Assembly: GCF_000612545.2 (NCBI RefSeq)
Contig: NZ_CP097800.1
Location: 1,674,001-1,738,000, forward strand
DNA length: 64,000 nt
Source of the DNA: Streptomyces sp. PCS3-D2
GTDB lineage: Bacteria; Actinomycetota; Actinomycetes; Streptomycetales; Streptomycetaceae
Direction: 5' to 3'
The notes beneath the pieces were generated by a model that saw nothing but the letters and a program-made list of their open reading frames with translations, did no database searches and was not told where the DNA came from. Numbering within the stretch: the stretch's first letter is position 1; each line of letters opens with the position of its first letter. Below are positions 1 through 64,000 of this stretch, piece after piece. The translations under genes were made by a program, and so were the position numbers.

Positions 1-770
1 AGCGTCAGCAGGACCACGGCGGCTCCGAAGGAGCCGAGCGTCACCGGGTCGCGCCAGCCTTCCTGGGAGGCCCGGATGAAGCCGTAGACGAGCGCGACCA
101 TGCCGAGGGTGGACAGCAGCGCGCCGGCGAAGTCGAAGTGGCCGGGGTGGCGTTCGGACTCGCGCAGGACCTTGGAGGCCAGTACGGCGATCACCAGCGC
201 GATGGGGACGTTGACGAAGAGGACCCAGCGCCAGTCGAGCCACTCGACGAGGACACCGCCCGCGAGGAGTCCGATCGCGCCGCCGGCCGCCGAGACGCCG
301 GCGAACACCCCGAACGCCTTGTTGCGGTCGGGTCCTTCGCGGAAGGTGGTGGTGATCAGCGCGAGGGCCGTCGGCGAGGCGATGGCGCCGCCGACGCCCT
401 GGAGGGCGCGTGCGGCCATCAACTGTCCCTCGTTCTGGGCGAGTCCGCCGAGGAGCGAGGCCAGGCCGAAGAGCAGCACGCCGAAGATGAAGACGCGCTT
501 GCGGCCGAGGATGTCGCCGGTGCGTCCGCCGAGGAGGAGCAGGCCGCCGAAGGCGAGGGTGTACGCGTTGACGACCCAGGAGAGGCTTTCGGTCGAGAAG
601 TTCAGCGCGGTCTGGATGTGCGGCAGCGCGATGTTCACGATGGTGATGTCGAGAACCACCATGAGCTGGCAGGACGCGATGACGACCAGGGCGAGTGTGC
701 TGCCGCCTCCCCGGACCGAGCCGTCCTTGCCGTCGGTCCGTCTGCTGCTCGGCGTTGCGTTCGGGTCCAC
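1..770 (-). CDS. MFS drug/solute efflux transporter (DHA2/EmrB-QacA type), partial
   Basis: This is the N-terminal part of a proton-coupled multidrug or solute transporter of the 14-TM DHA2 class; the gene runs off the left edge. Reading leftward from about 690, the translation gives a first membrane helix followed by VVLDITIVNIALP, the signature of TM1 in this family. TM2 (SWVVNAYTLAFGGLLLLGG) and the conserved RTGDILGRKRVF loop (motif A) come next. The GTG at 770 is chosen as the start because a GGGAGG lies directly upstream and no other start fits before TM1; the spacing is short, so the start is tentative. The gene is divergent from the S9 peptidase gene and shares its control region, including a regulon operator at 826-837. 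It may therefore belong to the hydroxyproline regulon, but its substrate cannot be read from the sequence. Confidence 0.85.
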   Translation of the reverse strand, partial: MDPNATPSSRRTDGKDGSVRGGGSTLALVVIASCQLMVVLDITIVNIALPHIQTALNFSTESLSWVVNAYTLAFGGLLLLGGRTGDILGRKRVFIFGVLLFGLASLLGGLAQNEGQLMAARALQGVGGAIASPTALALITTTFREGPDRNKAFGVFAGVSAAGGAIGLLAGGVLVEWLDWRWVLFVNVPIALVIAVLASKVLRESERHPGHFDFAGALLSTLGMVALVYGFIRASQEGWRDPVTLGSFGAAVVLLT

Positions 771-825
771 CCTCCCGACGCTAAGCCCGCACCTCTGGGG
801 CCACCACTCGAACGGCCTAGTGGTA

Positions 826-837
826 GTGACATTTCAC
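826..837 (+). promoter_or_regulatory. Regulon operator copy 1 (GTGACATTTCAC)
   Basis: This 12-bp imperfect palindrome matches the GTGAMATWKYAC motif found at six control regions in the first 22 kb. It lies between the divergent MFS (start 770) and S9 peptidase (start 854) genes, 16 bp before the peptidase start codon. A partly overlapping second half (GTGACATGTGAA on the minus strand, 833-844) makes the region a longer palindrome. The likely binding protein is the GntR/FCD regulator encoded at 11266-11976; this is inferred from motif distribution only. Confidence 0.6.
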
Positions 838-853
838 ATGTCACACTACGATC

Positions 854-2911
854 ATGGATGACTTCCTCAGGCTCTCCGCGAGCACGGCCCGATTCACCCA
901 CGGCGCCCCGCGGGCACTGTCTTTCGGGGACGACGGCCGCCTCCTCTGGTTCCTCCGGTCGACCGGACCCACCGACGCCTTCGACAGCCTCTGGGTGCTC
1001 GACACCGCCACCGGCGCCGAGATCCGGCTTGCCGATCCGCGCGAGCTGTGCCCCGAGCCCGGCACCCTCCCCACCGCCGAACGCCGGCTGCGCGAGCGGA
1101 CCCGTCTCGTCGCCGCCGGGATCGGCTCCTACGCCCTCTCCGGCGACGGGCGCCGCGCCGCTTTCGCGCTGTACGGCAGGCTCTACGAGGTCACCGCCGC
1201 GGGCGCCGGATCCGGGACCGTCAGGGAGATCCCCGCCGCCGGACCCGCGCTGGACCCGCGTCCCAACTCCGACGGCTCGCGCACCGCCTACGTCGCCGAC
1301 GACGCCCTGTACGTCGCCCCGGGCGGCCGGGTCAGCCCCGACGACGGAGCCCGCTGGGGCCTGGCCGAATTCGCCGCCGCCGAGGAGCTCGGCCGCTCCC
1401 GGGGCCACTGGTGGTCGCCCGACGGAGTCACGCTGCTCGCCGCACGCGTCGACGAATCCGCCCTCCAGCGACGGTGGTTCGCCGACCCCGCCCACCCCGA
1501 GCTGCCGGCCGAGGACTTCGCCTACCCGGAGGCGGGCGGCCCCAACGCCGAGGTCCAGCTCTGGGTGCTCGGGGAGACCCGGGTACGGATCGAGTGGGAC
1601 TGCGAGACCTACCCCTACGTCTCCGACGCGGGCTGGGAGTCGGCCTCGGAGATCCTGCTGACGGTCCAGGACCGGCTCCAGCGCACCGTGCTGCTGCTCT
1701 CCGCCGACCCGGCCACCGGCCGCACCCGGGAGCTGTCCCGCACCACGCACCCCCAGTGGGTGGACCCGCTGGTCCCCGGCACTCCGGCCCGCCTGCCCGA
1801 CGGGCGGATGCTGACCGCGGCCGACACCCCCGACGGGGCCGCCCGGGCCCTCGCCGTGGACGGAGCACTCCTCACCGGGGACGACGTCCAGGTCCGCGGG
1901 GTGGCCGGGGTCCACGAAGGCCGGCTGCTGGTCGAGGCCGGACTGCGCGATCCGGCCGAACAGCAGGTGCTGCTGCTGGACACCGCCACCGGGGAGGTGA
2001 CCCCGCTCGCCGACGGGCCCGGCGTCCACAGCGCGACCGCCTCGGCCGGCTTCCTGCTGCTGACCTCCGCCGACGCCGACGGCGTGCGACGCGTCGTACG
2101 GACCCCCGACGGGCGGGAACTGGTCCCGGCCGACCTGTCGCAGCCACTGCCGTACCGGGTGGCCCCGGTCCTGGAGCGGGTCACCGAGTACGGCGTGCCC
2201 ACCGCGCTCGTACTGCCCCGCGGGCACGTCCCCGGGCGGAAGCTGCCCGTCCTGATGGACAGTTACGGCGGTCCCGGTGCGCAGGACATCACCGCCGACC
2301 CGCGCCGCTGGCAGCACCGCCAGTGGTGGGCCGACCAGGGCTTCGCGGTGGTGACCGTCGACAACCGCGGCACCGCGTACGTCTCGCCCTCCCACACCCA
2401 CGCCATGTACCGCGGCTTCTCCGAGGTCACCCTGGACGACCAGGTCGCGGCACTGCACGCGCTGGCTGCGCGCCACGGCGAGCTCGACCTGGGCCGGGTC
2501 GGCGTCCGCGGCTGGTCCTACGGCGGCTACCTGTCGGCGATGGCCGTACTGCGCCGCCCCGACGTCTTCCACGCCGCGGCCGCCGGGGCCGCGCCGACCG
2601 ACTTCCGGCACTACGACACCGCCTACACCGAGCGCTACCTGGGCCTGCCCCAGGACCACCCGGAGGTCTACGACCGGGACTCGCTCCTGCCCGACGCCCC
2701 GAAACTGACCCGCCCGCTGCTGCTGGTCACCGGCCTGGCCGACGACAACGTCCACCCGTCGCACACCCTGCGCCTGTCGCAGGCCCTGACGGACGCGGGC
2801 CGCCCCCACCAGCTGCTGGCCCTCCCCGGCGTGACCCACATGACCCCGGGGGGCACCCGCGAGAAGATCACGGCGTTGGAACTCGACTTCTTCCGGCGCG
2901 CACTCGCCTGA
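854..2911 (+). CDS. S9 family prolyl oligopeptidase / dipeptidyl-peptidase IV-like
   Basis: This 685-aa serine peptidase of clan SC has an N-terminal beta-propeller (about residues 1-410, DPPIV_N type) and a C-terminal alpha/beta-hydrolase domain. The nucleophile is in GWSYGGY (Ser about 555), followed by Asp about 631 (LADDNVHPSHT) and His about 662 (GVTHMT). Such enzymes release X-Pro dipeptides or cut after proline in short peptides. No signal peptide is visible, so it probably acts on imported peptides in the cytoplasm. The ATG at 854 lacks a Shine-Dalgarno sequence and lies 16 bp after an operator copy, so the message may be leaderless. The operator and the neighbouring peptide importer, collagenase and hydroxyproline genes suggest a role in breaking down Pro/Hyp-rich peptides from collagen. 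Family assignment is firm; the substrate is inferred. Confidence 0.92.
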   Translation: MDDFLRLSASTARFTHGAPRALSFGDDGRLLWFLRSTGPTDAFDSLWVLDTATGAEIRLADPRELCPEPGTLPTAERRLRERTRLVAAGIGSYALSGDGRRAAFALYGRLYEVTAAGAGSGTVREIPAAGPALDPRPNSDGSRTAYVADDALYVAPGGRVSPDDGARWGLAEFAAAEELGRSRGHWWSPDGVTLLAARVDESALQRRWFADPAHPELPAEDFAYPEAGGPNAEVQLWVLGETRVRIEWDCETYPYVSDAGWESASEILLTVQDRLQRTVLLLSADPATGRTRELSRTTHPQWVDPLVPGTPARLPDGRMLTAADTPDGAARALAVDGALLTGDDVQVRGVAGVHEGRLLVEAGLRDPAEQQVLLLDTATGEVTPLADGPGVHSATASAGFLLLTSADADGVRRVVRTPDGRELVPADLSQPLPYRVAPVLERVTEYGVPTALVLPRGHVPGRKLPVLMDSYGGPGAQDITADPRRWQHRQWWADQGFAVVTVDNRGTAYVSPSHTHAMYRGFSEVTLDDQVAALHALAARHGELDLGRVGVRGWSYGGYLSAMAVLRRPDVFHAAAAGAAPTDFRHYDTAYTERYLGLPQDHPEVYDRDSLLPDAPKLTRPLLLVTGLADDNVHPSHTLRLSQALTDAGRPHQLLALPGVTHMTPGGTREKITALELDFFRRALA

Positions 2912-2918
2912 CGGTCCT

Positions 2919-2961
2919 GCGGCGGGGCGGCCGTGGCCGCAAGTCCGGGGTGCCCCGCCGC
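2919..2961 (+). terminator. Possible terminator of the S9 peptidase gene
   Basis: A 10-bp perfect inverted repeat (GCGGCGGGGC / GCCCCGCCGC) with a 23-nt loop starts 8 nt after the stop codon. There is no U-tract, as is usual in high-GC actinomycetes. The loop is long, so this is a moderate candidate. Confidence 0.4.
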
Positions 2962-3062
2962 GGTGCCGCCTCCACCGGAGCGGTCGGGGGACCCGGGGGG
3001 TGCCTCTATGTCTTTCGTCAAGGCACCTGTGTCGGGTTTCGGGTGGTTCGGGCTCGCTGAGG

Positions 3063-4280
3063 CTAAGCGGCGAGCTCGACGTCCGTCGGTGTCCGGGATT
3101 CGTAGAAGGTGCCGTCGCGGAGCATGGCGAACAGGACGCTGATGCGTTGGCGGGCGAGGCGGAGGAGGGCCTGGGTGTGGGTTTTGCCGCGTGCTCGTTG
3201 CTTGTCGTAGTAGGCGCGGGAGGCCGGGTCGGCGTTCATGCAGGCGAAGGCGGAGAGAAACATCGCCCGTTTGAGCTGCCGGTTTCCGCCTCGGGGTGCG
3301 TGTTCGCCATGGATCGAGGTCCCGGACTGCTTCGTGGTGGGGGCGAGGCCGGCGTAGGAGGCGAGGTGGGCGGCGGTGGGGAAGCTGGTGCCGTCGCCGA
3401 CGGTGACCAGCAGGACGGCGGCGGTCCTGACGCCGACGCCGGGCATCGACGTCAGGACCGGGGAAAGAGGGTGAGCCTCCAGCAGGGCGTTGATCTGGGC
3501 TTCCATCGCCCGGCGCTGGGTGTGGACAGCGGCCAGCGAGGCGGCCAGGGAGGGGATGACGATGTCGAGGGTGCCGGTCCCGGGAACGACGACGGTCTGC
3601 TCGTCGAGCGCGTTGAAGACGTCGTCGATCAGCCTGGTGGCCATGCGCGGGGCCTTCGGGCGGATCAGCTCGACGAGTCTGCGGCGTCCGGCCTTGCGCA
3701 GGGCGGCTGGGGATCCGTAGCGCTCCAGCAGCCAGGTCACGGCCTGGTGGTCCAGGCGCGGGCCCAGGACGCGTTCCAGGCTGGGGTGGAACTGGGTGAG
3801 CAGGCCCCGTATCCGGTTGGAGGTGCGGGTGGCCTCGGCGGCCAGGTCCTGGTCGAAGCCGACGAGCACGGTCAGCTCGGCGGTGATCTGGTCGGTCAGC
3901 TCCAGCGAGCGCAGGGTGTGCGGCATCGTCCGGGCGGCGTCCGCGATGACGGCGGCGTCCTTGGCGTCGGTCTTGGCCTCGCCCGGGTAGAGGTCGGCGA
4001 TCCGGCGCATCGCCAGTCCGGGCAGGTAGGCGACCTGGCAGCCCGCGTCGCGGGCGACGGTCAGTGGCAGGGCGCCGATGGAGGCGGGCTGGTCCACGAT
4101 CACCAGCACGGTGCCGAACTTCGCGGTCAGCTTGTCGAAGACGGCCCGCAGCTTGGGCTCGCTGTTGGGCAGCTGCTTGTCGAAGACCTTCTTCCCGCCC
4201 GGGGTGAGCCCATGACCGTGATGGCTGCTCTTGCCGACGTCCAGGCCCAGGAACACGCCCACGTCTTCGATCTCGAACAT
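3063..4280 (-). CDS. IS110-family transposase (DEDD recombinase)
   Basis: This 405-aa protein has an N-terminal RuvC-like DEDD domain (LGLDVGKSS near residue 13, VIVDQPAS near 65, TDAKDAAVIADAAR near 105). The C-terminal Tnp_IS110/Transposase_20 domain contains SMPGVGVRTA and SYAGLAPTTKQSGTS; the serine preceding PGVG is the position of the catalytic serine in this family. It catalyses cut-and-paste or circle-mediated transposition, which in related elements is guided by a bridge RNA encoded by the element. The ATG at 4280 follows AAGGGG. An upstream in-frame ATG at 4382 would add a 34-aa extension with no family similarity. The gene looks intact, with no frameshift. Confidence 0.93.
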   Translation of the reverse strand: MFEIEDVGVFLGLDVGKSSHHGHGLTPGGKKVFDKQLPNSEPKLRAVFDKLTAKFGTVLVIVDQPASIGALPLTVARDAGCQVAYLPGLAMRRIADLYPGEAKTDAKDAAVIADAARTMPHTLRSLELTDQITAELTVLVGFDQDLAAEATRTSNRIRGLLTQFHPSLERVLGPRLDHQAVTWLLERYGSPAALRKAGRRRLVELIRPKAPRMATRLIDDVFNALDEQTVVVPGTGTLDIVIPSLAASLAAVHTQRRAMEAQINALLEAHPLSPVLTSMPGVGVRTAAVLLVTVGDGTSFPTAAHLASYAGLAPTTKQSGTSIHGEHAPRGGNRQLKRAMFLSAFACMNADPASRAYYDKQRARGKTHTQALLRLARQRISVLFAMLRDGTFYESRTPTDVELAA

Positions 4281-4550
4281 CGTGCCCCTTCCCAGGGGGT
4301 GTTGACGGTGCCGGCCTCGGCTCGGGTGTCGTGCTCGCGCATCCACGTTATGCAGACCTGCCGCCCGCGAACTGTCCAGCATTGCGCCGGACCGGACGGT
4401 GGCCGGACCTCTGATCAGCGTCTCCGACGAACACCCCCGGACCCGGTGACACCACCCCCCAGGTCATGCCTTCGACAGGGGGCAACAGTCATGCCGGGCC
4501 CGGAGGCCAGCGGCCCCATTGCGGAACCGCAGAAAACATAACGGGGCGAT
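4281..4550 (-). ncRNA. Candidate bridge-RNA region of the IS110 element
   Basis: About 270 bp upstream of the transposase start shows no coding signal on either strand. In IS110-group elements this position (left end, 5' of the recombinase) encodes the structured bridge RNA that pairs with target and donor DNA. The call rests on position and family knowledge alone; I did not derive the loops or the core dinucleotide. Confidence 0.3.
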
Positions 4551-4589
4551 CGTGTCGGCCCCCGGGTCCCCCGCTTCCCGTGATCCCCG

Positions 4590-5654
4590 TCAGTCACCCG
4601 GGAAGTGGCACGCCACCTCTCGCGAGGCGGCAGGACGCAGCAACGGGCGCTCCGTCCGGCAGATCTCCTGAGCCTTGGGGCAACGCGGGTGGAAGGTGCA
4701 GCCCGGAGGGGGAGCGGCCGGGCTCGGCGGATCGCCGAGCAGCACGATCCGCTCCCGTCGCCGCTCCGCCGCCGGGTCGGGCAGCGGCACGGCGGACAAC
4801 AGCGCCCGGGTGTAGGGGTGCTGGGGGGTCTCGTAGAGGGACGCCTTGTCCCCGATCTCGACGATCCGGCCGAGGTACATGACGGCGACCCGGTCGCTGA
4901 CCCGCTTGACCACCGACAGGTCGTGCGCGATGAACACGTAGGCCAGGCCCAGTTCGGCGCGCAGGCGCTCCATCAGGTTGACGATCTGCGCCTGGACGGA
5001 GACGTCGAGCGCGGAGACCGGTTCGTCGGCGACGATCAGCCGGGGGCTGGTCGCCAGCGAGCGGGCGATGCCGATGCGCTGGGCCTGACCGCCGGAGAAC
5101 TCGTGCGGGTAGCGGTCGATGTGCTCGGGGATCAGCCCGACGAGTTCCATCAGGTCGGCGGCGCGGCGCCGGGCGTCACCCGCGCTCCAGCCCTGCACCA
5201 GCAGTGGTTCGGAGATGATCCGGGCCACGGTCTGCCGGGGGTTCAGCGAGGAGTGCGGATCCTGGAAGACCATCTGGATGTTCTTGCGCAGCGGGCGCAG
5301 GGAGCCCTGTGAGAGGCGGCTGATGTCCTCGCCCTCGAAGACGATCCGGCCCGAGGTGGGCTCCAGCAGCCGCACGAGCATCCGCCCGGTGGTGGACTTC
5401 CCACAGCCCGACTCCCCCACCAGGCCCAGGGTCCGACCGGCCGCCAGGTCGAAGGAGACCCCGTCGACGGCGCGCACGGGCGCCCCCCGGCGCCCGGTCG
5501 CGGACCGCCGGCCGGGAAAGGTCATGGTGAGGTCCCGTACGGACAGCAGTGGTGCGCCCGTCGGGCCGCTCGCCCCGGTCGTGGTACCCGTCGTGGTACC
5601 GGTCGTGGTACCGGTCGTGGCGTCCATCGTGCTGCCGTTCGCGGTGCCGGTCAT
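4590..5654 (-). CDS. Oligopeptide ABC transporter ATP-binding protein (OppF type)
   Basis: This 354-aa ATPase powers peptide import at the inner face of the membrane. It shows Walker A (GESGCGKST), signature FSGGQAQRIGIARSLA, Walker B (RLIVADEPVSALD) and the C-terminal oligo_HPY region with GCTFHPRCPKAQEIC, typical of OppD/OppF pairs, whose clustered cysteines often bind an Fe-S cluster. The first ~35 residues are a Thr/Gly-rich extension encoded partly by three 12-bp repeats, and its true start may lie further in. Its start overlaps the stop of the OppD gene by 4 nt. It is the last gene of the importer operon that begins at 10356 under regulon operator copy 2. Confidence 0.93.
   Translation of the reverse strand: MTGTANGSTMDATTGTTTGTTTGTTTGASGPTGAPLLSVRDLTMTFPGRRSATGRRGAPVRAVDGVSFDLAAGRTLGLVGESGCGKSTTGRMLVRLLEPTSGRIVFEGEDISRLSQGSLRPLRKNIQMVFQDPHSSLNPRQTVARIISEPLLVQGWSAGDARRRAADLMELVGLIPEHIDRYPHEFSGGQAQRIGIARSLATSPRLIVADEPVSALDVSVQAQIVNLMERLRAELGLAYVFIAHDLSVVKRVSDRVAVMYLGRIVEIGDKASLYETPQHPYTRALLSAVPLPDPAAERRRERIVLLGDPPSPAAPPPGCTFHPRCPKAQEICRTERPLLRPAASREVACHFPGD
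5581..5616. repeat. Three tandem 12-bp repeats in the oppF-like 5' end
   Basis: Three adjacent copies of GTGGTACCSGTC (5581-5592, 5593-5604, 5605-5616) encode a Thr/Gly repeat in the N-terminal extension of the OppF-type ATPase, ahead of the conserved ABC domain. Copy number is likely to vary between strains. Confidence 0.8.
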
Positions 5655-6655
5655 CGGGCCGCCTCCTGTGCTGGTGCGGCGGGGGCCCCGGCGAAGTGGC
5701 AGGCCACGGTCCGTCCGGGCCCGTCCCCGTACGCAGCCGGATCCGGCCGCTCGCCGGTGCAGCGTTCGGCCGCCCGGGGGCAGCGCGGCGCGAAGGCGCA
5801 GCCGGGCGCGGGTGCGAGGAGGGACGGCGGGGACCCGGGGATGAAGGGGAGCGGTTCGTCGTCGGCGGTGTCGAGGCGGGGCAGCGAGTCGAGCAGCCCC
5901 CGGGTGTAGGGGTGGGCGGGATCGGTGAAGAGCGCCTCGACGGGGGCCTGTTCGACGGCGCGTCCGCCGTACATGACCAGGACCTCGTGGGCGACGCGGG
6001 CGACGACGCCCAGGTCGTGGGTGATCATCACGACGCCGAGTCCGCGCTCCTGCTGGAGCCTCGCGATCAGTTCGAGGATCTGCGCCTGGACGGTGACGTC
6101 CAGGGCTGTGGTCGGCTCGTCGGCGATCAACAGGTCGGGTTCGCAGGCCAGGGCCATGGCGATCATCGCGCGCTGGCGCATGCCGCCGGAGAACTGGTGC
6201 GGGTACTCCCCCGCCCGGCGCGCCGGTTCGGGGATGCCGACCTCGCCGAGCATGTCGACGGCTCGTCTGCGCGCGGCGGCCCGTCCAGCCTTGAAGTGCA
6301 CCCGGAAGTGTTCGGCGATCTGCTCGCCGACGGTGTAATAGGGGTGCAGGCTGGAGAGCGGGTCCTGGAAGATCATGGCCATCCGGCGGCCGCGCACGGT
6401 GCCGAGCTCGCGGTCGCTCAGGCCGATCAGCGGCCGTCCGGCGAGCGTGACGGAGCCGCCGACCTCGACGGAGCCGCGGTGCAGGCCCATGACGGCGAGC
6501 GAGGTGACGGACTTGCCGGAGCCGGATTCGCCGACGATGCCGAGGGTGCGTCCGGCCTCGACGGTGAAGCCGACGGAGTCGACGGCCCGGACGGTCCCCC
6601 GAGGGGTGGTGAAGGTGACGCGCAGGTCGCGTACTTCGAGGAGCGGATCGGCCAT
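5651..6655 (-). CDS. Oligopeptide ABC transporter ATP-binding protein (OppD type)
   Basis: This 334-aa ATPase is the partner of the OppF-type subunit. It has Walker A (GESGSGKSV), signature [16 protein letters not shown], Walker B ([13 protein letters not shown]), the switch histidine (MITHDLGV) and a C-terminal oligo_HPY segment with [15 protein letters not shown]. The ATG at 6655 shares its A with the TGA of the upstream permease gene (TGATG), and the stop overlaps the next gene by 4 nt, so the subunits are translationally coupled. The open frame extends further upstream, but the family's conserved start ([14 protein letters not shown]) supports 6655. Confidence 0.94.
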
Positions 6656-7641
6656 CAGTACCTCACTCTCGGGTCGATGACGGCGTACAGGAGGTCGACG
6701 ACGAGGTTGGCGACGACGATGAAGAAGGCCGCCAGCAGGGTGACGCCGAGGACCACGGGCTGGTCGGAGCTGACGAGGGCGCCGTAGAAGAGCCGTCCGA
6801 TGCCGGGGAGTCCGAAGATCGACTCGGTGATCACGGCGCCGGCGAGCAGCCCGCCGAGGTCGATGCCGAAGAGGGTCAGGATCGGCGTCATCCCGGAGCG
6901 CAGGCCGTGTTTGACGACGACCGTCCGCTCGGGCAGGCCCTTGGCGCGGGCGGTGCGGATGTAGGGCTCGGCCATCGCCTCGATCATCGAGCCCCGGCTC
7001 TGGCGCGCGTACATGGCGGCGTAGAGCAGCGCGAGCGCGGTCCAGGGCAGGAGCAGGTTCGAGGCCCATCCGAGCGGGTTGTCGGTGAAGGGTCGGTAGG
7101 CGGGGTAGGGCAGCAGTCCGGCGATGCGGATGACGCCGTGGATGAGCATCACCGCGGTGAAGTACACGGGCAGCGAGGCGGCGGCCACGGCACCGACCAT
7201 CAGGGCCTTGTCGGTGGCGGTGTCCTTGCGCAGGGCGGCGGTGACCCCGGCACCGAGGCCGAGAAGGAGCCACAGCACGGCGGCGCCGAGGGCCAGGGAG
7301 GCGGAGACGGGGAGCCGGTCCATGAGCAGGTCCCACACGGGCAGGGAGCTCTCGTACGAGTAGCCCAGGCAGGGGAAGTCGCAGGTGACGGCGTACTGGC
7401 CGGTGCCGAGGGTGCGGCCGGTGAAGATGCCGGTCAGGAAGTCGGCGAACTGCTTGACCAGGGGCTGGTCGAGGCCCAGGTGGACGCGTACGTCGGCCAG
7501 CCGCTCGGCGCTGCAGGTCTTGCCGCAGGCGGCCGCGGCCGGGTCCGCGGGCAGGACGTAGAAGATGAGGAAGGTGACGGCCGTGATGGCGAGGAGCACT
7601 CCGGCGAGGGCGAGCAGCCGGCGGGCGAGGTAGAGGATCAC
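6655..7641 (-). CDS. Oligopeptide ABC transporter permease (OppB type)
   Basis: This 328-aa integral membrane permease of the BPD_transp_1 family begins with a membrane helix (LARRLLALAGVLLAITAV) followed by a periplasm-facing loop and five further helices. It ends in the conserved VDLLYAVIDPRVRY tail. The EAA-type coupling loop follows the segment with RTARAKGLPERTVVVKHG. A four-cysteine stretch lies in the first external loop (AACGKTCSAERL and later CDFPCLGY), suggesting one or two external disulfides. The GTG start at 7641 overlaps the stop of the second permease gene by 4 nt. Confidence 0.93.
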   Translation of the reverse strand: MILYLARRLLALAGVLLAITAVTFLIFYVLPADPAAAACGKTCSAERLADVRVHLGLDQPLVKQFADFLTGIFTGRTLGTGQYAVTCDFPCLGYSYESSLPVWDLLMDRLPVSASLALGAAVLWLLLGLGAGVTAALRKDTATDKALMVGAVAAASLPVYFTAVMLIHGVIRIAGLLPYPAYRPFTDNPLGWASNLLLPWTALALLYAAMYARQSRGSMIEAMAEPYIRTARAKGLPERTVVVKHGLRSGMTPILTLFGIDLGGLLAGAVITESIFGLPGIGRLFYGALVSSDQPVVLGVTLLAAFFIVVANLVVDLLYAVIDPRVRY

Positions 7642-8591
7642 GTGCGCCCTCCCCTCGGGTCGAGGATGTCGCGCAGCGCGTCGCCGAGCAGGGTGAAGGC
7701 GAGCACGGCGAGGAAGAGGAAGACGCTGGGGATGACGAAGTACATGGGGTCGGTCTCGTAGTAGGCGACGGACTCGGCGATCATCTGGCCCCAGGAGGGG
7801 GTGGGCGGGCGGACGCCGACGCCGAGATAGCTGAGAGCCGCCTCGGTGCTGATCATCCCGGGGATGAGCAGGGTGGTGTAGGCGATGACGGGGCCCGCCA
7901 CGCCCGGCAGGACCTCGCGGGTGAGGATGCGCCAGGGGCCGGCGCCGCCGACGCGGGCGGCGTCGACGTACTCGCGGTGTCTGAGGGAGAGGGCCTGGCC
8001 GCGGACCACCCGGGCGATGCCGGGCCAGCCGAAGAGGCCGATGACCACGGTCATGAGGACGAGCCGGTTGACGTCCTTGGCCACGGACAGCATGGCGATC
8101 ATGAAGATCAGGGAGGGGAAGGACATGGTCAGGTCCATGAGCCGGGACAGGGCCGCGTCGGTGCGGCCGCCGAAGTAGCCGGCGGCGATCCCGGCGGCGG
8201 TGCCGGCGAGGACCACGATCGTGGTGGCCGCGAAAGCGATCAGGAGGGAGACCTGCGCGCCGTGGACGACCCGGGCGAACAGGTCGCGGCCGGTGACGGG
8301 TTCCACGCCGAGCCAGTGCTCGGTTCCGATCCCCCCGAAGGCGCCGATCGGCTGGCCCCCGAGATAGGGGTCGACGGCATTCTTGTCGAACTCGTGCGGG
8401 GACCAGCCGCCGAGCGCGCCCAGCCAGGGCGCGGTGGCGGCCATCAGGACGAAGAGGCCGACGATGGCGAGGCTGACGCGGACGGCGGGGCGGCGGCGGA
8501 GCTCCTGGCGGGCGAGCTGCCAGGGACTGCTGCCGGGCGCCGCCGCGGGCCGGTCCGGGGCGGCGTCGCGGGCCGCTGCTGTGGTGGTCAT
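7638..8591 (-). CDS. Oligopeptide ABC transporter permease (OppC type)
   Basis: This 317-aa second permease has the OppC-type N-terminal helix (VSLAIVGLFVLMAATAPWLG), an external loop containing GTEHWLGVEPVTGRDLF typical of dipeptide/oligopeptide permeases, and the EAA loop around YVDAARVGGAGPWRILTREVLPG. It ends DALRDILDPRGGRT. It lies 22 nt downstream of the binding-protein gene and is coupled by a 4-nt overlap to the OppB gene. With the OppB protein it forms the channel of the peptide importer. Confidence 0.93.
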   Translation of the reverse strand: MTTTAAARDAAPDRPAAAPGSSPWQLARQELRRRPAVRVSLAIVGLFVLMAATAPWLGALGGWSPHEFDKNAVDPYLGGQPIGAFGGIGTEHWLGVEPVTGRDLFARVVHGAQVSLLIAFAATTIVVLAGTAAGIAAGYFGGRTDAALSRLMDLTMSFPSLIFMIAMLSVAKDVNRLVLMTVVIGLFGWPGIARVVRGQALSLRHREYVDAARVGGAGPWRILTREVLPGVAGPVIAYTTLLIPGMISTEAALSYLGVGVRPPTPSWGQMIAESVAYYETDPMYFVIPSVFLFLAVLAFTLLGDALRDILDPRGGRT

Positions 8592-8613
8592 GGGGTCGGG
8601 GGCTCCGGATTCC

Positions 8614-10356
8614 TCAGCCCTGGCTCTTCGCGGGGTCCTTGAGGCCGACCGTGGCGTAGTCGATGGTGCCGGTCCACACGGGGTGGCCGAAGGCGCCCGC
8701 GATGTTCGTGCCGACGAGGAGGGGCTTGCGCTCCAGCAGGATCGGGACGTTGGGGGACTTGGCCATCAGGGTCGCGTCGAGGTCGATCCAGGCTTGGTTG
8801 GCCTGCTGGGCGTCGGCCATGGCGCTGATTTCGTCGATGCGCTTGATGACCTCCTCGTCGCGGAACTGGCTGTAGTTGCCCTGGTTGCCCTTGGGCTTGA
8901 TGGTGCGTCCGTCGAAGACGAAGGGGATCCAGGTGGAGCCGGAGGGGTAGTCCGGGCACCAGCCGGTGAGGGTCATGTCGGGGGTGGTGGACAGGTCTCC
9001 GATGACGTCGTAGTAGGCGCCGGGGTCGACGGTGTCGATGACGACCTCGATGCCCGCGCGGGACAGGCCCTGCTGGATGGCCTCGGCCTTGCCCTTGTCG
9101 CCGGTGGAGACGGAGAGGGAGACCTTCAGGGTCTCCTTGCCCGCGGCCTTGAGCAGTTCCTTGGCCTTGGCGGGGTCGCCGGCCGGGGGGATCTTCAGGG
9201 TGTCGGCCTGCTTGCCGCCGGAGAGGGCCGGGGGCAGGTAGGCAGTGGCGATCTCGTTGAGGGCGGGTCCGCCGCCCGCCGTGACGACGGCCTCCTTGTC
9301 GACGGCGTACTGCATGGCCTGGCGGACCTTGGGGTCGTCGAAGGGGGCGCGTGAGTTGTTGAGGTGCAGCATCTCGGTGCAGCCTTGGGACTCGGCGAGC
9401 AGCCGGGCCTTGACGTCGGGCTTGGGCAGCACCTTGGGGGCGCTCTCGGGGCGCATGTCGGCGTACTGCACGGTGGAGGCGTCGGCCCCCTCGCCGGCGA
9501 TGATCCGGTCGTCGATCTGGCCGCCCTTGAGGCCCATGACGACCACGAACTTGTCCGGATAGGCCTTGCGGACGGTGTCGGTGCCCGGGTCCCAGTGCTC
9601 GTTGCGGACGAGGACGAGCTTCTTGTCGCGGTCGTACGACTCGATCTTGTAGGGGCCCGACGAGAACGGGCGGGCGTCGTACTGGGTGCCCTTCTCCTGG
9701 GACTGGGGCACCGGGGCGAAGGTCGGCAGGGTGGCGGTCGCGGAGAACTCGGCCACGGGGCGCTTGAGTTCGAAGACGATCGTGCGGTCGTCCGGCGTCT
9801 TGACGGAGTCGAGGTGCTGCCCCTGGAGGGGCCCCTTGTAGCCCTCGGTGCCGGCCAGGTACTGGGCGGCGTAGTCGGGGCCGCCGGTGAGGTCGGGGGC
9901 GAAGGAGCGCTCGACGTTGTACTTGACGTCCTGGGCCCTGACCGGGCTGCCGTCCTCGTACTTCACGCCCTCCTTGAGGGTGAAGGTCCAGGTGCGGCCG
10001 CCGTTGGAGGGGGTTCCGAGGTCGGTGGCGAGGTCGGGGACCAGCTCGCTGCCCGCCTTGCCGGGCTCGGCCTTGAACGTGACGAGCGTGCGGTAGAGCA
10101 GGCGGGTGCCGAAGTCCATGGTCGGCATGACCCAGTTGCGGGCGGGGTCGAGGTGGGCGAAGTCCTGGTTGGACAGGACGGTGAGGGTGCCGCCCCTGAC
10201 CGGGGTACCGCCGAGGATCTTGCCGTCGTTGGCGGCGGCCGGGTTCGAGGCACCGGCTCCCGCCGAGCCCTTCCCGGTGCCGGAGCAGCCCGAGGCACCG
10301 AGTGCGAGTGCGGCCACCAGGGCGGTGGCGAGGGCGAGTTGGGTGCGCTTGGTCAT
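8614..10356 (-). CDS. Peptide ABC transporter solute-binding lipoprotein (SBP_bac_5)
   Basis: This 580-aa extracytoplasmic lipoprotein begins MTKRTQLALATALVAALALG followed by the lipobox ASGC, then a Ser/Ala linker and an SBP family 5 domain (TLKEGVKYEDGSPVRAQDVK, FAPVPQS, AYLPPA). It captures peptides outside the membrane and delivers them to the permease pair. The ATG at 10356 has a TGGAG ribosome site 7 nt upstream. It is the first gene of the five-gene importer operon, whose promoter overlaps operator copy 2. The operator ties it to collagenase and hydroxyproline genes, so Pro/Hyp-containing peptides are the probable cargo; this is inferred. Confidence 0.93.
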   Translation of the reverse strand: MTKRTQLALATALVAALALGASGCSGTGKGSAGAGASNPAAANDGKILGGTPVRGGTLTVLSNQDFAHLDPARNWVMPTMDFGTRLLYRTLVTFKAEPGKAGSELVPDLATDLGTPSNGGRTWTFTLKEGVKYEDGSPVRAQDVKYNVERSFAPDLTGGPDYAAQYLAGTEGYKGPLQGQHLDSVKTPDDRTIVFELKRPVAEFSATATLPTFAPVPQSQEKGTQYDARPFSSGPYKIESYDRDKKLVLVRNEHWDPGTDTVRKAYPDKFVVVMGLKGGQIDDRIIAGEGADASTVQYADMRPESAPKVLPKPDVKARLLAESQGCTEMLHLNNSRAPFDDPKVRQAMQYAVDKEAVVTAGGGPALNEIATAYLPPALSGGKQADTLKIPPAGDPAKAKELLKAAGKETLKVSLSVSTGDKGKAEAIQQGLSRAGIEVVIDTVDPGAYYDVIGDLSTTPDMTLTGWCPDYPSGSTWIPFVFDGRTIKPKGNQGNYSQFRDEEVIKRIDEISAMADAQQANQAWIDLDATLMAKSPNVPILLERKPLLVGTNIAGAFGHPVWTGTIDYATVGLKDPAKSQG

Positions 10357-10403
10357 GGGTCACTCCAGGGAAGGGCACGCTCAGCGGCTCTACGATGTGA
10401 CCG

Positions 10404-10435
10404 GTAACATAGTAATGTGAAATTGCACTGACAAG
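10404..10435 (-). promoter_or_regulatory. Promoter and regulon operator copy 2 of the peptide importer
   Basis: On the minus strand TTGTCA (10434-10429) and TATGTT (10411-10406) are separated by exactly 17 bp, a textbook vegetative promoter. The operator GTGAAATTGCAC (10417-10428) fills the spacer, so a bound protein would block RNA polymerase. The whole 32-bp block is identical to 21644-21675, in front of the collagenase gene. Confidence 0.75.
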
Positions 10436-10707
10436 GGGTTGGGTCTGCCGTTATGCAGCCGTGTCCGAGCTCCGCCAGTCCGTTGCGGCCGATCGGCCCG
10501 CGTGCGCCTGCCGTTGGTGAGGGTGGCGGCCGACGTCAGGTCGTCCGGGCCGTGGCGGGCTGCCGGGGTCGCGCGCTGCGCGAAGAGGCGACGGATGGGT
10601 GGGACCACCGGTCGGGTCGGTGGTCGGTGGGGCCGGGGGGCGGCGGCCCGGGCGCCCCCCGGCCCGCCCCCTCGACGCCGGCGCCGTGGACTTCGCGGCC
10701 ACCGTAC

Positions 10708-10944
10708 TCAGCCCGGGGTCAAGCCGGTGTGCGGGCCCTCCGTGCACAGCCGCAGGCCGAGGCGGGACCGCAGGGCCCGGGCGGTGGTCCGCACCTCGTC
10801 GTCCATCGCGCCGTCCGCGACGACGTCGAGCACGGCGAGGGCGAGGTCGGCCTCGGCCCGGGTGAGGAGGGGGAGTCGTTCGGGTTCGGCCGTGGATTCG
10901 ATCTCCTCGGCCACGATGCTGGTGTACAGGTCGTCGAGCGTCAC
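10708..10944 (-). CDS. Small conserved-looking hypothetical protein
   Basis: This 78-aa acidic, largely helical protein starts at a GTG and contains LTRAEADLALAVLDVVADG and DEVRTTARALRSRLGL. Third-position GC is high and the composition is protein-like, unlike the opposite-strand frames. I do not recognise a family; no membrane segment, signal peptide or metal motif is visible. It lies between the importer promoter and the gntR gene, transcribed leftward like both, without a clear ribosome-binding site. It could be a small regulator or a spurious frame. Confidence 0.5.
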   Translation of the reverse strand: MTLDDLYTSIVAEEIESTAEPERLPLLTRAEADLALAVLDVVADGAMDDEVRTTARALRSRLGLRLCTEGPHTGLTPG

Positions 10945-11265
10945 GTGGGGGCAAACGCTTCGGCCGGAGCCCGGTCACGGGCGGGGAGAGGGACTTTGCC
11001 GCCCGATGACCGACCCGGCCGGATGCGCCGGGCGGCTCCGGTCGGCGCCGGGGAGCGGCCCTTCTCGCGCATCCGCCCGGTCGGGTCGACCGTCCCGGCG
11101 GCGTACCTCGTGAACATCGCAGCCCGCTCGGACCGGTCGGCCGTGGCGGCCTCCGCGGGCCGCCGCGGCCGATCCGGTCGAGGGCCGACCGCCCCGATGA
11201 CCGGCTGCCGCCTTTCGGACCTCGAAGCGGCCGTCGGCCTCGCGGCACGTCACCGGATCACGGCG
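10945..11265. other. Intergenic stretch, no gene recognised
   Basis: About 320 bp between the small hypothetical gene and the end of gntR. Long frames cross it on both strands, but they are Arg/Pro/Gly-rich shadows with no recognisable domain. I see no clear terminator or operator copy here. Confidence 0.4.
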
Positions 11266-11976
11266 TCAGCGCACCGGGCCCAGGCCACCCAGAGTGCGTC
11301 CCACCGGTTCGTCGCGGCCCTGGGCCCACAGGGAGCGGACGTGGCCCAGGTGGCGCAGCATGCAGGCCTCCGCCGCCTTCGCGTCTCCACTGATCATCAG
11401 ATCCAGCAGTTCCAGGTGCTCCTCGGCGGAGGAGACCAGCTTGCCCGCCTCGTCCAGTCCGGTCAGCCCGTAGAGGCGGGAGCGCTTGCGCAGGTCGCCG
11501 ACGGTCTCCACGAGCCGTTCGTTGCCCGCGAGGCCCAGCAGCGTCAGGTGGAAGCGGCGGTCGGCCTCCAGGTAGCCGATGAGGTTGTGTTCGCGGGCGC
11601 TGGTGACGATCTCCTCCGCGACGGGGCGCAGTTCCTCCAGCTGTTCGGCCGTGGCCGTCTTGGTGATCCGGCCGATGGTCGGCACCTCGATCATGGTGCG
11701 CAGCTCGGTGTACTGGTCGAGGTCGCGCTCGCTGACCTCGGTGATCCGGAAGCCCTTGTTGCGGACCGGTTCGACCAGGCCCTCCCGTGCCAGGTCGAGC
11801 ATGGCCTCGCGCACCGGGGTTGCCGACACGCCGAGTTCGGCCGCGAGGCCGGGGGCGGAGTAGACACTGCCGGGGCGCAGCTCGCCCGCTATCAGAGCGG
11901 CTCGGAGGGCGTGCCCGACCTGGTCGCGGAGTCGTTCCTGGGCCTTGATGAGACTGTGCTGCTTCAGGTCACCCAT
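11266..11976 (-). CDS. GntR-family regulator with FCD (FadR-type) ligand domain
   Basis: This 236-aa repressor/activator has an N-terminal winged helix (residues about 15-75, with SAPGLAAELGVSATPVREA as recognition region and LVEPVRNKGFRITEV as wing). The C-terminal FCD domain carries the usual metal/ligand residues: Asp and His in EADRRFHLTLL, His in EEHLELLDL and His in RHLGHVRS. The ATG at 11976 follows CGGAGG. Regulators of this type next to proline-racemase genes commonly control hydroxyproline catabolism. An operator copy (12025-12036) lies in its own upstream region, suggesting autoregulation, and the other five copies sit at the collagenase, peptidase, importer and hydroxyproline operons. 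The ligand is unknown; hydroxyproline or a pathway intermediate is inferred. Confidence 0.92.
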   Translation of the reverse strand: MGDLKQHSLIKAQERLRDQVGHALRAALIAGELRPGSVYSAPGLAAELGVSATPVREAMLDLAREGLVEPVRNKGFRITEVSERDLDQYTELRTMIEVPTIGRITKTATAEQLEELRPVAEEIVTSAREHNLIGYLEADRRFHLTLLGLAGNERLVETVGDLRKRSRLYGLTGLDEAGKLVSSAEEHLELLDLMISGDAKAAEACMLRHLGHVRSLWAQGRDEPVGRTLGGLGPVR

Positions 11977-12024
11977 TGCGTTTCCTCCGAGACCCTTTCA
12001 CCTGCCGATGAGCAGGGCAACAGC

Positions 12025-12036
12025 GTACAATGTCAC
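12025..12036 (-). promoter_or_regulatory. Regulon operator copy 3 (GTGACATTGTAC), upstream of gntR
   Basis: The minus-strand sequence GTGACATTGTAC lies 49 bp upstream of the gntR start codon and overlaps a possible -10 (TACGCT). It also falls 11 bp beyond the stop codon of the reductase gene at 12047, so it separates the hydroxyproline operon from gntR. Likely autoregulatory. Confidence 0.6.
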
Positions 12037-12046
12037 GTTGCGCTGC

Positions 12047-12997
12047 TCACACTCCAGCGGCCTCGTAGAGCGCGACCGCCACGGCAAGATCTTCCCAGGC
12101 CATGCCCACACTCTTGAAGAGCTGTGGACAACCCCGCTCCCCGCCGACCGGCAGCTGTCCGGCGACCAGGTCCGCGAGCGTGCCGGTGATGTGCCCCGGC
12201 CCGATGGCCCCCTCCGCCTCCGGGACGAGCAGATCACCCGCCTCCCGCAGCGCGGCCGCCCGCGACTCCACGTACACCGCCGCGCGTCGCACGAGGGCGG
12301 TGTCGGTCTCCCGGGCGGTCGGCTCGTGCGACCCGACCGCCACGACCACCGCGTCCGGCCGCACGAGCCGCCCGTCGAAGAGCGGTTCGCGGGCCGTGGT
12401 ACAGCAGACGACGAGGTCGGCGTCGGCCACGTCCCCGGGGGTGCCGGTCCGGGCGGGCGGACCCAGAGTGCGGGCGTACGCCGCAAGCCGTTCGGCCCGC
12501 TCCCCGTTCCGGGCGACCACCACCACGCACTCCACCACCCGCTCGGCGAGGACGGCTTCGAGGTGGCCGTACGCCTGCGGGCCGGAGCCGAACAGCACCA
12601 CGCGCAGCGGGCGCCCGGCCGGCGCCAGGTGGCGCAGCGCGAGCGCCGAGACCGCCGGTGTGCGCAGGGCGGTCAGGGCCGCGCCGTCGAGCAGGGCCAG
12701 CGGGCGCAGGGTGGGACCGTCCAGCAGGAAGTAGGAGCCGGTGATGCGGGGCAGCCCGCGGGCCGGGTTCCCGGGCGCGACACCGGCGATCTTCACCCCG
12801 GCGTAGGCGCCGGACGCGGCCGGCATCAGCAGCAGTTCACCGTCGCCGGGGACGGCGATCGCGGAGCGCGGGGGGCAGCTCTCCGGGTCGAGGCCGCCGC
12901 GCAGGGCGGCGGCCAGGGCGTCGGCCGCCGCGGCCGGGCCGAGCAGCGCGGCCATGGCCCCGGCGTCCAGCTGGGGTGTCCCGGCTTTCCCCGTCAC
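12047..12997 (-). CDS. Ornithine cyclodeaminase/mu-crystallin family reductase (probable pyrroline-2-carboxylate reductase)
   Basis: This 316-aa NAD(P)-dependent enzyme has the family's Rossmann nucleotide site (VVLFGSGPQAYGHLEAV) and substrate-side residues around LLMPAASGAYAGVKIAG. The family includes ornithine cyclodeaminase, but in hydroxyproline clusters its members act as delta1-pyrroline-2-carboxylate reductases that make L-proline from the product of trans-3-hydroxyproline dehydratase. The gene starts with GTG overlapping by 4 nt the upstream proline-racemase-family gene and is last in the operon 15949-12047. Its neighbours favour the reductase role over ornithine cyclodeaminase; the precise substrate is inferred. 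Confidence 0.8.
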   Translation of the reverse strand: MTGKAGTPQLDAGAMAALLGPAAAADALAAALRGGLDPESCPPRSAIAVPGDGELLLMPAASGAYAGVKIAGVAPGNPARGLPRITGSYFLLDGPTLRPLALLDGAALTALRTPAVSALALRHLAPAGRPLRVVLFGSGPQAYGHLEAVLAERVVECVVVVARNGERAERLAAYARTLGPPARTGTPGDVADADLVVCCTTAREPLFDGRLVRPDAVVVAVGSHEPTARETDTALVRRAAVYVESRAAALREAGDLLVPEAEGAIGPGHITGTLADLVAGQLPVGGERGCPQLFKSVGMAWEDLAVAVALYEAAGV

Positions 12998-14013
12998 AGC
13001 AGGAACCCGGCGCCGAGGGCGTCGTGCGGGTCGACGCAGAAGGCGTGTTCACCGGTGCGGTAGGCGCTGCCGGTCACCTCGGTGACCCCGCCGTCCAGCA
13101 TCCGGCCGGTGAACACGGTGCCGGTGACGGACTCGCTCAACAGGTCCTCGCCCGGGCCGAGCCGTCCGTCCTCGGCGAGCAGGGCGACCCGCGTCGAGGT
13201 GCCGGAGCCGCAGGGCGAGCGGTCGACCTGCCCGTCGGCGAAGACGGTCACGTTGCGCTGGTGCGGCCCGAACGGTGTGTCGGGCAGGTCCTCGTGGAGG
13301 ATCACGCCGTAGACCCCGGACAGCAGCGGGCCGTCGGGGTGCCAGGTGGCGGGATGGCCGGCGAGGGCGGCCCGGATCTCCTGCCCGGCGCGCACCAGCG
13401 CGGGCAGCGCGGCGCGCGAGACCTCCAGGCCGAGATCGCGCGCCCGGACGGAGGCGTAGCAGGCGCCGGCGTGCGCGATGTCCGCCTCCGCCAGTCCCAC
13501 CGAGGTCGCCACGGGCACCTTCCGGGCGCTCACCCGGGCCGGGACGTTGCGGAAGGTGACCCCGGTGGTGCGTCCCCCGCCGCGGTGGACGGTGGCGGTC
13601 ACCCGCCCGGACGGTACGTCGATCCGCACCGGGGCGTCCCCGTCGTCCGGGGCGGGGACCCGGCCGCTGTCCACCGCCCAGGCCCCGAGGGCCATGGTGC
13701 CGTGGCCGCAGGCCGTGGAGTAGCCGTCCTTGTGCCAGAACAGGACACCGAAGTGGGCCCCGTCGTCGTCGGCGGGAACCACGAACCCGCCGTACATCCC
13801 GGCGTGGCCGCGCGGCTCCTGGACCAGCAGCCGCCGTACGTCGTCCAGCACGCCCCGGCGCGGCGCGGTGCCCGATCCGCCGGGGCCGATGGCGGTGGCA
13901 CAGCGCTCGGCGACGGTGTCCCCCGGCACGGGCGGCATGCCCTCGCCTGCGGTGTCGACGATCCGGAAGGGCTCGCCGGCGGTGTGGTAGTCCACCGTTC
14001 GGACGCTGATCAC
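12994..14013 (-). CDS. Proline racemase family enzyme (second copy; possible 3-hydroxyproline dehydratase or epimerase)
   Basis: This 339-aa protein belongs to the proline racemase / hydroxyproline epimerase family. Both catalytic positions are cysteine: Cys102 in STACGHGTMALG and Cys268 in DRSPCGSGTSTR. Cys/Cys members are usually racemases or epimerases, whereas characterised trans-3-hydroxy-L-proline dehydratases carry Cys/Thr. However, the gene is fused by 4-nt overlaps to a 4-hydroxyproline-epimerase-like gene on one side and a pyrroline-2-carboxylate-reductase-like gene on the other, a context that would suit a dehydratase. The GTG start at 14013 is set by the overlap and by ISVRTVDYHTAGEP, the conserved family beginning. 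The reaction is therefore open. Confidence 0.85.
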   Translation of the reverse strand: MISVRTVDYHTAGEPFRIVDTAGEGMPPVPGDTVAERCATAIGPGGSGTAPRRGVLDDVRRLLVQEPRGHAGMYGGFVVPADDDGAHFGVLFWHKDGYSTACGHGTMALGAWAVDSGRVPAPDDGDAPVRIDVPSGRVTATVHRGGGRTTGVTFRNVPARVSARKVPVATSVGLAEADIAHAGACYASVRARDLGLEVSRAALPALVRAGQEIRAALAGHPATWHPDGPLLSGVYGVILHEDLPDTPFGPHQRNVTVFADGQVDRSPCGSGTSTRVALLAEDGRLGPGEDLLSESVTGTVFTGRMLDGGVTEVTGSAYRTGEHAFCVDPHDALGAGFLL

Positions 14014-15014
14014 AGCAGGAAGCCTCCGGGGAAGGGGTCGGACGGGTCGAGGAAGTACTGGGCGGTACCGGTGATCCAGGCCCGACCGGTCACGGTCGGC
14101 ACCACGGCGGGCAGCCCGCCGACGGTGGTGTCCGCGACCAGCCGGCCGGTGAACTCGGTGCCGATGAAGGACTCGTTGACGAAGTCGGAGCCGAGCGCGA
14201 GGAGTCCCCGGGCGTGCAGCTGGGCCATCCTCGCGCTGGTGCCCGTACCGCAGGGCGAGCGGTCGAACCATCCCGGATGGATGGCCATGGCGTGCCGGGA
14301 GCGGCGGGCGTCGGAGCCGGGAGCGGCGAGGTAGACGTGCTTGACGCCGGCGATGGAGGGGTTCTCGGGGTGGACGGGCCGGTCGGGGCCCGCGTTGATG
14401 GCGTCCATGACCGCCAGCCCGGCGGCGAGCAGGTCGTCCTTGCGGGTGCGGTCGAAGGGCAGCCCGAGGGAGTCGAGTTCGACGAAGGCGTAGAAGTTGC
14501 CGCCGTAGGCGAGGTCGTAGGTGACCGTGCCGTGGCCGGGCACGTCGGCCTTGAGGTCGAGTCCGACACTGAAGGAGGGGACGTTGGTGAGGGTGACGGC
14601 GGTGGCCGCGCCGTCCTCCACCCGCACGTCGACGCTCACCAGTCCGGCCGGGGTGTCGAGCCGGACGGTGGTGACCGGTTCGACGACGGGCACCATGCCG
14701 GTCTCGACCAGGACGGTGGCCACTCCGATGGTGGCGTGCCCGCACATGGGCAGCAGGCCCGACACCTCGATGTAGAGCACGCCGTAGTCGGCGTCGGGGC
14801 GGGTCGGGGGCTGCAGGATGGCGCCGCTCATGGCGGAGTGCCCGCGCGGCTCGTACATCAGCAGGGTCCGTACGTGGTCCATGTGCTCGATGAAGTGGAG
14901 CCGCTTCTCCGCCATGGTGGCGCCGGGGACCACTCCGACTCCCCCGGTGACGACCCGGGTCGGCATGCCCTCGGTGTGTGAGTCCACCGCGTGGTAGACG
15001 TGGCGCGTGCGCAT
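14010..15014 (-). CDS. 4-hydroxyproline 2-epimerase (proline racemase family)
   Basis: This 334-aa enzyme should interconvert trans-4-hydroxy-L-proline and cis-4-hydroxy-D-proline, the first step of hydroxyproline catabolism. The two acid/base cysteines are present (Cys91 in LPMCGHATIG, Cys255 in FDRSPCGTGTSAR), and the N-terminus (YHAVDSHTEGMPTRVV) is typical. The ATG at 15014 follows AGGAGG. It lies 20 nt downstream of the DHDPS-family deaminase gene in the same operon, and the next operons encode a D-amino-acid/D-hydroxyproline dehydrogenase, which fits this activity better than proline racemase. Exact specificity between proline and hydroxyproline cannot be settled from the motifs alone. 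Confidence 0.87.
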   Translation of the reverse strand: MRTRHVYHAVDSHTEGMPTRVVTGGVGVVPGATMAEKRLHFIEHMDHVRTLLMYEPRGHSAMSGAILQPPTRPDADYGVLYIEVSGLLPMCGHATIGVATVLVETGMVPVVEPVTTVRLDTPAGLVSVDVRVEDGAATAVTLTNVPSFSVGLDLKADVPGHGTVTYDLAYGGNFYAFVELDSLGLPFDRTRKDDLLAAGLAVMDAINAGPDRPVHPENPSIAGVKHVYLAAPGSDARRSRHAMAIHPGWFDRSPCGTGTSARMAQLHARGLLALGSDFVNESFIGTEFTGRLVADTTVGGLPAVVPTVTGRAWITGTAQYFLDPSDPFPGGFLL

Positions 15015-15034
15015 CAGGGGTCCCCTCCTGCTGG

Positions 15035-15949
15035 TTAGTTCAGTCCCTCGGCGAGGGCCTTCTCGGTGGCGGCGCGGACGGCGGCCTCGGTGTCGCCGGT
15101 GAGCGGGAAGCGCGGCGGGCGGGTGGCGCCGCCGGGGCGGCCCGCCAGGTCCATGGAGAGCTTGATGGCCTGGACGAACTCGGTCTTGGAGTCCCAGCGC
15201 AGCAGGGAGTGCAGGGACTTGTAGAGCGGCAGGGCGGTCTCCAGGTCTCCGGCGACGGCGGCCCGGTAGAGGGTGGCGCAGGAGCGCGGCAGGGCGTTGG
15301 GGTAGCCGGCGATCCAGCCGACCGCGCCCGCGAGCGCGAGTTCGAGGAGGACGTCGTCGGCGCCGATGAGCAGGTCGAGGCCCGGGGCGAGTTCCGCGAT
15401 CTCGTAGGCACGGCGCACGTCACCGCTGAACTCCTTGACGGCGACGATGGATCCGTCGGCGTGCAGCCGCGCGAGCAGGGAGGGGACCAGGTCCACCTTG
15501 GTGTCGATGGGGTTGTTGTACGCGACCACGGGCAGCCCGGCGCGGGCGACCTCGGCGTAGTGGGCGCGTACGGTCTCCTCGTCCGCGCGGAAGGCGTTGG
15601 GCGGCAGCAGGAGCACGGAGCCGGCGCCGGCCTCGGCGGCCTGCTCGGCCCAGCGGCGGGCCTCGGCGCTGCCGTAGGCGGCGACGCCGGGCATCACGCG
15701 GGCGCCGTCGCCGGCGGCCTCGACGGCGGTACGCACGACGCGCGCCCGCTCCTCGTCGGTGAGGGTCTGGTACTCCCCGAGGGAGCCGTTGGGGACCACG
15801 CCGTCGCAGCCTCCCTCGATCAGCCAGGCCACGTGCTCGGCGTAGGCGTCGTAGTCGACGGTGAGGTCCTCGCGCAGGGGGAGCGCGGTGGCGACCATGA
15901 TTCCGTGCCAGGGACGGGTGCGGGGCGCGGGGGTGTGCGCGTGGGTCAT
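15035..15949 (-). CDS. DHDPS/NAL-family deaminase (probable pyrroline-4-hydroxy-2-carboxylate deaminase)
   Basis: This 304-aa class I aldolase-fold enzyme has the Schiff-base lysine at 172 (VAVKEFSGD) and tyrosine 144 (VVAYNNP). The substrate loop reads NGSLGEY instead of the G-T-T-G-E of true dihydrodipicolinate synthase, so it is not a lysine-biosynthesis enzyme. In hydroxyproline clusters such proteins deaminate and dehydrate 1-pyrroline-4-hydroxy-2-carboxylate to alpha-ketoglutarate semialdehyde plus ammonia. The ATG at 15949 follows GGGAG. It is the first gene of the operon reading 15949 to 12047 and is preceded by operator copy 4, 22 bp upstream, overlapping a -10-like TAAAAT. Confidence 0.85.
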   Translation of the reverse strand: MTHAHTPAPRTRPWHGIMVATALPLREDLTVDYDAYAEHVAWLIEGGCDGVVPNGSLGEYQTLTDEERARVVRTAVEAAGDGARVMPGVAAYGSAEARRWAEQAAEAGAGSVLLLPPNAFRADEETVRAHYAEVARAGLPVVAYNNPIDTKVDLVPSLLARLHADGSIVAVKEFSGDVRRAYEIAELAPGLDLLIGADDVLLELALAGAVGWIAGYPNALPRSCATLYRAAVAGDLETALPLYKSLHSLLRWDSKTEFVQAIKLSMDLAGRPGGATRPPRFPLTGDTEAAVRAATEKALAEGLN

Positions 15950-15971
15950 GAGAGGCTCCCTAGTGTGGTGT

Positions 15972-15983
15972 GTGACATTTTAC
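15972..15983 (+). promoter_or_regulatory. Regulon operator copy 4 (GTGACATTTTAC)
   Basis: It lies in the 75-bp gap between the dehydrogenase operon (ending 16025) and the deaminase gene (start 15949), upstream of the latter. On the minus strand it covers TAAAAT, a good -10 hexamer, so binding should block the promoter of the deaminase-epimerase-racemase-reductase operon. Confidence 0.65.
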
Positions 15984-16024
15984 TAGTGGGTGCGGTGCGG
16001 CCACAAGGGCCACGCCACCCCCGA

Positions 16025-17611
16025 TCAGCGGTCGGTGGCGGGAAGTCCGGCGAGGTCGCGCAGCGGGACCGGACAGGAGAGGGGACGGCGGTCCGCGGCG
16101 GGTTCCCCTCCGGCCAGGGCGGCGACGGCCGGACCGCACATGCGGCCCTGGCACCAACCCATGCCGGCCCGGGTGAGGAGTTTGACCGTACGGGCGTCCC
16201 GCGCCCCGAGGTCACCGGCCGCCTCGCGGATCCGGCCGGCCGGGACCTCCTCGCAGCGGCACACCACGGCATCGTCCCGGAGCCAGCCGGTCCAGCCCGC
16301 GCCCGGCCGGTGGGCCGCGGCCATCGCGTCGGCGAAGGCGCGCAGCCGGTCGCGGCGGCGGGCGAGGCAGGTCAGGCGGGCCCCGTCGCCCGGGGCCGGC
16401 CGCCCCGGGCGCAGCGCCGCCGCGACGGAGTGCGCGGCCAGCTCGCCTTCGGCCAGGGCCAGCTGGGCACCGCCGATGCCGCCGGTCTCCCCCGCGGACC
16501 AGATGCCGGGGACCGAGGTGCGCTGCCCGGCGTCGACCTCCAGGGCGACGGTGCCGTCGAGGCCGGTCCGGGTGGCGCACCCGAGTCCGGTGGCGAGTTC
16601 GAGCTGGGGCACGAGCCCGTGGCCGACGGCGAGCGCGTCACAGGGGATCCGGCGGGCGGTGCCGGGCAGCGGACGCCAGTCGCGGTCGAGTCGGGACACG
16701 GTGACGGCCTCGATCCGGCCGGTGCCGTGGGCCTGCGTGACGGCGTGCCGGGTCAGCAGCCGGACGTGGCCACGGGCCAGGGCTCCCCCGTAGGCGGCGG
16801 CCTCGACGAGCTTGCCGGGATTGCGCAGCAGCGCGGGCACCTGACCCGCGTACGCGGTGTAGGCGGCGGCCTCCACCACGGCGGGCACGGCGGCTCCGGC
16901 GGCGGCGAGGGACCCGGCCACCGCGAGCAGGAGCGGACCACTGCCGGCGACCACCACGCGCCGGCCCGGCAGCACCAGTCCGCCCTTGAGCATGGCCTGC
17001 GCCCCACCGGCCCCGACCACTCCGGGCAGCGTCCAGCCGGGGAAGGGCAGTTGGCGCTCGTAGGCGCCGGTGGCGACGAGCACGGCGCGGGCCGCGACCG
17101 CCGCGGCCCGCTCGTCGGGGGCGTGGCCGGCGACGGCGTGCAGGGTCCAGCCGCCCTCTCGCGGTGCCACCGTCCACACGTGATGGAGCGGCAGGTAGAC
17201 GATCCGGCCGGCCGACTCGTGGGCGCGCAGGGCGGCCGCGCGGGCCGTGAACTCGGCCCAGCCGTGGTGCAGGGCCTCGGGGCGGGCGGCACCGAGGCCC
17301 GGTGCGGGGTGGCGGTAGTACTGCCCGCCGGGGGCGTCGCCCGCGTCGAGGAGGGCCACTCGGAGTCCGAGCCCGGCGGCGGTGACGGCCGCGGCCAGTC
17401 CGGCCGGCCCGGCCCCGACCACGGCCAGGTCGACCGGCTCGGCACCGCCCGGCGCGCCGGACCCGGCAGACCCGGCGGACGCGGCGGACGCAGACGGCTG
17501 TGCGGACGGCTCCGGGGGCCGGGACGGACCGGCGGACCCGGACGGCTGTGCGGATCCGGGCCGGCCCCCGGCGCGGGGCGGCTCGGCGGGGTCAGACGGC
17601 GAGGTCGGCAT
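16025..17611 (-). CDS. FAD/[2Fe-2S] oxidoreductase, alpha subunit of a D-hydroxyproline dehydrogenase-type complex
   Basis: This 528-aa flavoprotein has an N-terminal Rossmann FAD site (VDLAVVGAGPAGLAAAV), a second dinucleotide site (RRVVVAGSGPLLLAVAG) and a C-terminal BFD-like four-cysteine cluster (VVCRCEEV with later GWCQGRMCGP) for a [2Fe-2S] centre. It matches the large subunit of heteromeric hydroxyproline, opine or hydrogen-cyanide-synthase-type dehydrogenases. With the two adjacent genes it should oxidise cis-4-hydroxy-D-proline to 1-pyrroline-4-hydroxy-2-carboxylate, passing electrons toward the respiratory chain. The ATG at 17611 has AGGAGG 9 nt upstream and overlaps the ferredoxin-like gene by 20 nt. 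A ~60-residue Ser/Pro/Gly/Ala-rich N-terminal extension before the FAD site is unusual; the true start could be further in. Confidence 0.86.
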   Translation of the reverse strand: MPTSPSDPAEPPRAGGRPGSAQPSGSAGPSRPPEPSAQPSASAASAGSAGSGAPGGAEPVDLAVVGAGPAGLAAAVTAAGLGLRVALLDAGDAPGGQYYRHPAPGLGAARPEALHHGWAEFTARAAALRAHESAGRIVYLPLHHVWTVAPREGGWTLHAVAGHAPDERAAAVAARAVLVATGAYERQLPFPGWTLPGVVGAGGAQAMLKGGLVLPGRRVVVAGSGPLLLAVAGSLAAAGAAVPAVVEAAAYTAYAGQVPALLRNPGKLVEAAAYGGALARGHVRLLTRHAVTQAHGTGRIEAVTVSRLDRDWRPLPGTARRIPCDALAVGHGLVPQLELATGLGCATRTGLDGTVALEVDAGQRTSVPGIWSAGETGGIGGAQLALAEGELAAHSVAAALRPGRPAPGDGARLTCLARRRDRLRAFADAMAAAHRPGAGWTGWLRDDAVVCRCEEVPAGRIREAAGDLGARDARTVKLLTRAGMGWCQGRMCGPAVAALAGGEPAADRRPLSCPVPLRDLAGLPATDR

Positions 17612-17903
17612 GGCCGGTTCCCTCCTGGGTGGTGACGGCGTCGCCGGGCCGGGCGGGGACCAGGCAGGCGCGCTGGTTCGGGCGGCCGTTGACGGTGACG
17701 AGGCAGTCGTAGCAGCTGCCGATCCCACAGAAGGCGCCGCGCGGCGCGCCGCCCTCCCGGGTGGTGCGCCAGGCGAGGATCCCGGCGGCCCAGAGCACCG
17801 CGGCGACGCTCTGGCCGGGCAGGGCGGGCAGTTCACGGCCGTCGAAGGTGATCTCGTACGCGGCCGCCGGGCTGCCGCCGACCAGCGAGCGGGGGCTGCG
17901 CAT
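17592..17903 (-). CDS. (2Fe-2S)-binding gamma subunit of the dehydrogenase complex
   Basis: This 103-aa Fer2_4-type protein has cysteines at 59, 64, 67 and 80 (FCGIGSCYDC and RAC), the pattern of a plant-type [2Fe-2S] ferredoxin domain. These small proteins are the electron-transfer subunit of heteromeric D-hydroxyproline or sarcosine-oxidase-like dehydrogenases. Its ATG shares one base with the stop of the upstream FAD subunit gene (TGATG) and its end overlaps the alpha subunit gene, so the three proteins are made together. Confidence 0.88.
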   Translation of the reverse strand: MRSPRSLVGGSPAAAYEITFDGRELPALPGQSVAAVLWAAGILAWRTTREGGAPRGAFCGIGSCYDCLVTVNGRPNQRACLVPARPGDAVTTQEGTGHADLAV

Positions 17904-19078
17904 CAGGAGTGCTCCTCGGGGGTGTCGGCGGGGATCGGGCCGGCGCCGAAGCGGTCCGGGCGGAAGGGGTGGGCGGGCAGCGGGGGTTCGGCCCCCGTCA
18001 GCGCGGCGGCGATCATCAGCCCGGTGGCCGGGGCCAGGCCGATGCCGGCGCCCTCGTGGCCGCAGGCGTGCAGCAGTCCGGGGCGGCGGGGGTCCGGGCC
18101 GATCGCCGGGAGGTGGTCGGGCAGGTAGGGGCGGAAGCCGTGGTAGGTGCGCAGGACCCGCACGCCGGACAGGACGGGGAAGAGCTCCGCGGCCTGGGAG
18201 GCCAGCCGGCGCAGCGCCTCGGTCGACAGGCTCCGGTCGAAGCCGACCCGCTCACGGGTGGCGCCGATCAGGACCGGTCCCGAGGGGGTGCCCTCCACCA
18301 CGGCCGAGGACTGCAGGGCGGCGGAGCCGCTGGCGACGTCCGCGATGTAGTCGGCCGCGTAGACCTTGTGCCGGACCACTCGCGGCAGCGGTTCGGTCAC
18401 CAGGACGAAGCCGCGGCGCGGGAGGACGGGCAGGTCGGTGCCGGCCAGCGAGGCGATGTGCCCGCCCCAGGTGCCGGCCGCGTTCACCACGGCGGGGGCC
18501 CGGAGTTCGCGGCGGGGGGTGCGGACGCCTCGCACGACGCCGCGGTCCAGCAGGACCTCCGTCACCTCCTCGCCGAGGTACGCCGCGGCGCCCGAGGCGG
18601 CCAGCAGCCGGGCCGCGGCCTGCGCCGGCTGGACCTGCGCGTCCTGCGGGTAGTGGAATCCCCCTGCCAGGTCCGGGGCCAGGTGGGGCTCCAGGTCGTG
18701 CAGGGCGTGCGCGGGGACCTCGACCGCGTCGACCCCGGCCGCGCGCTGGCCCTCGGCGAAGCTCCGCAGGGCCTTCACGGTGGCCTCGTCCGGGGCGACG
18801 ACGAGCCCGCCCTTGGGCTCGTACTCGACCTCCCGCGGGAGGACCTCGGCCAGTTGCGTCCACAACCGCGCGGAGAGCAGGGCGAGGTCGAGTTCGGGGC
18901 CCGCCTCCTTGTCGGAGACGAGCAGGTTGCCTTCGCCGGCGCCGGTGGTGCCGCCCGCGACGGGACCGCGGTCGACGACGGCCACGGAGAGTCCGGCGCG
19001 GGCCGCGTAGTAGGCGCAGGCCGCTCCGACGACGCCGGCACCGATGATCACGACGTCCAGAGGATGTCTCTTGAGCAC
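17903..19078 (-). CDS. FAD-dependent oxidoreductase (DadA/DAO type), beta subunit of D-hydroxyproline dehydrogenase
   Basis: This 391-aa protein of the DAO family has the FAD-binding GAGVVGAACAYYAARAG at its N-terminus and the C-terminal THGFRPYLPD-like stretch (YHGFRPYLPDHLPAIGPDP) with LHACGHEGAGIGLAPATG. It is the substrate-oxidising subunit, acting on a D-amino or D-imino acid. The GTG at 19078 has no Shine-Dalgarno sequence. A -10-like CATATT sits exactly 6 nt before it, so the transcript is probably leaderless, and operator copy 5 overlaps that -10. First gene of the three-gene dehydrogenase operon. Confidence 0.88.
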   Translation of the reverse strand: MLKRHPLDVVIIGAGVVGAACAYYAARAGLSVAVVDRGPVAGGTTGAGEGNLLVSDKEAGPELDLALLSARLWTQLAEVLPREVEYEPKGGLVVAPDEATVKALRSFAEGQRAAGVDAVEVPAHALHDLEPHLAPDLAGGFHYPQDAQVQPAQAAARLLAASGAAAYLGEEVTEVLLDRGVVRGVRTPRRELRAPAVVNAAGTWGGHIASLAGTDLPVLPRRGFVLVTEPLPRVVRHKVYAADYIADVASGSAALQSSAVVEGTPSGPVLIGATRERVGFDRSLSTEALRRLASQAAELFPVLSGVRVLRTYHGFRPYLPDHLPAIGPDPRRPGLLHACGHEGAGIGLAPATGLMIAAALTGAEPPLPAHPFRPDRFGAGPIPADTPEEHS

Positions 19079-19082
19079 GACA

Positions 19083-19094
19083 GTAATATGTCAC
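19083..19094 (-). promoter_or_regulatory. Regulon operator copy 5 (GTGACATATTAC) at a leaderless promoter
   Basis: The minus-strand motif ends 5 bp before the GTG start codon of the dehydrogenase beta subunit and contains most of the presumed -10 hexamer CATATT. Binding here would directly block transcription initiation. Confidence 0.65.
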
Positions 19095-19113
19095 ATTCTT
19101 TAGTGCCTGCCCA

Positions 19114-19150
19114 GACCGGTCCCGCGCCCCCCTCGGGCGCGGGACCGGTC
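19114..19150 (-). terminator. Terminator of the collagenase gene
   Basis: A perfect 16-bp stem (19114-19129 with 19135-19150, GACCGGTCCCGCGCCC and its complement) with a 5-nt loop lies 10 nt past the collagenase stop codon. It also insulates the downstream dehydrogenase operon from read-through. Confidence 0.85.
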
Positions 19151-19159
19151 CGGTACCCG

Positions 19160-21544
19160 TCAGCTGCGCAGCGGCCCCTCACAGCTGTAGCTCGACGTCG
19201 CGGCGACCTTGTTGCTCCAGATCTCCGGCGGACCGAAGGAGCAGTTCATGTCGGCGAGGTTGTTGGAGGCGGCGCCCGCCCGGTCGAGGATGAAGTAGTC
19301 GACCGTCTCCGACATGTCCTTGAAGTTCTGGTCGTCGCTGCGCCAGTTCTTCAGGTTCGCGGTGATCCGGCCCGTGCAGGTGAAGCGGCGCTTGCCCGGG
19401 TCGCCGTTCTCCACGCAGTCCGGGGTGTTGTAGGTGGCCGCGGCGAAGGACGACTTCACCGAGGCGAGCGCCGAGTCGCGCAGCTGATCGTTGGGGGTGA
19501 AGGAGGTGTTCGGCACGAAGAGCTGATCGACCTTGGCGATCTGGGCGTCCAGGAAGCGGTCGTAGTCGCGCTGGAGGTAGGTGTCGGCCCCCATCCGGTG
19601 GCGCCAGGCGTCGTACGCCGCGACGTCGTCGGCGCGCAGGTGGGTGTACATCTCGCGCAACAGCGAGGGCTTCTCGGTCCACAGGAACTCGAAGAAGGTG
19701 CCGGCGTAGCTGTAGAAGCGGAAGCCGTCGCCGGCGTAGGTGGCGTTCAGCAGCTGCTCGACGGTCATGCGCGGGCCGCCGCCGGCCGTGTCGCTGATGA
19801 TGCTCTTCACCAGGGACTTGCGGACGGCGATGCCGTTGTCGCGGGTGGCGCCGTCGAAGAACTCGGCCGTGCCCTCGTCCATGGCGGTCGTGCGGTCGCT
19901 CTCGTACCAGGGGCCCTGGCCGAAGAAGCCGGGGACGGCGAAGCGGCCGTTGAGGTAGTGCGTGTACTCGTGACGGAAGAGCTCCTCAAGGGTGAGGGAG
20001 GAGTCCTGCGGGACGCGGCGCTGGTAGGTGTAGAAGGTGGCGCCGTTCTCGATGTAGATGCCGCCGTTGTTGGTGTCGTAGCCGGTCAGGATCGGGTGGT
20101 AGTTCACGTAGTCGGCGCGGGAGCCGTAGAGCACGATGTTCAGGGTGGCGTTGGGGTCGCCCGCGAGCGGCTGGTCGGTCCCCAGGACGCGGTGGTACTG
20201 GGCCTTGACCTGCTTGCTGGCGTAGTAGAGCTGGTCGACGGTGGCCCGGTCGAGGCCGGTGCGGACCTTGATGGCGCCGTTGTCGTAGGTGTAGGTGTAG
20301 GGGAACAGCTGCTTCTCGATGTCCTCCCGGCACACCCCGTACGGCGTGCAGGCCTCGTAGAAGTTGAGCCAGGAGACGACCTTGGCCCACGGCTCGCTGC
20401 CGTCGCCGAAGCCGGCCTTCAGGGAGCCGAGCATCGCGCCGAGGTCGGCGACGATCGGGTCGCGCAGGCCCTCGACCTGGCCGAAGCGGGCGTACTCGCT
20501 GAGCGCGTCGCGCACCACCCAGGCGTTGGCCGTGCCCTTGAGGTGCGTGTAGCCGGAGAAGGCCTTGAAGGCGGCACGGTAGGCGGGGTCGGCGGCCACG
20601 GCCGCGTGGAAGGCGGTGTCCTGGTTGCCCGGGTAGACGCCGAGGTAGTTGGTGGAGAGCGCGGCGAGCACGGCGCCCGCCCACGCGGGGTCCAGGTGGG
20701 TGGCCGGGTGGGCCGGGTCCATGGTGGCCAGGACCTTTCGCACCAGGCCGAGCTGGTGCTGGCGCAGGCCGGGGCCGGCGGCATAGAGGGCCTCGCGCAG
20801 GGTGCGGGCGTTGGCGGGAGTGACGTCGAAGGTCCGCGCCGCGCCTCCGAAGGCGTCGATGGCCTCGCGTATCGCGGCGACCGTCGGGGCGTCGGTGATG
20901 TCGATCTCATCGCGCGAGAAGTCGTGGTAGGCGACGGCGTGCAGGTACGTGAACATCTCCTCCAGGTGGGAGGAGTTGCGGCCGTCGTGGGCGGCGGCCA
21001 GGGCGGATATCCGGCGGGACACGGCCTGGACGTGCGCGTCCGACATGACCGGGGCCAGGCGGGCGTCCCAGGTCCAGATCAGTCCGCGCAGGCAGCCGTC
21101 GGCCAGGACGGCCTGGTCGGCGAGGAAGTCGGCGAACTGCTCGGGCGTGAGGTTCGTGATCCCGTCGAGGGTGCAGGGGACGCCTGCGGCGACGCTCTTC
21201 GCGGTGGGTGACAACGCGGCCGCCTTGCCCCGCTTCTCCAGCTCCTGGACCGACCCGCCGGCGGGGGCCGCGCCGGGCACCTGGCCGGAGAGGTTCAGCC
21301 CGCCCGGGGCCGGGGCGGGGGCGGGGGCGTTGTCCTTGGCCTCGGCGAAGCGGTCGACCTCGTCGAAGGGGTTCCCCGTGGGGCCGGGGGCCGCGGCGGC
21401 GGTTGCGGCGGCCTGAGCGCCCGTGAAGGCGGCGGGGGCCGCGGACTCGGCGGCCTGCGTGGTGCCCTGCGCCGCGGTGGCGAGGAGGGTCACCGCAATG
21501 GCGGAGGCGAGGAGGGAAGAGCGCACAGCTCTGTGCTTGAGCAC
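19160..21544 (-). CDS. Secreted M9-family collagenase (zinc metallopeptidase)
   Basis: This 794-aa secreted protease has a Sec signal peptide (RAVRSSLLASAIAVTLLATA, then AAQGTTQAAES), a Pro/Ala-rich linker, an M9 N-terminal activator-like domain (about 130-380) and a gluzincin catalytic domain. That domain has HEYTH at about residue 525 and the third zinc ligand in AMDEGTAEFFDGAT. It should cleave native or denatured collagen outside the cell. The C-terminal ~110 residues contain four cysteines (PDCVE, FTCTG, NCSFG, YSCEG). No PKD or typical collagen-binding domain is visible, so it is shorter than clostridial ColG/ColH. The GTG at 21544 follows AGGAG; the open frame extends upstream across the promoter but has no coding character there. 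It is transcribed from a promoter overlapping operator copy 6. Confidence 0.93.
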   Translation of the reverse strand: MLKHRAVRSSLLASAIAVTLLATAAQGTTQAAESAAPAAFTGAQAAATAAAAPGPTGNPFDEVDRFAEAKDNAPAPAPAPGGLNLSGQVPGAAPAGGSVQELEKRGKAAALSPTAKSVAAGVPCTLDGITNLTPEQFADFLADQAVLADGCLRGLIWTWDARLAPVMSDAHVQAVSRRISALAAAHDGRNSSHLEEMFTYLHAVAYHDFSRDEIDITDAPTVAAIREAIDAFGGAARTFDVTPANARTLREALYAAGPGLRQHQLGLVRKVLATMDPAHPATHLDPAWAGAVLAALSTNYLGVYPGNQDTAFHAAVAADPAYRAAFKAFSGYTHLKGTANAWVVRDALSEYARFGQVEGLRDPIVADLGAMLGSLKAGFGDGSEPWAKVVSWLNFYEACTPYGVCREDIEKQLFPYTYTYDNGAIKVRTGLDRATVDQLYYASKQVKAQYHRVLGTDQPLAGDPNATLNIVLYGSRADYVNYHPILTGYDTNNGGIYIENGATFYTYQRRVPQDSSLTLEELFRHEYTHYLNGRFAVPGFFGQGPWYESDRTTAMDEGTAEFFDGATRDNGIAVRKSLVKSIISDTAGGGPRMTVEQLLNATYAGDGFRFYSYAGTFFEFLWTEKPSLLREMYTHLRADDVAAYDAWRHRMGADTYLQRDYDRFLDAQIAKVDQLFVPNTSFTPNDQLRDSALASVKSSFAAATYNTPDCVENGDPGKRRFTCTGRITANLKNWRSDDQNFKDMSETVDYFILDRAGAASNNLADMNCSFGPPEIWSNKVAATSSYSCEGPLRS

Positions 21545-21643
21545 CGAGAACTCCTGTTCGGAGAGGGTGAGGTGGGGGGTGGTGCGTGAACTGCCCTGCG
21601 TCACGCGGCGTTTGACGGGGATTAACGTGCCGCGGTGTGAGCT

Positions 21644-21675
21644 GTAACATAGTAATGTGAAATTGCACTGACAAG
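21644..21675 (-). promoter_or_regulatory. Promoter and regulon operator copy 6 between collagenase and aminopeptidase P
   Basis: This 32-bp block is identical to 10404-10435. On the minus strand TTGTCA (21674-21669) and TATGTT (21651-21646) flank a 17-bp spacer containing GTGAAATTGCAC (21657-21668). It drives the collagenase; the divergent aminopeptidase gene starts 44 bp to the right, and TAATGT (21653-21658) could be its -10, so one bound operator could control both. Confidence 0.78.
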
Positions 21676-21718
21676 ACCTATGCGCCCACCAGTTCGCGTC
21701 TTCCATGAAGGAGCCCCC

Positions 21719-23098
21719 GTGACCGAATCCCCCGCCCACCTCAACACGGGCAGCCACGACCGTCCGGTGTCACCGGAGTTGTCCCGGTTCATGGCGGGCG
21801 GCTGGGCACCCTCCCCGCTCCCTCCCTCCGCGCGGGCCGCGGCACACGACGTCACCCCGGCCCGCCGGGCGCGGCTTTCGGCCCGCTTCCCGGGCGAGCG
21901 GCTGATCGTCCCCGCGGGCGAGCTGACGGTCCGCTCCAACGACTGCGACCACCGCTTCCGCCCGCACAGCGCGTACGCCTGGCTGACCGGCCTCACCGGG
22001 GAGGACCAGGCGGGGCACGTACTGGTCATGGAGCCGTCGGGTCCGCACGCGCACGAGGCCGTGCTCCACCTGCGACCCCGCTCGCCGCGAGCCGACGGGG
22101 ACGGGGAGTTCTACCGGGACCGCCGGTACGGGGAGTTCTGGGTGGGGCGCCGTCCGGACCTCGCCGAGGCGGAGCGCCTGACCGGGATCCGCTGCACACG
22201 CCTCGATCCGCTCGGCCCGCCGGAAGGCCGCAACGCGGCCACCGACCCGGAACTCGCCGCGGCACTGTCGGAATTGCGCCTGGTCAAGGACGCTTGGGAG
22301 GTAGAGCAGCTGCAACTGGCCGTCGACCACACGACGACGGGATTCGAGGACGTCGTACGGTCCCTGCCGCAGGCCCTGGCGCACCCGCGCGGGGAACGAT
22401 GGATCGAGGGGGTCTTCGGCCTGCGCGCCCGGGCCGAGGGCAACGGCACCGGCTACGAGACGATCGCCGCGTCGGGCGCCCACGCGTGCACCCTGCACTG
22501 GATCCGCAACGACGGCCGGCTGGACGGGAGCGAACTGCTCCTCCTGGACGCGGGCGTGGAGACGGACACCCTCTACACCGCGGACATCACCCGCACCCTC
22601 CCGCTGTCGGGCCGCTTCTCACCCGTCCAGCGGCAGGTCTACGAACTGGTGCTGGCCGCCCAGGAGGCGGGCATCGCGGCACTGCGCCCCGGGGCGCGCT
22701 TCGGGGACTTCCACCGCGCCGGGATGCGGGTGATCGCCGAAGGCCTGGCCGAGTGGGGCGTCCTGAAGAACGCCGAGGGCGACCTGCACCGGCGGTACAC
22801 CCTGTGCAGCAGCGGCCACATGCTGGGGCTCGACGTGCACGACTGCGCGAAGGCCCGGGCCGAGACGTACCTGGACGGAGTCCTGGAGGAGGGCCAGGTC
22901 CTGACGGTGGAGCCGGGCCTGTACCTCCAGCCCGACGACGAGACCCTTCCCGCACCGCTGCGGGGCATCGGCGTCCGCATCGAGGACGACCTGGTGATCA
23001 CGGCGGACGGCGCCCGGCTGATGTCGGGCGCACTGCCGCGCACGGTCGCCGGCATCGAGGAGTGGATGTCCGGCCTCCTGGAGGACGGCCACGCCTGA
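21719..23098 (+). CDS. M24 Xaa-Pro aminopeptidase (aminopeptidase P family)
   Basis: This 459-aa cytoplasmic metallopeptidase removes N-terminal residues preceding proline or hydroxyproline. An AMP_N domain (residues about 40-180, with VPAGELTVRSNDCDHRFRPH) is followed by the pita-bread catalytic domain with its dinuclear metal ligands: Asp in LLDAGVETDTLY, Asp in TADITRTLP, His in GLDVHDC, Glu in VEPGLYL and Glu in GVRIEDD. The GTG at 21719 has an excellent GAAGGAG 5 nt upstream, which excludes the in-frame ATG at 21680. It is divergent from the collagenase gene and shares its operator, consistent with trimming imported collagen peptides such as X-Pro-Hyp. Confidence 0.93.
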   Translation: MTESPAHLNTGSHDRPVSPELSRFMAGGWAPSPLPPSARAAAHDVTPARRARLSARFPGERLIVPAGELTVRSNDCDHRFRPHSAYAWLTGLTGEDQAGHVLVMEPSGPHAHEAVLHLRPRSPRADGDGEFYRDRRYGEFWVGRRPDLAEAERLTGIRCTRLDPLGPPEGRNAATDPELAAALSELRLVKDAWEVEQLQLAVDHTTTGFEDVVRSLPQALAHPRGERWIEGVFGLRARAEGNGTGYETIAASGAHACTLHWIRNDGRLDGSELLLLDAGVETDTLYTADITRTLPLSGRFSPVQRQVYELVLAAQEAGIAALRPGARFGDFHRAGMRVIAEGLAEWGVLKNAEGDLHRRYTLCSSGHMLGLDVHDCAKARAETYLDGVLEEGQVLTVEPGLYLQPDDETLPAPLRGIGVRIEDDLVITADGARLMSGALPRTVAGIEEWMSGLLEDGHA

Positions 23099-23282
23099 AC
23101 CAGCTGGGCCCACTGGCCGTCACCTCGATGGCCCGTCGACAGCCGGCGCCGAGCGGTTCGGTGCCGTTCCCGGCGGGACGTGCGGCATGCGGGGCTGGAC
23201 CGCCGGGCCGGGGCGGCCGACGGCAGAGCACCGTCCCGCCGCCGCGTCCCCGCACCCCGCAGGGACACGATCGGGAACGCCG

Positions 23283-23681
23283 CTACGGGAGGACCGCCGT
23301 GCCGTCGAGTTCGACCAGGGCCTGGTCGTCCCAGAGGCGGACCACGCCGATGACGGCCATCGCCGGATAGTCACGGCCCGCCGCCCGCCGCCAGATGCGG
23401 CCCAGTTCGGCCGCGTGGCTGCGGTACGCGGCCACGTCGACCGCGTACACCGTCACCCGGGCCAGGTCCGCCGGGGCTCCGCCGGCCGCGGCCAGGGCCG
23501 ACAGGAGGTTGGCCAGCGCCGTCTCGAACTGCTCCGGAAGGGTCTCCCCCACCACCTTGCCCGCGCCGTCCAGCGCGGTCTGCCCCGCCAGAAACACCAG
23601 CCGCGAGCCCGTGGCCGCCACCGCGTGGGAGAAGCCCGTGGCCGGCGAGAGTTCCGCCGGGTTGATCCGGTCGAGGCTCAT
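23283..23681 (-). CDS. RidA/YjgF family enamine-imine deaminase
   Basis: This 132-aa single-domain RidA protein starts SLDRINPAELSPATGFSHAV and contains FLAGQTALDGAG, EQFETALANL and the C-terminal ALVELDGTAVL. RidA proteins hydrolyse reactive enamines/imines to ketones and ammonia. The gene overlaps the acyl-CoA dehydrogenase gene by 4 nt and therefore belongs to the aromatic CoA-pathway operon. The dearomatised product of 2-aminobenzoyl-CoA monooxygenase/reductase is an enamine, so a pathway-specific deaminase role is plausible. This is an inference; a general detoxifying role is the alternative. Confidence 0.88.
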   Translation of the reverse strand: MSLDRINPAELSPATGFSHAVAATGSRLVFLAGQTALDGAGKVVGETLPEQFETALANLLSALAAAGGAPADLARVTVYAVDVAAYRSHAAELGRIWRRAAGRDYPAMAVIGVVRLWDDQALVELDGTAVLP

Positions 23682-24826
23682 CGCCCGGCCACCTCCGCGC
23701 CCAGCGCCCCGTACAGCTCCTTCGCGATGATCGTGCGCTGCACCTCGCTCGCCCCCTCGTAGATCCGCGGTGCCCGCACCTCCCGGTAGAGGTGTTCCAG
23801 CAGGTGCCCCCGACGCAGGGCGACCGCACCGTGCAGCTGGACCGCGTGGTCCACGACATACTGCGCCGTCTCCGTGGCCAGCAGCTTCGCCATCGCCACC
23901 CGCCGCGGCACGTCCGCCCCGCCCCGGTCACAGGCACCGGCCGCCGCGTAGACGAGCAGCCGGGCCGCCTCGGTGCGGGTGGCCATCTCGGCCACCCGGT
24001 GCGCCACCGCCTGGAGGTCGCTCAGCGTTCCGCCGAACGCGGTCCGCCCGGCCGTGTGCGCGAGGGTCGCGTCCAGCGCGGCCCGGGCCATGCCCACCGC
24101 GAACGCGCCGACGCTGGGCCGGAAGAGGTTCAGGGTGTCCATGGCGACGCGGAAACCCCGCCCCGGCTCGCCGAGCAGGTCCTGCCGTCCCACCGGAACC
24201 CCGTCGAAGCGCAGGGACCCGATGGGATGCGGGGAGAGCATGTCCAGCGGCTCCCCGCCGAGACCCTCGCGGTCCGCGGGGACCAGGAAGGCCGACACCC
24301 CCTTCGCCCCCGGCCCTTCACCCGTCCGGGCGAACACGGTGTAGAAATCCGCTTCGGGGGCGTTGGAGATCCAGCACTTCTCACCGGTCAGCCGCCAGCC
24401 GCCGCGCCCGGCCGCCGCGTCCGGAACCGCGGCCAGCGCCAGCGCCGCCGCGTCCGAACCCGCCCCCGGCTCGCTCAGCGCGAAGGCCGCCACGGCCCGC
24501 CCGGCCCGTACCGCGGGCAGCCACCGCTCCTTCTGCGCCTCGGTGCCCGACCGCAGGACCGGGTGCGCCCCCAGGCCCTGGAGGGCCAGCGCGGTCTCGG
24601 CCTCCGTACAGCCGTAGGCGAGGGACTCCCGCAGCAGGCACAGCTCCAGCGCACCCGCGGAGAACACCCGCTCCAGCAGGCCCAGCTCACCCAGCGCCGC
24701 CAGCAGGGGCCGGTTGACCCTGCCCGGCTCCCCCTTCTCCGCCAGCGGCCTCAGTCGCTCCGCCGCCAGTGCGCGCCACCGCGCGCACCACTCCTCCTGG
24801 TCCGCCCCGAGCGCGAATCCGGTCAT
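23678..24826 (-). CDS. Acyl-CoA dehydrogenase
   Basis: This 382-aa flavoprotein of the ACAD family has an N-terminal helical domain, a middle beta domain with AFALSEPGAGSDAAAL and GEKCWISNA, and a C-terminal domain. The C-terminal domain ends in QLHGAVALRRGHLLEHLYREVRA, with the glutamate of YEGASEVQ at the usual catalytic base position. It introduces a double bond into an acyl-CoA, probably a cyclic or ring-opened intermediate of the aromatic pathway. It is divergent from the CoA-ligase gene, and both lie beside a TGAC-N4-GTCA palindrome. RidA follows with a 4-nt overlap. Confidence 0.92.
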   Translation of the reverse strand: MTGFALGADQEEWCARWRALAAERLRPLAEKGEPGRVNRPLLAALGELGLLERVFSAGALELCLLRESLAYGCTEAETALALQGLGAHPVLRSGTEAQKERWLPAVRAGRAVAAFALSEPGAGSDAAALALAAVPDAAAGRGGWRLTGEKCWISNAPEADFYTVFARTGEGPGAKGVSAFLVPADREGLGGEPLDMLSPHPIGSLRFDGVPVGRQDLLGEPGRGFRVAMDTLNLFRPSVGAFAVGMARAALDATLAHTAGRTAFGGTLSDLQAVAHRVAEMATRTEAARLLVYAAAGACDRGGADVPRRVAMAKLLATETAQYVVDHAVQLHGAVALRRGHLLEHLYREVRAPRIYEGASEVQRTIIAKELYGALGAEVAGR

Positions 24827-24855
24827 CCGAATGCCCCCGCTTCTATCGCGTCCTG

Positions 24856-24883
24856 TTGACTGCCGTCACCATCACGATACGCT
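24856..24883 (+). promoter_or_regulatory. Promoter with candidate PaaX-type operator (TGACTGCCGTCA)
   Basis: TTGACT (24856-24861) and TACGCT (24878-24883), 16 bp apart, form a plausible promoter for the CoA-ligase gene. The palindrome TGAC-TGCC-GTCA (24857-24868) overlaps its -35. An 11/12 match, TGACTACCGTCA, lies upstream of the enoyl-CoA hydratase operon at 31506. The PaaX-family protein encoded at 26643 is the likely ligand. Confidence 0.5.
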
Positions 24884-24974
24884 CCTTGGAGTACCTCCCG
24901 GCGGTCGCCGGGAGAAACGACCGCACGGCCGGCCCCACCCCACTCCGGACCGCTGCAAGGGGGGCGAACCCGCC

Positions 24975-26633
24975 TTGGACCTCAAGCCTTCCGCTCACGT
25001 CGACACCTTCGCGCGCGACCATCTGCCACCAGCGCAGGCCTGGCCGGAGCTCCTCTTCGATCTGCCCGAACTGGCCTATCCGGACCGGCTGAACTGCGGG
25101 GCCGAGCTGCTCGACGCGACCATCGCCCGGTTCGGCCCCGAGGGCGCCGACCGTCCGGCCCTCCGCGACGGCGCCGGCGAGGTGTGGACGTACGGCGGGC
25201 TGCGCGACCGCGTGGACGGCCTCGCCCACGTGCTGACCTGCGACCTCGGCGTCGTCCCCGGCAACCGGGTGCTCCTGCGCGGCCCCACCGGCCCCTGGCT
25301 CGCCGCCTGCTGGCTCGCGGTCATGAAGGCGGGCGCGGTGGCCGTCACCGTGCTGCCCCAGCAGCGCGCGCAGGAGCTGGCTACCGTGTGCGAGATGGCC
25401 CGGGTGCGGCACGCCCTGTGCCACGCGGACGTCCTGGACGACCTCGTGAAGGCCGAGGTGCCGGGGCTGCGGATCACCGCCTACGGCGGCGGCGCCGAGG
25501 ACGACCTGCTCCGCCTGGCGCGGGCGCACCGGGGCAAGCCCTTCCCCGCCGCCGCGACCTCCGCCGACGACGTCGCCCTGATCGCTTTCACCTCCGGCAC
25601 CACCGGGCGGCCCAAGGGCTGCATGCACTTCCACCGCGACCTGCTCGCCGTCGCCGACACCTTCTCCCGCCATGTGCTGCGGCCCCGCCCCGACGACGTG
25701 TTCGCGGGCAGCCCGCCCCTCGGCTTCACCTTCGGCCTGGGCGGACTCGTCGTCTTCCCGCTGCGCGCCGGCGCCTGCGCGCTGCTGCTGGAGGACGCGG
25801 TGCCGCGCCGGCTGCTGCCCGCGCTCGCGGAGCACCGGGTGACGGTGCTGTTCACCGCGCCCACCGCCTACCGGACGATGCTGGACGCCCTCGGCCCGTA
25901 CGACGTGGGCATGTACGACCTGTCCGCACTGCGCCGCTGCGTCTCGGCCGGGGAGAACCTGCCCGCGGCCACCTGGAAGGCCTGGTACGAGCGCACCGGT
26001 CTGCGCGTGATCAACGGCATCGGGGCGACCGAGCTGCTGCACATCTTCATCTCCGCCGCCGACGAGGACATCCGCCCCGGCACGACCGGCCGGGTGGTGC
26101 CCGGCTGGCAGGCGCGCGTCGTGGACCGGTCCGGACGTCCGGTCCCGGACGGCGAGCCGGGGCTGCTGGCCGTGCGCGGCCCGGTGGGCTGCCGCTATCT
26201 GGCCGATCCCCGGCAGGCGGAGTACGTGCGGGACGGCTGGAACCTGACCGGCGACACCTACGTGCGCGACCCGGACGGCTACTTCCGCTACGTCGCCCGG
26301 GCCGACGACATGATCATCTCCGCGGGCTACAACATCGCGGGCCCGGAGGTGGAGGAGGCCCTGCTGCGCCACCCGGACGTGGTGGAGGCCGCGGTCGTGG
26401 GCCGCCCGGACGAACGACGCGGGCAGATCGTCGTGGCGTACACCGTCCCCCGTGAAGGGGCCGTCCTGACGGAGGACGCCCTGCGCACCTTCATGCGGGC
26501 GGAACTGGCCCCGCACAAGTGCCCGCGCTCCTTCGTCTTCCTGCCCGCGCTCCCCCGGACCGCCACGGGCAAGCTCCAGCGCTTCCGGCTGCGCGATCAA
26601 GGATCCGGGCCCGACCGCCGGGACACCCCCTAG
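24975..26633 (+). CDS. Benzoate/2-aminobenzoate-type aryl-CoA ligase
   Basis: This 552-aa ANL-superfamily enzyme activates an aromatic acid to its CoA thioester through an adenylate. It shows the P-loop motif AFTSGTTGRPKGCMHFH, GIGATELLHIFIS (A5), the hinge TGDTYVRDPDGYF and the C-terminal catalytic lysine in PRTATGKLQRFRL. The N-terminus (SAHVDTFARDHLPP) matches benzoate-CoA and 2-aminobenzoate-CoA ligases. The TTG at 24975 is selected because an AAGGGGGGCG site lies 8-9 nt upstream and it sits just before the family's conserved start; no ATG or GTG fits. PaaX follows after 9 nt. Together with the fused monooxygenase/reductase nearby, 2-aminobenzoate (anthranilate) is the favoured substrate; salicylate or benzoate remain possible. 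Confidence 0.9.
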   Translation: MDLKPSAHVDTFARDHLPPAQAWPELLFDLPELAYPDRLNCGAELLDATIARFGPEGADRPALRDGAGEVWTYGGLRDRVDGLAHVLTCDLGVVPGNRVLLRGPTGPWLAACWLAVMKAGAVAVTVLPQQRAQELATVCEMARVRHALCHADVLDDLVKAEVPGLRITAYGGGAEDDLLRLARAHRGKPFPAAATSADDVALIAFTSGTTGRPKGCMHFHRDLLAVADTFSRHVLRPRPDDVFAGSPPLGFTFGLGGLVVFPLRAGACALLLEDAVPRRLLPALAEHRVTVLFTAPTAYRTMLDALGPYDVGMYDLSALRRCVSAGENLPAATWKAWYERTGLRVINGIGATELLHIFISAADEDIRPGTTGRVVPGWQARVVDRSGRPVPDGEPGLLAVRGPVGCRYLADPRQAEYVRDGWNLTGDTYVRDPDGYFRYVARADDMIISAGYNIAGPEVEEALLRHPDVVEAAVVGRPDERRGQIVVAYTVPREGAVLTEDALRTFMRAELAPHKCPRSFVFLPALPRTATGKLQRFRLRDQGSGPDRRDTP

Positions 26634-26642
26634 AGTGAAGCC

Positions 26643-27443
26643 GTGGTCGAGCAGCACACTCCGCGATCCCTGATCGTCACGTTCTACGGAGCCTACGGGC
26701 GGGCCTTCGAGGGCCCGGTCCCGGTGTCCGCGCTGGTACGCCTGCTGGGCGCGGCCGGAGTCGACGCCCCGTCGGTCCGCTCCTCGGTGTCCCGGCTCAA
26801 GCGGCGCGGCTTCCTGCTGCCGGCGCGCGCCGCGGACGGCTCGGCGGCGTACGGGCTCTCCGCAGAGGCGCGCCGGCTGCTGGACGACGGCGACCGCCGC
26901 ATCTACGGCGGCCCGCAGCCGTCGGACGCATGGCTGGTGGCGGTCTTCTCCGTGCCCGAGCAGGAGCGGGCCAAGCGGCACCTGCTGCGCTCCCGGCTGG
27001 CCGGCCTCGGCTTCGGGGCGGTGGCGCCGGGCGTGTGGATCGCCCCCGCCCGGCTGGCGGAGGAGACCGCGCACACGCTGGAGCGGCTGCGCCTGACGCC
27101 GTACGTGGAGCTGTTCCGCGGCAGCCACCTCGGCTTCGCCCCGGCCGCCGAGGCGGTGGCCCGCTGGTGGGACCTGGCCTCGCTGGCCAAGCAGCACGAG
27201 GAGTTCCTCGATCTGCACGAACCGGCCCTGCGCGCCCTCCAGTCGGGCCCGCGGCCGACACCGGAGGATGCCTACCGCGGCTACCTCCTCGCACTGGACA
27301 GCTGGCGCCGCCTGCCGTACGCCGACCCGGGCCTGCCGCGCGAGCTGCTCCCGGCGGGCTGGCCGGGCGACCGGTCGGCGGCCGTCTTCGCCGAACTCCA
27401 CGCCCGGCTGCGGGACATCGGGGCGGAGTTCGTGGAGCTGTAG
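26643..27443 (+). CDS. PaaX-family transcriptional repressor
   Basis: This 266-aa regulator has an N-terminal PaaX winged helix (SLIVTFYGAYGRAFEGPVPV, SVRSSVSRLKRRGFLL), a central Cas2-like domain (WLVAVFSVPEQERAKRHLLR, GFGAVAPGVWIAP) and a C-terminal helical domain (RGYLLALDSWRRLPYADPGL). PaaX proteins repress aryl-CoA catabolic operons and are released by an aryl-CoA. The gene follows the CoA ligase by 9 nt and starts at GTG 26643. The TGAC-N4-GTCA palindromes at 24857 and 31506 are candidate binding sites. Confidence 0.92.
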   Translation: MVEQHTPRSLIVTFYGAYGRAFEGPVPVSALVRLLGAAGVDAPSVRSSVSRLKRRGFLLPARAADGSAAYGLSAEARRLLDDGDRRIYGGPQPSDAWLVAVFSVPEQERAKRHLLRSRLAGLGFGAVAPGVWIAPARLAEETAHTLERLRLTPYVELFRGSHLGFAPAAEAVARWWDLASLAKQHEEFLDLHEPALRALQSGPRPTPEDAYRGYLLALDSWRRLPYADPGLPRELLPAGWPGDRSAAVFAELHARLRDIGAEFVEL

Positions 27444-27534
27444 GCCGGACCGCGTGCTCCGAGCGCCGCCGCCGGGCGCGCCGCTCACGGGAAATGCCGG
27501 TGCGCGCGGCGGCACGGCCGCGGCAGGATGAGCC

Positions 27535-28374
27535 ATGACCTGGACCTTCACTTCCGACCTGGCCGCCTACCGGACCGCGGCCGGCCCGGCCGTGGCCGCG
27601 CGGCCCGTGCCCAACACCCTGCTGCTGAGCGTGGCCGACGCGCTGGAGCGGCGCGGGCTGCACGCCTTCGGCCCCGGCGCCCCCGTCTTCGGCTGGTGGA
27701 CCAATCCCGACGGCGCCGTCTCCGGCGCTCTGGTGTGCACCCCGCCGCATCCGCTGCAGCTCGGCGCGCTGCCCGAGGAGGCGGTGCGCGCGCTGGGCGA
27801 CGCACTCACCGCCGAGCCGCTGCTGGCCGGGCTCCGGGGGATCAACGCCCGCCGTCCGGACGCGGAGGCCCTGGCACAGGCCTGGGGCCGGTCCACGGTC
27901 ATCGCCGAGGAGCAGCGGCTCTACCGGCTGGCCGGGCTGGTCGCCCCGCAGCCCTCCCCGGACGGCCGGGCGCGGGTCGCCACCGAAGCCGATCTCGCGC
28001 TGCTCGTCGAGTGGCTGGAGGCGTTCCACGCCGAGGTGGGGATACCGGCCGGCTCTTCCGAGGCGCAGGTGCGCGACCGGCTCTCGTACGGCGGGCTGCT
28101 GCTGTGGGAGGACGGCGGCGCCCCTGTCTCGCTGGCGTCCTTCTCCCGTCCGGTCGGCTCCACCTCCCGCGTCGGGCCGGTGTTCACCCCGGCCCGGTTC
28201 CGGGGCCGCGGGTACGCCGCCGGCGTCACGCACGCGGTGAGCGAGGCGGCGTACGCGGCCGGCGCCGCGGAGGTCGTCCTCTTCACGGATCTCGCCAACC
28301 CGACGAGCAACGGCGTCTACCTGCGGCTGGGCTACCGGCCGGTCGAGGACCGGGCCCGGATCGTCCCGGCCTGA
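27535..28374 (+). CDS. GNAT-family N-acetyltransferase
   Basis: This 279-aa acetyl-CoA-dependent transferase has its GNAT core in the C-terminal half: motif A around VFTPARFRGRGYAAGVTHAV (acetyl-CoA pyrophosphate loop R-x-x-G-x-G/A) and motif B ending TSNGVYLRLGYRPVED. The N-terminal half resembles the helper domain of actinobacterial two-domain GNATs. It sits inside the aromatic cluster, transcribed with ligase and paaX, but nothing in it points to a role in aromatic degradation. Substrate unknown. Confidence 0.88.
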   Translation: MTWTFTSDLAAYRTAAGPAVAARPVPNTLLLSVADALERRGLHAFGPGAPVFGWWTNPDGAVSGALVCTPPHPLQLGALPEEAVRALGDALTAEPLLAGLRGINARRPDAEALAQAWGRSTVIAEEQRLYRLAGLVAPQPSPDGRARVATEADLALLVEWLEAFHAEVGIPAGSSEAQVRDRLSYGGLLLWEDGGAPVSLASFSRPVGSTSRVGPVFTPARFRGRGYAAGVTHAVSEAAYAAGAAEVVLFTDLANPTSNGVYLRLGYRPVEDRARIVPA

Positions 28375-28393
28375 ACCGGTCGCGGCCGGGCCG

Positions 28394-30649
28394 TCAGCCG
28401 CGGCCCGTCGGGGGTTTGCGGCTGCCGGCGCGGTAGGGGGCGGGCCAGGGGGCTGCCGGGCCCTCGTAGGACTGGTCGGCGGCCGCGTGCAGGGTCCAGT
28501 GGGGGTCGTAGAGGTGCGGGCGCCCGAGGGCGCACAGATCCGCCCGGCCGGCCAGCAGCAGGGAGTTGACGTCGTCCCAGGAGGAGATGGCGCCGACGGC
28601 GATGACGGGGACGCCGAGCGCGTTGCGGATCCGGTCCGCGTACGGGGTCTGGTACGAGCGCCCGTACTCGGGGGCCTCGTCCGCGACGACCTGGCCGGTG
28701 GAGACGTCGATGGCGTCGGCGCCGCGGGCGGCGAACGCGGCGGCGATCTCCACCGCCTCCTCCGCCGTGGTGCCGCCGGGCGCCCAGTCGGTGGCCGACA
28801 GGCGCACGGTCATGGGGCGCTGGGCGGGCCAGACCGCGCGGACGGCGTCGAAGACCTCCAGCGGGAAGCGCAGCCGGTTCTCCAGGGAGCCGCCGTAGGC
28901 GTCGGTGCGGTGGTTGGTCAGCGGCGAGAGGAAGCCGGAGAGCAGGTAGCCGTGGGCGCAGTGCAGTTCGAGCAGGTCGAAGCCGCAGTCGGCGGCGCGG
29001 ACGGCGGCCGCCGCGAAGTCGGAGCGCAGTGCGGTCAGGTCCGCCCGCTCCAGGGCGCGCGGCAGGGCGGAGACGCCCGGCCGGTAGGGCAGTGCGGAGG
29101 CGGCCACCAGCGGCCAGTTGCCGTCCGGGAGGGGGTCGTCCATGCCTTCCCACATGACCTTGGTCGAGCCCTTGCGGCCGGCGTGGCCGAGCTGGACGCC
29201 GAGGGCGGTGCCGGGCGCAGCGGTGTGGACGAAATCGGTGATCCGCCGCCAGGCGTCGGCCTGCTCCTGGGTGTAGAGGCCGGCGCAGCCGGGAGTGATG
29301 CGGCCCTCTTCGCTGACGCAGACCATCTCGGTCATCACGAGCCCGGCTCCGCCGAGGGCCCGTGCGCCGAGGTGGACGAGGTGGAAGTCGCCGGGCATGC
29401 CTTCCTCGGCCGAGTACATGTCCATGGGTGAGACGACGACCCGGTTGCGCAGGGTCAGGCCGCGCAGGGCGAGCGGGGTGAACATGGGCGGGGTGGACGC
29501 GTCGGGGCAGCCGAAGTCGCGTTCCACGGCGCGGGTGAACCGTTCGTCGCGCAGCCGCAGGTTGTCGTGCGTGACGCGGCGGCTACGGGTGAGGAGGTTG
29601 AAGGCGAACTGCCGGGCGGGCTGGTCCGCGTATCCGGCGAGTTCCTCGAACCAGCGGCTGCTGGCGGCCGCGGCCCGCTGGGTGCTGGCGACGGCGGGGC
29701 GACGGGCCGCCTCGTAGGCGGCGAGGGCGGCCGGTACGTCCCCTTCGGCGGCGTCCAGCGCTTCGGCGAGGGCGAGGGCGTCCTCGACGGCGAGTTTGGT
29801 GCCGGATCCGATGGAGAAGTGGGCGGTGTGCGCGGCGTCGCCGACGAGCGCCACGTTGCCGTGGGACCAGTGCTCGTTGACGACGGTGCGGAACTGGGTC
29901 CAGGCGGAGCGGTTGCCGTGCAGGGGCCGGCCGCGCAGGGCCTCGCTGAAGATCTTGGCGCAGCGGGCCGCCGATTCGTCCTCCTCGCAGAGGTCGAGGC
30001 CGGCCGACCGCCAGACCTCCTCGCGCATCTCCACGATGACGGTGGAGGCGTCGGCCGCGTAGGGGTAGGCGTGCAGTTGCACGACTCCGTGCTCGGTCTC
30101 GGCGATCTCGAAGCGGAAGGCCTCGAAGGCGAAGTCGGCGGCGAGCCAGATGTAGCGGCAGCGGCCCGCGGTCAGGGTCGGCCGGTAGTGCGCGGCATCG
30201 GCGTCGCGGATCGCGCTGTGCACGCCGTCCGCCGCGACCACCAGGTCGTGGGAGGCGCGCAGCTCGGCGACGTCCGGAGCCGCGGTGCGGAAGCGGAGCC
30301 GGACGCCGAGCCCGGCGCAGCGCTCGTGCAGGATCTCCAGGAGCCTGCGCCGTCCGATGGCCGCGAAGCCGTGACCGCCCGAGGTCAGCAGCCGTCCCCG
30401 GTGCACGACGTCGATGTCGTCCCAGCGCACGAACTCCGCGCTCAGGGCGGCGTGGACGGTGGTGTCGGCCCGTTCGATGCCACCGAGGGTCTCGTCGGAG
30501 AGCACGACGCCGAAGCCGAAGGTGTCGTCCGGGGCGTTGCGCTCCCACACCTCCACGGCGTGGCCCCGGCGGGCCAGGAGCGCGGCGGTGTACAGCCCTC
30601 CCGGTCCGCCGCCGACGACGGCGACCCGCAATGCGCTGCCGAGGGGCAT
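28394..30649 (-). CDS. Fused flavin monooxygenase / OYE reductase (2-aminobenzoyl-CoA monooxygenase/reductase or salicylyl-CoA 5-hydroxylase type)
   Basis: This 751-aa bifunctional flavoprotein has an N-terminal FAD-dependent aromatic hydroxylase (VVGGGPGGLYTAAL near residue 10, VGDAAHTAHFSIGSGTKLA near 270). It is fused to a C-terminal FMN-binding old-yellow-enzyme domain (from about residue 390: PLALRGLTLRNRVVVSPMDM, LGHAGRKGS, HCAHGYLLSGFLSP, GRADLCALGRPHL). This exact architecture is known for 2-aminobenzoyl-CoA monooxygenase/reductase of Azoarcus, which hydroxylates and then reduces the ring, and for salicylyl-CoA 5-hydroxylases. The ATG at 30649 follows the hydratase stop by 4 nt, so they form one operon. 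With the aryl-CoA ligase and RidA nearby, aerobic anthranilate degradation is the best reading. Confidence 0.9.
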   Translation of the reverse strand: MPLGSALRVAVVGGGPGGLYTAALLARRGHAVEVWERNAPDDTFGFGVVLSDETLGGIERADTTVHAALSAEFVRWDDIDVVHRGRLLTSGGHGFAAIGRRRLLEILHERCAGLGVRLRFRTAAPDVAELRASHDLVVAADGVHSAIRDADAAHYRPTLTAGRCRYIWLAADFAFEAFRFEIAETEHGVVQLHAYPYAADASTVIVEMREEVWRSAGLDLCEEDESAARCAKIFSEALRGRPLHGNRSAWTQFRTVVNEHWSHGNVALVGDAAHTAHFSIGSGTKLAVEDALALAEALDAAEGDVPAALAAYEAARRPAVASTQRAAAASSRWFEELAGYADQPARQFAFNLLTRSRRVTHDNLRLRDERFTRAVERDFGCPDASTPPMFTPLALRGLTLRNRVVVSPMDMYSAEEGMPGDFHLVHLGARALGGAGLVMTEMVCVSEEGRITPGCAGLYTQEQADAWRRITDFVHTAAPGTALGVQLGHAGRKGSTKVMWEGMDDPLPDGNWPLVAASALPYRPGVSALPRALERADLTALRSDFAAAAVRAADCGFDLLELHCAHGYLLSGFLSPLTNHRTDAYGGSLENRLRFPLEVFDAVRAVWPAQRPMTVRLSATDWAPGGTTAEEAVEIAAAFAARGADAIDVSTGQVVADEAPEYGRSYQTPYADRIRNALGVPVIAVGAISSWDDVNSLLLAGRADLCALGRPHLYDPHWTLHAAADQSYEGPAAPWPAPYRAGSRKPPTGRG

Positions 30650-30653
30650 GGCG

Positions 30654-31490
30654 CTACCTGCCCTTCCACTCCGGCGGCCGCCTTCCGGTGAAGGCCGCGT
30701 GGAACTCCGCGTAGTCCTGGCCGTTCATCAGCAGGGCCTGGGTGGCCGCGTCCAGCTCAACGGAGGCGGCCAGCGGCATGTCGAGTTCGGCCGTGAGCAG
30801 CGCCTTGGTCTGTGCGTGGGCGAGGGAGGGGCCCGCGGCGAGGCGGGCGGCGAGTTCGGCGGCCCGCACGTGGGCCTTGCCCTCCTCGGTGAGTTCGCTG
30901 AGCAGGCCGATCCGCTCGGCTTCGGGCGCGTGGACGGGCTCGCCGAGCATGAGCAGGCGGGTGGCGTGGCCGAGGCCGACGACGCGGGGCAGCAGGTAGG
31001 CGGCGCCCATGTCGCCGCCGGAGAGGCCGACGCGGGTGAAGAGGAAGGCGAAGCGCGCGGTGGGGTCGGCGATCCGGAAGTCCGCGGCGAGCGCGAGGAC
31101 GGCGCCGGCTCCGGCAGCCACCCCGTGCACGGCCGCAATCACCGGGAAGGGGCACTCCCGGATCGCGCGGACGACCTGGCCGGTCATCCGGTTGAAGTCG
31201 AGGAGCTGGGCCGTGTCCATGGCGAGGGTGGCGCCGATGATCTCGTCGACGTCACCACCGGAACAGAAGCCCCGTCCCTCGCCGCCCAGGACGAGGGCGC
31301 GCACGGAGCGCTCGCGGGACAGTTCGGCGAGGAGATCGCGCAGGTCGGCGTAGGCGCCGAAGGTGAGCGCGTTGATCTTCTCGGGGCGGTCGAAGGTGAC
31401 GGTGGCGACGCCGTCCCGCCGGGTGACCCGGAGGTGGTGCCACCGTTCGGTCGCTGGTGTGGAACCGGTGAAAGGGCTCACACCACCCAC
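30654..31490 (-). CDS. Enoyl-CoA hydratase/isomerase family protein
   Basis: This 278-aa crotonase-fold enzyme has the oxyanion-hole segments GEGRGFCSGGDVDEI and HGVAAGAGAVLALAADFRIA and catalytic-region LSGGDMGAAYLLPR. It probably hydrates or cleaves a ring-derived enoyl-CoA in the aromatic pathway. The start may be GTG 31490 or GTG 31481, as both are in frame; the conserved part begins about 15 residues in. It is first in the operon with the fused monooxygenase/reductase, and a TGAC-N4-GTCA palindrome lies 16 bp upstream. Confidence 0.9.
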   Translation of the reverse strand: MGGVSPFTGSTPATERWHHLRVTRRDGVATVTFDRPEKINALTFGAYADLRDLLAELSRERSVRALVLGGEGRGFCSGGDVDEIIGATLAMDTAQLLDFNRMTGQVVRAIRECPFPVIAAVHGVAAGAGAVLALAADFRIADPTARFAFLFTRVGLSGGDMGAAYLLPRVVGLGHATRLLMLGEPVHAPEAERIGLLSELTEEGKAHVRAAELAARLAAGPSLAHAQTKALLTAELDMPLAASVELDAATQALLMNGQDYAEFHAAFTGRRPPEWKGR

Positions 31491-31505
31491 GCTATCACCA
31501 GATCG

Positions 31506-31517
31506 TGACTACCGTCA
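31506..31517 (-). promoter_or_regulatory. Candidate PaaX-type operator (TGACTACCGTCA)
   Basis: The palindrome TGAC-N4-GTCA lies immediately upstream of the hydratase gene and matches the one at 24857-24868 in 11 of 12 positions. The two control regions of the same pathway carry it, which suggests common control by the PaaX-family protein. Confidence 0.5.
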
Positions 31518-31617
31518 GAGAAACGCAAGAGCAGGCGTCCACCCGGTGAGCCTCCGGCAGGGGCCCGCCCGAGGGTCGCCGCCCACCCGGCCCCGGCACC
31601 CGAAGCGCCGCGTATGA

Positions 31618-32637
31618 CTATGCGTCACCCGGGCCCGGGCGGCCGAGGGTGGCGACGAGGACCGCCTTGATGGTGTGCAGCCGGTTCTCGGCCTCGTCGA
31701 AGACCACGGAGTGCTCCGACTCGAACACCTCGTCCGTCACCTCCAGCGAGTCGAGCCCGTGTCGCTGGTGGATCTCCCGGGCCACCTTGGTGCCCAGGTC
31801 GTGGAAGGCCGGCAGGCAGTGCATGAACTTCACGTCCGGGTTCCCGGTGGCCCGCAGGACGTCCATGGTGACGGCGTACGGGGACAGGGCCTCGATCCGC
31901 TCGTCCCAGACCTCCTTGGGCTCCCCCATGGACACCCACACGTCCGTGACCACGAAGTCGGCCTGGGCGACACCCTCGGCGACCTGCTCGGTCAGGGTGA
32001 TCCGCGCACCGCTGTCCGCCGCGAGCCTGCGCGCCGCGGCCACCACGGGCTCGGCGGGCCAGTAGCTCCGGGGCGCGACGATCCGTACATCCATGCCGAG
32101 CAGGGCGCCCGTCACGAGGTACGAGTTGCCCATGTTGAAGCGGGCGTCGCCGAGGTACGCGAAGGCGATCCGGTCCAGGGGCTTGACGCTGTGCTCGGTC
32201 ATCGTCAGCAGGTCGGCCAGCATCTGGGTGGGGTGCCAGTCGTCGGTGAGGCCGTTGAAGACCGGCACGCCCGAGTGCGTGGCGAGCTCCTCGACGGCCT
32301 CCTGACTGTCGCCCCGGTACTCGATCCCGTCGAACATCCGGCCGAGGACCCGCGCGGTGTCCCGGACCGACTCCTTGTGCCCCATCTGGGAGCCGGCCGG
32401 GTCGAGGTAGACAGTGTGGGCTCCCTGGTCCGCGGCGGCGACCTCGAAGGCGCAGCGGGTGCGCGTCGAGGTCTTCTCGAAGATCAGGGCGATGTTCCTG
32501 CCCCGCAGGAGGCGCTGCTCGACGCCGGCCTTCTTGGCCGCCTTCAGATCGGCGGCGAGCTCGATCAGGCCGCGGAACTCGGCGGCCGTGAAGTCCAGCT
32601 CCTTGAGAAAACTGCGGCCTTTGAGGTCGGGGGCCAT
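31618..32637 (-). CDS. arcB: Ornithine carbamoyltransferase (catabolic type)
   Basis: This 339-aa cytoplasmic enzyme interconverts citrulline plus phosphate and ornithine plus carbamoyl phosphate. Motifs are clear: [15 protein letters not shown] (carbamoyl-phosphate binding), [22 protein letters not shown] and [10 protein letters not shown] (ornithine binding). Its length and its position just downstream of an arginine deiminase gene indicate the catabolic arcB form rather than biosynthetic argF. The ATG at 32637 is preceded by an AT-rich stretch with an ArgR-like box. No carbamate kinase gene is seen here. Confidence 0.93.
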
Positions 32638-32690
32638 GAGGTCGCTCCAGCGTCACGGTAACAGGGGATGCTGGAAGTCTATACGACCCA

Positions 32691-32708
32691 CTGCATTCAT
32701 ATACAGAA
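32691..32708 (-). promoter_or_regulatory. ArgR-type ARG box upstream of arcB
   Basis: The AT-rich island CTGCATTCATATACAGAA stands out from the GC-rich surroundings and resembles the 18-bp ARG box (CATTCATATACA core with inverted TGNAT.. halves). It lies about 55 bp upstream of arcB, in the 135-bp gap after arcA. Suggests arginine-responsive control of arcB separately from arcA. Confidence 0.5.
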
Positions 32709-32772
32709 TGGCGGTGTGACCTCTCCCGGATCCGCCCCCGATCCGCCCCGGCCCCGCAACCGGCCCCGCCGC

Positions 32773-33999
32773 TCAGACGGCGTCTCGCTCCACGGGACAA
32801 CTCATGCAGCGCGGTCCACCGCGACCCCGCCCCAGCTCGCTGCCCGGGATCTCGATCACCTCGATGCCCTGCTTGCGCAGGTGCGTGTTGGTGGTCACGT
32901 TCCGCTCGTAGGCGACGACCACACCCGGCTCCACGGCGAGCACGTTGCACCCGTCGTCCCATTGCTCGCGCTGCGCCGAGTGCACGTCCTGCGTGGCGGT
33001 CAGCACCCGGATCGAGTCGAGCGAGAGCGCGGCCGCGATGGCCCGGTGCATGTGCTCGGCGGGGTGGTCGGTCACCTTCAGCTCGCTGCCCCCGTCACCG
33101 GGCTCGATCGTGTACGAGGGGAGCATGCCGAGCCCCGCGTACTGAGTGAACGTATCTCCGTCGACCATCGTCATCACGGTGTCCAGGTGCATGAAGGCCC
33201 GGTGCTTCGGCATGTCGAGGGCCACGATGCACCTCGCCGACCCTGCGGCGAACAGGCCCCGCGCGAGCATCTCCACCGCCTGCGGCGTGGTCCGCTCGCT
33301 CATGCCGATCAGCACCGCTCCGTTGCCGATGACCAGGACGTCCCCGCCCTCGATCGTCGAGGGGTAGTCCGCCTGCCCCTGGGACCAATAGTGGAAGGCG
33401 CCGGAGCTGGTGAAGAGCGGGTGGTGCCGGTAGATCGCCTCGAAGTGGACGGTCTCGCGCTGCCGGGCGGGCCAGCGCATCGCGTTGATCGAGACCCCGT
33501 CGTAGATCCAGGCGGAGGTGTCGCGGGTGAAGAGGTGGTTGGGCAGCGGCCCGAGCAGGAAATCGTCCAGGTCCAGGGCGTGGAAGCGCACCGACACCGG
33601 CTCGGCGTGCCGTTCCAGGAACTCCCGCTTGGTCATCCCACCGACCAGCGCCTGCGCCAGCTCCGCCGAGGCCAGACCGTCGAACGCCGACCGCAGGTGG
33701 TCGGTGGCGAGCGGCCCGTACTCCTTCTCGTCGAACACCCGGTCGAGGACCAGGCGCCGGGCCTCGGGGACGCCCAGGACCTCGCACAGCAGGTCCCCGA
33801 AGAGGTGGACCTCCACGCCCCGGTCCCGCAGCACGTCCGCGAAGCCGTCGTGCTCCTGGCGCGCCCTGCGCACCCACAGCACGTCGTCGAAGAGGAGCGC
33901 GTCCTTGTTGCTCGGCGTGAGCCGCTTCAGCTCCAGGTCGGGCCGGTGGAGGATGACGCGGCGAAGCCGCCCGGTCTCGGAGTCGACGTGGAATCCCAT
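32773..33999 (-). CDS. arcA: Arginine deiminase
   Basis: This 408-aa enzyme hydrolyses L-arginine to citrulline and ammonia. It has the family's [27 protein letters not shown] (catalytic His and Asp) and the nucleophilic cysteine in [12 protein letters not shown] near the C-terminus. The ATG at 33999 begins [22 protein letters not shown], the conserved N-terminus; an upstream GTG at 34008 is possible. It lies 135 bp upstream of arcB in the same direction, making a two-step ADI pathway to ornithine and carbamoyl phosphate. Confidence 0.94.
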
Positions 34000-34045
34000 G
34001 CCGTACACGTTCGCAGACCGGGCGGCCTTTTGCGGTGGCCTCGGC

Positions 34046-34558
34046 TCAGCGGGGCCCGGCGACACCGAGAAGCGCCTCCGGCGCTCCCGTGATCTCCGGC
34101 GTGAGCAGACCCAGCTTGGGCGTGGTCAGGTTCGGCAGACCGAAGTTGGACCCGTCGGGCATCGTGAGCGGGGATCCGACGACCGCGCCCGGGGTGCGGG
34201 TGCGCACGGTGGTGGCGGGCGACTCCAAGGAGCCCTCGCCGTCCGTCTCCGGCCGGCCCGCCAGGTTGGGCAGCGGGGAGGTGACCAACGTCCCGCCGAG
34301 CTCGGTGGCGATCGGGACCGCCGGGAGCAGCGGCGTGGGAAGCATGTCGCCCTTGTGCATGCGAGGGGCTTCGGGCGCTCCGACGACCGGCAGCGGCACC
34401 GCGGTCGCGATCCGCGGCACGTCCAGGCCCGTCGTGCTCTCCACACCTTCGAGCGGCACACCCACCGGCACCCCGTCCGCCGCGGCCGGGGTGGCCACAC
34501 TGGCCGCGGCCATACAGCTCAAGAGCGCCGCAATGCTTCCGCGCGCGGTCATCTTCAT
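34046..34558 (-). CDS. Small secreted protein of unknown function
   Basis: This 170-aa protein has a clear signal peptide ([20 protein letters not shown], cleavage near AAAD) and a mature part rich in Pro, Leu, Val and Gly with repeated L-P-x-L/V motifs. No catalytic motif or membrane anchor is seen. Such short proline-rich secreted proteins are common and lineage-specific in Streptomyces. It follows no operon partner closely. Confidence 0.75.
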
Positions 34559-34696
34559 AGGTGACGTTCCGTCCTTCCAGGGTCGCGGTCATTCCGCTGC
34601 CCTGGATGAACGATCCCGCCGGTGGTTTTCCCGGCGTTCTCCGCGAAAGTTCCCCCATACGACCTAATTCGGGGCCGTACGGGGGCTCCGCCTTTA

Positions 34697-34724
34697 CGCC
34701 GGCGGCCGCGGGCGGCCGCCGGCG
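34697..34724 (-). terminator. Terminator of the pnkp/hen1 operon
   Basis: A perfect 12-bp GC stem (34697-34708 with 34713-34724) with a 4-nt loop begins 3 nt after the pnkp stop codon. Confidence 0.75.
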
Positions 34725-34727
34725 CCG

Positions 34728-37286
34728 TCACAGCCGCGGGTCGACCGGCTCCGACTCCAGGGCGAGGACCGCGAAGACCGGCTCGTGGACCCGCCAGAGC
34801 GGCTCGTCGGCCGCCAGCCGGTCCAGTGCCTCCAGTCCCAGCGCGTACTCCCGCAGCGCGAGCGAGCGCTTGTGCCCGAGGAACCGCTCCCGCAGGCGCT
34901 CCAGCTGCTGCGGGCGCGTGTACTCCGGGCCGTAGATGATCCGCAGGTACTCCCGTCCGCGGACCTTGACCCCGGGCTGGACCAGCCGGCCCCGGCCGTC
35001 CCTGGCGTAGGCCTGGAGCGGCTTGACGACCATGCCCTCGCCGCCGGCGGCCGTCAGCTCCAGCCACCAGTCGGTGCCGGCCCGTACGGCGTCCTCGTCC
35101 CCGGTGTCCACCAGGATCCGGCCGGTGCGGCGCAGCAGGCCGGTGCCGCCCGGCGTGCCCGGGTCGTCGGACTCGACCAGCCGGTCCAGCCACGCCAGCT
35201 GCCGGTCGTGCGGTACGGCGGCCAGCGACCGCCCGGCCGAGGCCAGCACCTGGAACGGTGCGAACCGCACCCCCTGCAGCCCGTCGGTGCTCCAGCAGTA
35301 GCGGCGGTAGGCGTCGGTGAAGGCCGCCGCGTCCTCGGCCCGGCCGCGCTGGCGCTCCAGCAGGCCGCCGGTGTCGACGCCGCGGGCAGCGGCCGCCTGC
35401 AGTGCGCCGAGGACGTCCGGGAAGACCGAGCGCGAGGCCGCGCCCACAGCGGCGTACTGGCTGCGCAGCAGGCCACCCGACTTCAGCGACCAGGGCAGCA
35501 GCTCCCCGTCGAGCAGCAGCCAGTCGGTGCCCAGCTCCTCCCACAGCCCGGCGCCGGTGACCGCCGCGCGCAGCCGTGCGAGGACCTCCTCGGTGACCTC
35601 GGAGTCGTGGAAGAAGGGCCGTCCGGTGCGCGTGTAGACGGATCCGGTCGGGCCGTCCACACCGAACCGCTCGCGGGCGGCACCGGCGTCCTTGCAGACC
35701 AGGACGGTGGCGCGGGAGCCCATGTGCTTCTCCTCGCACACCACCCGGGCGATGCCGTCCTTGCGGTACTGGGCGAAGGCCTCCGCCGGGTGCTCCAGGT
35801 AGCCGTCCTCACGGGATGTGGCGGTCGGCGCCATGGTGGGCGGCAGGTACGGGACCAGCCGCGGGTCCACCGCGAAGCGGCTCATGACCTCCAGGGCCGC
35901 GGCCGCGTTCTCCTCACGGACGCCCACATTGCCCAGGTGCCGGGTCTCGACGACGCGGCGGCCGTGGACGTCGGCCAGGTCGACGGGGCGGCCGTCATGG
36001 CCGCCGGGCACGTCGGTGACGAGCGGCCTGACCGGCTCGTACCAGACCTTTTCGGCCGGCACGTCGACCAGTTCGCGCTCGGGCCAGCGCAGGGCGGTCA
36101 TCCGGCCGCCGAAGACGGCGCCGGTGTCGAGGCAGATGGTGTTGTTGATCCAGGCGGTGTTCGGGACCGGTGTGTGGCCGTAGACGACGGCCGCCTTGCC
36201 GCGGTAGTCCTCGGCCCACGGGTAGCGCACGGGCAGCCCGAACTCGTCCGTCTCGCCGGTGGTCTCCCCGTACAGGGCGTGCGAGCGGACCCGGCCGGAG
36301 GTACGGCCGTGGTACTTCTCGGGCAGGCCGGCGTGACAGACCACCAGCCTCCCGCCGTCGAGGACGTAGTGGCTGACGAGGCCGCGGAGGAAGGCCCGTA
36401 CCTCCTCGACGAATTCCGGCGGCTCGTGGGAGAGCTGCTCGACGGTCTCGGCGAGGCCGTGGGTCTGCTGGACCTTGGAGCCCTTGAGGTACCGGCCGAG
36501 CTTGTTCTCGTGGTTCCCCGGCACGCACAGGGCGTTGCCGGACGCGACCATGCCCATCACGCGGCGCAGGACGCCCGGGCTGTCGGGGCCGCGGTCGACG
36601 AGGTCGCCGACGAAGACGGCCGTGCGGCCCTCGGGGTGGACGCCGTCCTCGTAGCCGAGCCGGGCGAGCAGGGTCTCCAGCTCGGAGGAGCATCCGTGGA
36701 TGTCACCGACGATGTCGAAGGGACCGGAGAGGTGGGTGAGGTCGTTGTAGCGCTTCTCCAGGACGACCTCGGCGGTCTCCGCCTCCTCGACGGAGCGCAG
36801 CACGTGCACCTTGCGGAAACCCTCGCGCTCCAGGCCGCGCAGGGAGCGGCGCAGGTCGCGGCGGTGCCTCTGGATGACCGCGCGGGGCAGGCCGGCCCGG
36901 TCGGGACGGGCAGCGTTGCGCGTGGCGCAGACCTCTTCGGGCATGTCCAGGACGATGGCGATGGGCAGCACGTCGTGCTCGCGGGCGAGCGCGACCAACT
37001 GCCGGCGGGCGTCGGCCTGGACGCTGGTCGCGTCGACGACGGTCAGCCGGCCGGCGGCCAGGCGCTTGCCGGCGATGTAGTGCAGGACGTCGAAGGCGTC
37101 CCGGCTCGCGCTCTGGTCGTTCTCGTCGTCGCGGACCAGACCCCGACAGTAGTCCGAGGAGATGACCTCGGTGGACTTGAAGTGCTTGCGGGCGAACGTG
37201 GACTTGCCCGACCCGGTGGCCCCGATCAGGACGACGAGAGACAGGTCGGTGACGGGAAGTCTGCGGTGGGTTGCGGTGGTGGTCAT
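34728..37286 (-). CDS. pnkp: Polynucleotide kinase-phosphatase (Pnkp) of the bacterial RNA-repair system
   Basis: This 852-aa three-domain RNA-end-healing enzyme has an N-terminal 5' kinase with P-loop GATGSGKST (residues about 20-30). Next comes a central calcineurin-like 2',3' phosphatase with GDIHGCSSEL, GDLVDRGPDS, GNHEN and GHTPVPNT (residues about 190-440). The C-terminal ligase/adenylyltransferase domain has the nucleotidyl-lysine motif EEKHMGSR (about 530) and LLLDGELLPW. It prepares cleaved tRNA ends for sealing together with Hen1, which adds a 2'-O-methyl group that protects the junction. The ATG at 37286 overlaps the hen1 stop by 4 nt and has GGAGG about 10 nt upstream. Confidence 0.95.
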   Translation of the reverse strand: MTTTATHRRLPVTDLSLVVLIGATGSGKSTFARKHFKSTEVISSDYCRGLVRDDENDQSASRDAFDVLHYIAGKRLAAGRLTVVDATSVQADARRQLVALAREHDVLPIAIVLDMPEEVCATRNAARPDRAGLPRAVIQRHRRDLRRSLRGLEREGFRKVHVLRSVEEAETAEVVLEKRYNDLTHLSGPFDIVGDIHGCSSELETLLARLGYEDGVHPEGRTAVFVGDLVDRGPDSPGVLRRVMGMVASGNALCVPGNHENKLGRYLKGSKVQQTHGLAETVEQLSHEPPEFVEEVRAFLRGLVSHYVLDGGRLVVCHAGLPEKYHGRTSGRVRSHALYGETTGETDEFGLPVRYPWAEDYRGKAAVVYGHTPVPNTAWINNTICLDTGAVFGGRMTALRWPERELVDVPAEKVWYEPVRPLVTDVPGGHDGRPVDLADVHGRRVVETRHLGNVGVREENAAAALEVMSRFAVDPRLVPYLPPTMAPTATSREDGYLEHPAEAFAQYRKDGIARVVCEEKHMGSRATVLVCKDAGAARERFGVDGPTGSVYTRTGRPFFHDSEVTEEVLARLRAAVTGAGLWEELGTDWLLLDGELLPWSLKSGGLLRSQYAAVGAASRSVFPDVLGALQAAAARGVDTGGLLERQRGRAEDAAAFTDAYRRYCWSTDGLQGVRFAPFQVLASAGRSLAAVPHDRQLAWLDRLVESDDPGTPGGTGLLRRTGRILVDTGDEDAVRAGTDWWLELTAAGGEGMVVKPLQAYARDGRGRLVQPGVKVRGREYLRIIYGPEYTRPQQLERLRERFLGHKRSLALREYALGLEALDRLAADEPLWRVHEPVFAVLALESEPVDPRL

Positions 37287-38776
37287 GCTGCCTCGCCCTC
37301 CTTCGGGGAGTCGTTGGTGGCTGCGGTGTCGCCGGCCGCATCCCGGGTGAAGACGGCCATCTGCGTCGGCGGCCCGACCTCGGGGTCGTCGTCGCCCACG
37401 GGGACGTACGCGACGGTGTAGCCGAAGCGCTCCGCGACCTGGCCGGCCCAGGCGCGGAACTCCTCGCGGGTCCACTCGAAACGGTGGTCGCCGTGCCGAA
37501 CGTGTCCGGCCGGCAGCGTCTCCCAGCGGACGTTGTACTCGACGTTGGGGGTGGTGACCAGGACCGTGCGGGGCCGGGCCGAGCCGAACACCGCGTACTC
37601 CAGCGCCGGCAGCCGCTCCAGGTCCAGGTGTTCGATGACCTCGCTCAGCACGGCCGCGTCGTAGCCGGCCAGCCGCTTGTCGGTGTAGGCGAGCGAGCCC
37701 TGGAGCAGCGTGACGCGCGACCTCTGCCGCTCGCCCATCCGCTCCAGCCGCAGCCGCCGGGCGGCGATGGTCAGGGCTCGCACGGAGACGTCCATGCCCA
37801 CGATCTCGGTGTACGCCGGGTCCCCCAGCAGCGCCTGCACCAACTGCCCCTGTCCACAGCCGAGGTCCAGCACGCGCTGGGCTCCGGCGGTGCGCAGGGC
37901 GGCGAGGACGGCCTCGCGGCGGCGCACGGCGAGCGGTACGGGCCGCTCCTGCGTGTCGCGCGTCTCGTCGACGGCGTTGTCGATCTCCTCGACCTCGCTG
38001 CCGTCGGACTCGGCGAGTCGGAGCAGTTCCAGGCGCTCGACGGCGTCCTGGGTCAGCCGCTTGTGGCGGGCCAGGTAGCGGGAGCTGATCAGCGCGTTCT
38101 CGGGGTGCGCGGCGAGCCAGCCGTCCCCGGCGCGCAGCAGCTTGTCGACCTCGTCGGCGGCGATCCAGTAGTGCTTGGCATCGTCGAGGACCGGCAGGAG
38201 CACATAGAGCTGCCGCAGGGCGTCGGCAAGCCGCAGCTCGCCCTCCAGCACGAGACGTACGTAGCGGGATTCCCCCCACTCGGGGAACTGCTCGTCGAGC
38301 GGGACGGCGTCGGCCTGTACGAGGTCCCAGCCGAGCGGGTCGAACAGCCGGTGCACCATCGCGGCGCCGCCGCGCGCGGGGAGCACGGGGATCTCGATGC
38401 GCAGCGGGCGCACCCGGTCCGGGAGGTCCGGGCGCAGGACGCACTGCCCCTTCAGGGCGGTGCGGAACACCCCGCCGAGCGCGACGGCGAGCAGCGAGGA
38501 GGCCGCGTACGGACGGTCGTTGACGTACTGGGCGAGCGCGGCGTCAGGCGCCCCGCCCCGCCCATTGCCCTTCCCGCGGCGGACGAGCGCGACGGGGTCC
38601 ACCTCCAACAGCAGGGCCGCCGTACACCGCTGGGCCGTGGCCTCCGGGTAGAAGACGTGGGCGGTGCCGTGGGACTGGTTCTCCACGCGCACCCGATCCG
38701 GGTGCTTGTGCAGGAGAAAGCCCAGGTCAGTCGCCGGATTGTCGGCGGTCCCGGTGGTGGTGATCGTAAGGAACAT
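37283..38776 (-). CDS. hen1: 3'-terminal RNA ribose 2'-O-methyltransferase Hen1
   Basis: This ~497-aa protein has an N-terminal Hen1-L domain (LTITTTGTADNPATDLGFLL to about 240) that docks with Pnkp, and a C-terminal SAM methyltransferase. The latter contains VLDLGCGQGQLVQALL, the metal-binding EVIEHLDLE, TTPNVEYNVRW and HGDHRFEWTREEF. It methylates the 3'-terminal ribose of broken RNA before ligation. The start at ATG 38776 is chosen because bacterial Hen1 proteins begin at this FLTI sequence; an in-frame ATG at 38788 is also possible. It is first in a two-gene operon with pnkp. Confidence 0.94.
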   Translation of the reverse strand: MFLTITTTGTADNPATDLGFLLHKHPDRVRVENQSHGTAHVFYPEATAQRCTAALLLEVDPVALVRRGKGNGRGGAPDAALAQYVNDRPYAASSLLAVALGGVFRTALKGQCVLRPDLPDRVRPLRIEIPVLPARGGAAMVHRLFDPLGWDLVQADAVPLDEQFPEWGESRYVRLVLEGELRLADALRQLYVLLPVLDDAKHYWIAADEVDKLLRAGDGWLAAHPENALISSRYLARHKRLTQDAVERLELLRLAESDGSEVEEIDNAVDETRDTQERPVPLAVRRREAVLAALRTAGAQRVLDLGCGQGQLVQALLGDPAYTEIVGMDVSVRALTIAARRLRLERMGERQRSRVTLLQGSLAYTDKRLAGYDAAVLSEVIEHLDLERLPALEYAVFGSARPRTVLVTTPNVEYNVRWETLPAGHVRHGDHRFEWTREEFRAWAGQVAERFGYTVAYVPVGDDDPEVGPPTQMAVFTRDAAGDTAATNDSPKEGEAA

Positions 38777-38897
38777 GCGCTTCAGCATGACTGTCGGTCC
38801 GCCCTCGGGCCAACGGATTTCGAGCGAAAACAAGTACGATCTTCAACCTTCTCGGTAGGCTCCGCGCTCCGCACCGTGTTCAGCCTCCAGGAGCGCC

Positions 38898-39701
38898 ATG
38901 TACCCGCCACCGCACACCTACGCCTCCCCACCCCCGCACAGGCCCCCGCGGCGCTGGTGGCAGCATCCCGCGACGGTCATCACGGCGCTCGTCCTGCTGC
39001 CGCCCGCGGGGATCGCGCTCGCCTGGACGAGCCAGTGGAAGCGATCGCAGAAGATCCTCGCCACCGTGCTGTCCGGCGTCTGGTTCCTGATACCGCTGTT
39101 GCCGGACCCGCCGAAGCAGACCGGGACCGAGGCCGCACCCCAAGCCGCTGCGGCGGCCTCCGCCCCTTCCGCCCCGAGCAGTAGCCCGACGCCCGCGCCG
39201 ACACCCACGCCGAGCGCCGCACCGCAGATGCCCTCCACCGTCGGATGGCCCTATGCACAGGCGGAGAAGGCGGTGGCGGATCTGACCGGCGGCGAACTCA
39301 AGGCCCTGAGCGCCTACGACGACGTCACCCTCCCCACCGATCACGGGAGTTGGCTCGTCTGCTTCCAGGACGTGGCGGCAGGCACCGCGCTCGTGCCGCA
39401 GAGCGCCGCTCCGGTCGTGCACCTGGCGGCGCCGGGCACCGGCTGCCCCGCGGCACCCGGAACGAACCTGCGACCGGAGCCCGTCGCCCCCGCGCCGCCC
39501 ACCCCCGCGCCCGCCCGGACGGCCGCTCCGACGAGCGCCCCGGCACCGGACGACGGGACGGGCAGCAGCGGCGGCGGGAGCATTTCGTACCGGAACTGCG
39601 CTGCCGTCAGAGCGGCGGGCGCGGCCCCCATCCACCGGGGCGAGCCCGGCTACGGCCGCCACCTCGACCGCGACGGCGACGGCGTCGGCTGCGAAAGCTG
39701 A
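38898..39701 (+). CDS. Membrane-anchored PASTA/Excalibur-domain protein
   Basis: This 267-aa protein has a short proline-rich cytoplasmic tail, two hydrophobic helices (VITALVLLPPAGIALAW and ILATVLSGVWFLIPLL) and a Pro/Ala/Thr-rich linker. A PASTA-like segment (GWPYAQAEKAVADL...LVCFQDVAAGTALV) and a C-terminal Excalibur motif (YRNCAAVRAAGAAPI...DRDGDGVGCES) follow; the latter binds calcium through the D-x-D-x-D-G loop. It probably faces the cell wall. Convergent with the homocysteine methyltransferase gene; no operon partner. Confidence 0.87.
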   Translation: MYPPPHTYASPPPHRPPRRWWQHPATVITALVLLPPAGIALAWTSQWKRSQKILATVLSGVWFLIPLLPDPPKQTGTEAAPQAAAAASAPSAPSSSPTPAPTPTPSAAPQMPSTVGWPYAQAEKAVADLTGGELKALSAYDDVTLPTDHGSWLVCFQDVAAGTALVPQSAAPVVHLAAPGTGCPAAPGTNLRPEPVAPAPPTPAPARTAAPTSAPAPDDGTGSSGGGSISYRNCAAVRAAGAAPIHRGEPGYGRHLDRDGDGVGCES

Positions 39702-39711
39702 GCAGTCGCCG

Positions 39712-40626
39712 TCATCTGCCCGACCGCCCGCCCTGCCGGGCCAGTTCCGCGATGCGGTCGGGCCCGATGCGGCAGCAGCCGCCGATCAGCCGGGCCCCGG
39801 TACGGCGCCAGGCGTCCGTCGGCCAGGGGGGCATGACTTCCGGCGCCCGCCAGGTGCCGGTGGCCGCCTCCCAGACGGAGCCGTCGTTGGGGTAGGCCAG
39901 CAGCGGCTTGGCGGTGACGGCGGCGGCCGCCTCCAGGGCGGGGAGGACCTCCGCGGGGTCGCAGCAGTTGACCCCGAGGGCGATGACCTGGGGGGACTGC
40001 GCGGCGAGCGCGAAGGCTTCGGGCAGCGGGTGCCCGGACCGAGTGCGGCCGCCCGCCACGGTGTAGCTCAGCCACGCCGGGGCGCCGGTCTCGGCGAGGA
40101 CGGTGAGCACGGCCTCGGCCTCGTCCGGGTCGGGGAGGGTCTCCACGGCCAGCACGTCGGGGCCCGCGGCGAGCAGGGCCTCGATGCGGGGGCGGTGGAA
40201 CGCGGCGAGCTCGCGCACGCTCAGCCCGTACCGGCCGCGGTACTCGGAGCCGTCCGCGAGCACCGCTCCATACGGGCCGACCGACGCGGCGACCCAAACG
40301 TCGTGGTCGGCGGCCTCGGCCGCCCGGGCGGCGAGCACGACGCTGCGGTGCAGCAGCGCCGTGGTGGCGTCGCGGTCGCGGCCCCGGGCGGCGAAGGCCT
40401 CATAGCCGACCTGGTAGCCGGCGGTGATCAGCACTTCGGCGCCGGCCCGGGCGTACGCCGTGTGGGCGGCCTCGACCTGGACCGGCCGTTCGTCGAGGAC
40501 GCGGCCGGTCCACAGACCTCCGGTCAGGTCGCAGCCCTGAGCGGAGAGCTGGTTGCTGAGCCCGCCGTCCAGGACGACGGTCCGGTGGGCCAGGGCCTCG
40601 GCGAGCGGGCCCGTCGCGAGGGGCAT
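39712..40626 (-). CDS. mmuM: Homocysteine S-methyltransferase
   Basis: This 304-aa cytoplasmic zinc enzyme methylates homocysteine to methionine, typically from S-methylmethionine. The three zinc cysteines are present in GVNCCDP and GGCCRIGP, and VVLDGGLSNQL and TAGYQVGYEAF mark the barrel. The next gene (LLM oxidoreductase) lies 15 nt upstream and is co-directional, so they may be co-transcribed, although no functional link is obvious. Confidence 0.92.
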   Translation of the reverse strand: MPLATGPLAEALAHRTVVLDGGLSNQLSAQGCDLTGGLWTGRVLDERPVQVEAAHTAYARAGAEVLITAGYQVGYEAFAARGRDRDATTALLHRSVVLAARAAEAADHDVWVAASVGPYGAVLADGSEYRGRYGLSVRELAAFHRPRIEALLAAGPDVLAVETLPDPDEAEAVLTVLAETGAPAWLSYTVAGGRTRSGHPLPEAFALAAQSPQVIALGVNCCDPAEVLPALEAAAAVTAKPLLAYPNDGSVWEAATGTWRAPEVMPPWPTDAWRRTGARLIGGCCRIGPDRIAELARQGGRSGR

Positions 40627-40641
40627 CGCTTTCCCCGTCCG

Positions 40642-41565
40642 CTAGTGGAGCTGGGGGAGCACCCGGGCCGAGATCAGCTCCAGGTGGTCCAGGTCGTCGA
40701 GGTCGAGCAGCTGGAGGTAGACGCGGGAGGAGCCGACGGCGCCGTACGCGCCGATCTTCTCCACGACCTCGGCCGGGGAGCCGGCCAGGCCGTTGGCCCT
40801 GAGCTCGTCCACGTCGCGGCCGATGGCGGCGGCCCGGCGGGCCACCTCGGCGTCGTCCTTGCCCACGCAGACCACGAGGGCGTTGGAGTAGACGAGGTCG
40901 TCGGGCTTCCGACCGGCCTGCACTGCGGCCTCCCTGACCCGGCCGAACTGCCGCTCGCTGTCGGCGATCGACGCGAAGGGCATGTTGAACTCGTCGGCGT
41001 ACCGCGCGGCGAGACGCGGGGTGCGCCTGGCCCCGTGGCCACCCACGAGGAGCGGGACCCGGTGCTGGGCGGGCTTGGGGAGCGCGGGCGAGTTCTCCAC
41101 CCGGTAGTGGACGCCCGTGTAGTCGAAGGTGGCGCCCGGCGCGGTGGCCCACAGCCCGGTGACGATGGCCAGCTGTTCCTCCAGCCGGGACATCCGGTCC
41201 GCCGGGAAGGGAATGCCGTAGGCCTTGTGCTCCTCCTCGAACCAGCCGGCGCCCAGGCCCAGCTCGATGCGGCCGCCGGACATCTGGTCGACCTGGGCCA
41301 CCTGGATGGCCAGGACGCCGGGCAGCCGGAAGGTGCCGGCCGTCATCAGGGTGCCGAGACGGATCCTTGTGGTCTCGCGGGCCAGCCCGGCGAGGGTGAT
41401 CCAGGCGTCGGTGGGGCCGGGCAGGCCGTCGGCGGCTCCCATCCGCAGGTAGTGGTCGGAGCGGAAGAACGCATCGAAGCCGAGGTCCTCGGTGGCCTTG
41501 GCGACGGTCAGGAGGGTGTCGTAGCTCGCGCCCTGCTGGGGCTCGGTGAAAATGCGAAGATCCAT
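40642..41565 (-). CDS. LLM-class F420-dependent oxidoreductase
   Basis: This 307-aa luciferase-like TIM-barrel flavin/F420 enzyme has DAFFRSDHYLRMG, RIRLGTLMTAGTFRLPGVLA, GRIELGLGAGWFEEEH and PLLVGGHGARRTPRLAARYA, all typical of mycobacterial and streptomycete F420-dependent reductases. The start is taken at ATG 41565 (DLRIFTEPQQG is the conserved beginning), although ATG 41574 is in frame. The substrate cannot be deduced. Confidence 0.88.
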   Translation of the reverse strand: MDLRIFTEPQQGASYDTLLTVAKATEDLGFDAFFRSDHYLRMGAADGLPGPTDAWITLAGLARETTRIRLGTLMTAGTFRLPGVLAIQVAQVDQMSGGRIELGLGAGWFEEEHKAYGIPFPADRMSRLEEQLAIVTGLWATAPGATFDYTGVHYRVENSPALPKPAQHRVPLLVGGHGARRTPRLAARYADEFNMPFASIADSERQFGRVREAAVQAGRKPDDLVYSNALVVCVGKDDAEVARRAAAIGRDVDELRANGLAGSPAEVVEKIGAYGAVGSSRVYLQLLDLDDLDHLELISARVLPQLH

Positions 41566-41768
41566 ACCTTCCATCCTGCCCCTCCCGCCCCGCCAGGGTG
41601 AATCTTCGTCAACCGGACGTGTCGATGCCCTGCGCCCTCAGTGACCGGCCCGGACCGGGATCGTTTGCCCGGACGGAGCCGGACCGCCCGGCCCGCGCGC
41701 CGGCGGCTTCTCGCCGGTGCGTCCACCGCCCCCTTCCCCTCGGAAGGGCCAGGGCCGAGGAGGCCGCC

Positions 41769-42020
41769 ATGTCCCACGAGGCCGTGCCGCAGACCCCCCG
41801 ACAGACCGGCTGGACCGGACAGGCCGCACACGACGCACACGACGCACGGCAGGAGTCGGCTGCGCCCGCGCAGAGCGGCGGCGCCCCGAAGGGCCTGCTG
41901 CAGCAGATGGAGGAGCTGATGGCCGCGCTGAACGCCGACCTCTCGCAGCTCGACGCCGATCTGCAGTCCTCCGCGGACCGCACCGCCGGGAGCGAGCGCC
42001 CGTTCCACCGGTCCTCCTGA
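41769..42020 (+). CDS. Small hydrophilic protein, function unknown
   Basis: This 83-aa protein has an ATG preceded by GAGGAGG at ideal spacing. The N-terminal half is Gln/His/Ala-rich and disordered; the C-terminal half is an amphipathic helix (LLQQMEELMAALNADLSQLD) likely to self-associate. No known domain was recognised. It converges on the next gene with a terminator hairpin between them. Confidence 0.75.
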   Translation: MSHEAVPQTPRQTGWTGQAAHDAHDARQESAAPAQSGGAPKGLLQQMEELMAALNADLSQLDADLQSSADRTAGSERPFHRSS

Positions 42021-42025
42021 CCATG

Positions 42026-42053
42026 CGGGTCCCGTCGCGCACGGCGGGACCCG
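42026..42053. terminator. Bidirectional terminator
   Basis: CGGGTCCCG (42026-42034) and CGGGACCCG (42045-42053) form a 9-bp stem with a 10-nt loop between the convergent genes ending at 42020 and 42098. Confidence 0.6.
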
Positions 42054-42097
42054 GCCCGTGCCGCTGTCTCCACCGCCCGTGCCGGGCCGTGTCCGGC

Positions 42098-42583
42098 TCA
42101 GGCCACGCCCGAGGCGGACCCCCGCTCGCGCACCGTCATGCGGCGCAGGATGGCCCGCACCCGGTCGCTGGACTCGTCAGCCGCATCGATCGACTCTATG
42201 CACTGCCAGTACAGGGCCTCGTCGTCCGTGCCGCAGGCCACCCCCACCAGGGCTATCCCCACTTCGCCCAGGAGTGCCTGGAGCCCGAGGAGCACCTGGC
42301 GGACATCCGCCACCACGCTCAGCTGTGCGGCTCGCGGCGGGTACTCGGGCGCGCTGCCCTCGCCGCGCAGGGCCGCCCGGTCCAGTACCCCGCATCCTCT
42401 GCCACCCGCTTCCCCCAGTCCCCGCGCCTCCGATCTCAGCTCAGGCGGCCCGGTGACCGCCAGCCAGCTCCCGATTCCCTGTGCGAGCGCCTGGGCCTGC
42501 CAGGCCTCGCCCACGATGTCCCACGCAGCCCCGCTCTGTGCCAGCGCGTGCCGGCCGGCCGCGATGAGCCGTACCGCATCCAT
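42098..42583 (-). CDS. Streptomycete conserved hypothetical protein (DUF6099-like)
   Basis: This 161-aa mainly helical soluble protein starts MDAVRLIAAGRHALAQS and contains EAWQAQALAQGIGSWLAVTGPPELRSE and QVLLGLQALLGEVGIALVGVA. The ATG at 42583 follows GGGGGACGG and is favoured over an upstream in-frame start at 42643 whose sequence looks non-coding. I associate it from memory with a Streptomyces-specific DUF family and cannot name a function. Confidence 0.72.
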   Translation of the reverse strand: MDAVRLIAAGRHALAQSGAAWDIVGEAWQAQALAQGIGSWLAVTGPPELRSEARGLGEAGGRGCGVLDRAALRGEGSAPEYPPRAAQLSVVADVRQVLLGLQALLGEVGIALVGVACGTDDEALYWQCIESIDAADESSDRVRAILRRMTVRERGSASGVA

Positions 42584-42706
42584 GTGCCGTCCCCCGTCCG
42601 CACGACATCCCGCCGTCCTCACCACTACCCAGAGTGAGGGCAACAGGCCGGTAAAGCCAGGGGTATTCGGAAAATGTGGACAGAATCGTGATTGTGGAAG
42701 AGTCCA

Positions 42707-43099
42707 TCACTCCGAAGAGTGACGATTCGGTGTCGGACCACCCGTTACGGGGAAGCGCAGTTCATTCCTCTCGATCTTCGCGGCGAGCGCATCCAGCACA
42801 TCCACCCCGAGAACCTCACAGAACTGCAGCAGATACGCGAGCACGTCGGCGACCTCATCGGCCACGCGATGGGCGGAGTCCGGTTCCTCCATGACCTTCG
42901 CCGACTGCTCCGGTGTCAGCCACTGGAAGATCTCGACCAGTTCGGAGGCCTCCACGCTCAGCGCCACCGCCAGGTTCTTGGGCGTGTGGTACGGCTGCCA
43001 GCCGCGCGCCGCCGCGAACTGCACGAGCCTGCGCTGCAACAGGTCCAGCCGTTCCGCGGGGGGCCGTTCGGGCTGCCGGGACTCCTGCGTCTCGTTCAT
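42707..43099 (-). CDS. MazG-like nucleotide pyrophosphohydrolase
   Basis: This 130-aa all-alpha NTP pyrophosphohydrolase has the metal-binding EASELVEIFQW (E-x-x-E) and DEVADVLAYLLQFCE (D-E-x-x-D) motifs. It hydrolyses (d)NTPs, often damaged or non-canonical ones, to the monophosphate and pyrophosphate. The ATG at 43099 overlaps the stop of the upstream ATPase gene by 4 nt, so the two are co-translated. Confidence 0.9.
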   Translation of the reverse strand: MNETQESRQPERPPAERLDLLQRRLVQFAAARGWQPYHTPKNLAVALSVEASELVEIFQWLTPEQSAKVMEEPDSAHRVADEVADVLAYLLQFCEVLGVDVLDALAAKIERNELRFPVTGGPTPNRHSSE

Positions 43100-44532
43100 G
43101 CCGACAGGTCTACCACCGATACGCCCGGCAAGTGGCGGGCGGCGGCCGCGGTCCCCTCCCCCACGGCCGCCACCAGCCGGACGTGGCCCCGGCCGCAGGA
43201 CAGCAGCGCCAGCCGCAGCAGTTCGGCGCCCTGCCTGCCGTCGAGGTCGCGGTCGAGGCCGTCGGCCAGCACGGTCAGCGCCTGCTGCGCGGCGAGCAGT
43301 TCGGCGGCCGGGTCCATGTCCAGTACGCCCGGTCCGGTGAGCAGGACCAGCGCCAGTGCCAGGAAGCGGAGTTCGCCCGCGCCGAGCCGGGCCAGTTCCG
43401 TGGCGGGCCGGCCGGGTCCGCGGTCCAGCACCGCGGTGACGGCGCCGCCTTCGGGAGCCCTCACGTCCAGGGCGGCGACGGGTCCCGCGCAGCCGGTACG
43501 GGCGGCCTCGGCCAGCAGGGCGTGGCGGGTACCGCACTCGTGGCGGGTACGGCGCAGTACGTCGGCCAGGTTGGCGCAGTCGCCCAGCAGCCGGCCCTCG
43601 CCCCGGGGGACGGGCGCGCGCATCCACTCCGGGCGGGGGTCGCAGGCGAACACCGAGCGCAGGGCCACGATCACCTGCTCGGAGGCGGTCAGCACCTTCC
43701 GCTGGCCGGCCGTGGAGCCCGCGACCCGCAGCGGGAGCAGCGCGGTGCCGAGGCGATCGTCGGGCAGCGGGGCCCGGGTGACGCCGACGGCGCCGCCGGT
43801 CAGCCAGGCGGCCTGCACCGAACGCCGGCCGGGGTCGCGCAGGGCGGTGGCGAACAGGATCTGCCCGTCCTGCGTGAGCCGTTCCCCGACGATCCGCAGG
43901 GTGGGTTCGGCCTGGACGGCGAGGTCGAGCCGGACCGGACCGGCGGGCCCGTCGACCGTGCACCCGAGGCGGAACCCGCGCCGGTGCTGGGCGTCGGGGA
44001 GGGCCCCTTCGGGGATCCGGGCGGCGGGATCGGGGAATGCCTCCTCGACGGTGGCGCCCGCGCCGAGCCCGGCCAACGCCTCGTAGGCGGCCAGGACCTG
44101 GGACTTGCCGCTGCCGCTCGGGCCGGCGAAGAGGGTGACGGACCCGACCGGAAAGGCCGCGCCCCGGTGCCGCCCGAAGGCGGACAGTCGCAACTCAGTG
44201 ACGACGGGACGCAGATGCGGGGGCCGGTTTGCCGCGTCGGCGGGCCGGGCGCCGCCGCGGCGGGCCGCCTGCGGAGAAGCCGGAGCGGGGTCGGCCGGAA
44301 GCGGCGCCACCGTGGGATCGGCCGCCGTGACAGCGGGGCCGGGTCCCGGGGCGCCGGAACACGCCGCCTCGGGACCGCCGGGGAGGGGAGCCGCCGGGGC
44401 GTCCCGCCCGTCGGGCGGCGAGGGCGCGGGCGAGGGCGCGGGCGCGGCCGGAAACGGCGGCGGTCCGCCGACCGGTCCGGTCGCGGGGGAATCGGTACGG
44501 GTGTCGCCCAACGCGACGGCGGTGGCGTCCAT
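43096..44532 (-). CDS. RecF/ABC-like AAA ATPase with disordered N-terminus
   Basis: This 478-aa protein has an initial ~100 residues that are Pro/Ala/Gly-rich and probably disordered. The ATPase core starts at VTELRLSAFGRHRGAAFPVG with Walker A FAGPSGSGKSQ (about residue 137), followed by a signature-like ELARLGAGELRFLALALVLL and a Walker B-like GVLDMDP. This SMC/RecF-style arrangement suggests a DNA- or nucleotide-linked switch. Coupling by 4-nt overlap to a MazG-type pyrophosphohydrolase is notable. No known pathway can be assigned. Confidence 0.82.
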   Translation of the reverse strand: MDATAVALGDTRTDSPATGPVGGPPPFPAAPAPSPAPSPPDGRDAPAAPLPGGPEAACSGAPGPGPAVTAADPTVAPLPADPAPASPQAARRGGARPADAANRPPHLRPVVTELRLSAFGRHRGAAFPVGSVTLFAGPSGSGKSQVLAAYEALAGLGAGATVEEAFPDPAARIPEGALPDAQHRRGFRLGCTVDGPAGPVRLDLAVQAEPTLRIVGERLTQDGQILFATALRDPGRRSVQAAWLTGGAVGVTRAPLPDDRLGTALLPLRVAGSTAGQRKVLTASEQVIVALRSVFACDPRPEWMRAPVPRGEGRLLGDCANLADVLRRTRHECGTRHALLAEAARTGCAGPVAALDVRAPEGGAVTAVLDRGPGRPATELARLGAGELRFLALALVLLTGPGVLDMDPAAELLAAQQALTVLADGLDRDLDGRQGAELLRLALLSCGRGHVRLVAAVGEGTAAAARHLPGVSVVDLSA

Positions 44533-44599
44533 GCGCCGGACGGTACGGGTCGCCGGGCCCCCCGCGGCCCCGGCGAACCGTTACTTCGTACGGACCTTC

Positions 44600-44995
44600 C
44601 TACGATCGGGGGACGGCCGCGGCCGCGATCCCCTCGACCTCGGTCCCCACGGGCGCGAGCAGGAAGACGTTCCGATCCACCCGGTGCATCCCGCTGCCCA
44701 GCCCGAAGACCACCCCACTGCTGAAGTCGAGGATCCGCTTGGCCACTTCGCTGTCCGCGCCGGTGAGGTCGAGCAGGACCGGGATCTGCGCGATCAGGTA
44801 CTCGGCGACCTCCCGCGCGTCCGCGAAGATCTGGACTCTGATCACCACGAAGCGCCGCTGCTCCGCCGCGGCCGCCCCGGGCGACTTGGGAATCGTGCGG
44901 TGGTCCACCCGGGAGGGCCACTCGTTGCGACTGCGCAGCGGTACCACCTGCGCGAGCCCCTCCCACTGTTCATCGGTGACGTCGTACCTGCTCAC
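44600..44995 (-). CDS. SepF-family cell-division protein (paralogue)
   Basis: This 131-aa protein has a SepF core (FVVIRVQIFADAREVAEYLI, PVLLDLTGADSEVAKRILDF, FLLAPVGTEV) that forms dimers tethering FtsZ in actinomycetes. The N-terminal membrane-binding amphipathic helix of canonical SepF is replaced by a short segment (SRYDVTDEQWEGLAQVVPLR), as in the shorter SepF-like paralogues of Streptomyces. The GTG at 44995 overlaps by 4 nt the stop of a tiny upstream frame (44992-45027, 11 aa). Confidence 0.88.
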   Translation of the reverse strand: MSRYDVTDEQWEGLAQVVPLRSRNEWPSRVDHRTIPKSPGAAAAEQRRFVVIRVQIFADAREVAEYLIAQIPVLLDLTGADSEVAKRILDFSSGVVFGLGSGMHRVDRNVFLLAPVGTEVEGIAAAAVPRS

Positions 44996-45106
44996 CGGGC
45001 CGCCTCGGCCGCGCGCTTCATGTGCATCCCCCCATCCTCTCGCGTTTCACCCGTTCAGCCCAACAGCGACACGAAGCGTGCCGGGTGCCCCCGGAAGTGA
45101 AATGAG

Positions 45107-45125
45107 TTAGGTTAGGCATACCTAA
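45107..45125 (+). promoter_or_regulatory. Iron box (DmdR/IdeR-type operator)
   Basis: TTAGGTTAGGCATACCTAA is a near-perfect 19-bp iron box located 25 bp before the start of the DUF2470 gene. In actinomycetes this sequence is bound by DmdR1/IdeR with ferrous iron, so the gene should be repressed when iron is plentiful. Confidence 0.88.
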
Positions 45126-45149
45126 CCATCTGACGATGGAGAGATCCGC

Positions 45150-45869
45150 ATGCGCCTGTTCGGTGACCCCACGACCCCGGCCGCCCTGCCCACCGCCGCC
45201 GAGCGGATCCGGTCGGTCCTGACCGCCGCCCACTCCATGACGGTGACCACCGACGGCCTGCGCACCGAAGTCCGGCACCTCGACGGCGGCGACCCCATGG
45301 GCCGCCTGCACCTGCACCCCGCCGAGCCCGGCGGCCACGCGGAACACCGGCCCGCGATCCGGCTGGAGTTCACCGACGTCGCACCCACCCCCGTCCGGGA
45401 CCGGGTGCGCGCCCGCGTCACCGTGCTCGGCCGGCTGCTCACCCCCCACTCCGACCTGTCCCCCGGGTCCGGCGCCGAGTCGGTCTGCATGGAGTTCGAT
45501 CGGGCCGTGCTGGAGACCGCCGACGGGATCGCCCACGTCGGCCTGGAGGAGCTCGACCGGGCCGACCCCGACCCGCTCGCCGCGCACGAGGCGGGCATGC
45601 TCACGCACCTCCTCGACGACCACCACGACCTCGTGACCCTGCTGCTGCGCCTGGTCCGGCCGCACCCCACGGCCGCGGTCGTGCGTGCCCTGCCGCTGGC
45701 CATGGACCGCTACGGGATCACCCTGCGGCTGGAGGAGCGGCGCGGCCACCGCGACGTACGGCTGGCCTTCCCCTCGCCCCTCACCCACGTCGAGCAGTCG
45801 GGCGCCCAGATCCAGGCGCTCTTCAGCGCGGCGCGCAGGCGCTCGCACCGCAACACGCTGCCGGCCTGA
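45150..45869 (+). CDS. DUF2470-domain protein under iron control
   Basis: This 239-aa soluble protein has a C-terminal domain (DPDPLAAHEAGMLTHLLDDHHDLVTLLLRLV) that matches DUF2470, found next to pyridoxamine-oxidase-like folds in HugZ-type haem oxygenases and haem-utilisation proteins. The N-terminal part resembles the split-barrel that accompanies it. The ATG at 45150 has GGAGAG upstream, and an iron box covers the promoter, so it is probably expressed under iron starvation in iron or haem handling. The exact reaction is unknown. Confidence 0.85.
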   Translation: MRLFGDPTTPAALPTAAERIRSVLTAAHSMTVTTDGLRTEVRHLDGGDPMGRLHLHPAEPGGHAEHRPAIRLEFTDVAPTPVRDRVRARVTVLGRLLTPHSDLSPGSGAESVCMEFDRAVLETADGIAHVGLEELDRADPDPLAAHEAGMLTHLLDDHHDLVTLLLRLVRPHPTAAVVRALPLAMDRYGITLRLEERRGHRDVRLAFPSPLTHVEQSGAQIQALFSAARRRSHRNTLPA

Positions 45870-46402
45870 GCATTCGGGAACACCCCTGACGGAGGCCCCG
45901 CGGAGGGCGATCAGGAAAGCCACCTCCTCCAGCACGTACGGATCGTCCTGACCGTCCGGCACCACGGCCCGCCGGTCCCGGCGACGGGCCGTGGTGTCGG
46001 AAGGCCGACGCCCCTCCGTCCCGGAGCGCCCGGAGCAGCCCGAAGCCGGTCGGAGTCCCGTCCGGCCCTACCCGCCACGCGGTCCCCCCGGATGCGCCGC
46101 GGGCCACCGGGGCCGGGCGGCGTCCCTTCTGTCGGATGTCTGCAATCGGGCGGTCATGGCCGGGACCGGGCCGGCGGGCGCTCCGCAGGGGGCCGCCCGG
46201 AGGAGCCGCGGGCCGCCGCGCCGGAGCCCCCGACCGTGCGCGGCGCCCCCGAAAGGGATCGCGGTCCCCCGGGCGGGTCCGGCCGCGCCGGCCCGGGCCG
46301 CCGCAACCGTCCTGCTCAGCCGGGTGTTCCAGGACCTCCTCGGCACGGCGCGAGAGGGGGAGATCACACCCGCCGGTATGGTGCCACCTGAGCGCGCTCC
46401 CC
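45870..46402. other. Long intergenic region, no gene recognised
   Basis: About 530 bp separate the DUF2470 gene from mutA. Frames cross on both strands, but they are Gly/Arg/Pro-rich and overlap one another, with no ribosome site, domain or consistent codon bias. It holds the mutA promoter at its right end. An undetected regulatory RNA cannot be excluded. Confidence 0.4.
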
Positions 46403-46408
46403 TACATT
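46403..46408 (+). promoter_or_regulatory. Leaderless promoter -10 (TACATT) of mutA
   Basis: TACATT ends 6 nt before the mutA ATG, so transcription would begin at or next to the start codon. No Shine-Dalgarno sequence is present, consistent with a leaderless mRNA. Confidence 0.5.
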
Positions 46409-46414
46409 CGAGCC

Positions 46415-48276
46415 ATGACGGTCCTGCCTGACGACGGGCTCTCCCTGGCCGCCGAGTTCCCTGACGCGACGCATGAGCAGTGGCAGCGCCTTGTAGAAGG
46501 CGTACTGCGCAAGTCGGGCAAGGAAGCATCCGGCGAGGCCGCAGAGGAAGCGCTGTCCACCCGACTCGAGGACGGGCTCACCACCCGCCCGCTGTACACC
46601 GCGCCGTCCGACGGGACGGTGCCCGACACCGGATTTCCCGGCTTCGCCCCCTTCGTCCGCGGAGGCAGGCCGGAAGGCACCACCGCGAACGGCTGGGACG
46701 TGCGCCAGCGCCTCGCGGGCACCGATCCGCAGCGCCTGAACGAAGCGGCCCTCGCCGACCTGGAGAACGGGGTCACCTCCCTCTGGCTCACCGTGGGCAG
46801 CGGCGGCATCCCGGTCGATGGTCTCGCCCGGGCCCTGGAGGGGGTCTACCTGGACCTCGCGCCGATCGCCCTGGACGCCGGAGCCGACTACGCGGGGGCC
46901 GCCCGCGCGCTGCTGGACCTGTGCGCCGAGCGATCGGTGGCGCCGGAGGCCGTGCGGGCCTCCCTGGGCGCCGATCCGCTGGGTCACGAGGCACGGACCG
47001 GCGAGGCACTGGACCAGGCCGCCGCCGTGGAGCTGGCGCGGGAGGCCGCCGCCGGCCTGCCCGGGGTGCGGACCCTGACCGTGGACGCCCTCCCGTACCA
47101 CGAGGCCGGCGGCAGCGCCGCCGAGGAGCTGGGGCTGTCACTGGCCACCGGAGTCGCCTACCTGCGCGCCCTCTCCGCAGGTGGGCTGAGCGTCGAAGCC
47201 GCGCTCGGCCAGATCGAGTTCCGGTACGCGGCCACCGCTGACCAGTTCCTCACCATCGCCAAGTTCCGCGCCGCGCGCCGGCTGTGGGCCCGGATCGCCG
47301 AGGCCTCGGGGGCTCCGGAGGCCGGCGCCCAGCTCCAGCACGCGGTCACCTCGCCGGTGATGATGACCCGCCGCGACCCCTGGGTGAACATGCTGCGCAC
47401 CACCGTGGCCTGCATGGCCGCGGGTGTCGGCGGGGCCGACTCGGTCACCGTGCTCCCCTTCGACAACGAGCTCGGCCTGCCGGACGCGTTCGCGCGCCGC
47501 ATCGCCCGCAACACCTCCACCATCCTGCTGGAGGAGTCGCACCTGGCCCGGGTGATCGACCCGGCCGGCGGCTCCTACTACGTCGAGCGCCTCACCGACG
47601 AACTCGCCCATGCAGCCTGGGAGTTCTTCCGAACCCTGGAGAGGGCCGGCGGCCTGGCCGCAGCCCTGCGCTCCGGGCTGGTCGCCGACCGGCTCGCCGC
47701 CACCTGGGCGGAGCGCTCCCGGAAGCTGGCCAAGCGCCGCGAACCCATCACCGGTGTCAGCGAGTTCCCGCTGCTCTCGGAGAAGCCCGTCGTCCGCGAG
47801 CCCGCGCCCGCCGCCCCGACGGGCGGACTGCCGCGCGTACGGCGGGACGAGGCGTACGAGGCCCTGCGCGCCCGCAGTGACGCCCACCTGGCGCAGACCG
47901 GCGCCCGGCCGAGGATCTTCCTCGCTGCGCTGGGCCCGGCGGCCGCGCACACCGCGCGCGCCACCTTCGCCTCCAACCTGTTCCAGGCGGGCGGCGTCGA
48001 GCCGGTGCACGACCCGGTGTCGGTGGACCCGCGGACGGCCGCCGAGGCGTACGCGGCGAGCGGCGCCGACGGCATGGCCGTGCTCTGCTCCAGCGACGTC
48101 CTGTACGAGGAGCAGGCCGCGGCGGTGGCCGCCGCGCTGCGCGGCGCGGGCGCCACGACGGTCTTCCTCGCCGGACGACCGGGCACCGCAGAGGCTTCCG
48201 TGGACGAGTACGTCTTCGCCGGCTGTGACGCCGTCGCCGTGCTGTCCTCCGTACTCGACCGGATGGGAGTGCCCGC

Positions 48277-48280
<4 letters not shown>
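46415..48280 (+). CDS. mutA: Methylmalonyl-CoA mutase small (non-catalytic) subunit
   Basis: This 621-aa protein is homologous to MutB, with a TIM-barrel mutase domain (residues about 1-450; [47 protein letters not shown]) and a degenerate C-terminal B12-like domain. The latter lacks the cobalamin-binding D-x-H-x-x-G, as is normal for the small subunit. It pairs with MutB to isomerise methylmalonyl-CoA and succinyl-CoA, feeding propionate and branched-chain carbon to the TCA cycle or supplying polyketide precursors. Overlaps mutB by 4 nt. Confidence 0.95.
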
Positions 48281-50463
<2,183 letters not shown>

Positions 50464-50467
50464 GCGG

Positions 50468-51463
50468 GTGCCGGTGCCGAAGATCGACATCGAGGCGTAC
50501 GCGAAGGGGGTGCTCGACGGGAAGCGCGCGTTCATCGCGCGTGCGATCACCCTCGTCGAGTCCACCCTGCCCGCCCACCGGGTGCTCGCGCAGAGCCTGT
50601 TGACGGAGCTGCTGCCGCACGCGGGGCGGACCCGGCGGATCGGCATCAGCGGTGTGCCGGGGGTGGGGAAGTCCACCTTCATCGACGCCTTCGGCACGAT
50701 GCTGACGGGGCTCGGCCACCGGGTGGCGGTGCTCGCGGTGGACCCGTCGTCGACGCGCACCGGCGGCTCCATCCTGGGCGACAAGACCCGGATGGAGCGA
50801 CTGTCGGTGGACCCGGCGGCCTTCGTGCGGCCCTCGCCGTCGGCGGGGACGCTCGGCGGGGTCGCCAGGGCCACCCGCGAGTCGATGATCGTGATGGAGG
50901 CGGCGGGCTACGACGTGGTCCTGGTCGAGACGGTCGGCGTGGGCCAGTCGGAGACCACGGTGGCGGGCATGGTCGACTCCTTCCTGCTGCTGTCGCTGGC
51001 CCGTACCGGCGACCAGTTGCAGGGCATCAAGAAGGGCGTCCTGGAGCTCGCCGACGTACTGGCGGTGAACAAGGCGGACGGCCCGCACGAGCGGGACGCC
51101 AAGGCCGCCGCCCGGGAGCTGTCGGGCGCGCTGCGGCTGATGCATCCGGTGGACGCTGCCTGGACGCCGCCGGTGCTGACGTGCAGCGCCCGGGAGTCGA
51201 CGGGCCTGGACGAGGTGTGGAACCGCCTGGAGCAGCACCGCGCGCTGCTGGACGCGGGGGGCCGGCTGGCGGCGAAGCGGGCGGCGCAGCAGGTGGAGTG
51301 GACCTGGTCGATGGTCCGTGACGAGCTGCTCGAACGCCTCCGCGCGAACCCGGCCGTACGGGAGCTCGCACCGGGTCTGGAGGCCGAGGTCAGGGCGGGC
51401 TCGCTGACCCCGACGTCGGCGGCGGACCGCATCCTGTCGGCCTTCGGGAGCCCGGGCGCCTGA
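50468..51463 (+). CDS. meaB: Methylmalonyl-CoA mutase-associated GTPase MeaB
   Basis: This 331-aa G3E-class GTPase has Walker A GVPGVGKST, a Mg-binding aspartate region (VLAVDPSSTRTGGSILGDK), switch residues (VVLVETVGVGQSE) and the guanine-specificity NKAD. It protects the mutase and gates adenosylcobalamin loading. The start is GTG 50468 (or GTG 50474). It is last in the mutA-mutB-meaB operon and is followed by a strong hairpin shared with the convergent asparaginase gene. Confidence 0.95.
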   Translation: MPVPKIDIEAYAKGVLDGKRAFIARAITLVESTLPAHRVLAQSLLTELLPHAGRTRRIGISGVPGVGKSTFIDAFGTMLTGLGHRVAVLAVDPSSTRTGGSILGDKTRMERLSVDPAAFVRPSPSAGTLGGVARATRESMIVMEAAGYDVVLVETVGVGQSETTVAGMVDSFLLLSLARTGDQLQGIKKGVLELADVLAVNKADGPHERDAKAAARELSGALRLMHPVDAAWTPPVLTCSARESTGLDEVWNRLEQHRALLDAGGRLAAKRAAQQVEWTWSMVRDELLERLRANPAVRELAPGLEAEVRAGSLTPTSAADRILSAFGSPGA

Positions 51464-51500
51464 ACCCCCTGGGCCGTACCGCCGGCGGTGCTGCGAGAAG

Positions 51501-51547
51501 GCCGTGCCCCCGGCCCCCGGACGCGTGCCGGGGGCCGGGGGCACGGC
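51501..51547. terminator. Strong bidirectional terminator between meaB and asparaginase
   Basis: A perfect 20-bp stem (51501-51520 with 51528-51547) with a 7-nt loop lies between the convergent meaB and asparaginase genes. It is one of the longest perfect hairpins in the window. Confidence 0.9.
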
Positions 51548-51554
51548 CGTGCCG

Positions 51555-52556
51555 TCATGCCTCGACCAGCACCGACCCGGTCGGGGTGAGGGCCTCGCGG
51601 AGCAGGCGGAGCTGTTCGACCGTGTTCTCGGTGGACAGCAGGGCGGAGAGGATTGCGATGCGGGCCTGGCCGGCGCGCAGGGTGCCGGTGGGGACGGCGC
51701 CGGCGGCCACGAGGTCCACCGCTCCGCCGTGCGTGTAGATCTCGGTGACCGGCCCGGCCATGACCCGGGTGGTCAGGGCGACCAGCACGCCTCGGGCGAC
51801 GGCGGCCCGGACGGCCTCGACGATCTCCGGGGTGGCGTTGCCCGCGCCGGTCCCGATGAGGACGATGCCGCGCGCGCCGGCTTCGACGGAGGCGTTCAGG
51901 AGCACCGGGTCGGCGTCGGCGTGGTGCATCACCACGTCGACGCGCGGCGGGACTTCGGGCATCGCCGGCAGCGGAAGGGCGGCCGGGCGCCGGGGGGTGC
52001 GCAGGATGGTGACCTTGCCGAAGCCGACCTTCCCGAGCAGTTCCTTGGAGGGGTCCGCGAACGCGTCCAGTTCCACGGCCTGTGTCTTCACGGTGCCGCG
52101 CGCGGCGTGCACGCGTCCGGCGAAGGAGATCAGGACGCCGAGCCCGCGGGTGGTGGCGGCGGTGAGCAGCGCGTCGTACAGGTTCCCCGGTCCGTCGCCG
52201 TCGGCGGTCCCCATCGGGCGCTGCGCGCCGGTGAAGACCACGGGGCGCGGGTCGTGGTGGTGCAGGTCGACGAGGAACGCCGACTCCTCCAGGGTGTCGG
52301 TGCCGTGGGTGACGACGATGCCGTCGACGCCCGGGTCGGCGAGCACCTCGTGCACGGTGCGCAGGAGGGTGAGCTGGTGGGCCGTGGTGAGTCGGGGGCT
52401 GTTCACGCTGAACAGGTCGACGACCTCGACGGTCATGCCTTCCGGCAGTGGTGCCGTGGCGATGACCTCGTTGCCGTCGGCGTCGGCCGCGAAGCCGGAG
52501 CCCTGCCAGCGGCTGGCTATCGTGCCGCCGGTGCTGATGACGACGATCCGTCCCAT
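51555..52556 (-). CDS. L-asparaginase (type I/II family)
   Basis: This 333-aa amidohydrolase converts asparagine to aspartate and ammonia. The two catalytic threonine motifs are present: VVISTGGTIAS at the N-terminus and GIVVTHGTDTLEES near residue 100. FTGAQRPM and VLIGTGAGNA complete the family signature. No signal peptide is seen, so it is cytoplasmic. The ATG at 52556 (MGRIVVIS) is preferred over an upstream in-frame start at 52688 that runs through the promoter. It is divergent from an Lrp/AsnC regulator gene that probably controls it. Confidence 0.93.
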   Translation of the reverse strand: MGRIVVISTGGTIASRWQGSGFAADADGNEVIATAPLPEGMTVEVVDLFSVNSPRLTTAHQLTLLRTVHEVLADPGVDGIVVTHGTDTLEESAFLVDLHHHDPRPVVFTGAQRPMGTADGDGPGNLYDALLTAATTRGLGVLISFAGRVHAARGTVKTQAVELDAFADPSKELLGKVGFGKVTILRTPRRPAALPLPAMPEVPPRVDVVMHHADADPVLLNASVEAGARGIVLIGTGAGNATPEIVEAVRAAVARGVLVALTTRVMAGPVTEIYTHGGAVDLVAAGAVPTGTLRAGQARIAILSALLSTENTVEQLRLLREALTPTGSVLVEA

Positions 52557-52578
52557 GCTGCCTGGCCACCCTTCACTC

Positions 52579-52590
52579 GTACATATGTAC
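52579..52590. promoter_or_regulatory. 12-bp perfect palindrome GTACATATGTAC in the asparaginase/Lrp control region
   Basis: It lies 23 bp upstream of the asparaginase start in an AT-rich divergent control region. Lrp/AsnC proteins recognise short AT-rich palindromes of this kind, so it is a candidate operator for the adjacent regulator. Confidence 0.5.
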
Positions 52591-52677
52591 TTAAAGCAGC
52601 AATGATAGAGAGATCTGTACGCAATGTGCTTGCGTCTTCCGCCGAGGTGGCGAGAAGACACGGGTGATAATTGCGCC

Positions 52678-53130
52678 ATGGATGCCATTGACCGCGATAT
52701 CTTGCGCGAGCTTCAGGCCGACGGGCGGCTGAGCAACCAGGAGCTCGCCCAGCGGGTGGGGCTGACCCCGTCGCCCTGCATGCGCCGGGTGCGCCAGCTG
52801 GAACAGGACGGGGTGATCCAGGGCTACCGCGCCGTGATCGACCCCGAGGCGGTCGACCGCGGTTTCGAGGTGCTCGTCTCGGTCGAGGTGCGCCGCGACC
52901 GGGAGGCGGTGGAGGCCTTCGAGGCGGCCCTGCAGGACATCCCGGACGTCATCGAGGCCTACCGCCTCTTCGGGAGCCCGGGCTGCCTGCTGCGGATCGC
53001 CGTCGCGGACCTGCGGGCGTACGAGCGGCTGTGGATCGAGAAGCTGACCGCCCTCACCGGCATCACCGAGGTCAACTCGCAGATCATCATGAAGCGCGTC
53101 AAGGAGCCGACCGGCCTGCCGGTGACCTGA
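52678..53130 (+). CDS. Lrp/AsnC-family transcriptional regulator
   Basis: This 150-aa protein has an N-terminal AsnC helix-turn-helix ([41 protein letters not shown]) and a C-terminal RAM/ACT-like effector domain ([35 protein letters not shown]). It probably senses an amino acid and regulates the divergent asparaginase gene. The ATG at 52678 has no Shine-Dalgarno sequence; GATAAT, preceded by TG, ends 6 nt upstream, so the transcript looks leaderless with an extended -10. Confidence 0.94.
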
Positions 53131-53154
53131 GCGGGCGGCGGCCGGGGCGCGGAA

Positions 53155-53193
53155 CGCCCGTGCCCGACGGCTCGGGGCCGTCGGGCACGGGCG
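53155..53193 (+). terminator. Terminator of the Lrp-family gene
   Basis: A perfect 17-bp stem (53155-53171 with 53177-53193) with a 5-nt loop lies 24 nt after the lrp stop codon. Confidence 0.85.
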
Positions 53194-53204
53194 GTGGGGG
53201 CATG

Positions 53205-53600
53205 CGGCGCGACGGCCCGCACCGCGGCGGCCGTGTCGGCGTTGACGTTGCAGACGTGGCCGTCCTCGGCGTCGCGGGCGACGGAGGAAACGACCGGACT
53301 GCGGCCGTCCGCGAGGAGCGCCTCCAGGGCGCCGGTATCCACCCGGGTGATCTCGCCGACCCTGCCGATGTCCACGGTTCGCCGTCGACCCACGGGACGT
53401 GCGGGACAGCGGTGAGGGTGTCCGCGTCCTCGCCGGTCATCCCGACGGCCAGCGGGCCGTTGGTGTTGATCGGCCCGACGAGCTCACGCCGGACCCGCCC
53501 GGCGAGCACCATGCGGACCGCGTCCATCGCGGGAGACGAGGTGACCCGCAGCCCCGCCTTGACGGGAAGACGTGGGAGGAAGTCCGTTCCCGGGAATTCG
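53205..53600 (-). pseudogene. Remnant of acetylglutamate kinase (argB)
   Basis: Reading leftward from about 53590, one frame gives [40 protein letters not shown] and [19 protein letters not shown], the central part of acetylglutamate kinase. A missing base at 53371-53380 shifts the frame. The next frame continues [35 protein letters not shown] and [15 protein letters not shown], exactly where the intact enzyme would go on. The N-terminal kinase glycine loop and the C-terminal third are absent. It cannot be functional. It is the first of several remnants in this stretch; a spare argB copy would suit ornithine supply for a siderophore. Confidence 0.8.
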
Positions 53601-53836
53601 ACCAGAACATCAAAAAACTGGTGCATGGTGTTCGGAGCTGTCCCGTCAACAGGACAGCGGGGGAAGCGCATCGACCGGGCCGGTGGCGTGCCTCATCGGC
53701 ACTCCGGTCTCCACGGGGCACCCGCAAGGTGCCGTGATCGGGCACGGCGGTCTCGCCGACTCCATCCCCATGAACGGATGACGGCCCCTTCCCGTCCGGG
53801 AAACGGACCGTGAACTGCTTGAATTGGAGTGGATGC

Positions 53837-54073
53837 ATGAGCAACAACCCGTTCGACGGCGCCGACGGCCGGTTCTTCGTCTTGGTCAACGACGAGGGCC
53901 AGCACTCTCTGTGGCCGTCGTTCGCGGAGATTCCGGCCGGCTGGCACGTCATATTCGGCGAGGAAAGCCGCCAGCTGTGCCTGGAGTACGTCGAGGCGAA
54001 CTGGACCGACCTGCGGCCGAAGAGCCAGCGCGACGCCATGGCCGCGGACCGGGTTCCGGTCGACGCAGCGTGA
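53837..54073 (+). CDS. MbtH-family NRPS accessory protein (orphan)
   Basis: This 78-aa intact protein has the full MbtH signature: NPFDG, FFVLVNDEGQHSLWPSFAEI, PAGWHVIFGE and CLEYVEANWTDLRPKS. MbtH proteins bind and activate adenylation domains of nonribosomal peptide synthetases. The ATG at 53837 follows TTGGAGTGG. No NRPS gene is in the window; the flanking pieces are decayed genes, including an amino-acid N-hydroxylase, so this is probably the surviving member of a lost siderophore locus. It may still serve another NRPS in trans. Confidence 0.93.
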   Translation: MSNNPFDGADGRFFVLVNDEGQHSLWPSFAEIPAGWHVIFGEESRQLCLEYVEANWTDLRPKSQRDAMAADRVPVDAA

Positions 54074-54089
54074 AGTGAATCCGGCATTC

Positions 54090-54774
54090 CGTGCAGCGCG
54101 CGGAACGGCCGCAAACGTGCCGGCCAGTTCCTGCTCGACCCTGCGCAGGACGACGGAGTCGGCGATCTCCCCGCTGCGCACGGCGATGTTCGACAGCAGG
54201 GGCGACGACAGGCCGTGGGTGTGCTCGGTGCCGCCCTGGAGGTAGATCCCGCAGGACAGCCCCGCCGCGGCGACGAGGCGGTGGTCGCGCTCCACCCGGT
54301 GCCGGCCCGCCTCGCCCCGCAGGAGGTGCCGGTCGAAGTCGCCGAGCAGCCCCGCCGGGAAGGGGTGTCGTCGGCGACCGAGTAGCCGTAGGACACGCGG
54401 TCGGCGAGGCCGACCGCCGCCCATTCCAGGTACTGGTGGAATTCCTGCCGCGTCGGGAAGAAATCCTGATGGTTGACGAACTGCACCAGCCGACCGGCCG
54501 CATGCAGATAGGAAACGAAACTGAACCTGGACACCGGATTGCGCTAGGCGGCCAGGTCCTTGAGGAACGACATCTGCACGGTCGTCGATGGCAGCAGCAT
54601 GTTGCGGTGCCAGCCGAACGACGCCTTGCGCTCGAAGAACGCGACCTTGAACGGACGGTCCGGAACGTTGGCCCGGTGCTCTTCCAGAGCGATTGCGAGC
54701 GACAGTCTGGACGGGCCTAAACCGACGCCCACCACGTCACGAATCTCGTGTTCACGTGTACTCGTTGCCCCCAT
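54090..54774 (-). pseudogene. Decayed L-ornithine/L-lysine N-monooxygenase
   Basis: From ATG 54774 (GGGAGA upstream) the frame gives DVVGVGLGPSRLSLAIALEE, KVAFFERKASFGWHRNMLLP and STTVQMSFLKDL, the FAD-binding start of SidA/PvdA/IucD-type N-hydroxylases. A TAG at 54546-54544 interrupts it; the same frame then resumes NPVSRFSFVSYLHAAGRLVQ and FFPTRQEFHQYLEWAA. After a frameshift and loss of most of the middle, the C-terminal signature GIYLQGGTEHTHGLSSPLLS and NIAVRSGEIADSVV appears in another frame. The enzyme hydroxylates ornithine or lysine side chains for hydroxamate siderophores; this copy is clearly dead. Confidence 0.88.
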
Positions 54775-55011
54775 GGAAAATTCTCCCGCTGGCGTCATGG
54801 AATCTCGACCGGTGACCCGAGAGAGCTTTGTTCAGTATTGCTCCAGAGAACGCTCGGCCGATGTTCAAGCTCAGCCGGGAGCAACCCGCTGACGTGCGGG
54901 CGGGCGGGTGCTGGACTCCTTCACCCACAGCGGGTGCACGCGCCGGCGCGACACGGCGGACCTCATGCGCCGGCTGCCCTGACCGACCGGAGCGGGCCCG
55001 AGACCGGGACC

Positions 55012-55215
55012 CCCACTTCACCGCCAACGTCGAACTGACCGGGGCCGCACCCCGCTACGTACGGCTGCAGGCGCCGATTGGCGCCTCGACCCCGCCGAGC
55101 TGGCCACCCCCACGCCTCCGTCGCCGACGTGCCCGGACTGGCCGAGCACAGCATCGTCGTCGGGTCCCTGTCCGAGAGCCACGCCATCAGCGGTTGGCGG
55201 CCGGGCTTCCTGTGC
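55012..55215 (+). pseudogene. Aminotransferase (class I/II, PLP) remnant
   Basis: Three pieces in three frames line up with a fold-type I aminotransferase: NVELTGAAPRYVRLQ (about 55024), then ADWRLDPAELA (about 55072), then after a deletion HASVADVPGLAEHSIVVGSL and SESHAISGWRPGFL (about 55108-55212). The last piece is the PLP-lysine region, where functional enzymes have S-K; here the lysine is glutamate. It is broken by frameshifts and a deletion and is too short to work. Confidence 0.7.
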
Positions 55216-55263
55216 TCCGGCTCCGTGCGGCCCCCTTCGCTTCTGGGTGCGTGCAGCGGATCC

Positions 55264-55592
55264 CTAGATCTTCGCCTCGCGCTTGAAGGCCGAGCGCGCC
55301 CACAGGAAGCCGAGGAGGCTGAGAGCGACGCCCCAGCCCAGCGCCAGCCAGGCGCTGTTGCCGATCTCCGTGCCCATGAGCAGGCCGCGGAGGGTGTCGG
55401 TCATCGGGGTGAAGGGCTGGTACTCGGCGAACCAGCGCAGGCCGACCGGCATGGACTCCGGCGGGACGATCGCGCTGCCGAGGAAGGGCAGGAAGGTCAA
55501 CGGCATGGGGGCGTTGCCCGCCGCCTCGACGCTGCTGGCACCCAGACCGATGGCCGCGGACAGCCAGCTGAGGCCGAAGGCGAGCGGTCCAG
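55264..55592 (-). pseudogene. ABC-2 type (DrrB-like) permease, C-terminal fragment
   Basis: The frame reads GPLAFGLSWLSAAIGLGASS, VEAAGNAPMPLTFLPFLGSA, IVPPESMPVGLRWFAEYQPF, then TPMTDTLRGLLMGTEIGN, and ends in a terminal helix with ARSAFKREAKI and a proper stop. This is the last ~110 residues of a DrrB/ABC-2 exporter permease, including its last membrane helices and the conserved FLPFLGSA...P region. The first half is missing and there is no start signal. No partner ATPase is present. It is likely a leftover of an exporter from the same decayed locus. Confidence 0.8.
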
Positions 55593-55919
55593 GTCCGCCA
55601 GTCCTTGCGGTCCGGCGCCCGCCACCCCCGGACCAACAGGGCCCGCAGCGCTTCCTTGTCCTCCCGTACCCGCAGCCGTCGGAACGGGCCGCCGCAGTCT
55701 CCCGGGGCGGTCAGTGTGCGCTCGTGACAGGACGGACGACGAGTTCGTCGACGTCGACCTCCGGCGGCGGGGACACCGCGTACGCGAGGGCGTCCGCGAC
55801 GGCGGAGGCCGGCAACGCCACCGCCCGGGCCCTCGCCCTGCTCGGCGGCGGTGGGTAGGTCTGCGGGAGCAACGCGGGCAGGCCCGGCACGGGTCCTCCC
55901 CGCACCGGGCCCTGGGCCT
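55593..55919 (-). pseudogene. Intergenic debris with the C-terminal tail of a short-chain dehydrogenase
   Basis: On the minus strand, 55830-55711 encodes ALPASAVADALAYAVSPPPE followed by VDVDELVVRPVTSAH and a stop. This matches the C-terminal end of classical SDR oxidoreductases (VDVxEIxVRPT-like). The Rossmann fold and catalytic Tyr-x-x-x-Lys are absent, so only the tail remains. The rest of this ~330-bp stretch shows nothing I can identify. Confidence 0.6.
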
Positions 55920-55970
55920 CGGCGATCAGTCCGTCACGGCGGTCAGTCCGTGACGGCGGTCAGTCCGTGA
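55920..55970. repeat. Three 17-bp tandem repeats at the 3' end of the flotillin gene
   Basis: Units at 55920-55936 (two mismatches), 55937-55953 and 55954-55970 share CGGCGGTCAGTCCGTGA. The flotillin stop codon and last residues lie within the third unit, so the repeat probably arose by slippage at the gene end. Confidence 0.8.
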
Positions 55971-57513
55971 CGGGGATCGCTCCGTCCACGGGGACCCGTT
56001 CCGCCCCGGGGACCGGTGCCGGCCCGGCCGCGCCCGCCTTCCCGGCCTGGTCCGCGACCAGGCCGCGGAGCATGGCACCGAGGTCGACCCCGGTGGCGGA
56101 GCCCAGCAGTTCCACCCCTTGGGCCACGTTGTCCGTGACCGTGCGGGAGAGCTTGGAGGCTCCGTCGGTGGAGATGACGGTCATCCGGTCGATGGCGCCC
56201 AGCGGTTCGGCGGCCTTGGCGACGATCTGCGGCAGGGCCTCCACCATCATCTGGAGCATGGCCGCGTCCCCGTACTTCTCGAAGGCGTCGGCCCGCTTGT
56301 GCATGGCCTCCGCCTCCGCCGCGCCCTTGGCCGCGATGGCCGCGGCCTCGGCGTCGCCCTCCAGGCGGACGGCTTCGGCGACGGCGGCACGGCGTGCCCG
56401 CTCGGCCTCGCCGCGCTTGGCGCCCTCGATGGCCTCCGCCTCCGCCAGGGCCTGGCGGCGCTGCTTCTCGCCCTCACCGGTCAGGCGGGCGCGCTCCGCC
56501 TCCGCCTCGGCGGCCGCGATGGCGGCCAGGCGGTCGCCCTCCGCCTGCTTGACCCGGGCGATGCGCTCGGCCTCCGCCTGCTGCTCGGCCTCGTACCGCT
56601 TGGCGTCGGCGGGCTTGCGGACCTGCGTGTCGAGCTGACGGTCGGTCAGCGCGGCCTGTCGCTCGGCCACCTTCTCCTGCTCCGTGAGGATCTGCTGCTG
56701 ACGGTCGGCGTCGGCGAGCGGACCGGCCGCGCTCGCCCGCGCCGCAGCCGCGTCGGTCTCTGCCTTGATCTCGGCCTGGCGCAGGTAGAGCGTGCGCTGC
56801 GCGACCGCGATCTCCTCCTCCGCCTTCAGTCGGGCCTGCTCCGCGGCCTGCCGGGCGTTGGCCTCGGCGATGTCCGCCTCCTGCCGGGCGCGGGCGGCCT
56901 CCGGGCGGCCCAGGTCCTCCAGGTACGAGCCCTCGGTGGTGATGTCCTGGATCTGGAAGGCGTCCAGGACCAGGCCCTGCCCGGAGAGGCTGGCCTCCGC
57001 CTCCTCCGCGACCTGTCCGGCGAACGCGGCCCGGTCCCGGATGACGTCCTCCACCGACATCCGGCCGACGATCGCCCGCAGTGCGCCGGAGAGCACCTCC
57101 TGGGTGAACCCGACGATCCCGTCCTGCTGCCGCAGGAACCGCTGCGCGGCGGCCCTGATGGCGTCCTCGGTCCCGCCGACCTTGACGATGGCCACCCCTT
57201 CGAGGTTGGCCTTGATGCCGCGCAGGGTGACCGCTCCCCGCACCGCGACGGGAATGTGCCGGCTGGACAGGTCCAGGCTGTACCGCTGCTGCACGAACGG
57301 GACGACGAACACGCCGCCGCCGACCACGACCTTCTGACCGCTGTTGTCGGTGAAGACCTGCCCGGTCTCCGGATCGGTGGACCGCTTCCCGCGGCGGCCC
57401 GTGATGATGAAGGCCTCGCTGGGACCGGCGACCTTGTACCGGGTGACGACGACCAGGGCCAGCAGGACCAGGAGTACGACGATCCCGATGGCCGCGACGG
57501 CGACTGGACTCAT
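55960..57513 (-). CDS. Flotillin-family (SPFH/band 7) membrane scaffold protein
   Basis: This 517-aa protein has an N-terminal membrane anchor (VAVAAIGIVVLLVLLALVVV), an SPFH domain (about residues 30-200, with GGVFVVPFVQQRYSLDLSSR and AFQIQDITTEG) and a long Ala/Glu-rich coiled coil (about 210-420; repeated AEAE, AEAER). It ends in a hydrophobic C-terminal segment. Flotillins organise membrane microdomains and affect membrane fluidity, secretion and cell shape. The ATG at 57513 has GGGGGAA upstream. The upstream gene encodes an NfeD-like membrane protein, the usual genomic partner, 70 nt away. Confidence 0.94.
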   Translation of the reverse strand: MSPVAVAAIGIVVLLVLLALVVVTRYKVAGPSEAFIITGRRGKRSTDPETGQVFTDNSGQKVVVGGGVFVVPFVQQRYSLDLSSRHIPVAVRGAVTLRGIKANLEGVAIVKVGGTEDAIRAAAQRFLRQQDGIVGFTQEVLSGALRAIVGRMSVEDVIRDRAAFAGQVAEEAEASLSGQGLVLDAFQIQDITTEGSYLEDLGRPEAARARQEADIAEANARQAAEQARLKAEEEIAVAQRTLYLRQAEIKAETDAAAARASAAGPLADADRQQQILTEQEKVAERQAALTDRQLDTQVRKPADAKRYEAEQQAEAERIARVKQAEGDRLAAIAAAEAEAERARLTGEGEKQRRQALAEAEAIEGAKRGEAERARRAAVAEAVRLEGDAEAAAIAAKGAAEAEAMHKRADAFEKYGDAAMLQMMVEALPQIVAKAAEPLGAIDRMTVISTDGASKLSRTVTDNVAQGVELLGSATGVDLGAMLRGLVADQAGKAGAAGPAPVPGAERVPVDGAIPVTD

Positions 57514-57583
57514 GATGGATTCCCCCTGCCTCCCCGAAGGGGCAGATCGGTGATGGACGTGAAGCGGATGGAGCGGTGCGCCG

Positions 57584-58090
57584 TCACTCGATGGCGCGGA
57601 CGGCGACCGAGGTGTCCGACGGGGTCGCCGTCACCCAGATCTCGGCCCCGCGCTCCAGCGGGGCGTCGGCGGTAGCGGCGTACTTGACCGGCTGCCCCGC
57701 CAGCGACAGCAGCACCTCCCCGTAGCCGCCGTGCGGTATGGCGGTGACCACGCGTCCGGCGACTCCGACGAGGTCCGCGCGCTGCGGTGCACGCCCCCCG
57801 GCGTCACGCAGCAGCGCCCGGCTCAGCCGGTACGTCGCCCAGCCCGCCCCCGCTCCGGCCAGCGCGCCCGCGGTGGCCGCCGCTCCCGGCCCGAGTCCCG
57901 TGGACCCGAGCACGATCGCCCCCGTGAAACCGAGCGTCGAAACGAAGCCCGCGATCACCGGAAGCGACAGCCACCCGTCGAACAGTCCGCCCAGGATGCC
58001 CTCGAAAACCCCCTCCAGCACCCCGTCGAACACCAGCGCCACGGCCAGCACCACGATCCCCCCGATGCCGAGCCCGAGAAACCAGCCCAT
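57584..58090 (-). CDS. NfeD-like membrane protein, flotillin partner
   Basis: This 168-aa protein has an N-terminal membrane helix (MGWFLGLGIGGIVVLAVALV), two more helices around residues 45-100, and a soluble C-terminal OB-fold-like domain (LVGVAGRVVTAIPHGGYGEV, EIWVTATPSDTSVAV). This is the layout of NfeD1b proteins that pair with flotillins. The ATG at 58090 follows GGGAGGTG; an earlier in-frame start (58180) has no such signal. It is first in a two-gene operon with the flotillin gene. Confidence 0.85.
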   Translation of the reverse strand: MGWFLGLGIGGIVVLAVALVFDGVLEGVFEGILGGLFDGWLSLPVIAGFVSTLGFTGAIVLGSTGLGPGAAATAGALAGAGAGWATYRLSRALLRDAGGRAPQRADLVGVAGRVVTAIPHGGYGEVLLSLAGQPVKYAATADAPLERGAEIWVTATPSDTSVAVRAIE

Positions 58091-58162
58091 CGGACACCTC
58101 CCCCGTCTGGCCGCCGTTTCCGCCGGACACCGACAGATTGCCTGGAGGCCGCACCGGCGCAC

Positions 58163-58203
58163 ATTGCCTGCCGTCGGCAATCTTTATGCGTCTTTGACGC
58201 ATA
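58163..58203. promoter_or_regulatory. Two palindromes in the nfeD-like/small-membrane-protein divergent region
   Basis: ATTGCC-N7-GGCAAT (58163-58181) is followed by the perfect palindrome TATGCGTC-TTT-GACGCATA (58185-58203); another ATTGCC lies at 58137-58142. This is the most AT-rich spot nearby and sits between divergent genes, so operator sites for an unidentified regulator are likely. Confidence 0.45.
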
Positions 58204-58300
58204 CCGCCGTGCACGGCGACGCGCCGCAGGGTGTACAAGCAGGTGTACGAGCCCCGTGGCCGTGAGCGGCACGGCCCGGCCGAACCGACGGGAGGACCCG

Positions 58301-58563
58301 GTGGAACCGACCCTTCTCCTCGCCGCCGTGGTCCTGGCGGCCCTGGTGATCAAGACGGCGGTGGAGGAACTGGGGGAACCCGGCCGGGGCCGGGCCCGGT
58401 GGGCGTTCCTGCGGGACCGGCGGGCCTTGGCGGCCGGCGCGGTCGTCACGCTCGTGCTCGGCTTCCTGGGCTGGCTGCTCGGCGGCGGCGAGGGCCTGGT
58501 CTGGGGGTGCCTGGCCGGCGTCCTGGCCGCGTACGCCACGAACGCGCACGGGCGCGGCACGTA

Positions 58564-58564
<1 letters not shown>
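58301..58564 (+). CDS. Small integral membrane protein
   Basis: This 87-aa protein starts with GTG preceded by GGAGGA at ideal spacing. A first helix (LLLAAVVLAALVIKTAV), a basic cytosolic loop (RGRARWAFLRDRRALA) and a second long hydrophobic segment (AVVTLVLGFLGWLLGGGEGL) suggest two or three membrane passes. No known family. It is divergent from the flotillin operon and shares its palindrome-containing control region, so a membrane-related role is possible but unproven. Confidence 0.75.
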
Positions 58565-58623
<59 letters not shown>

Positions 58624-58733
58624 GACCCGCACGGTGTGCCCGCCCGGGTGGACGAGGCTCCCGCCGCGGTACCCCGCCGGTGCGGGCGCCGGCCGGTCCG
58701 GTGGTGGCCGGTCGGTTGGTGGCGGCCCCGGCC

Positions 58734-60095
58734 CTACCGGAGCGCTTCCCCGCCCGACCGCGCGAGGTCCCCCAGCAGCACGTCCAGCACGGCCTCCTCC
58801 TCGACGCGCAGGGCCTGCTCGCTGAGAGCGAGTGCCAGGTCCGGGTCCCACGGCGACGGCGCCGGTTTCCCGTCCAGGGGGCGCAGACCGGGTCCCCCGG
58901 CCGCCACCGCCGCACGGTAGTCGGCGGCGGTGTAGCGCCAGGGGCTCCAGGGCACGTGCCCCGACAGCGTCGTGGCGATGCGCAGGCCGCCCCAATCGAA
59001 GTCGCCGTGGTGGCGGAGAGCGGCGCCGAGCTCGTGCAGGCGGGTGAGCAGGGTCAGCGCGGCGGCCGACGGCTGGCCCTGGACGCAGACGAGCGGCAGG
59101 CCATCCGGTCCGTGCGTGTCCGCCGCGGCCGAGAGCACCGCGGGGTTCTCGCAGATGTGGACCACGGGCGGGGCCGTCCGGGGTGGACGGCGGGCGAGCT
59201 GCCGGAGGGTGAGTACGGACGGCTCACCCGCGTCGGCCGCCCAGTCCAGGGCCGGAGTTCCGCGGAGGTTGAGGGTGAGCACCGTCGAGGAGACGTCGTC
59301 CCGGAGCAGGCCGACCGAGGCCCACGCGACCCGCCGCCAGGCCGCTCCCGCGCCCTCGGGGTGCCCGGTCAGTGCGCGGGCGCCGGAGAGGGCGAGCGTG
59401 GCCACCGGCGTGCCGTCGTCGAGTGCGTGGGCGCTGCCCAGGACGTCGGCGGCGAACACCGCGAGCGACCGTGCCGGCGCGACGGGCAGCTCCCGGAGCA
59501 CGCGGACCGTCTCCTCCAGGAGGGCACGGGCGGCGGTGGGGGTGCCGGCGAGACGGCGCACGAGGCCGCCGGCCCGCACCCGCCCGGCCCACGCCGCGTG
59601 GGCTGGAAGGTCCTCAGCCAGGTCGGTGAGAGGTGCGTACGCCTCCTCCCAGGCCTGTTGCTCGTTCCGGCGGGCCGTGTCGAGGGGGACGACCCGTCCG
59701 GTGAGTACGGTCACGGCCGCCCCCAGGCCCTCCGCGCTGATCCCCGCTCTGACCAGCACGGCGTCCACGGCGTCGAGCCGGACCGTGAGCGCCTTGCCGA
59801 CACCGGGCGTCCGGCCCAGCAGCCTCTCGGCCGCTGCCCGCTCCGCCGGGCTCGGCGCAGCCAGCGAGACCGGCCCGGTCAGTGGCTGCCCGCGCTCCAG
59901 CCGCCGGCGCGCCCGCTCCACCAGCCAGGCCAGGTCGGCGCCGCCGAGCAGGCGGCGCAGGCGCGCTTCGTCCACCGGCGGACGGTCCGCCGGTGGTCCT
60001 GCCGCCGGTGGCCCGGCTGCGGGTGGCCCGGCCGCGGGTGGCCCGGCCGCGGGTGGCCCGGCCGCAGGTGGCCCGGCCGCAGGTGGCCCGCTCAC
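58734..60095 (-). CDS. jetD: Wadjet JetD-like nuclease subunit (TIGR02679/DUF2399)
   Basis: This 453-aa protein has an N-terminal repeat-encoded Pro/Ala/Gly tail (about 35 residues), a helical TIGR02679 region (ARLRRLLGGADLAWLVERAR, RTPGVGKALTVRLDAVDAVL) and a C-terminal DUF2399 TOPRIM-like domain. The latter has the acidic residues in VHICENPAVLSAA and HHGDFDWGGLRIA. In Wadjet, JetD is the endonuclease that cuts plasmid DNA extruded by the JetABC SMC-like motor. The GTG at 60095 overlaps the jetC stop by 4 nt; because starts inside the repeat are also possible, the N-terminus is uncertain. Confidence 0.88.
   Translation of the reverse strand: MSGPPAAGPPAAGPPAAGPPAAGPPAAGPPAAGPPADRPPVDEARLRRLLGGADLAWLVERARRRLERGQPLTGPVSLAAPSPAERAAAERLLGRTPGVGKALTVRLDAVDAVLVRAGISAEGLGAAVTVLTGRVVPLDTARRNEQQAWEEAYAPLTDLAEDLPAHAAWAGRVRAGGLVRRLAGTPTAARALLEETVRVLRELPVAPARSLAVFAADVLGSAHALDDGTPVATLALSGARALTGHPEGAGAAWRRVAWASVGLLRDDVSSTVLTLNLRGTPALDWAADAGEPSVLTLRQLARRPPRTAPPVVHICENPAVLSAAADTHGPDGLPLVCVQGQPSAAALTLLTRLHELGAALRHHGDFDWGGLRIATTLSGHVPWSPWRYTAADYRAAVAAGGPGLRPLDGKPAPSPWDPDLALALSEQALRVEEEAVLDVLLGDLARSGGEALR
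60001..60090. repeat. Six 15-bp tandem repeats encoding AAGPP at the JetD N-terminus
   Basis: Six adjacent copies of GCYGCVGGTGGCCCG (60001-60090) encode a repeating Ala-Ala-Gly-Pro-Pro in the first residues of JetD, directly after the jetC/jetD overlap. Units divisible by three allow copy-number change without frameshift. Confidence 0.9.
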
Positions 60096-63000
60096 ACCCA
60101 CAAGGCTTCCGGGTGCGCGGGACGCACGGGGTCCTCGCGGCGTGTGCGCGCCGTACCGTCCCACTCCCAGCGGGTGACCAGGACGGCGGCCACCTCGTCG
60201 ACGCGCGCGAGCTGGGCGATGGCGATGCCCGGCACCTGCGGGTAGCAGGCCCACTCCCGTTCGCTGGTCATGACCACATCCAGGTCGAAGGCGTGCAGGA
60301 GCCCGAGGCACTTGGCCCGCGAATCGTCGTCCACCCCCGCGAACGCCTCGTCCAGGGTCACCAGGCGCGGCGCGTACGGGCTGCCCGCGCTCGCGTAGTG
60401 CGAGGAGGCCGCGGCGAACAGGGGAACGGACACGGCCAGCACGCGTTCGCCTCCGGACGCCGGTCCCGTGGCGGGCACCCAGCGGCCGTGCTGTTGGCGT
60501 TCGACCGCGAACTCGTGCCAGGAACGGTAGTCCAGGGCGGCGGTGAGGTGTTCCAGCCAGCTGCCCGCCGCGTCCTCGGTCTGCTGGCGGGCGATCTGCG
60601 TCTGTAGGAACTCGCCGACCGCGGACCGGTCCTCGGCCGTCCATGCGTCGTTGGTCTGGAGCAGGCGGCCGCGGGCCTGGGCGAGTCCCACCGGTGCCTT
60701 GCGGGAAGGCCGCCACACCAGGCGCAGCTTCATTCCGGTGGAGGTGGGCCTTTCCTCCAACTCCGCGTTCATGGCCAGCACCTGCCGTTCGGCGGCTGCG
60801 ATCAGCTCCTGGAGGGTGCCGGCCACCTCGGTGATGAGGTGGGTTTCGAGGATCTCGCGCTCGTGTGCGGAGAGGATGCGGGTGAGTTCCGCGACCTCGG
60901 CCGCCAGCGCCTCGGCGAGTTCGGGTACGGCTCGCTCTCGGCCCTGGTAGACGATCTCCACGATCACGGCGTCCTCGACCATGCGGGCCGAAGCGGTGTT
61001 GCCGTGCCGGGACAGCGCGTCCTGGAGGGTCTTGAACTCCTCGCCCAGACGCCGCTGCACCCGTTCCCACGCACCGTCCGAGTCATCCGTCGTCGCCAGC
61101 TCCGATTCGAGGGCACGGGCCAAGGCGATGGCCGGGGTGGCTGCCCACGGGCCCTCGTCCGCGGCCGGTACGGCGAGGTCGGGCAGCGCGACGGCGATCA
61201 GGCCGGTGCCGGTGAAGCGCTGGAGCGCTGCGACGGCCTCCGAACGGGTCGCGGCGGCCTCGGTGACGGCCTTCTCCAGCTGTTCGATGCTCCCCTCGGC
61301 CCGGCTGGCCCGCCGGTCCGCCTCCGTGTGCTCGGTCCGGGCGCGCTGTTCGTCGGCCGTGCAGCCGCGCAGGGTGTCCGCGGTCTCGGCGAGCAGGCGC
61401 TCCAGCTCTGCGACGGCGGCGCCCACGGTCGACCGCAGGGTGGCCAGCCGTTCGTCCGCGGCGGCTGCCTCGCGGGCGGCGTCTTCCGCCCGTACGGCGA
61501 GTTCGGCGGCCCGCTCCCCGGCCCGGAGCGCCTCTTCGCGTTCGTCGTCCGCCTGCCGGGACGCCTCGTGCCGCTCGCGCAGGGCGGGCCAGAGTCCGGC
61601 CAGGACGACGTCGAGCTCGGCGAGGGCCTGCCGTACGGCGGCCAGCTCCGCCCGCTCCCGGGGCATCCCCACATCGGCTGCGGTCTCCCGCAGTTCGGCG
61701 GCGGCCGACTCGGCCCGCTCGGCAGCGGCCGTCACCTCGGCGGCCCGCCCGTCACGCCGGGCCCGGGCCCGGCGCAGGGTGCCGGCGGCGGCCGCGGCGT
61801 CGGCGTGCGCCCGCATCAGAGGTGCGTCGTCGGGCACGGACGCCAGCTCGGTGTCGAGGGTGTGCCGGCGGGCCGCAAGCACCTGGGCCTGCGCGTCGGC
61901 GGCGGCGGACTGCCGCTGAAGGAGGGAGAGTTCGGCGTGCAGGGCGGCGATCCTGGTCCGCCTCGCGGCTTCCCGCGCGCCCTCCCCGATGTACTCGGCA
62001 GCGGGTTTGGCCCACCGGCCGGTGAGGACGCCGACGCGGTGGCGTCCGTCCGGCGCGACCCAGGTGCCGTGGGGGACCGCGGTGCCCGTCGGGCCGGCGC
62101 CGGGTGCCTCCCCTTCGCCGGCCGGTACCGTGTCCTCGCGGGCCCCGCCGAGCCCGATCGCCTCCAGCAGGCGGGCCACCGCCTCCGTACCGACCGCCGC
62201 GGCCTGCGCGTCGCCGCGGTCCACGGCCGGGCGCAGTACGTCGGCGAGCGATGCCCCGGCGACCGGTCCGGAGTCCGGGGCGAGGATCACGTCATGGCCT
62301 TCCGCGGCGAGGGCCGCCCCGTCGGGGCACACCCACGCGTCCAGCAGCCCGGATGCCTCCAGGGCCGCCTCCAGCCCGGCGCGGTCCTGCTCCGCGACCT
62401 CTTCCCTGAAGTCGACGAGCCGCCACAGCGGAGCACCGGGCTGCTGGTCCCGCAGGCCGGGGGTCCTGGTGTGCGGGGCCTGCGGCCCGCGCCGGCCGCC
62501 GGACTCCAGGGCGGTGAGTTCGTGTTCGGCGTCGCGGGTCCGGGAGACCAGAGCGGCCCGGTGGTGCGCCGCCCGCGCCGCCTGGTCGGCGAGTGCCGCC
62601 GCGGTGGTGCGGTGTGCTTCGGCGGCACGGCGTCGCGCGGGGTAGGGGCCGTCCTGGTGCCGGGTCCACTCCTGGAGCTCGTCCAGGAGGCCGGCCGGAT
62701 CGGCGTACACCAGCTCTCCGCACCGGTGCGCGTGCTCGCGTACGGCGTCGACCAGGGCCCGTCCGGCGGCCCGCGCCGCGTCCTGGGCGGCGCCCAGCGC
62801 CTCGGCGGCCTGGGTCAGCCCGGTCTCCGTCTCGTCGAGCCGGAGCACGGCGCTGCGGCGCCCGGCCGCCGCCGCCTCGGCCCGGTCGGCGAGCGCCTCC
62901 AGGTGCGTGAGCGTGCGGTGCCTGCGGTCGGTCGCTTCGGCCACCGCAGCCCGCAGGCCGGCAACGGCCTGCCCGGTGTCCGTGGGAAGGTCCAGCCGGG

Positions 63001-64000
63001 CCGCCGCAGCCGTCTCCCGGGCCCGGAGCAGCATGTCCTCGGAGAGCTCCCGGGCGGCCCTGAGCCTGTTCTCGGCGGCACCGAGGCGGCCGAGCGCCCT
63101 GGTGTGCCGATGCGATGCCTCCTCCTGGTCGTCGAGAGCGCGGGTACGGTCGTTCTCGGCCCGCTCCGCCGCCTTCGCCGCACGGTCCACTTCGCGGGCG
63201 CTGCGCATCTCGGGGCCTTCGCGCAGGGCTGCGTCGGCCGCCTCCAGCCTGGCCCGGGTCTCGGTGAGCGCGGCCACGCGTTCCTCCGCGGCGGCCCGGT
63301 CCCGTTCCGCACCGGCCTTCTCGGCCTGGGCCTCGGCGAGGGCGCGCAGGAGTTGCTCGTACTTGGAGTGTTCGCTGCGCGGAAGGCGTGCGCGGCGGCG
63401 GGCGGCCGTGCGGGCGTAGCGCCGGTAGTGGTCGAGGAACACCGCGGCCGCGCGTTCGGCCGCGCCGGCCGAACGCAGTTCCTCCTTCTCCTCGTCCAGC
63501 GAGCGGAAGGCCTCGGCCACGTCCGCGATGACGGCCTGGTCCATCGGGGGCAGGGCTTCGGTGAGGGCGCGGGAGAGGGCGGCCTCGTTGGGGCGCTTGG
63601 ACAGCTGGGGCTGGCGCAGCTGGATGAGGAGGTCTACGAGGGCCGCGTAGCGCTGCTCCCCGAGGCCGAACAGCGCTTCGTCGACGGCGCGGCGGTAGGC
63701 CTTGGCCTGGTCGTAGACCCGGCCCCGGCCGGCGACGGCTTCGATGAGCCGGTCCCGGGACAGCACGGTGCCGGTGGCATCGAGCAGGCTCAGCGACCCG
63801 TCCGCGCGCGCGTCGGCCGGCCCGTGGTCGATCCGCTGCCCCGTCACGGCCCACCAGTGGCGTGCGATCCCGCGCCCGCTGACGGCCTTGAGTCCGCACA
63901 GGAGCGTGCGGAAGTGCTCCTCGCCGCTCGCCGCGTCGCGGCGGCCGAACTCCACCCAGGTGTAGCCGAGGCGTTCGGAGTGCGGGTGCTCACCGCCGAG
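60092..64000 (-). CDS. jetC: Wadjet JetC-like SMC/SbcC-type ATPase (TIGR02680), N-terminus beyond the window
   Basis: About 1300 residues are visible and the frame runs off the right edge (LGGEHPHSERLGYTWVEFGR precedes the first internal GTG), so the P-loop is outside. The visible part is a very long Ala/Glu/Arg-rich coiled coil (roughly 200-480 and 650-970). A hinge-like globular region lies between (LWRLVDFREEVAEQDRAGLE, VAPDGRHRVGVLTGRWAKPA), and the C-terminal head has signature GPASGGERVLAVSVPLF and Walker B LVTLDEAFAGVDDDSR. This is the SMC-like motor of the TIGR02677-02680 (DUF2397/2398/2399) Wadjet form, which restricts plasmids. jetD follows with a 4-nt overlap; jetA and jetB should lie just to the right. 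Confidence 0.9.
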   Translation of the reverse strand, partial: LGGEHPHSERLGYTWVEFGRRDAASGEEHFRTLLCGLKAVSGRGIARHWWAVTGQRIDHGPADARADGSLSLLDATGTVLSRDRLIEAVAGRGRVYDQAKAYRRAVDEALFGLGEQRYAALVDLLIQLRQPQLSKRPNEAALSRALTEALPPMDQAVIADVAEAFRSLDEEKEELRSAGAAERAAAVFLDHYRRYARTAARRRARLPRSEHSKYEQLLRALAEAQAEKAGAERDRAAAEERVAALTETRARLEAADAALREGPEMRSAREVDRAAKAAERAENDRTRALDDQEEASHRHTRALGRLGAAENRLRAARELSEDMLLRARETAAAARLDLPTDTGQAVAGLRAAVAEATDRRHRTLTHLEALADRAEAAAAGRRSAVLRLDETETGLTQAAEALGAAQDAARAAGRALVDAVREHAHRCGELVYADPAGLLDELQEWTRHQDGPYPARRRAAEAHRTTAAALADQAARAAHHRAALVSRTRDAEHELTALESGGRRGPQAPHTRTPGLRDQQPGAPLWRLVDFREEVAEQDRAGLEAALEASGLLDAWVCPDGAALAAEGHDVILAPDSGPVAGASLADVLRPAVDRGDAQAAAVGTEAVARLLEAIGLGGAREDTVPAGEGEAPGAGPTGTAVPHGTWVAPDGRHRVGVLTGRWAKPAAEYIGEGAREAARRTRIAALHAELSLLQRQSAAADAQAQVLAARRHTLDTELASVPDDAPLMRAHADAAAAAGTLRRARARRDGRAAEVTAAAERAESAAAELRETAADVGMPRERAELAAVRQALAELDVVLAGLWPALRERHEASRQADDEREEALRAGERAAELAVRAEDAAREAAAADERLATLRSTVGAAVAELERLLAETADTLRGCTADEQRARTEHTEADRRASRAEGSIEQLEKAVTEAAATRSEAVAALQRFTGTGLIAVALPDLAVPAADEGPWAATPAIALARALESELATTDDSDGAWERVQRRLGEEFKTLQDALSRHGNTASARMVEDAVIVEIVYQGRERAVPELAEALAAEVAELTRILSAHEREILETHLITEVAGTLQELIAAAERQVLAMNAELEERPTSTGMKLRLVWRPSRKAPVGLAQARGRLLQTNDAWTAEDRSAVGEFLQTQIARQQTEDAAGSWLEHLTAALDYRSWHEFAVERQQHGRWVPATGPASGGERVLAVSVPLFAAASSHYASAGSPYAPRLVTLDEAFAGVDDDSRAKCLGLLHAFDLDVVMTSEREWACYPQVPGIAIAQLARVDEVAAVLVTRWEWDGTARTRREDPVRPAHPEALWV

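Follow-up and report, generated by a model that had tools for sequence, protein, structure and literature searches.

A probable HypR-type collagen and hydroxyproline regulon gathered in one 22-kb locus of Streptomyces sp. PCS3-D2

Genes and operators of the locus

In Streptomyces sp. PCS3-D2, a collagen/hydroxyproline (Hyp) cluster spans positions 826-23098 of the window (the whole stretch of DNA analysed, 64,000 nucleotides). This locus of about 22 kb has the following features:

826..837, +, HypR-type operator GTGACATTTCAC (exact 12-mer) before the S9 gene, between it and a divergent MFS gene
854..2911, +, S9 peptidase, DPP4-like, without evident signal peptide (Peptidase_S9, DPPIV_N)
3063..4382, -, IS110-family transposase, separating the S9 gene from the importer (DEDD_Tnp_IS110, Transposase_20)
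4590..5654, -, importer ATPase, OppF-like (ABC_tran, oligo_HPY)
5651..6655, -, importer ATPase, OppD-like (ABC_tran, oligo_HPY)
6655..7641, -, importer permease (BPD_transp_1)
7638..8591, -, importer permease (BPD_transp_1, OppC_N)
8614..10356, -, peptide-binding lipoprotein (SBP_bac_5; lipobox read by eye)
10404..10435, -, promoter-operator into the importer operon: TTGTCA, 17 bases holding operator 10417-10428, TATGTT (boxes by eye)
11266..11976, -, hypR-like repressor gene (GntR, FCD)
12025..12036, -, operator before hypR, GTGACATTGTAC, which includes TACAATGTCAC, the HypR site known from S. coelicolor, in reverse complement
12047..12997, -, OCD-family reductase, probably Pyr2C reductase (OCD_Mu_crystall)
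12994..14013, -, PR2, proline racemase family, nearest to trans-3-Hyp dehydratases (Pro_racemase; Cys102/Cys268)
14010..15014, -, PR1, probable 4-hydroxyproline 2-epimerase (Pro_racemase, 430 bits; Cys91/Cys255)
15035..15949, -, DHDPS-family protein, probable Pyr4H2C deaminase (DHDPS; Lys172)
15972..15983, +, exact operator within the catabolic operon, ahead of the deaminase gene, towards which its reverse complement reads
16025..17611, -, D-Hyp dehydrogenase subunit, FAD/NAD and BFD-like 2Fe-2S domain (Pyr_redox_2, Fer2_BFD)
17592..17903, -, D-Hyp dehydrogenase 2Fe-2S subunit (Fer2_4)
17903..19078, -, D-Hyp dehydrogenase FAD subunit (DAO)
19083..19094, -, exact operator before the dehydrogenase operon, GTGACATATTAC
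19160..21544, -, secreted M9 collagenase (Peptidase_M9, Peptidase_M9_N; start and signal peptide assigned by eye)
21644..21675, -, promoter-operator between M9 and M24 (operator 21657-21668), promoter towards M9
21719..23098, +, M24 Xaa-Pro aminopeptidase, without evident signal peptide (Peptidase_M24, AMP_N; scanned on 21680-23098)

Every gene named in an earlier, sequence-only reading of this DNA is present, as judged from Pfam domains and catalytic motifs. The importer indeed has five genes, for an SBP_bac_5 binding protein, two permeases and two oligo_HPY ATPases. The three-subunit FAD/[2Fe-2S] dehydrogenase, the OCD reductase and the GntR/FCD regulator are recognizable by their Pfam domains, and the DHDPS-family deaminase has the proposed Lys172. 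The M24 and S9 peptidases carry the domains of their families, the latter with a GWSYGG motif (Ser555). The M9 protein combines HEYTH with a later Glu in DEGTAEFF, the HEXXH-plus-Glu arrangement of the family, and its PDB matches include ColT, ColH and ColG; cleavage of native collagen is its putative function. For the binding protein, the top PDB match is the oligopeptide-binding protein of the clavulanate cluster, followed by peptide-binding proteins. The starts of the M24 gene (GTG 21719, for its ribosome-binding site) and of the dehydrogenase subunit at 16025..17611 (ATG 17611) were picked by eye. PR1 fits the proposed Cys/Cys 4-hydroxyproline epimerase in its catalytic pair, its family and its DAAO and DHDPS partners, and remains a probable one: its best NCBIfam model is the 4-hydroxyproline epimerase, at 356.6 bits just under the cut-off of 376. 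For the OCD reductase the best model is Pyr2C/Pip2C reductase (211 bits, cut-off 322); none of ten cluster proteins reached an NCBIfam cut-off. A collagen-to-Hyp programme is probable, but to call it self-contained, as had been done, is too strong, because an alpha-KGSA dehydrogenase was not found among the cluster genes scanned with Pfam.

Several features had been overlooked, namely PR2 (a second proline-racemase-family gene), the operator at 15972..15983 and the IS110 transposase, which is an insertion outside the function of the cluster; the MFS gene divergent from the S9 gene had gone unmentioned as well. In the Pfam scan, ORFs 8588-10378 and 10451-11248 gave no match, the former overlying the binding-protein gene in another frame.

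The shared operator motif proposed earlier is confirmed by six sites matching GTGA[AC]AT[AT][GT][CT]AC without mismatch in window positions 1-24000, each directly before a cluster gene. As in a HypR regulon, the GntR/FCD regulator gene adjoins the Hyp operon and has TACAATGTCAC in its own promoter, and an M9 collagenase gene is preceded by a HypR-type operator, as is the Hyp operon. The two 32-bp elements at 10404-10435 and 21644-21675, which span -35 to -10, are identical within differing flanks.

Genome-wide, GTGAMATNNNAC has 25 matches versus 3 for a reversed control, and therefore 24 places, a single site having been scored on both strands. Six of these belong to the cluster, eight lie in 23S rRNA or are identical to it in context (two of the eight fall in the one stretch to which the Rfam LSU model was applied) and ten are elsewhere. 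Two of the ten are intergenic, one ahead of genes for a VanW-domain protein and a kinase, the other between a Uma2 gene and a mannosyltransferase-like gene. The remaining eight are inside called genes, two of them at gene ends (the start of a lysine/ornithine monooxygenase gene and a 3' end directly preceding the next gene). We did not retain off-cluster places as HypR targets, given their 23S rRNA context in eight cases and no apparent link to collagen in the other ten. The pattern TRCMATGTSAC has five sites besides that of hypR, one of them in common with the GTGAMATNNNAC list and some upstream of ParA-like and SMC-like genes; these were not adopted as targets either, the evidence being neither for nor against.

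Operator conservation and co-location across Streptomyces

The comparison covered 121 Streptomyces genomes; the loci also include one from Streptantibioticus and one from a record titled only Actinobacteria. Across 80 loci, which are the closest matches and mostly related rather than a random sample, the operator core lies upstream of hypR in 71 and of the deaminase gene in 41. It precedes the dehydrogenase operon in all 69 cases, the binding-protein gene in 38/39 and M24 in 45/46. With two mismatches allowed, an operator was found in 0/24 upstreams of the internal gene PR2, taken as a control, in 6/22 of a second control, the acyl-CoA dehydrogenase gene, and, from -300 to +90 of the M9 gene itself, in only 19 of 45 loci, the M9 start being uncertain. 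At nine S9 loci examined (window included) the core ATT[TG]CACATGNCA is invariably present and the exact 12-mer in only three. The 32-bp element recurs with at most one mismatch in 34/39 binding-protein and 32/46 M24 upstreams. A 29-bp promoter-operator (up to 3 mismatches) has 58 copies in 38 of the 121 genomes, 57 of them with a gene for an epimerase or a collagenase no more than 16 kb away; its reversed control has no match.

The sequence-only reading had suggested comparing gene neighbourhoods, and co-location does recur across Streptomyces, in varied orders. Of 68 full-length loci, 60 have an M9, M24 or binding-protein gene within 10 kb. An epimerase or M9 gene lies close to 30/33 M24 orthologues, and S9 orthologues (identity at least 79%), found in 11/121 genomes, are within 15 kb of an epimerase in 10 of the 11. 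No epimerase lies within 25 kb of 44/54 high-scoring and 16/38 low-scoring M9 genes, and hypR-like genes adjoin some remote collagenase genes. Scattered genes devoid of a shared operator had been named as an outcome that would speak against the programme; scattering is indeed frequent, but the operator usually travels along.

PR2 and the OCD reductase

Both NCBIfam (258 bits versus 191 for proline racemase, though under the cut-off of 540) and PDB matches place PR2 nearest to trans-3-Hyp dehydratases. It has an OCD partner, to which it is adjacent in all 18 loci examined. Its catalytic pair is Cys/Cys in 24/24 copies and not the Cys/Thr of trans-3-Hyp dehydratases; in the published work drawn on here, Cys/Cys is the pair of racemases and epimerases (PMC4364671). 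The adjacent 4HypE/t3HypD pathways of PMC4113996 are alike in having two adjoining superfamily genes with DAAO, DHDPS and OCD partners, whereas the t3HypDs described there have Cys/Thr.

PR2 and the reductase possibly serve 3-hydroxyproline. It is conceivable, and we offer it tentatively, that a single repressor governs the use of both collagen hydroxyprolines, with PR1 and the dehydrogenase acting on 4-Hyp, PR2 as a Cys/Cys trans-3-Hyp dehydratase yielding Pyr2C for the OCD reductase, and importer and collagenase coordinated by a promoter-operator shared across species. Nearly an even chance may be given to PR2 being no dehydratase but a racemase/epimerase of proline or 3-Hyp, in which case the OCD enzyme would recycle Pyr2C formed from D-proline by D-Hyp dehydrogenase. 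The invariant Cys/Cys pair and the lack of PR2 in 5/23 OCD-bearing loci point to such an enzyme; its nearest relatives and its constant adjacency to OCD argue against it.

Known systems and the proposed programme

The sequence-only reading called it unusual that collagen attack, peptide uptake and peptide cleavage share one locus and one operator motif, but the link of collagenase and Hyp genes is not novel: the HypR (SCO6294) regulon of S. coelicolor, published in 2019, includes repression of the Hyp operon and of an M9 collagenase gene (PMC6608401). In the parts of that paper drawn on here, HypR binding and repression are demonstrated, L-Hyp induces the Hyp operon while leaving HypR binding in vitro unchanged, and loss of the epimerase abolishes growth on L-Hyp. 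Our locus shares with that regulon the GntR/FCD repressor, the operator sequence, the three-subunit dehydrogenase, the deaminase, the epimerase and a presumably co-repressed M9 gene (PMC6608401). It differs in that M9 is inside the cluster, whereas SCO5912, the collagenase of S. coelicolor, is encoded at a distant locus, and in that importer, M24 and S9 are not among the HypR targets as described there (PMC6608401). Conversely, kgd is a target in S. coelicolor (PMC6608401), whereas no HypR-type operator was found upstream of kgd here, the nearest sites having 3 mismatches. A cluster of about 21 kb in the Colwellia MAG BB5 likewise brings together M9, peptidases, uptake genes, epimerase and Hyp/Pro catabolism (PMC7883544), a combination also found here. 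However, this gammaproteobacterium relies on MFS and TonB uptake where our locus has an Opp-type ABC importer, its regulator is of PutR type, and its cluster also has prolyl isomerases and a KGSA dehydrogenase (PMC7883544), the latter absent from the cluster genes scanned here.

Comparative sequence evidence, namely operator conservation and recurrent co-location, gives good support to a collagen-to-Hyp programme with a shared operator. We think it quite likely that the locus is a HypR-type regulon for collagen and hydroxyproline, brought together within 22 kb. HypR is known from a related species, and most of its likely targets are apparently assembled here in one place. A less probable reading, to which we give only a small chance, is that the true food is free Hyp or Hyp-peptides from plant cell-wall glycoproteins or debris, the collagenase being one protease of several and a general importer merely co-regulated. 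Plant as well as animal tissue is named among possible Hyp sources in the HypR paper (PMC6608401), 8/68 full-length loci have no M9, M24 or binding-protein gene within 10 kb, and many genomes have an epimerase but no M9 (101 versus 73 of 121). Yet remote M9 genes retain the operator (8/8 and 9/13 of those examined), and window-type M9 is near an epimerase in 22/38 cases. It is very improbable that the neighbourhood is just inherited context in close relatives, with only the Hyp operon and hypR belonging together. The 80 loci are best matches and mostly related, and acyl-CoA dehydrogenase and MFS neighbours recur too, with no shown role; against this, the modules occur in 23 orders and orientations, M24 remains with M9 where both lie apart from the Hyp operon, and the 32-bp element is conserved between divergent flanks.

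If the locus is such a HypR-type regulon, the behaviour of HypR (binding, repression, induction by L-Hyp) would be expected to carry over from S. coelicolor by analogy. HypR would bind operators at six promoter regions and repress them until hydroxyproline or some derived signal lifts the repression. The secreted M9 collagenase would then cut collagen or gelatin, and the peptides would be taken up by the ABC importer with its binding protein. Probably in the cytoplasm, the M24 and S9 peptidases would release Pro- and Hyp-containing pieces; trans-4-Hyp would be converted to alpha-KGSA by epimerase, D-Hyp dehydrogenase and deaminase, and a side branch, most likely for 3-Hyp, would be handled by PR2 and the OCD reductase. 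We infer this order of events, the peptide uptake and the roles of M24, S9, PR2 and OCD.

What is new is that importer, M24 and S9 are probable HypR targets; further additions are the conserved promoter-operator, the recurrent co-location in varied orders, the presence of hypR-like genes next to certain remote collagenase genes, and the pairing of a Cys/Cys enzyme with a reductase. The HypR regulon is likely widened from catabolism and collagenase to uptake and peptide cleavage as well. The 32-bp promoter-operator offers a sequence tag for finding targets across Streptomyces. Two questions can now be put to the test: whether dehydration of 3-hydroxyproline is within the reach of a proline-racemase-family enzyme with a Cys/Cys pair, and which signal HypR senses during collagen feeding.

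Gene content of the cluster

Gene finding combined a codon-position script with Pfam and NCBIfam scans. The window covers positions 1674001-1738000 in a genome of 7.63 Mb, and the cluster (window 826-23098) was thereby resolved as follows.

Genes of the cluster from left to right
Leftmost, + strand: S9 peptidase, DPP4-like
Minus strand: IS110 transposase (3063-4382)
Minus strand: OppF, then OppD
Minus strand: two permeases
Minus strand: SBP_bac_5 binding protein
Minus strand: GntR/FCD regulator (hypR-like, 11266-11976)
Minus strand: OCD-family reductase
Minus strand: two proline-racemase-family enzymes (PR2, 12994-14013; PR1, 14010-15014)
Minus strand: DHDPS-family deaminase
Minus strand: three dehydrogenase subunits
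Minus strand: M9 collagenase
Rightmost, + strand, divergent from M9: M24 aminopeptidase

None of the ten cluster proteins scanned reached an NCBIfam cut-off, and the proteins are therefore named from their Pfam domains together with motifs and context; PR1, the probable 4-hydroxyproline 2-epimerase, comes close to the NCBIfam cut-off for that enzyme (356.6 vs 376 bits). The sequence-only reading had described a collagen-to-hydroxyproline gene cluster sharing one operator motif, and as a whole this observation is confirmed. A sequence check also bore out its catalytic residues (HEYTH with a later Glu, Lys172 and the Cys/Cys pair). The genes that it named are present, but three features escaped it: the transposase, an internal operator and one of the two racemase-family genes (PR2). 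The transposase separates the importer from S9, and related S9 loci have no transposase match between the two. Approximately 0.9 kb from the binding-protein gene to hypR (10357-11265) holds no Pfam-matched gene.

PR2 is nearest to trans-3-hydroxyproline dehydratases, both by PDB match and by NCBIfam score (258 bits vs 191 for proline racemase), although it stays below the dehydratase cut-off of 540 bits. Its catalytic pair, however, is Cys102/Cys268, and Cys/Cys is found in all 24 copies including that of the window. According to PMC4364671, Cys/Cys marks racemases and epimerases, whereas Cys-Thr marks dehydratases. All 18 full-length loci bearing PR2 also have OCD, while 5/23 OCD-bearing loci lack PR2. 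Neighbouring 4-hydroxyproline and 3-hydroxyproline genes are known in other organisms (PMC4113996). Judging from sequence, a 3-hydroxyproline branch in the cluster is plausible.

Elsewhere in the window there are an arginine deiminase (32773-34008), a PNKP ligase-phosphatase-kinase protein with a Hen1 methyltransferase, a Pnkp/Hen1-type RNA repair pair (34728-38833), and a two-gene methylmalonyl-CoA mutase (46415-50463). A DUF3323/DUF2399 protein adjoins a 1287-aa SbcC-like ATPase (58734-63955), a pair that may resemble a Wadjet-like defence set.

Operator sites and a conserved promoter-operator

A sequence search found TACAATGTCAC in the hypR promoter of the window. The same sequence was footprinted in S. 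coelicolor for HypR (SCO6294), a GntR/FCD repressor (PMC6608401). Related 12-mers precede the dehydrogenase operon and, inside the catabolic operon, the deaminase; others lie ahead of S9, of the M9/M24 pair and of the gene for the binding protein. Across the upstream stretches taken from the window and from 80 epimerase loci, the core GTGAMATNNNAC precedes the dehydrogenase (69/69), hypR (71/80), binding-protein gene (38/39), M24 (45/46) and deaminase (41/80). With a looser pattern (2 mismatches), sites occur in 0/24 upstreams of the control gene PR2, in 6/22 of a neighbouring acyl-CoA dehydrogenase, also a control, and in 19/45 of M9, whose start is uncertain. The first scan gave only 1/9 for S9 because eight upstreams fell outside the fetched loci; inspection of nine S9 loci revealed a shorter core common to all and the exact 12-mer in three. 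An MFS transporter (L003:13208-14770 in a fetched stretch, with its start at window 770) points away from S9 on the far side of the S9 operator, and it adjoins S9 in 10/11 S9 loci. Genome-wide, GTGAMATNNNAC has 25 matches vs 3 for the reversed control; these represent 24 places. The cluster accounts for 6 of them and 23S rRNA, or sequence that matches it, for 8, while the other 10 are elsewhere.

Positions 10404-10435 and 21644-21675 share 32 identical bases, with different flanks on both sides. Read on the minus strand, the element consists of TTGTCA, a 17-base stretch containing the operator, and TATGTT. By eye, it looks like a sigma-70-type promoter whose spacer carries the operator, and therefore a repressor bound there would block polymerase. 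At one mismatch or fewer, the element occurs in 34/39 binding-protein and 32/46 M24 upstreams, and the two copies are identical in 16 of the 30 loci having both. A 29-base version (up to 3 mismatches) gave 58 copies in 38/121 Streptomyces genomes and none for the reversed control. Of these, 57 have an epimerase or M9 gene no more than 16 kb away; the remaining copy, near a contig edge, appears by eye to lie beside a gntR-like frame and the start of a gene encoding a signal peptide.

Co-location and remote collagenase genes

The 80 loci are best matches rather than a random sample (epimerases 83-96% identical), all Streptomyces except one Streptantibioticus and a further record whose title gives only Actinobacteria; on this basis the genome of the window is taken to be Streptomyces. 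Arrangements were counted in the 68 with full flanks, which show 23 gene arrangements. M9, M24 or the binding protein occurs within 10 kb in 60 and none of the three in 8; both M9 and M24 are present in 29, and all three in 18. In a search of 121 Streptomyces genomes, Pro_racemase was matched in 101 and M9 in 73. By score, M9 falls into a low-scoring type (the window's kind) and a high-scoring one, located within 25 kb of an epimerase in 22/38 vs 8/54 cases; 10 of the 16 far low-scoring genes are on a different contig from the epimerase, so that no distance is measurable. S9 orthologues lie within 15 kb of an epimerase in 10/11 cases, and 30/33 M24 orthologues have an epimerase or M9 gene at a distance of 25 kb or less.

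Remote M9 genes were sampled as 8/16 far low-scoring and 13/44 far high-scoring ones. The operator is found near their 5' ends with at most one mismatch in 8/8 and 9/13, respectively, and without mismatch in 6/8 and 8/13. A hypR-like gene (64-80% identity) is present in 7/20 remote-M9 stretches (L160, L164, L165, L166, L168, L170 and L171), a count not controlled for the background frequency of such GntR genes. These genes suggest a regulator that moved along with the collagenase or was duplicated with it. In other words, co-location across Streptomyces is recurrent, yet the genes are often scattered, with the operator usually accompanying them and sometimes a regulator too.

Relation to known systems

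The functional reading as a collagen-to-hydroxyproline programme is mostly right. However, no alpha-KGSA dehydrogenase was found among the cluster genes scanned and no operator site upstream of kgd, a HypR target in S. coelicolor, which argues against the locus encoding the whole pathway. HypR is published as controlling the hydroxyproline operon and an M9 collagenase in S. coelicolor (PMC6608401), and PMC7883544 describes a collagen-to-hydroxyproline cluster in Colwellia. Our literature search, with most subscription papers outside its scope and sources available in part, found neither importer, M24 or S9 under HypR nor such clustering in Streptomyces. Since the regulon was known beforehand, we consider the novelty moderate. 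What is added is a wider set of probable HypR targets, the finding that they cluster recurrently, and a promoter-operator of high conservation.
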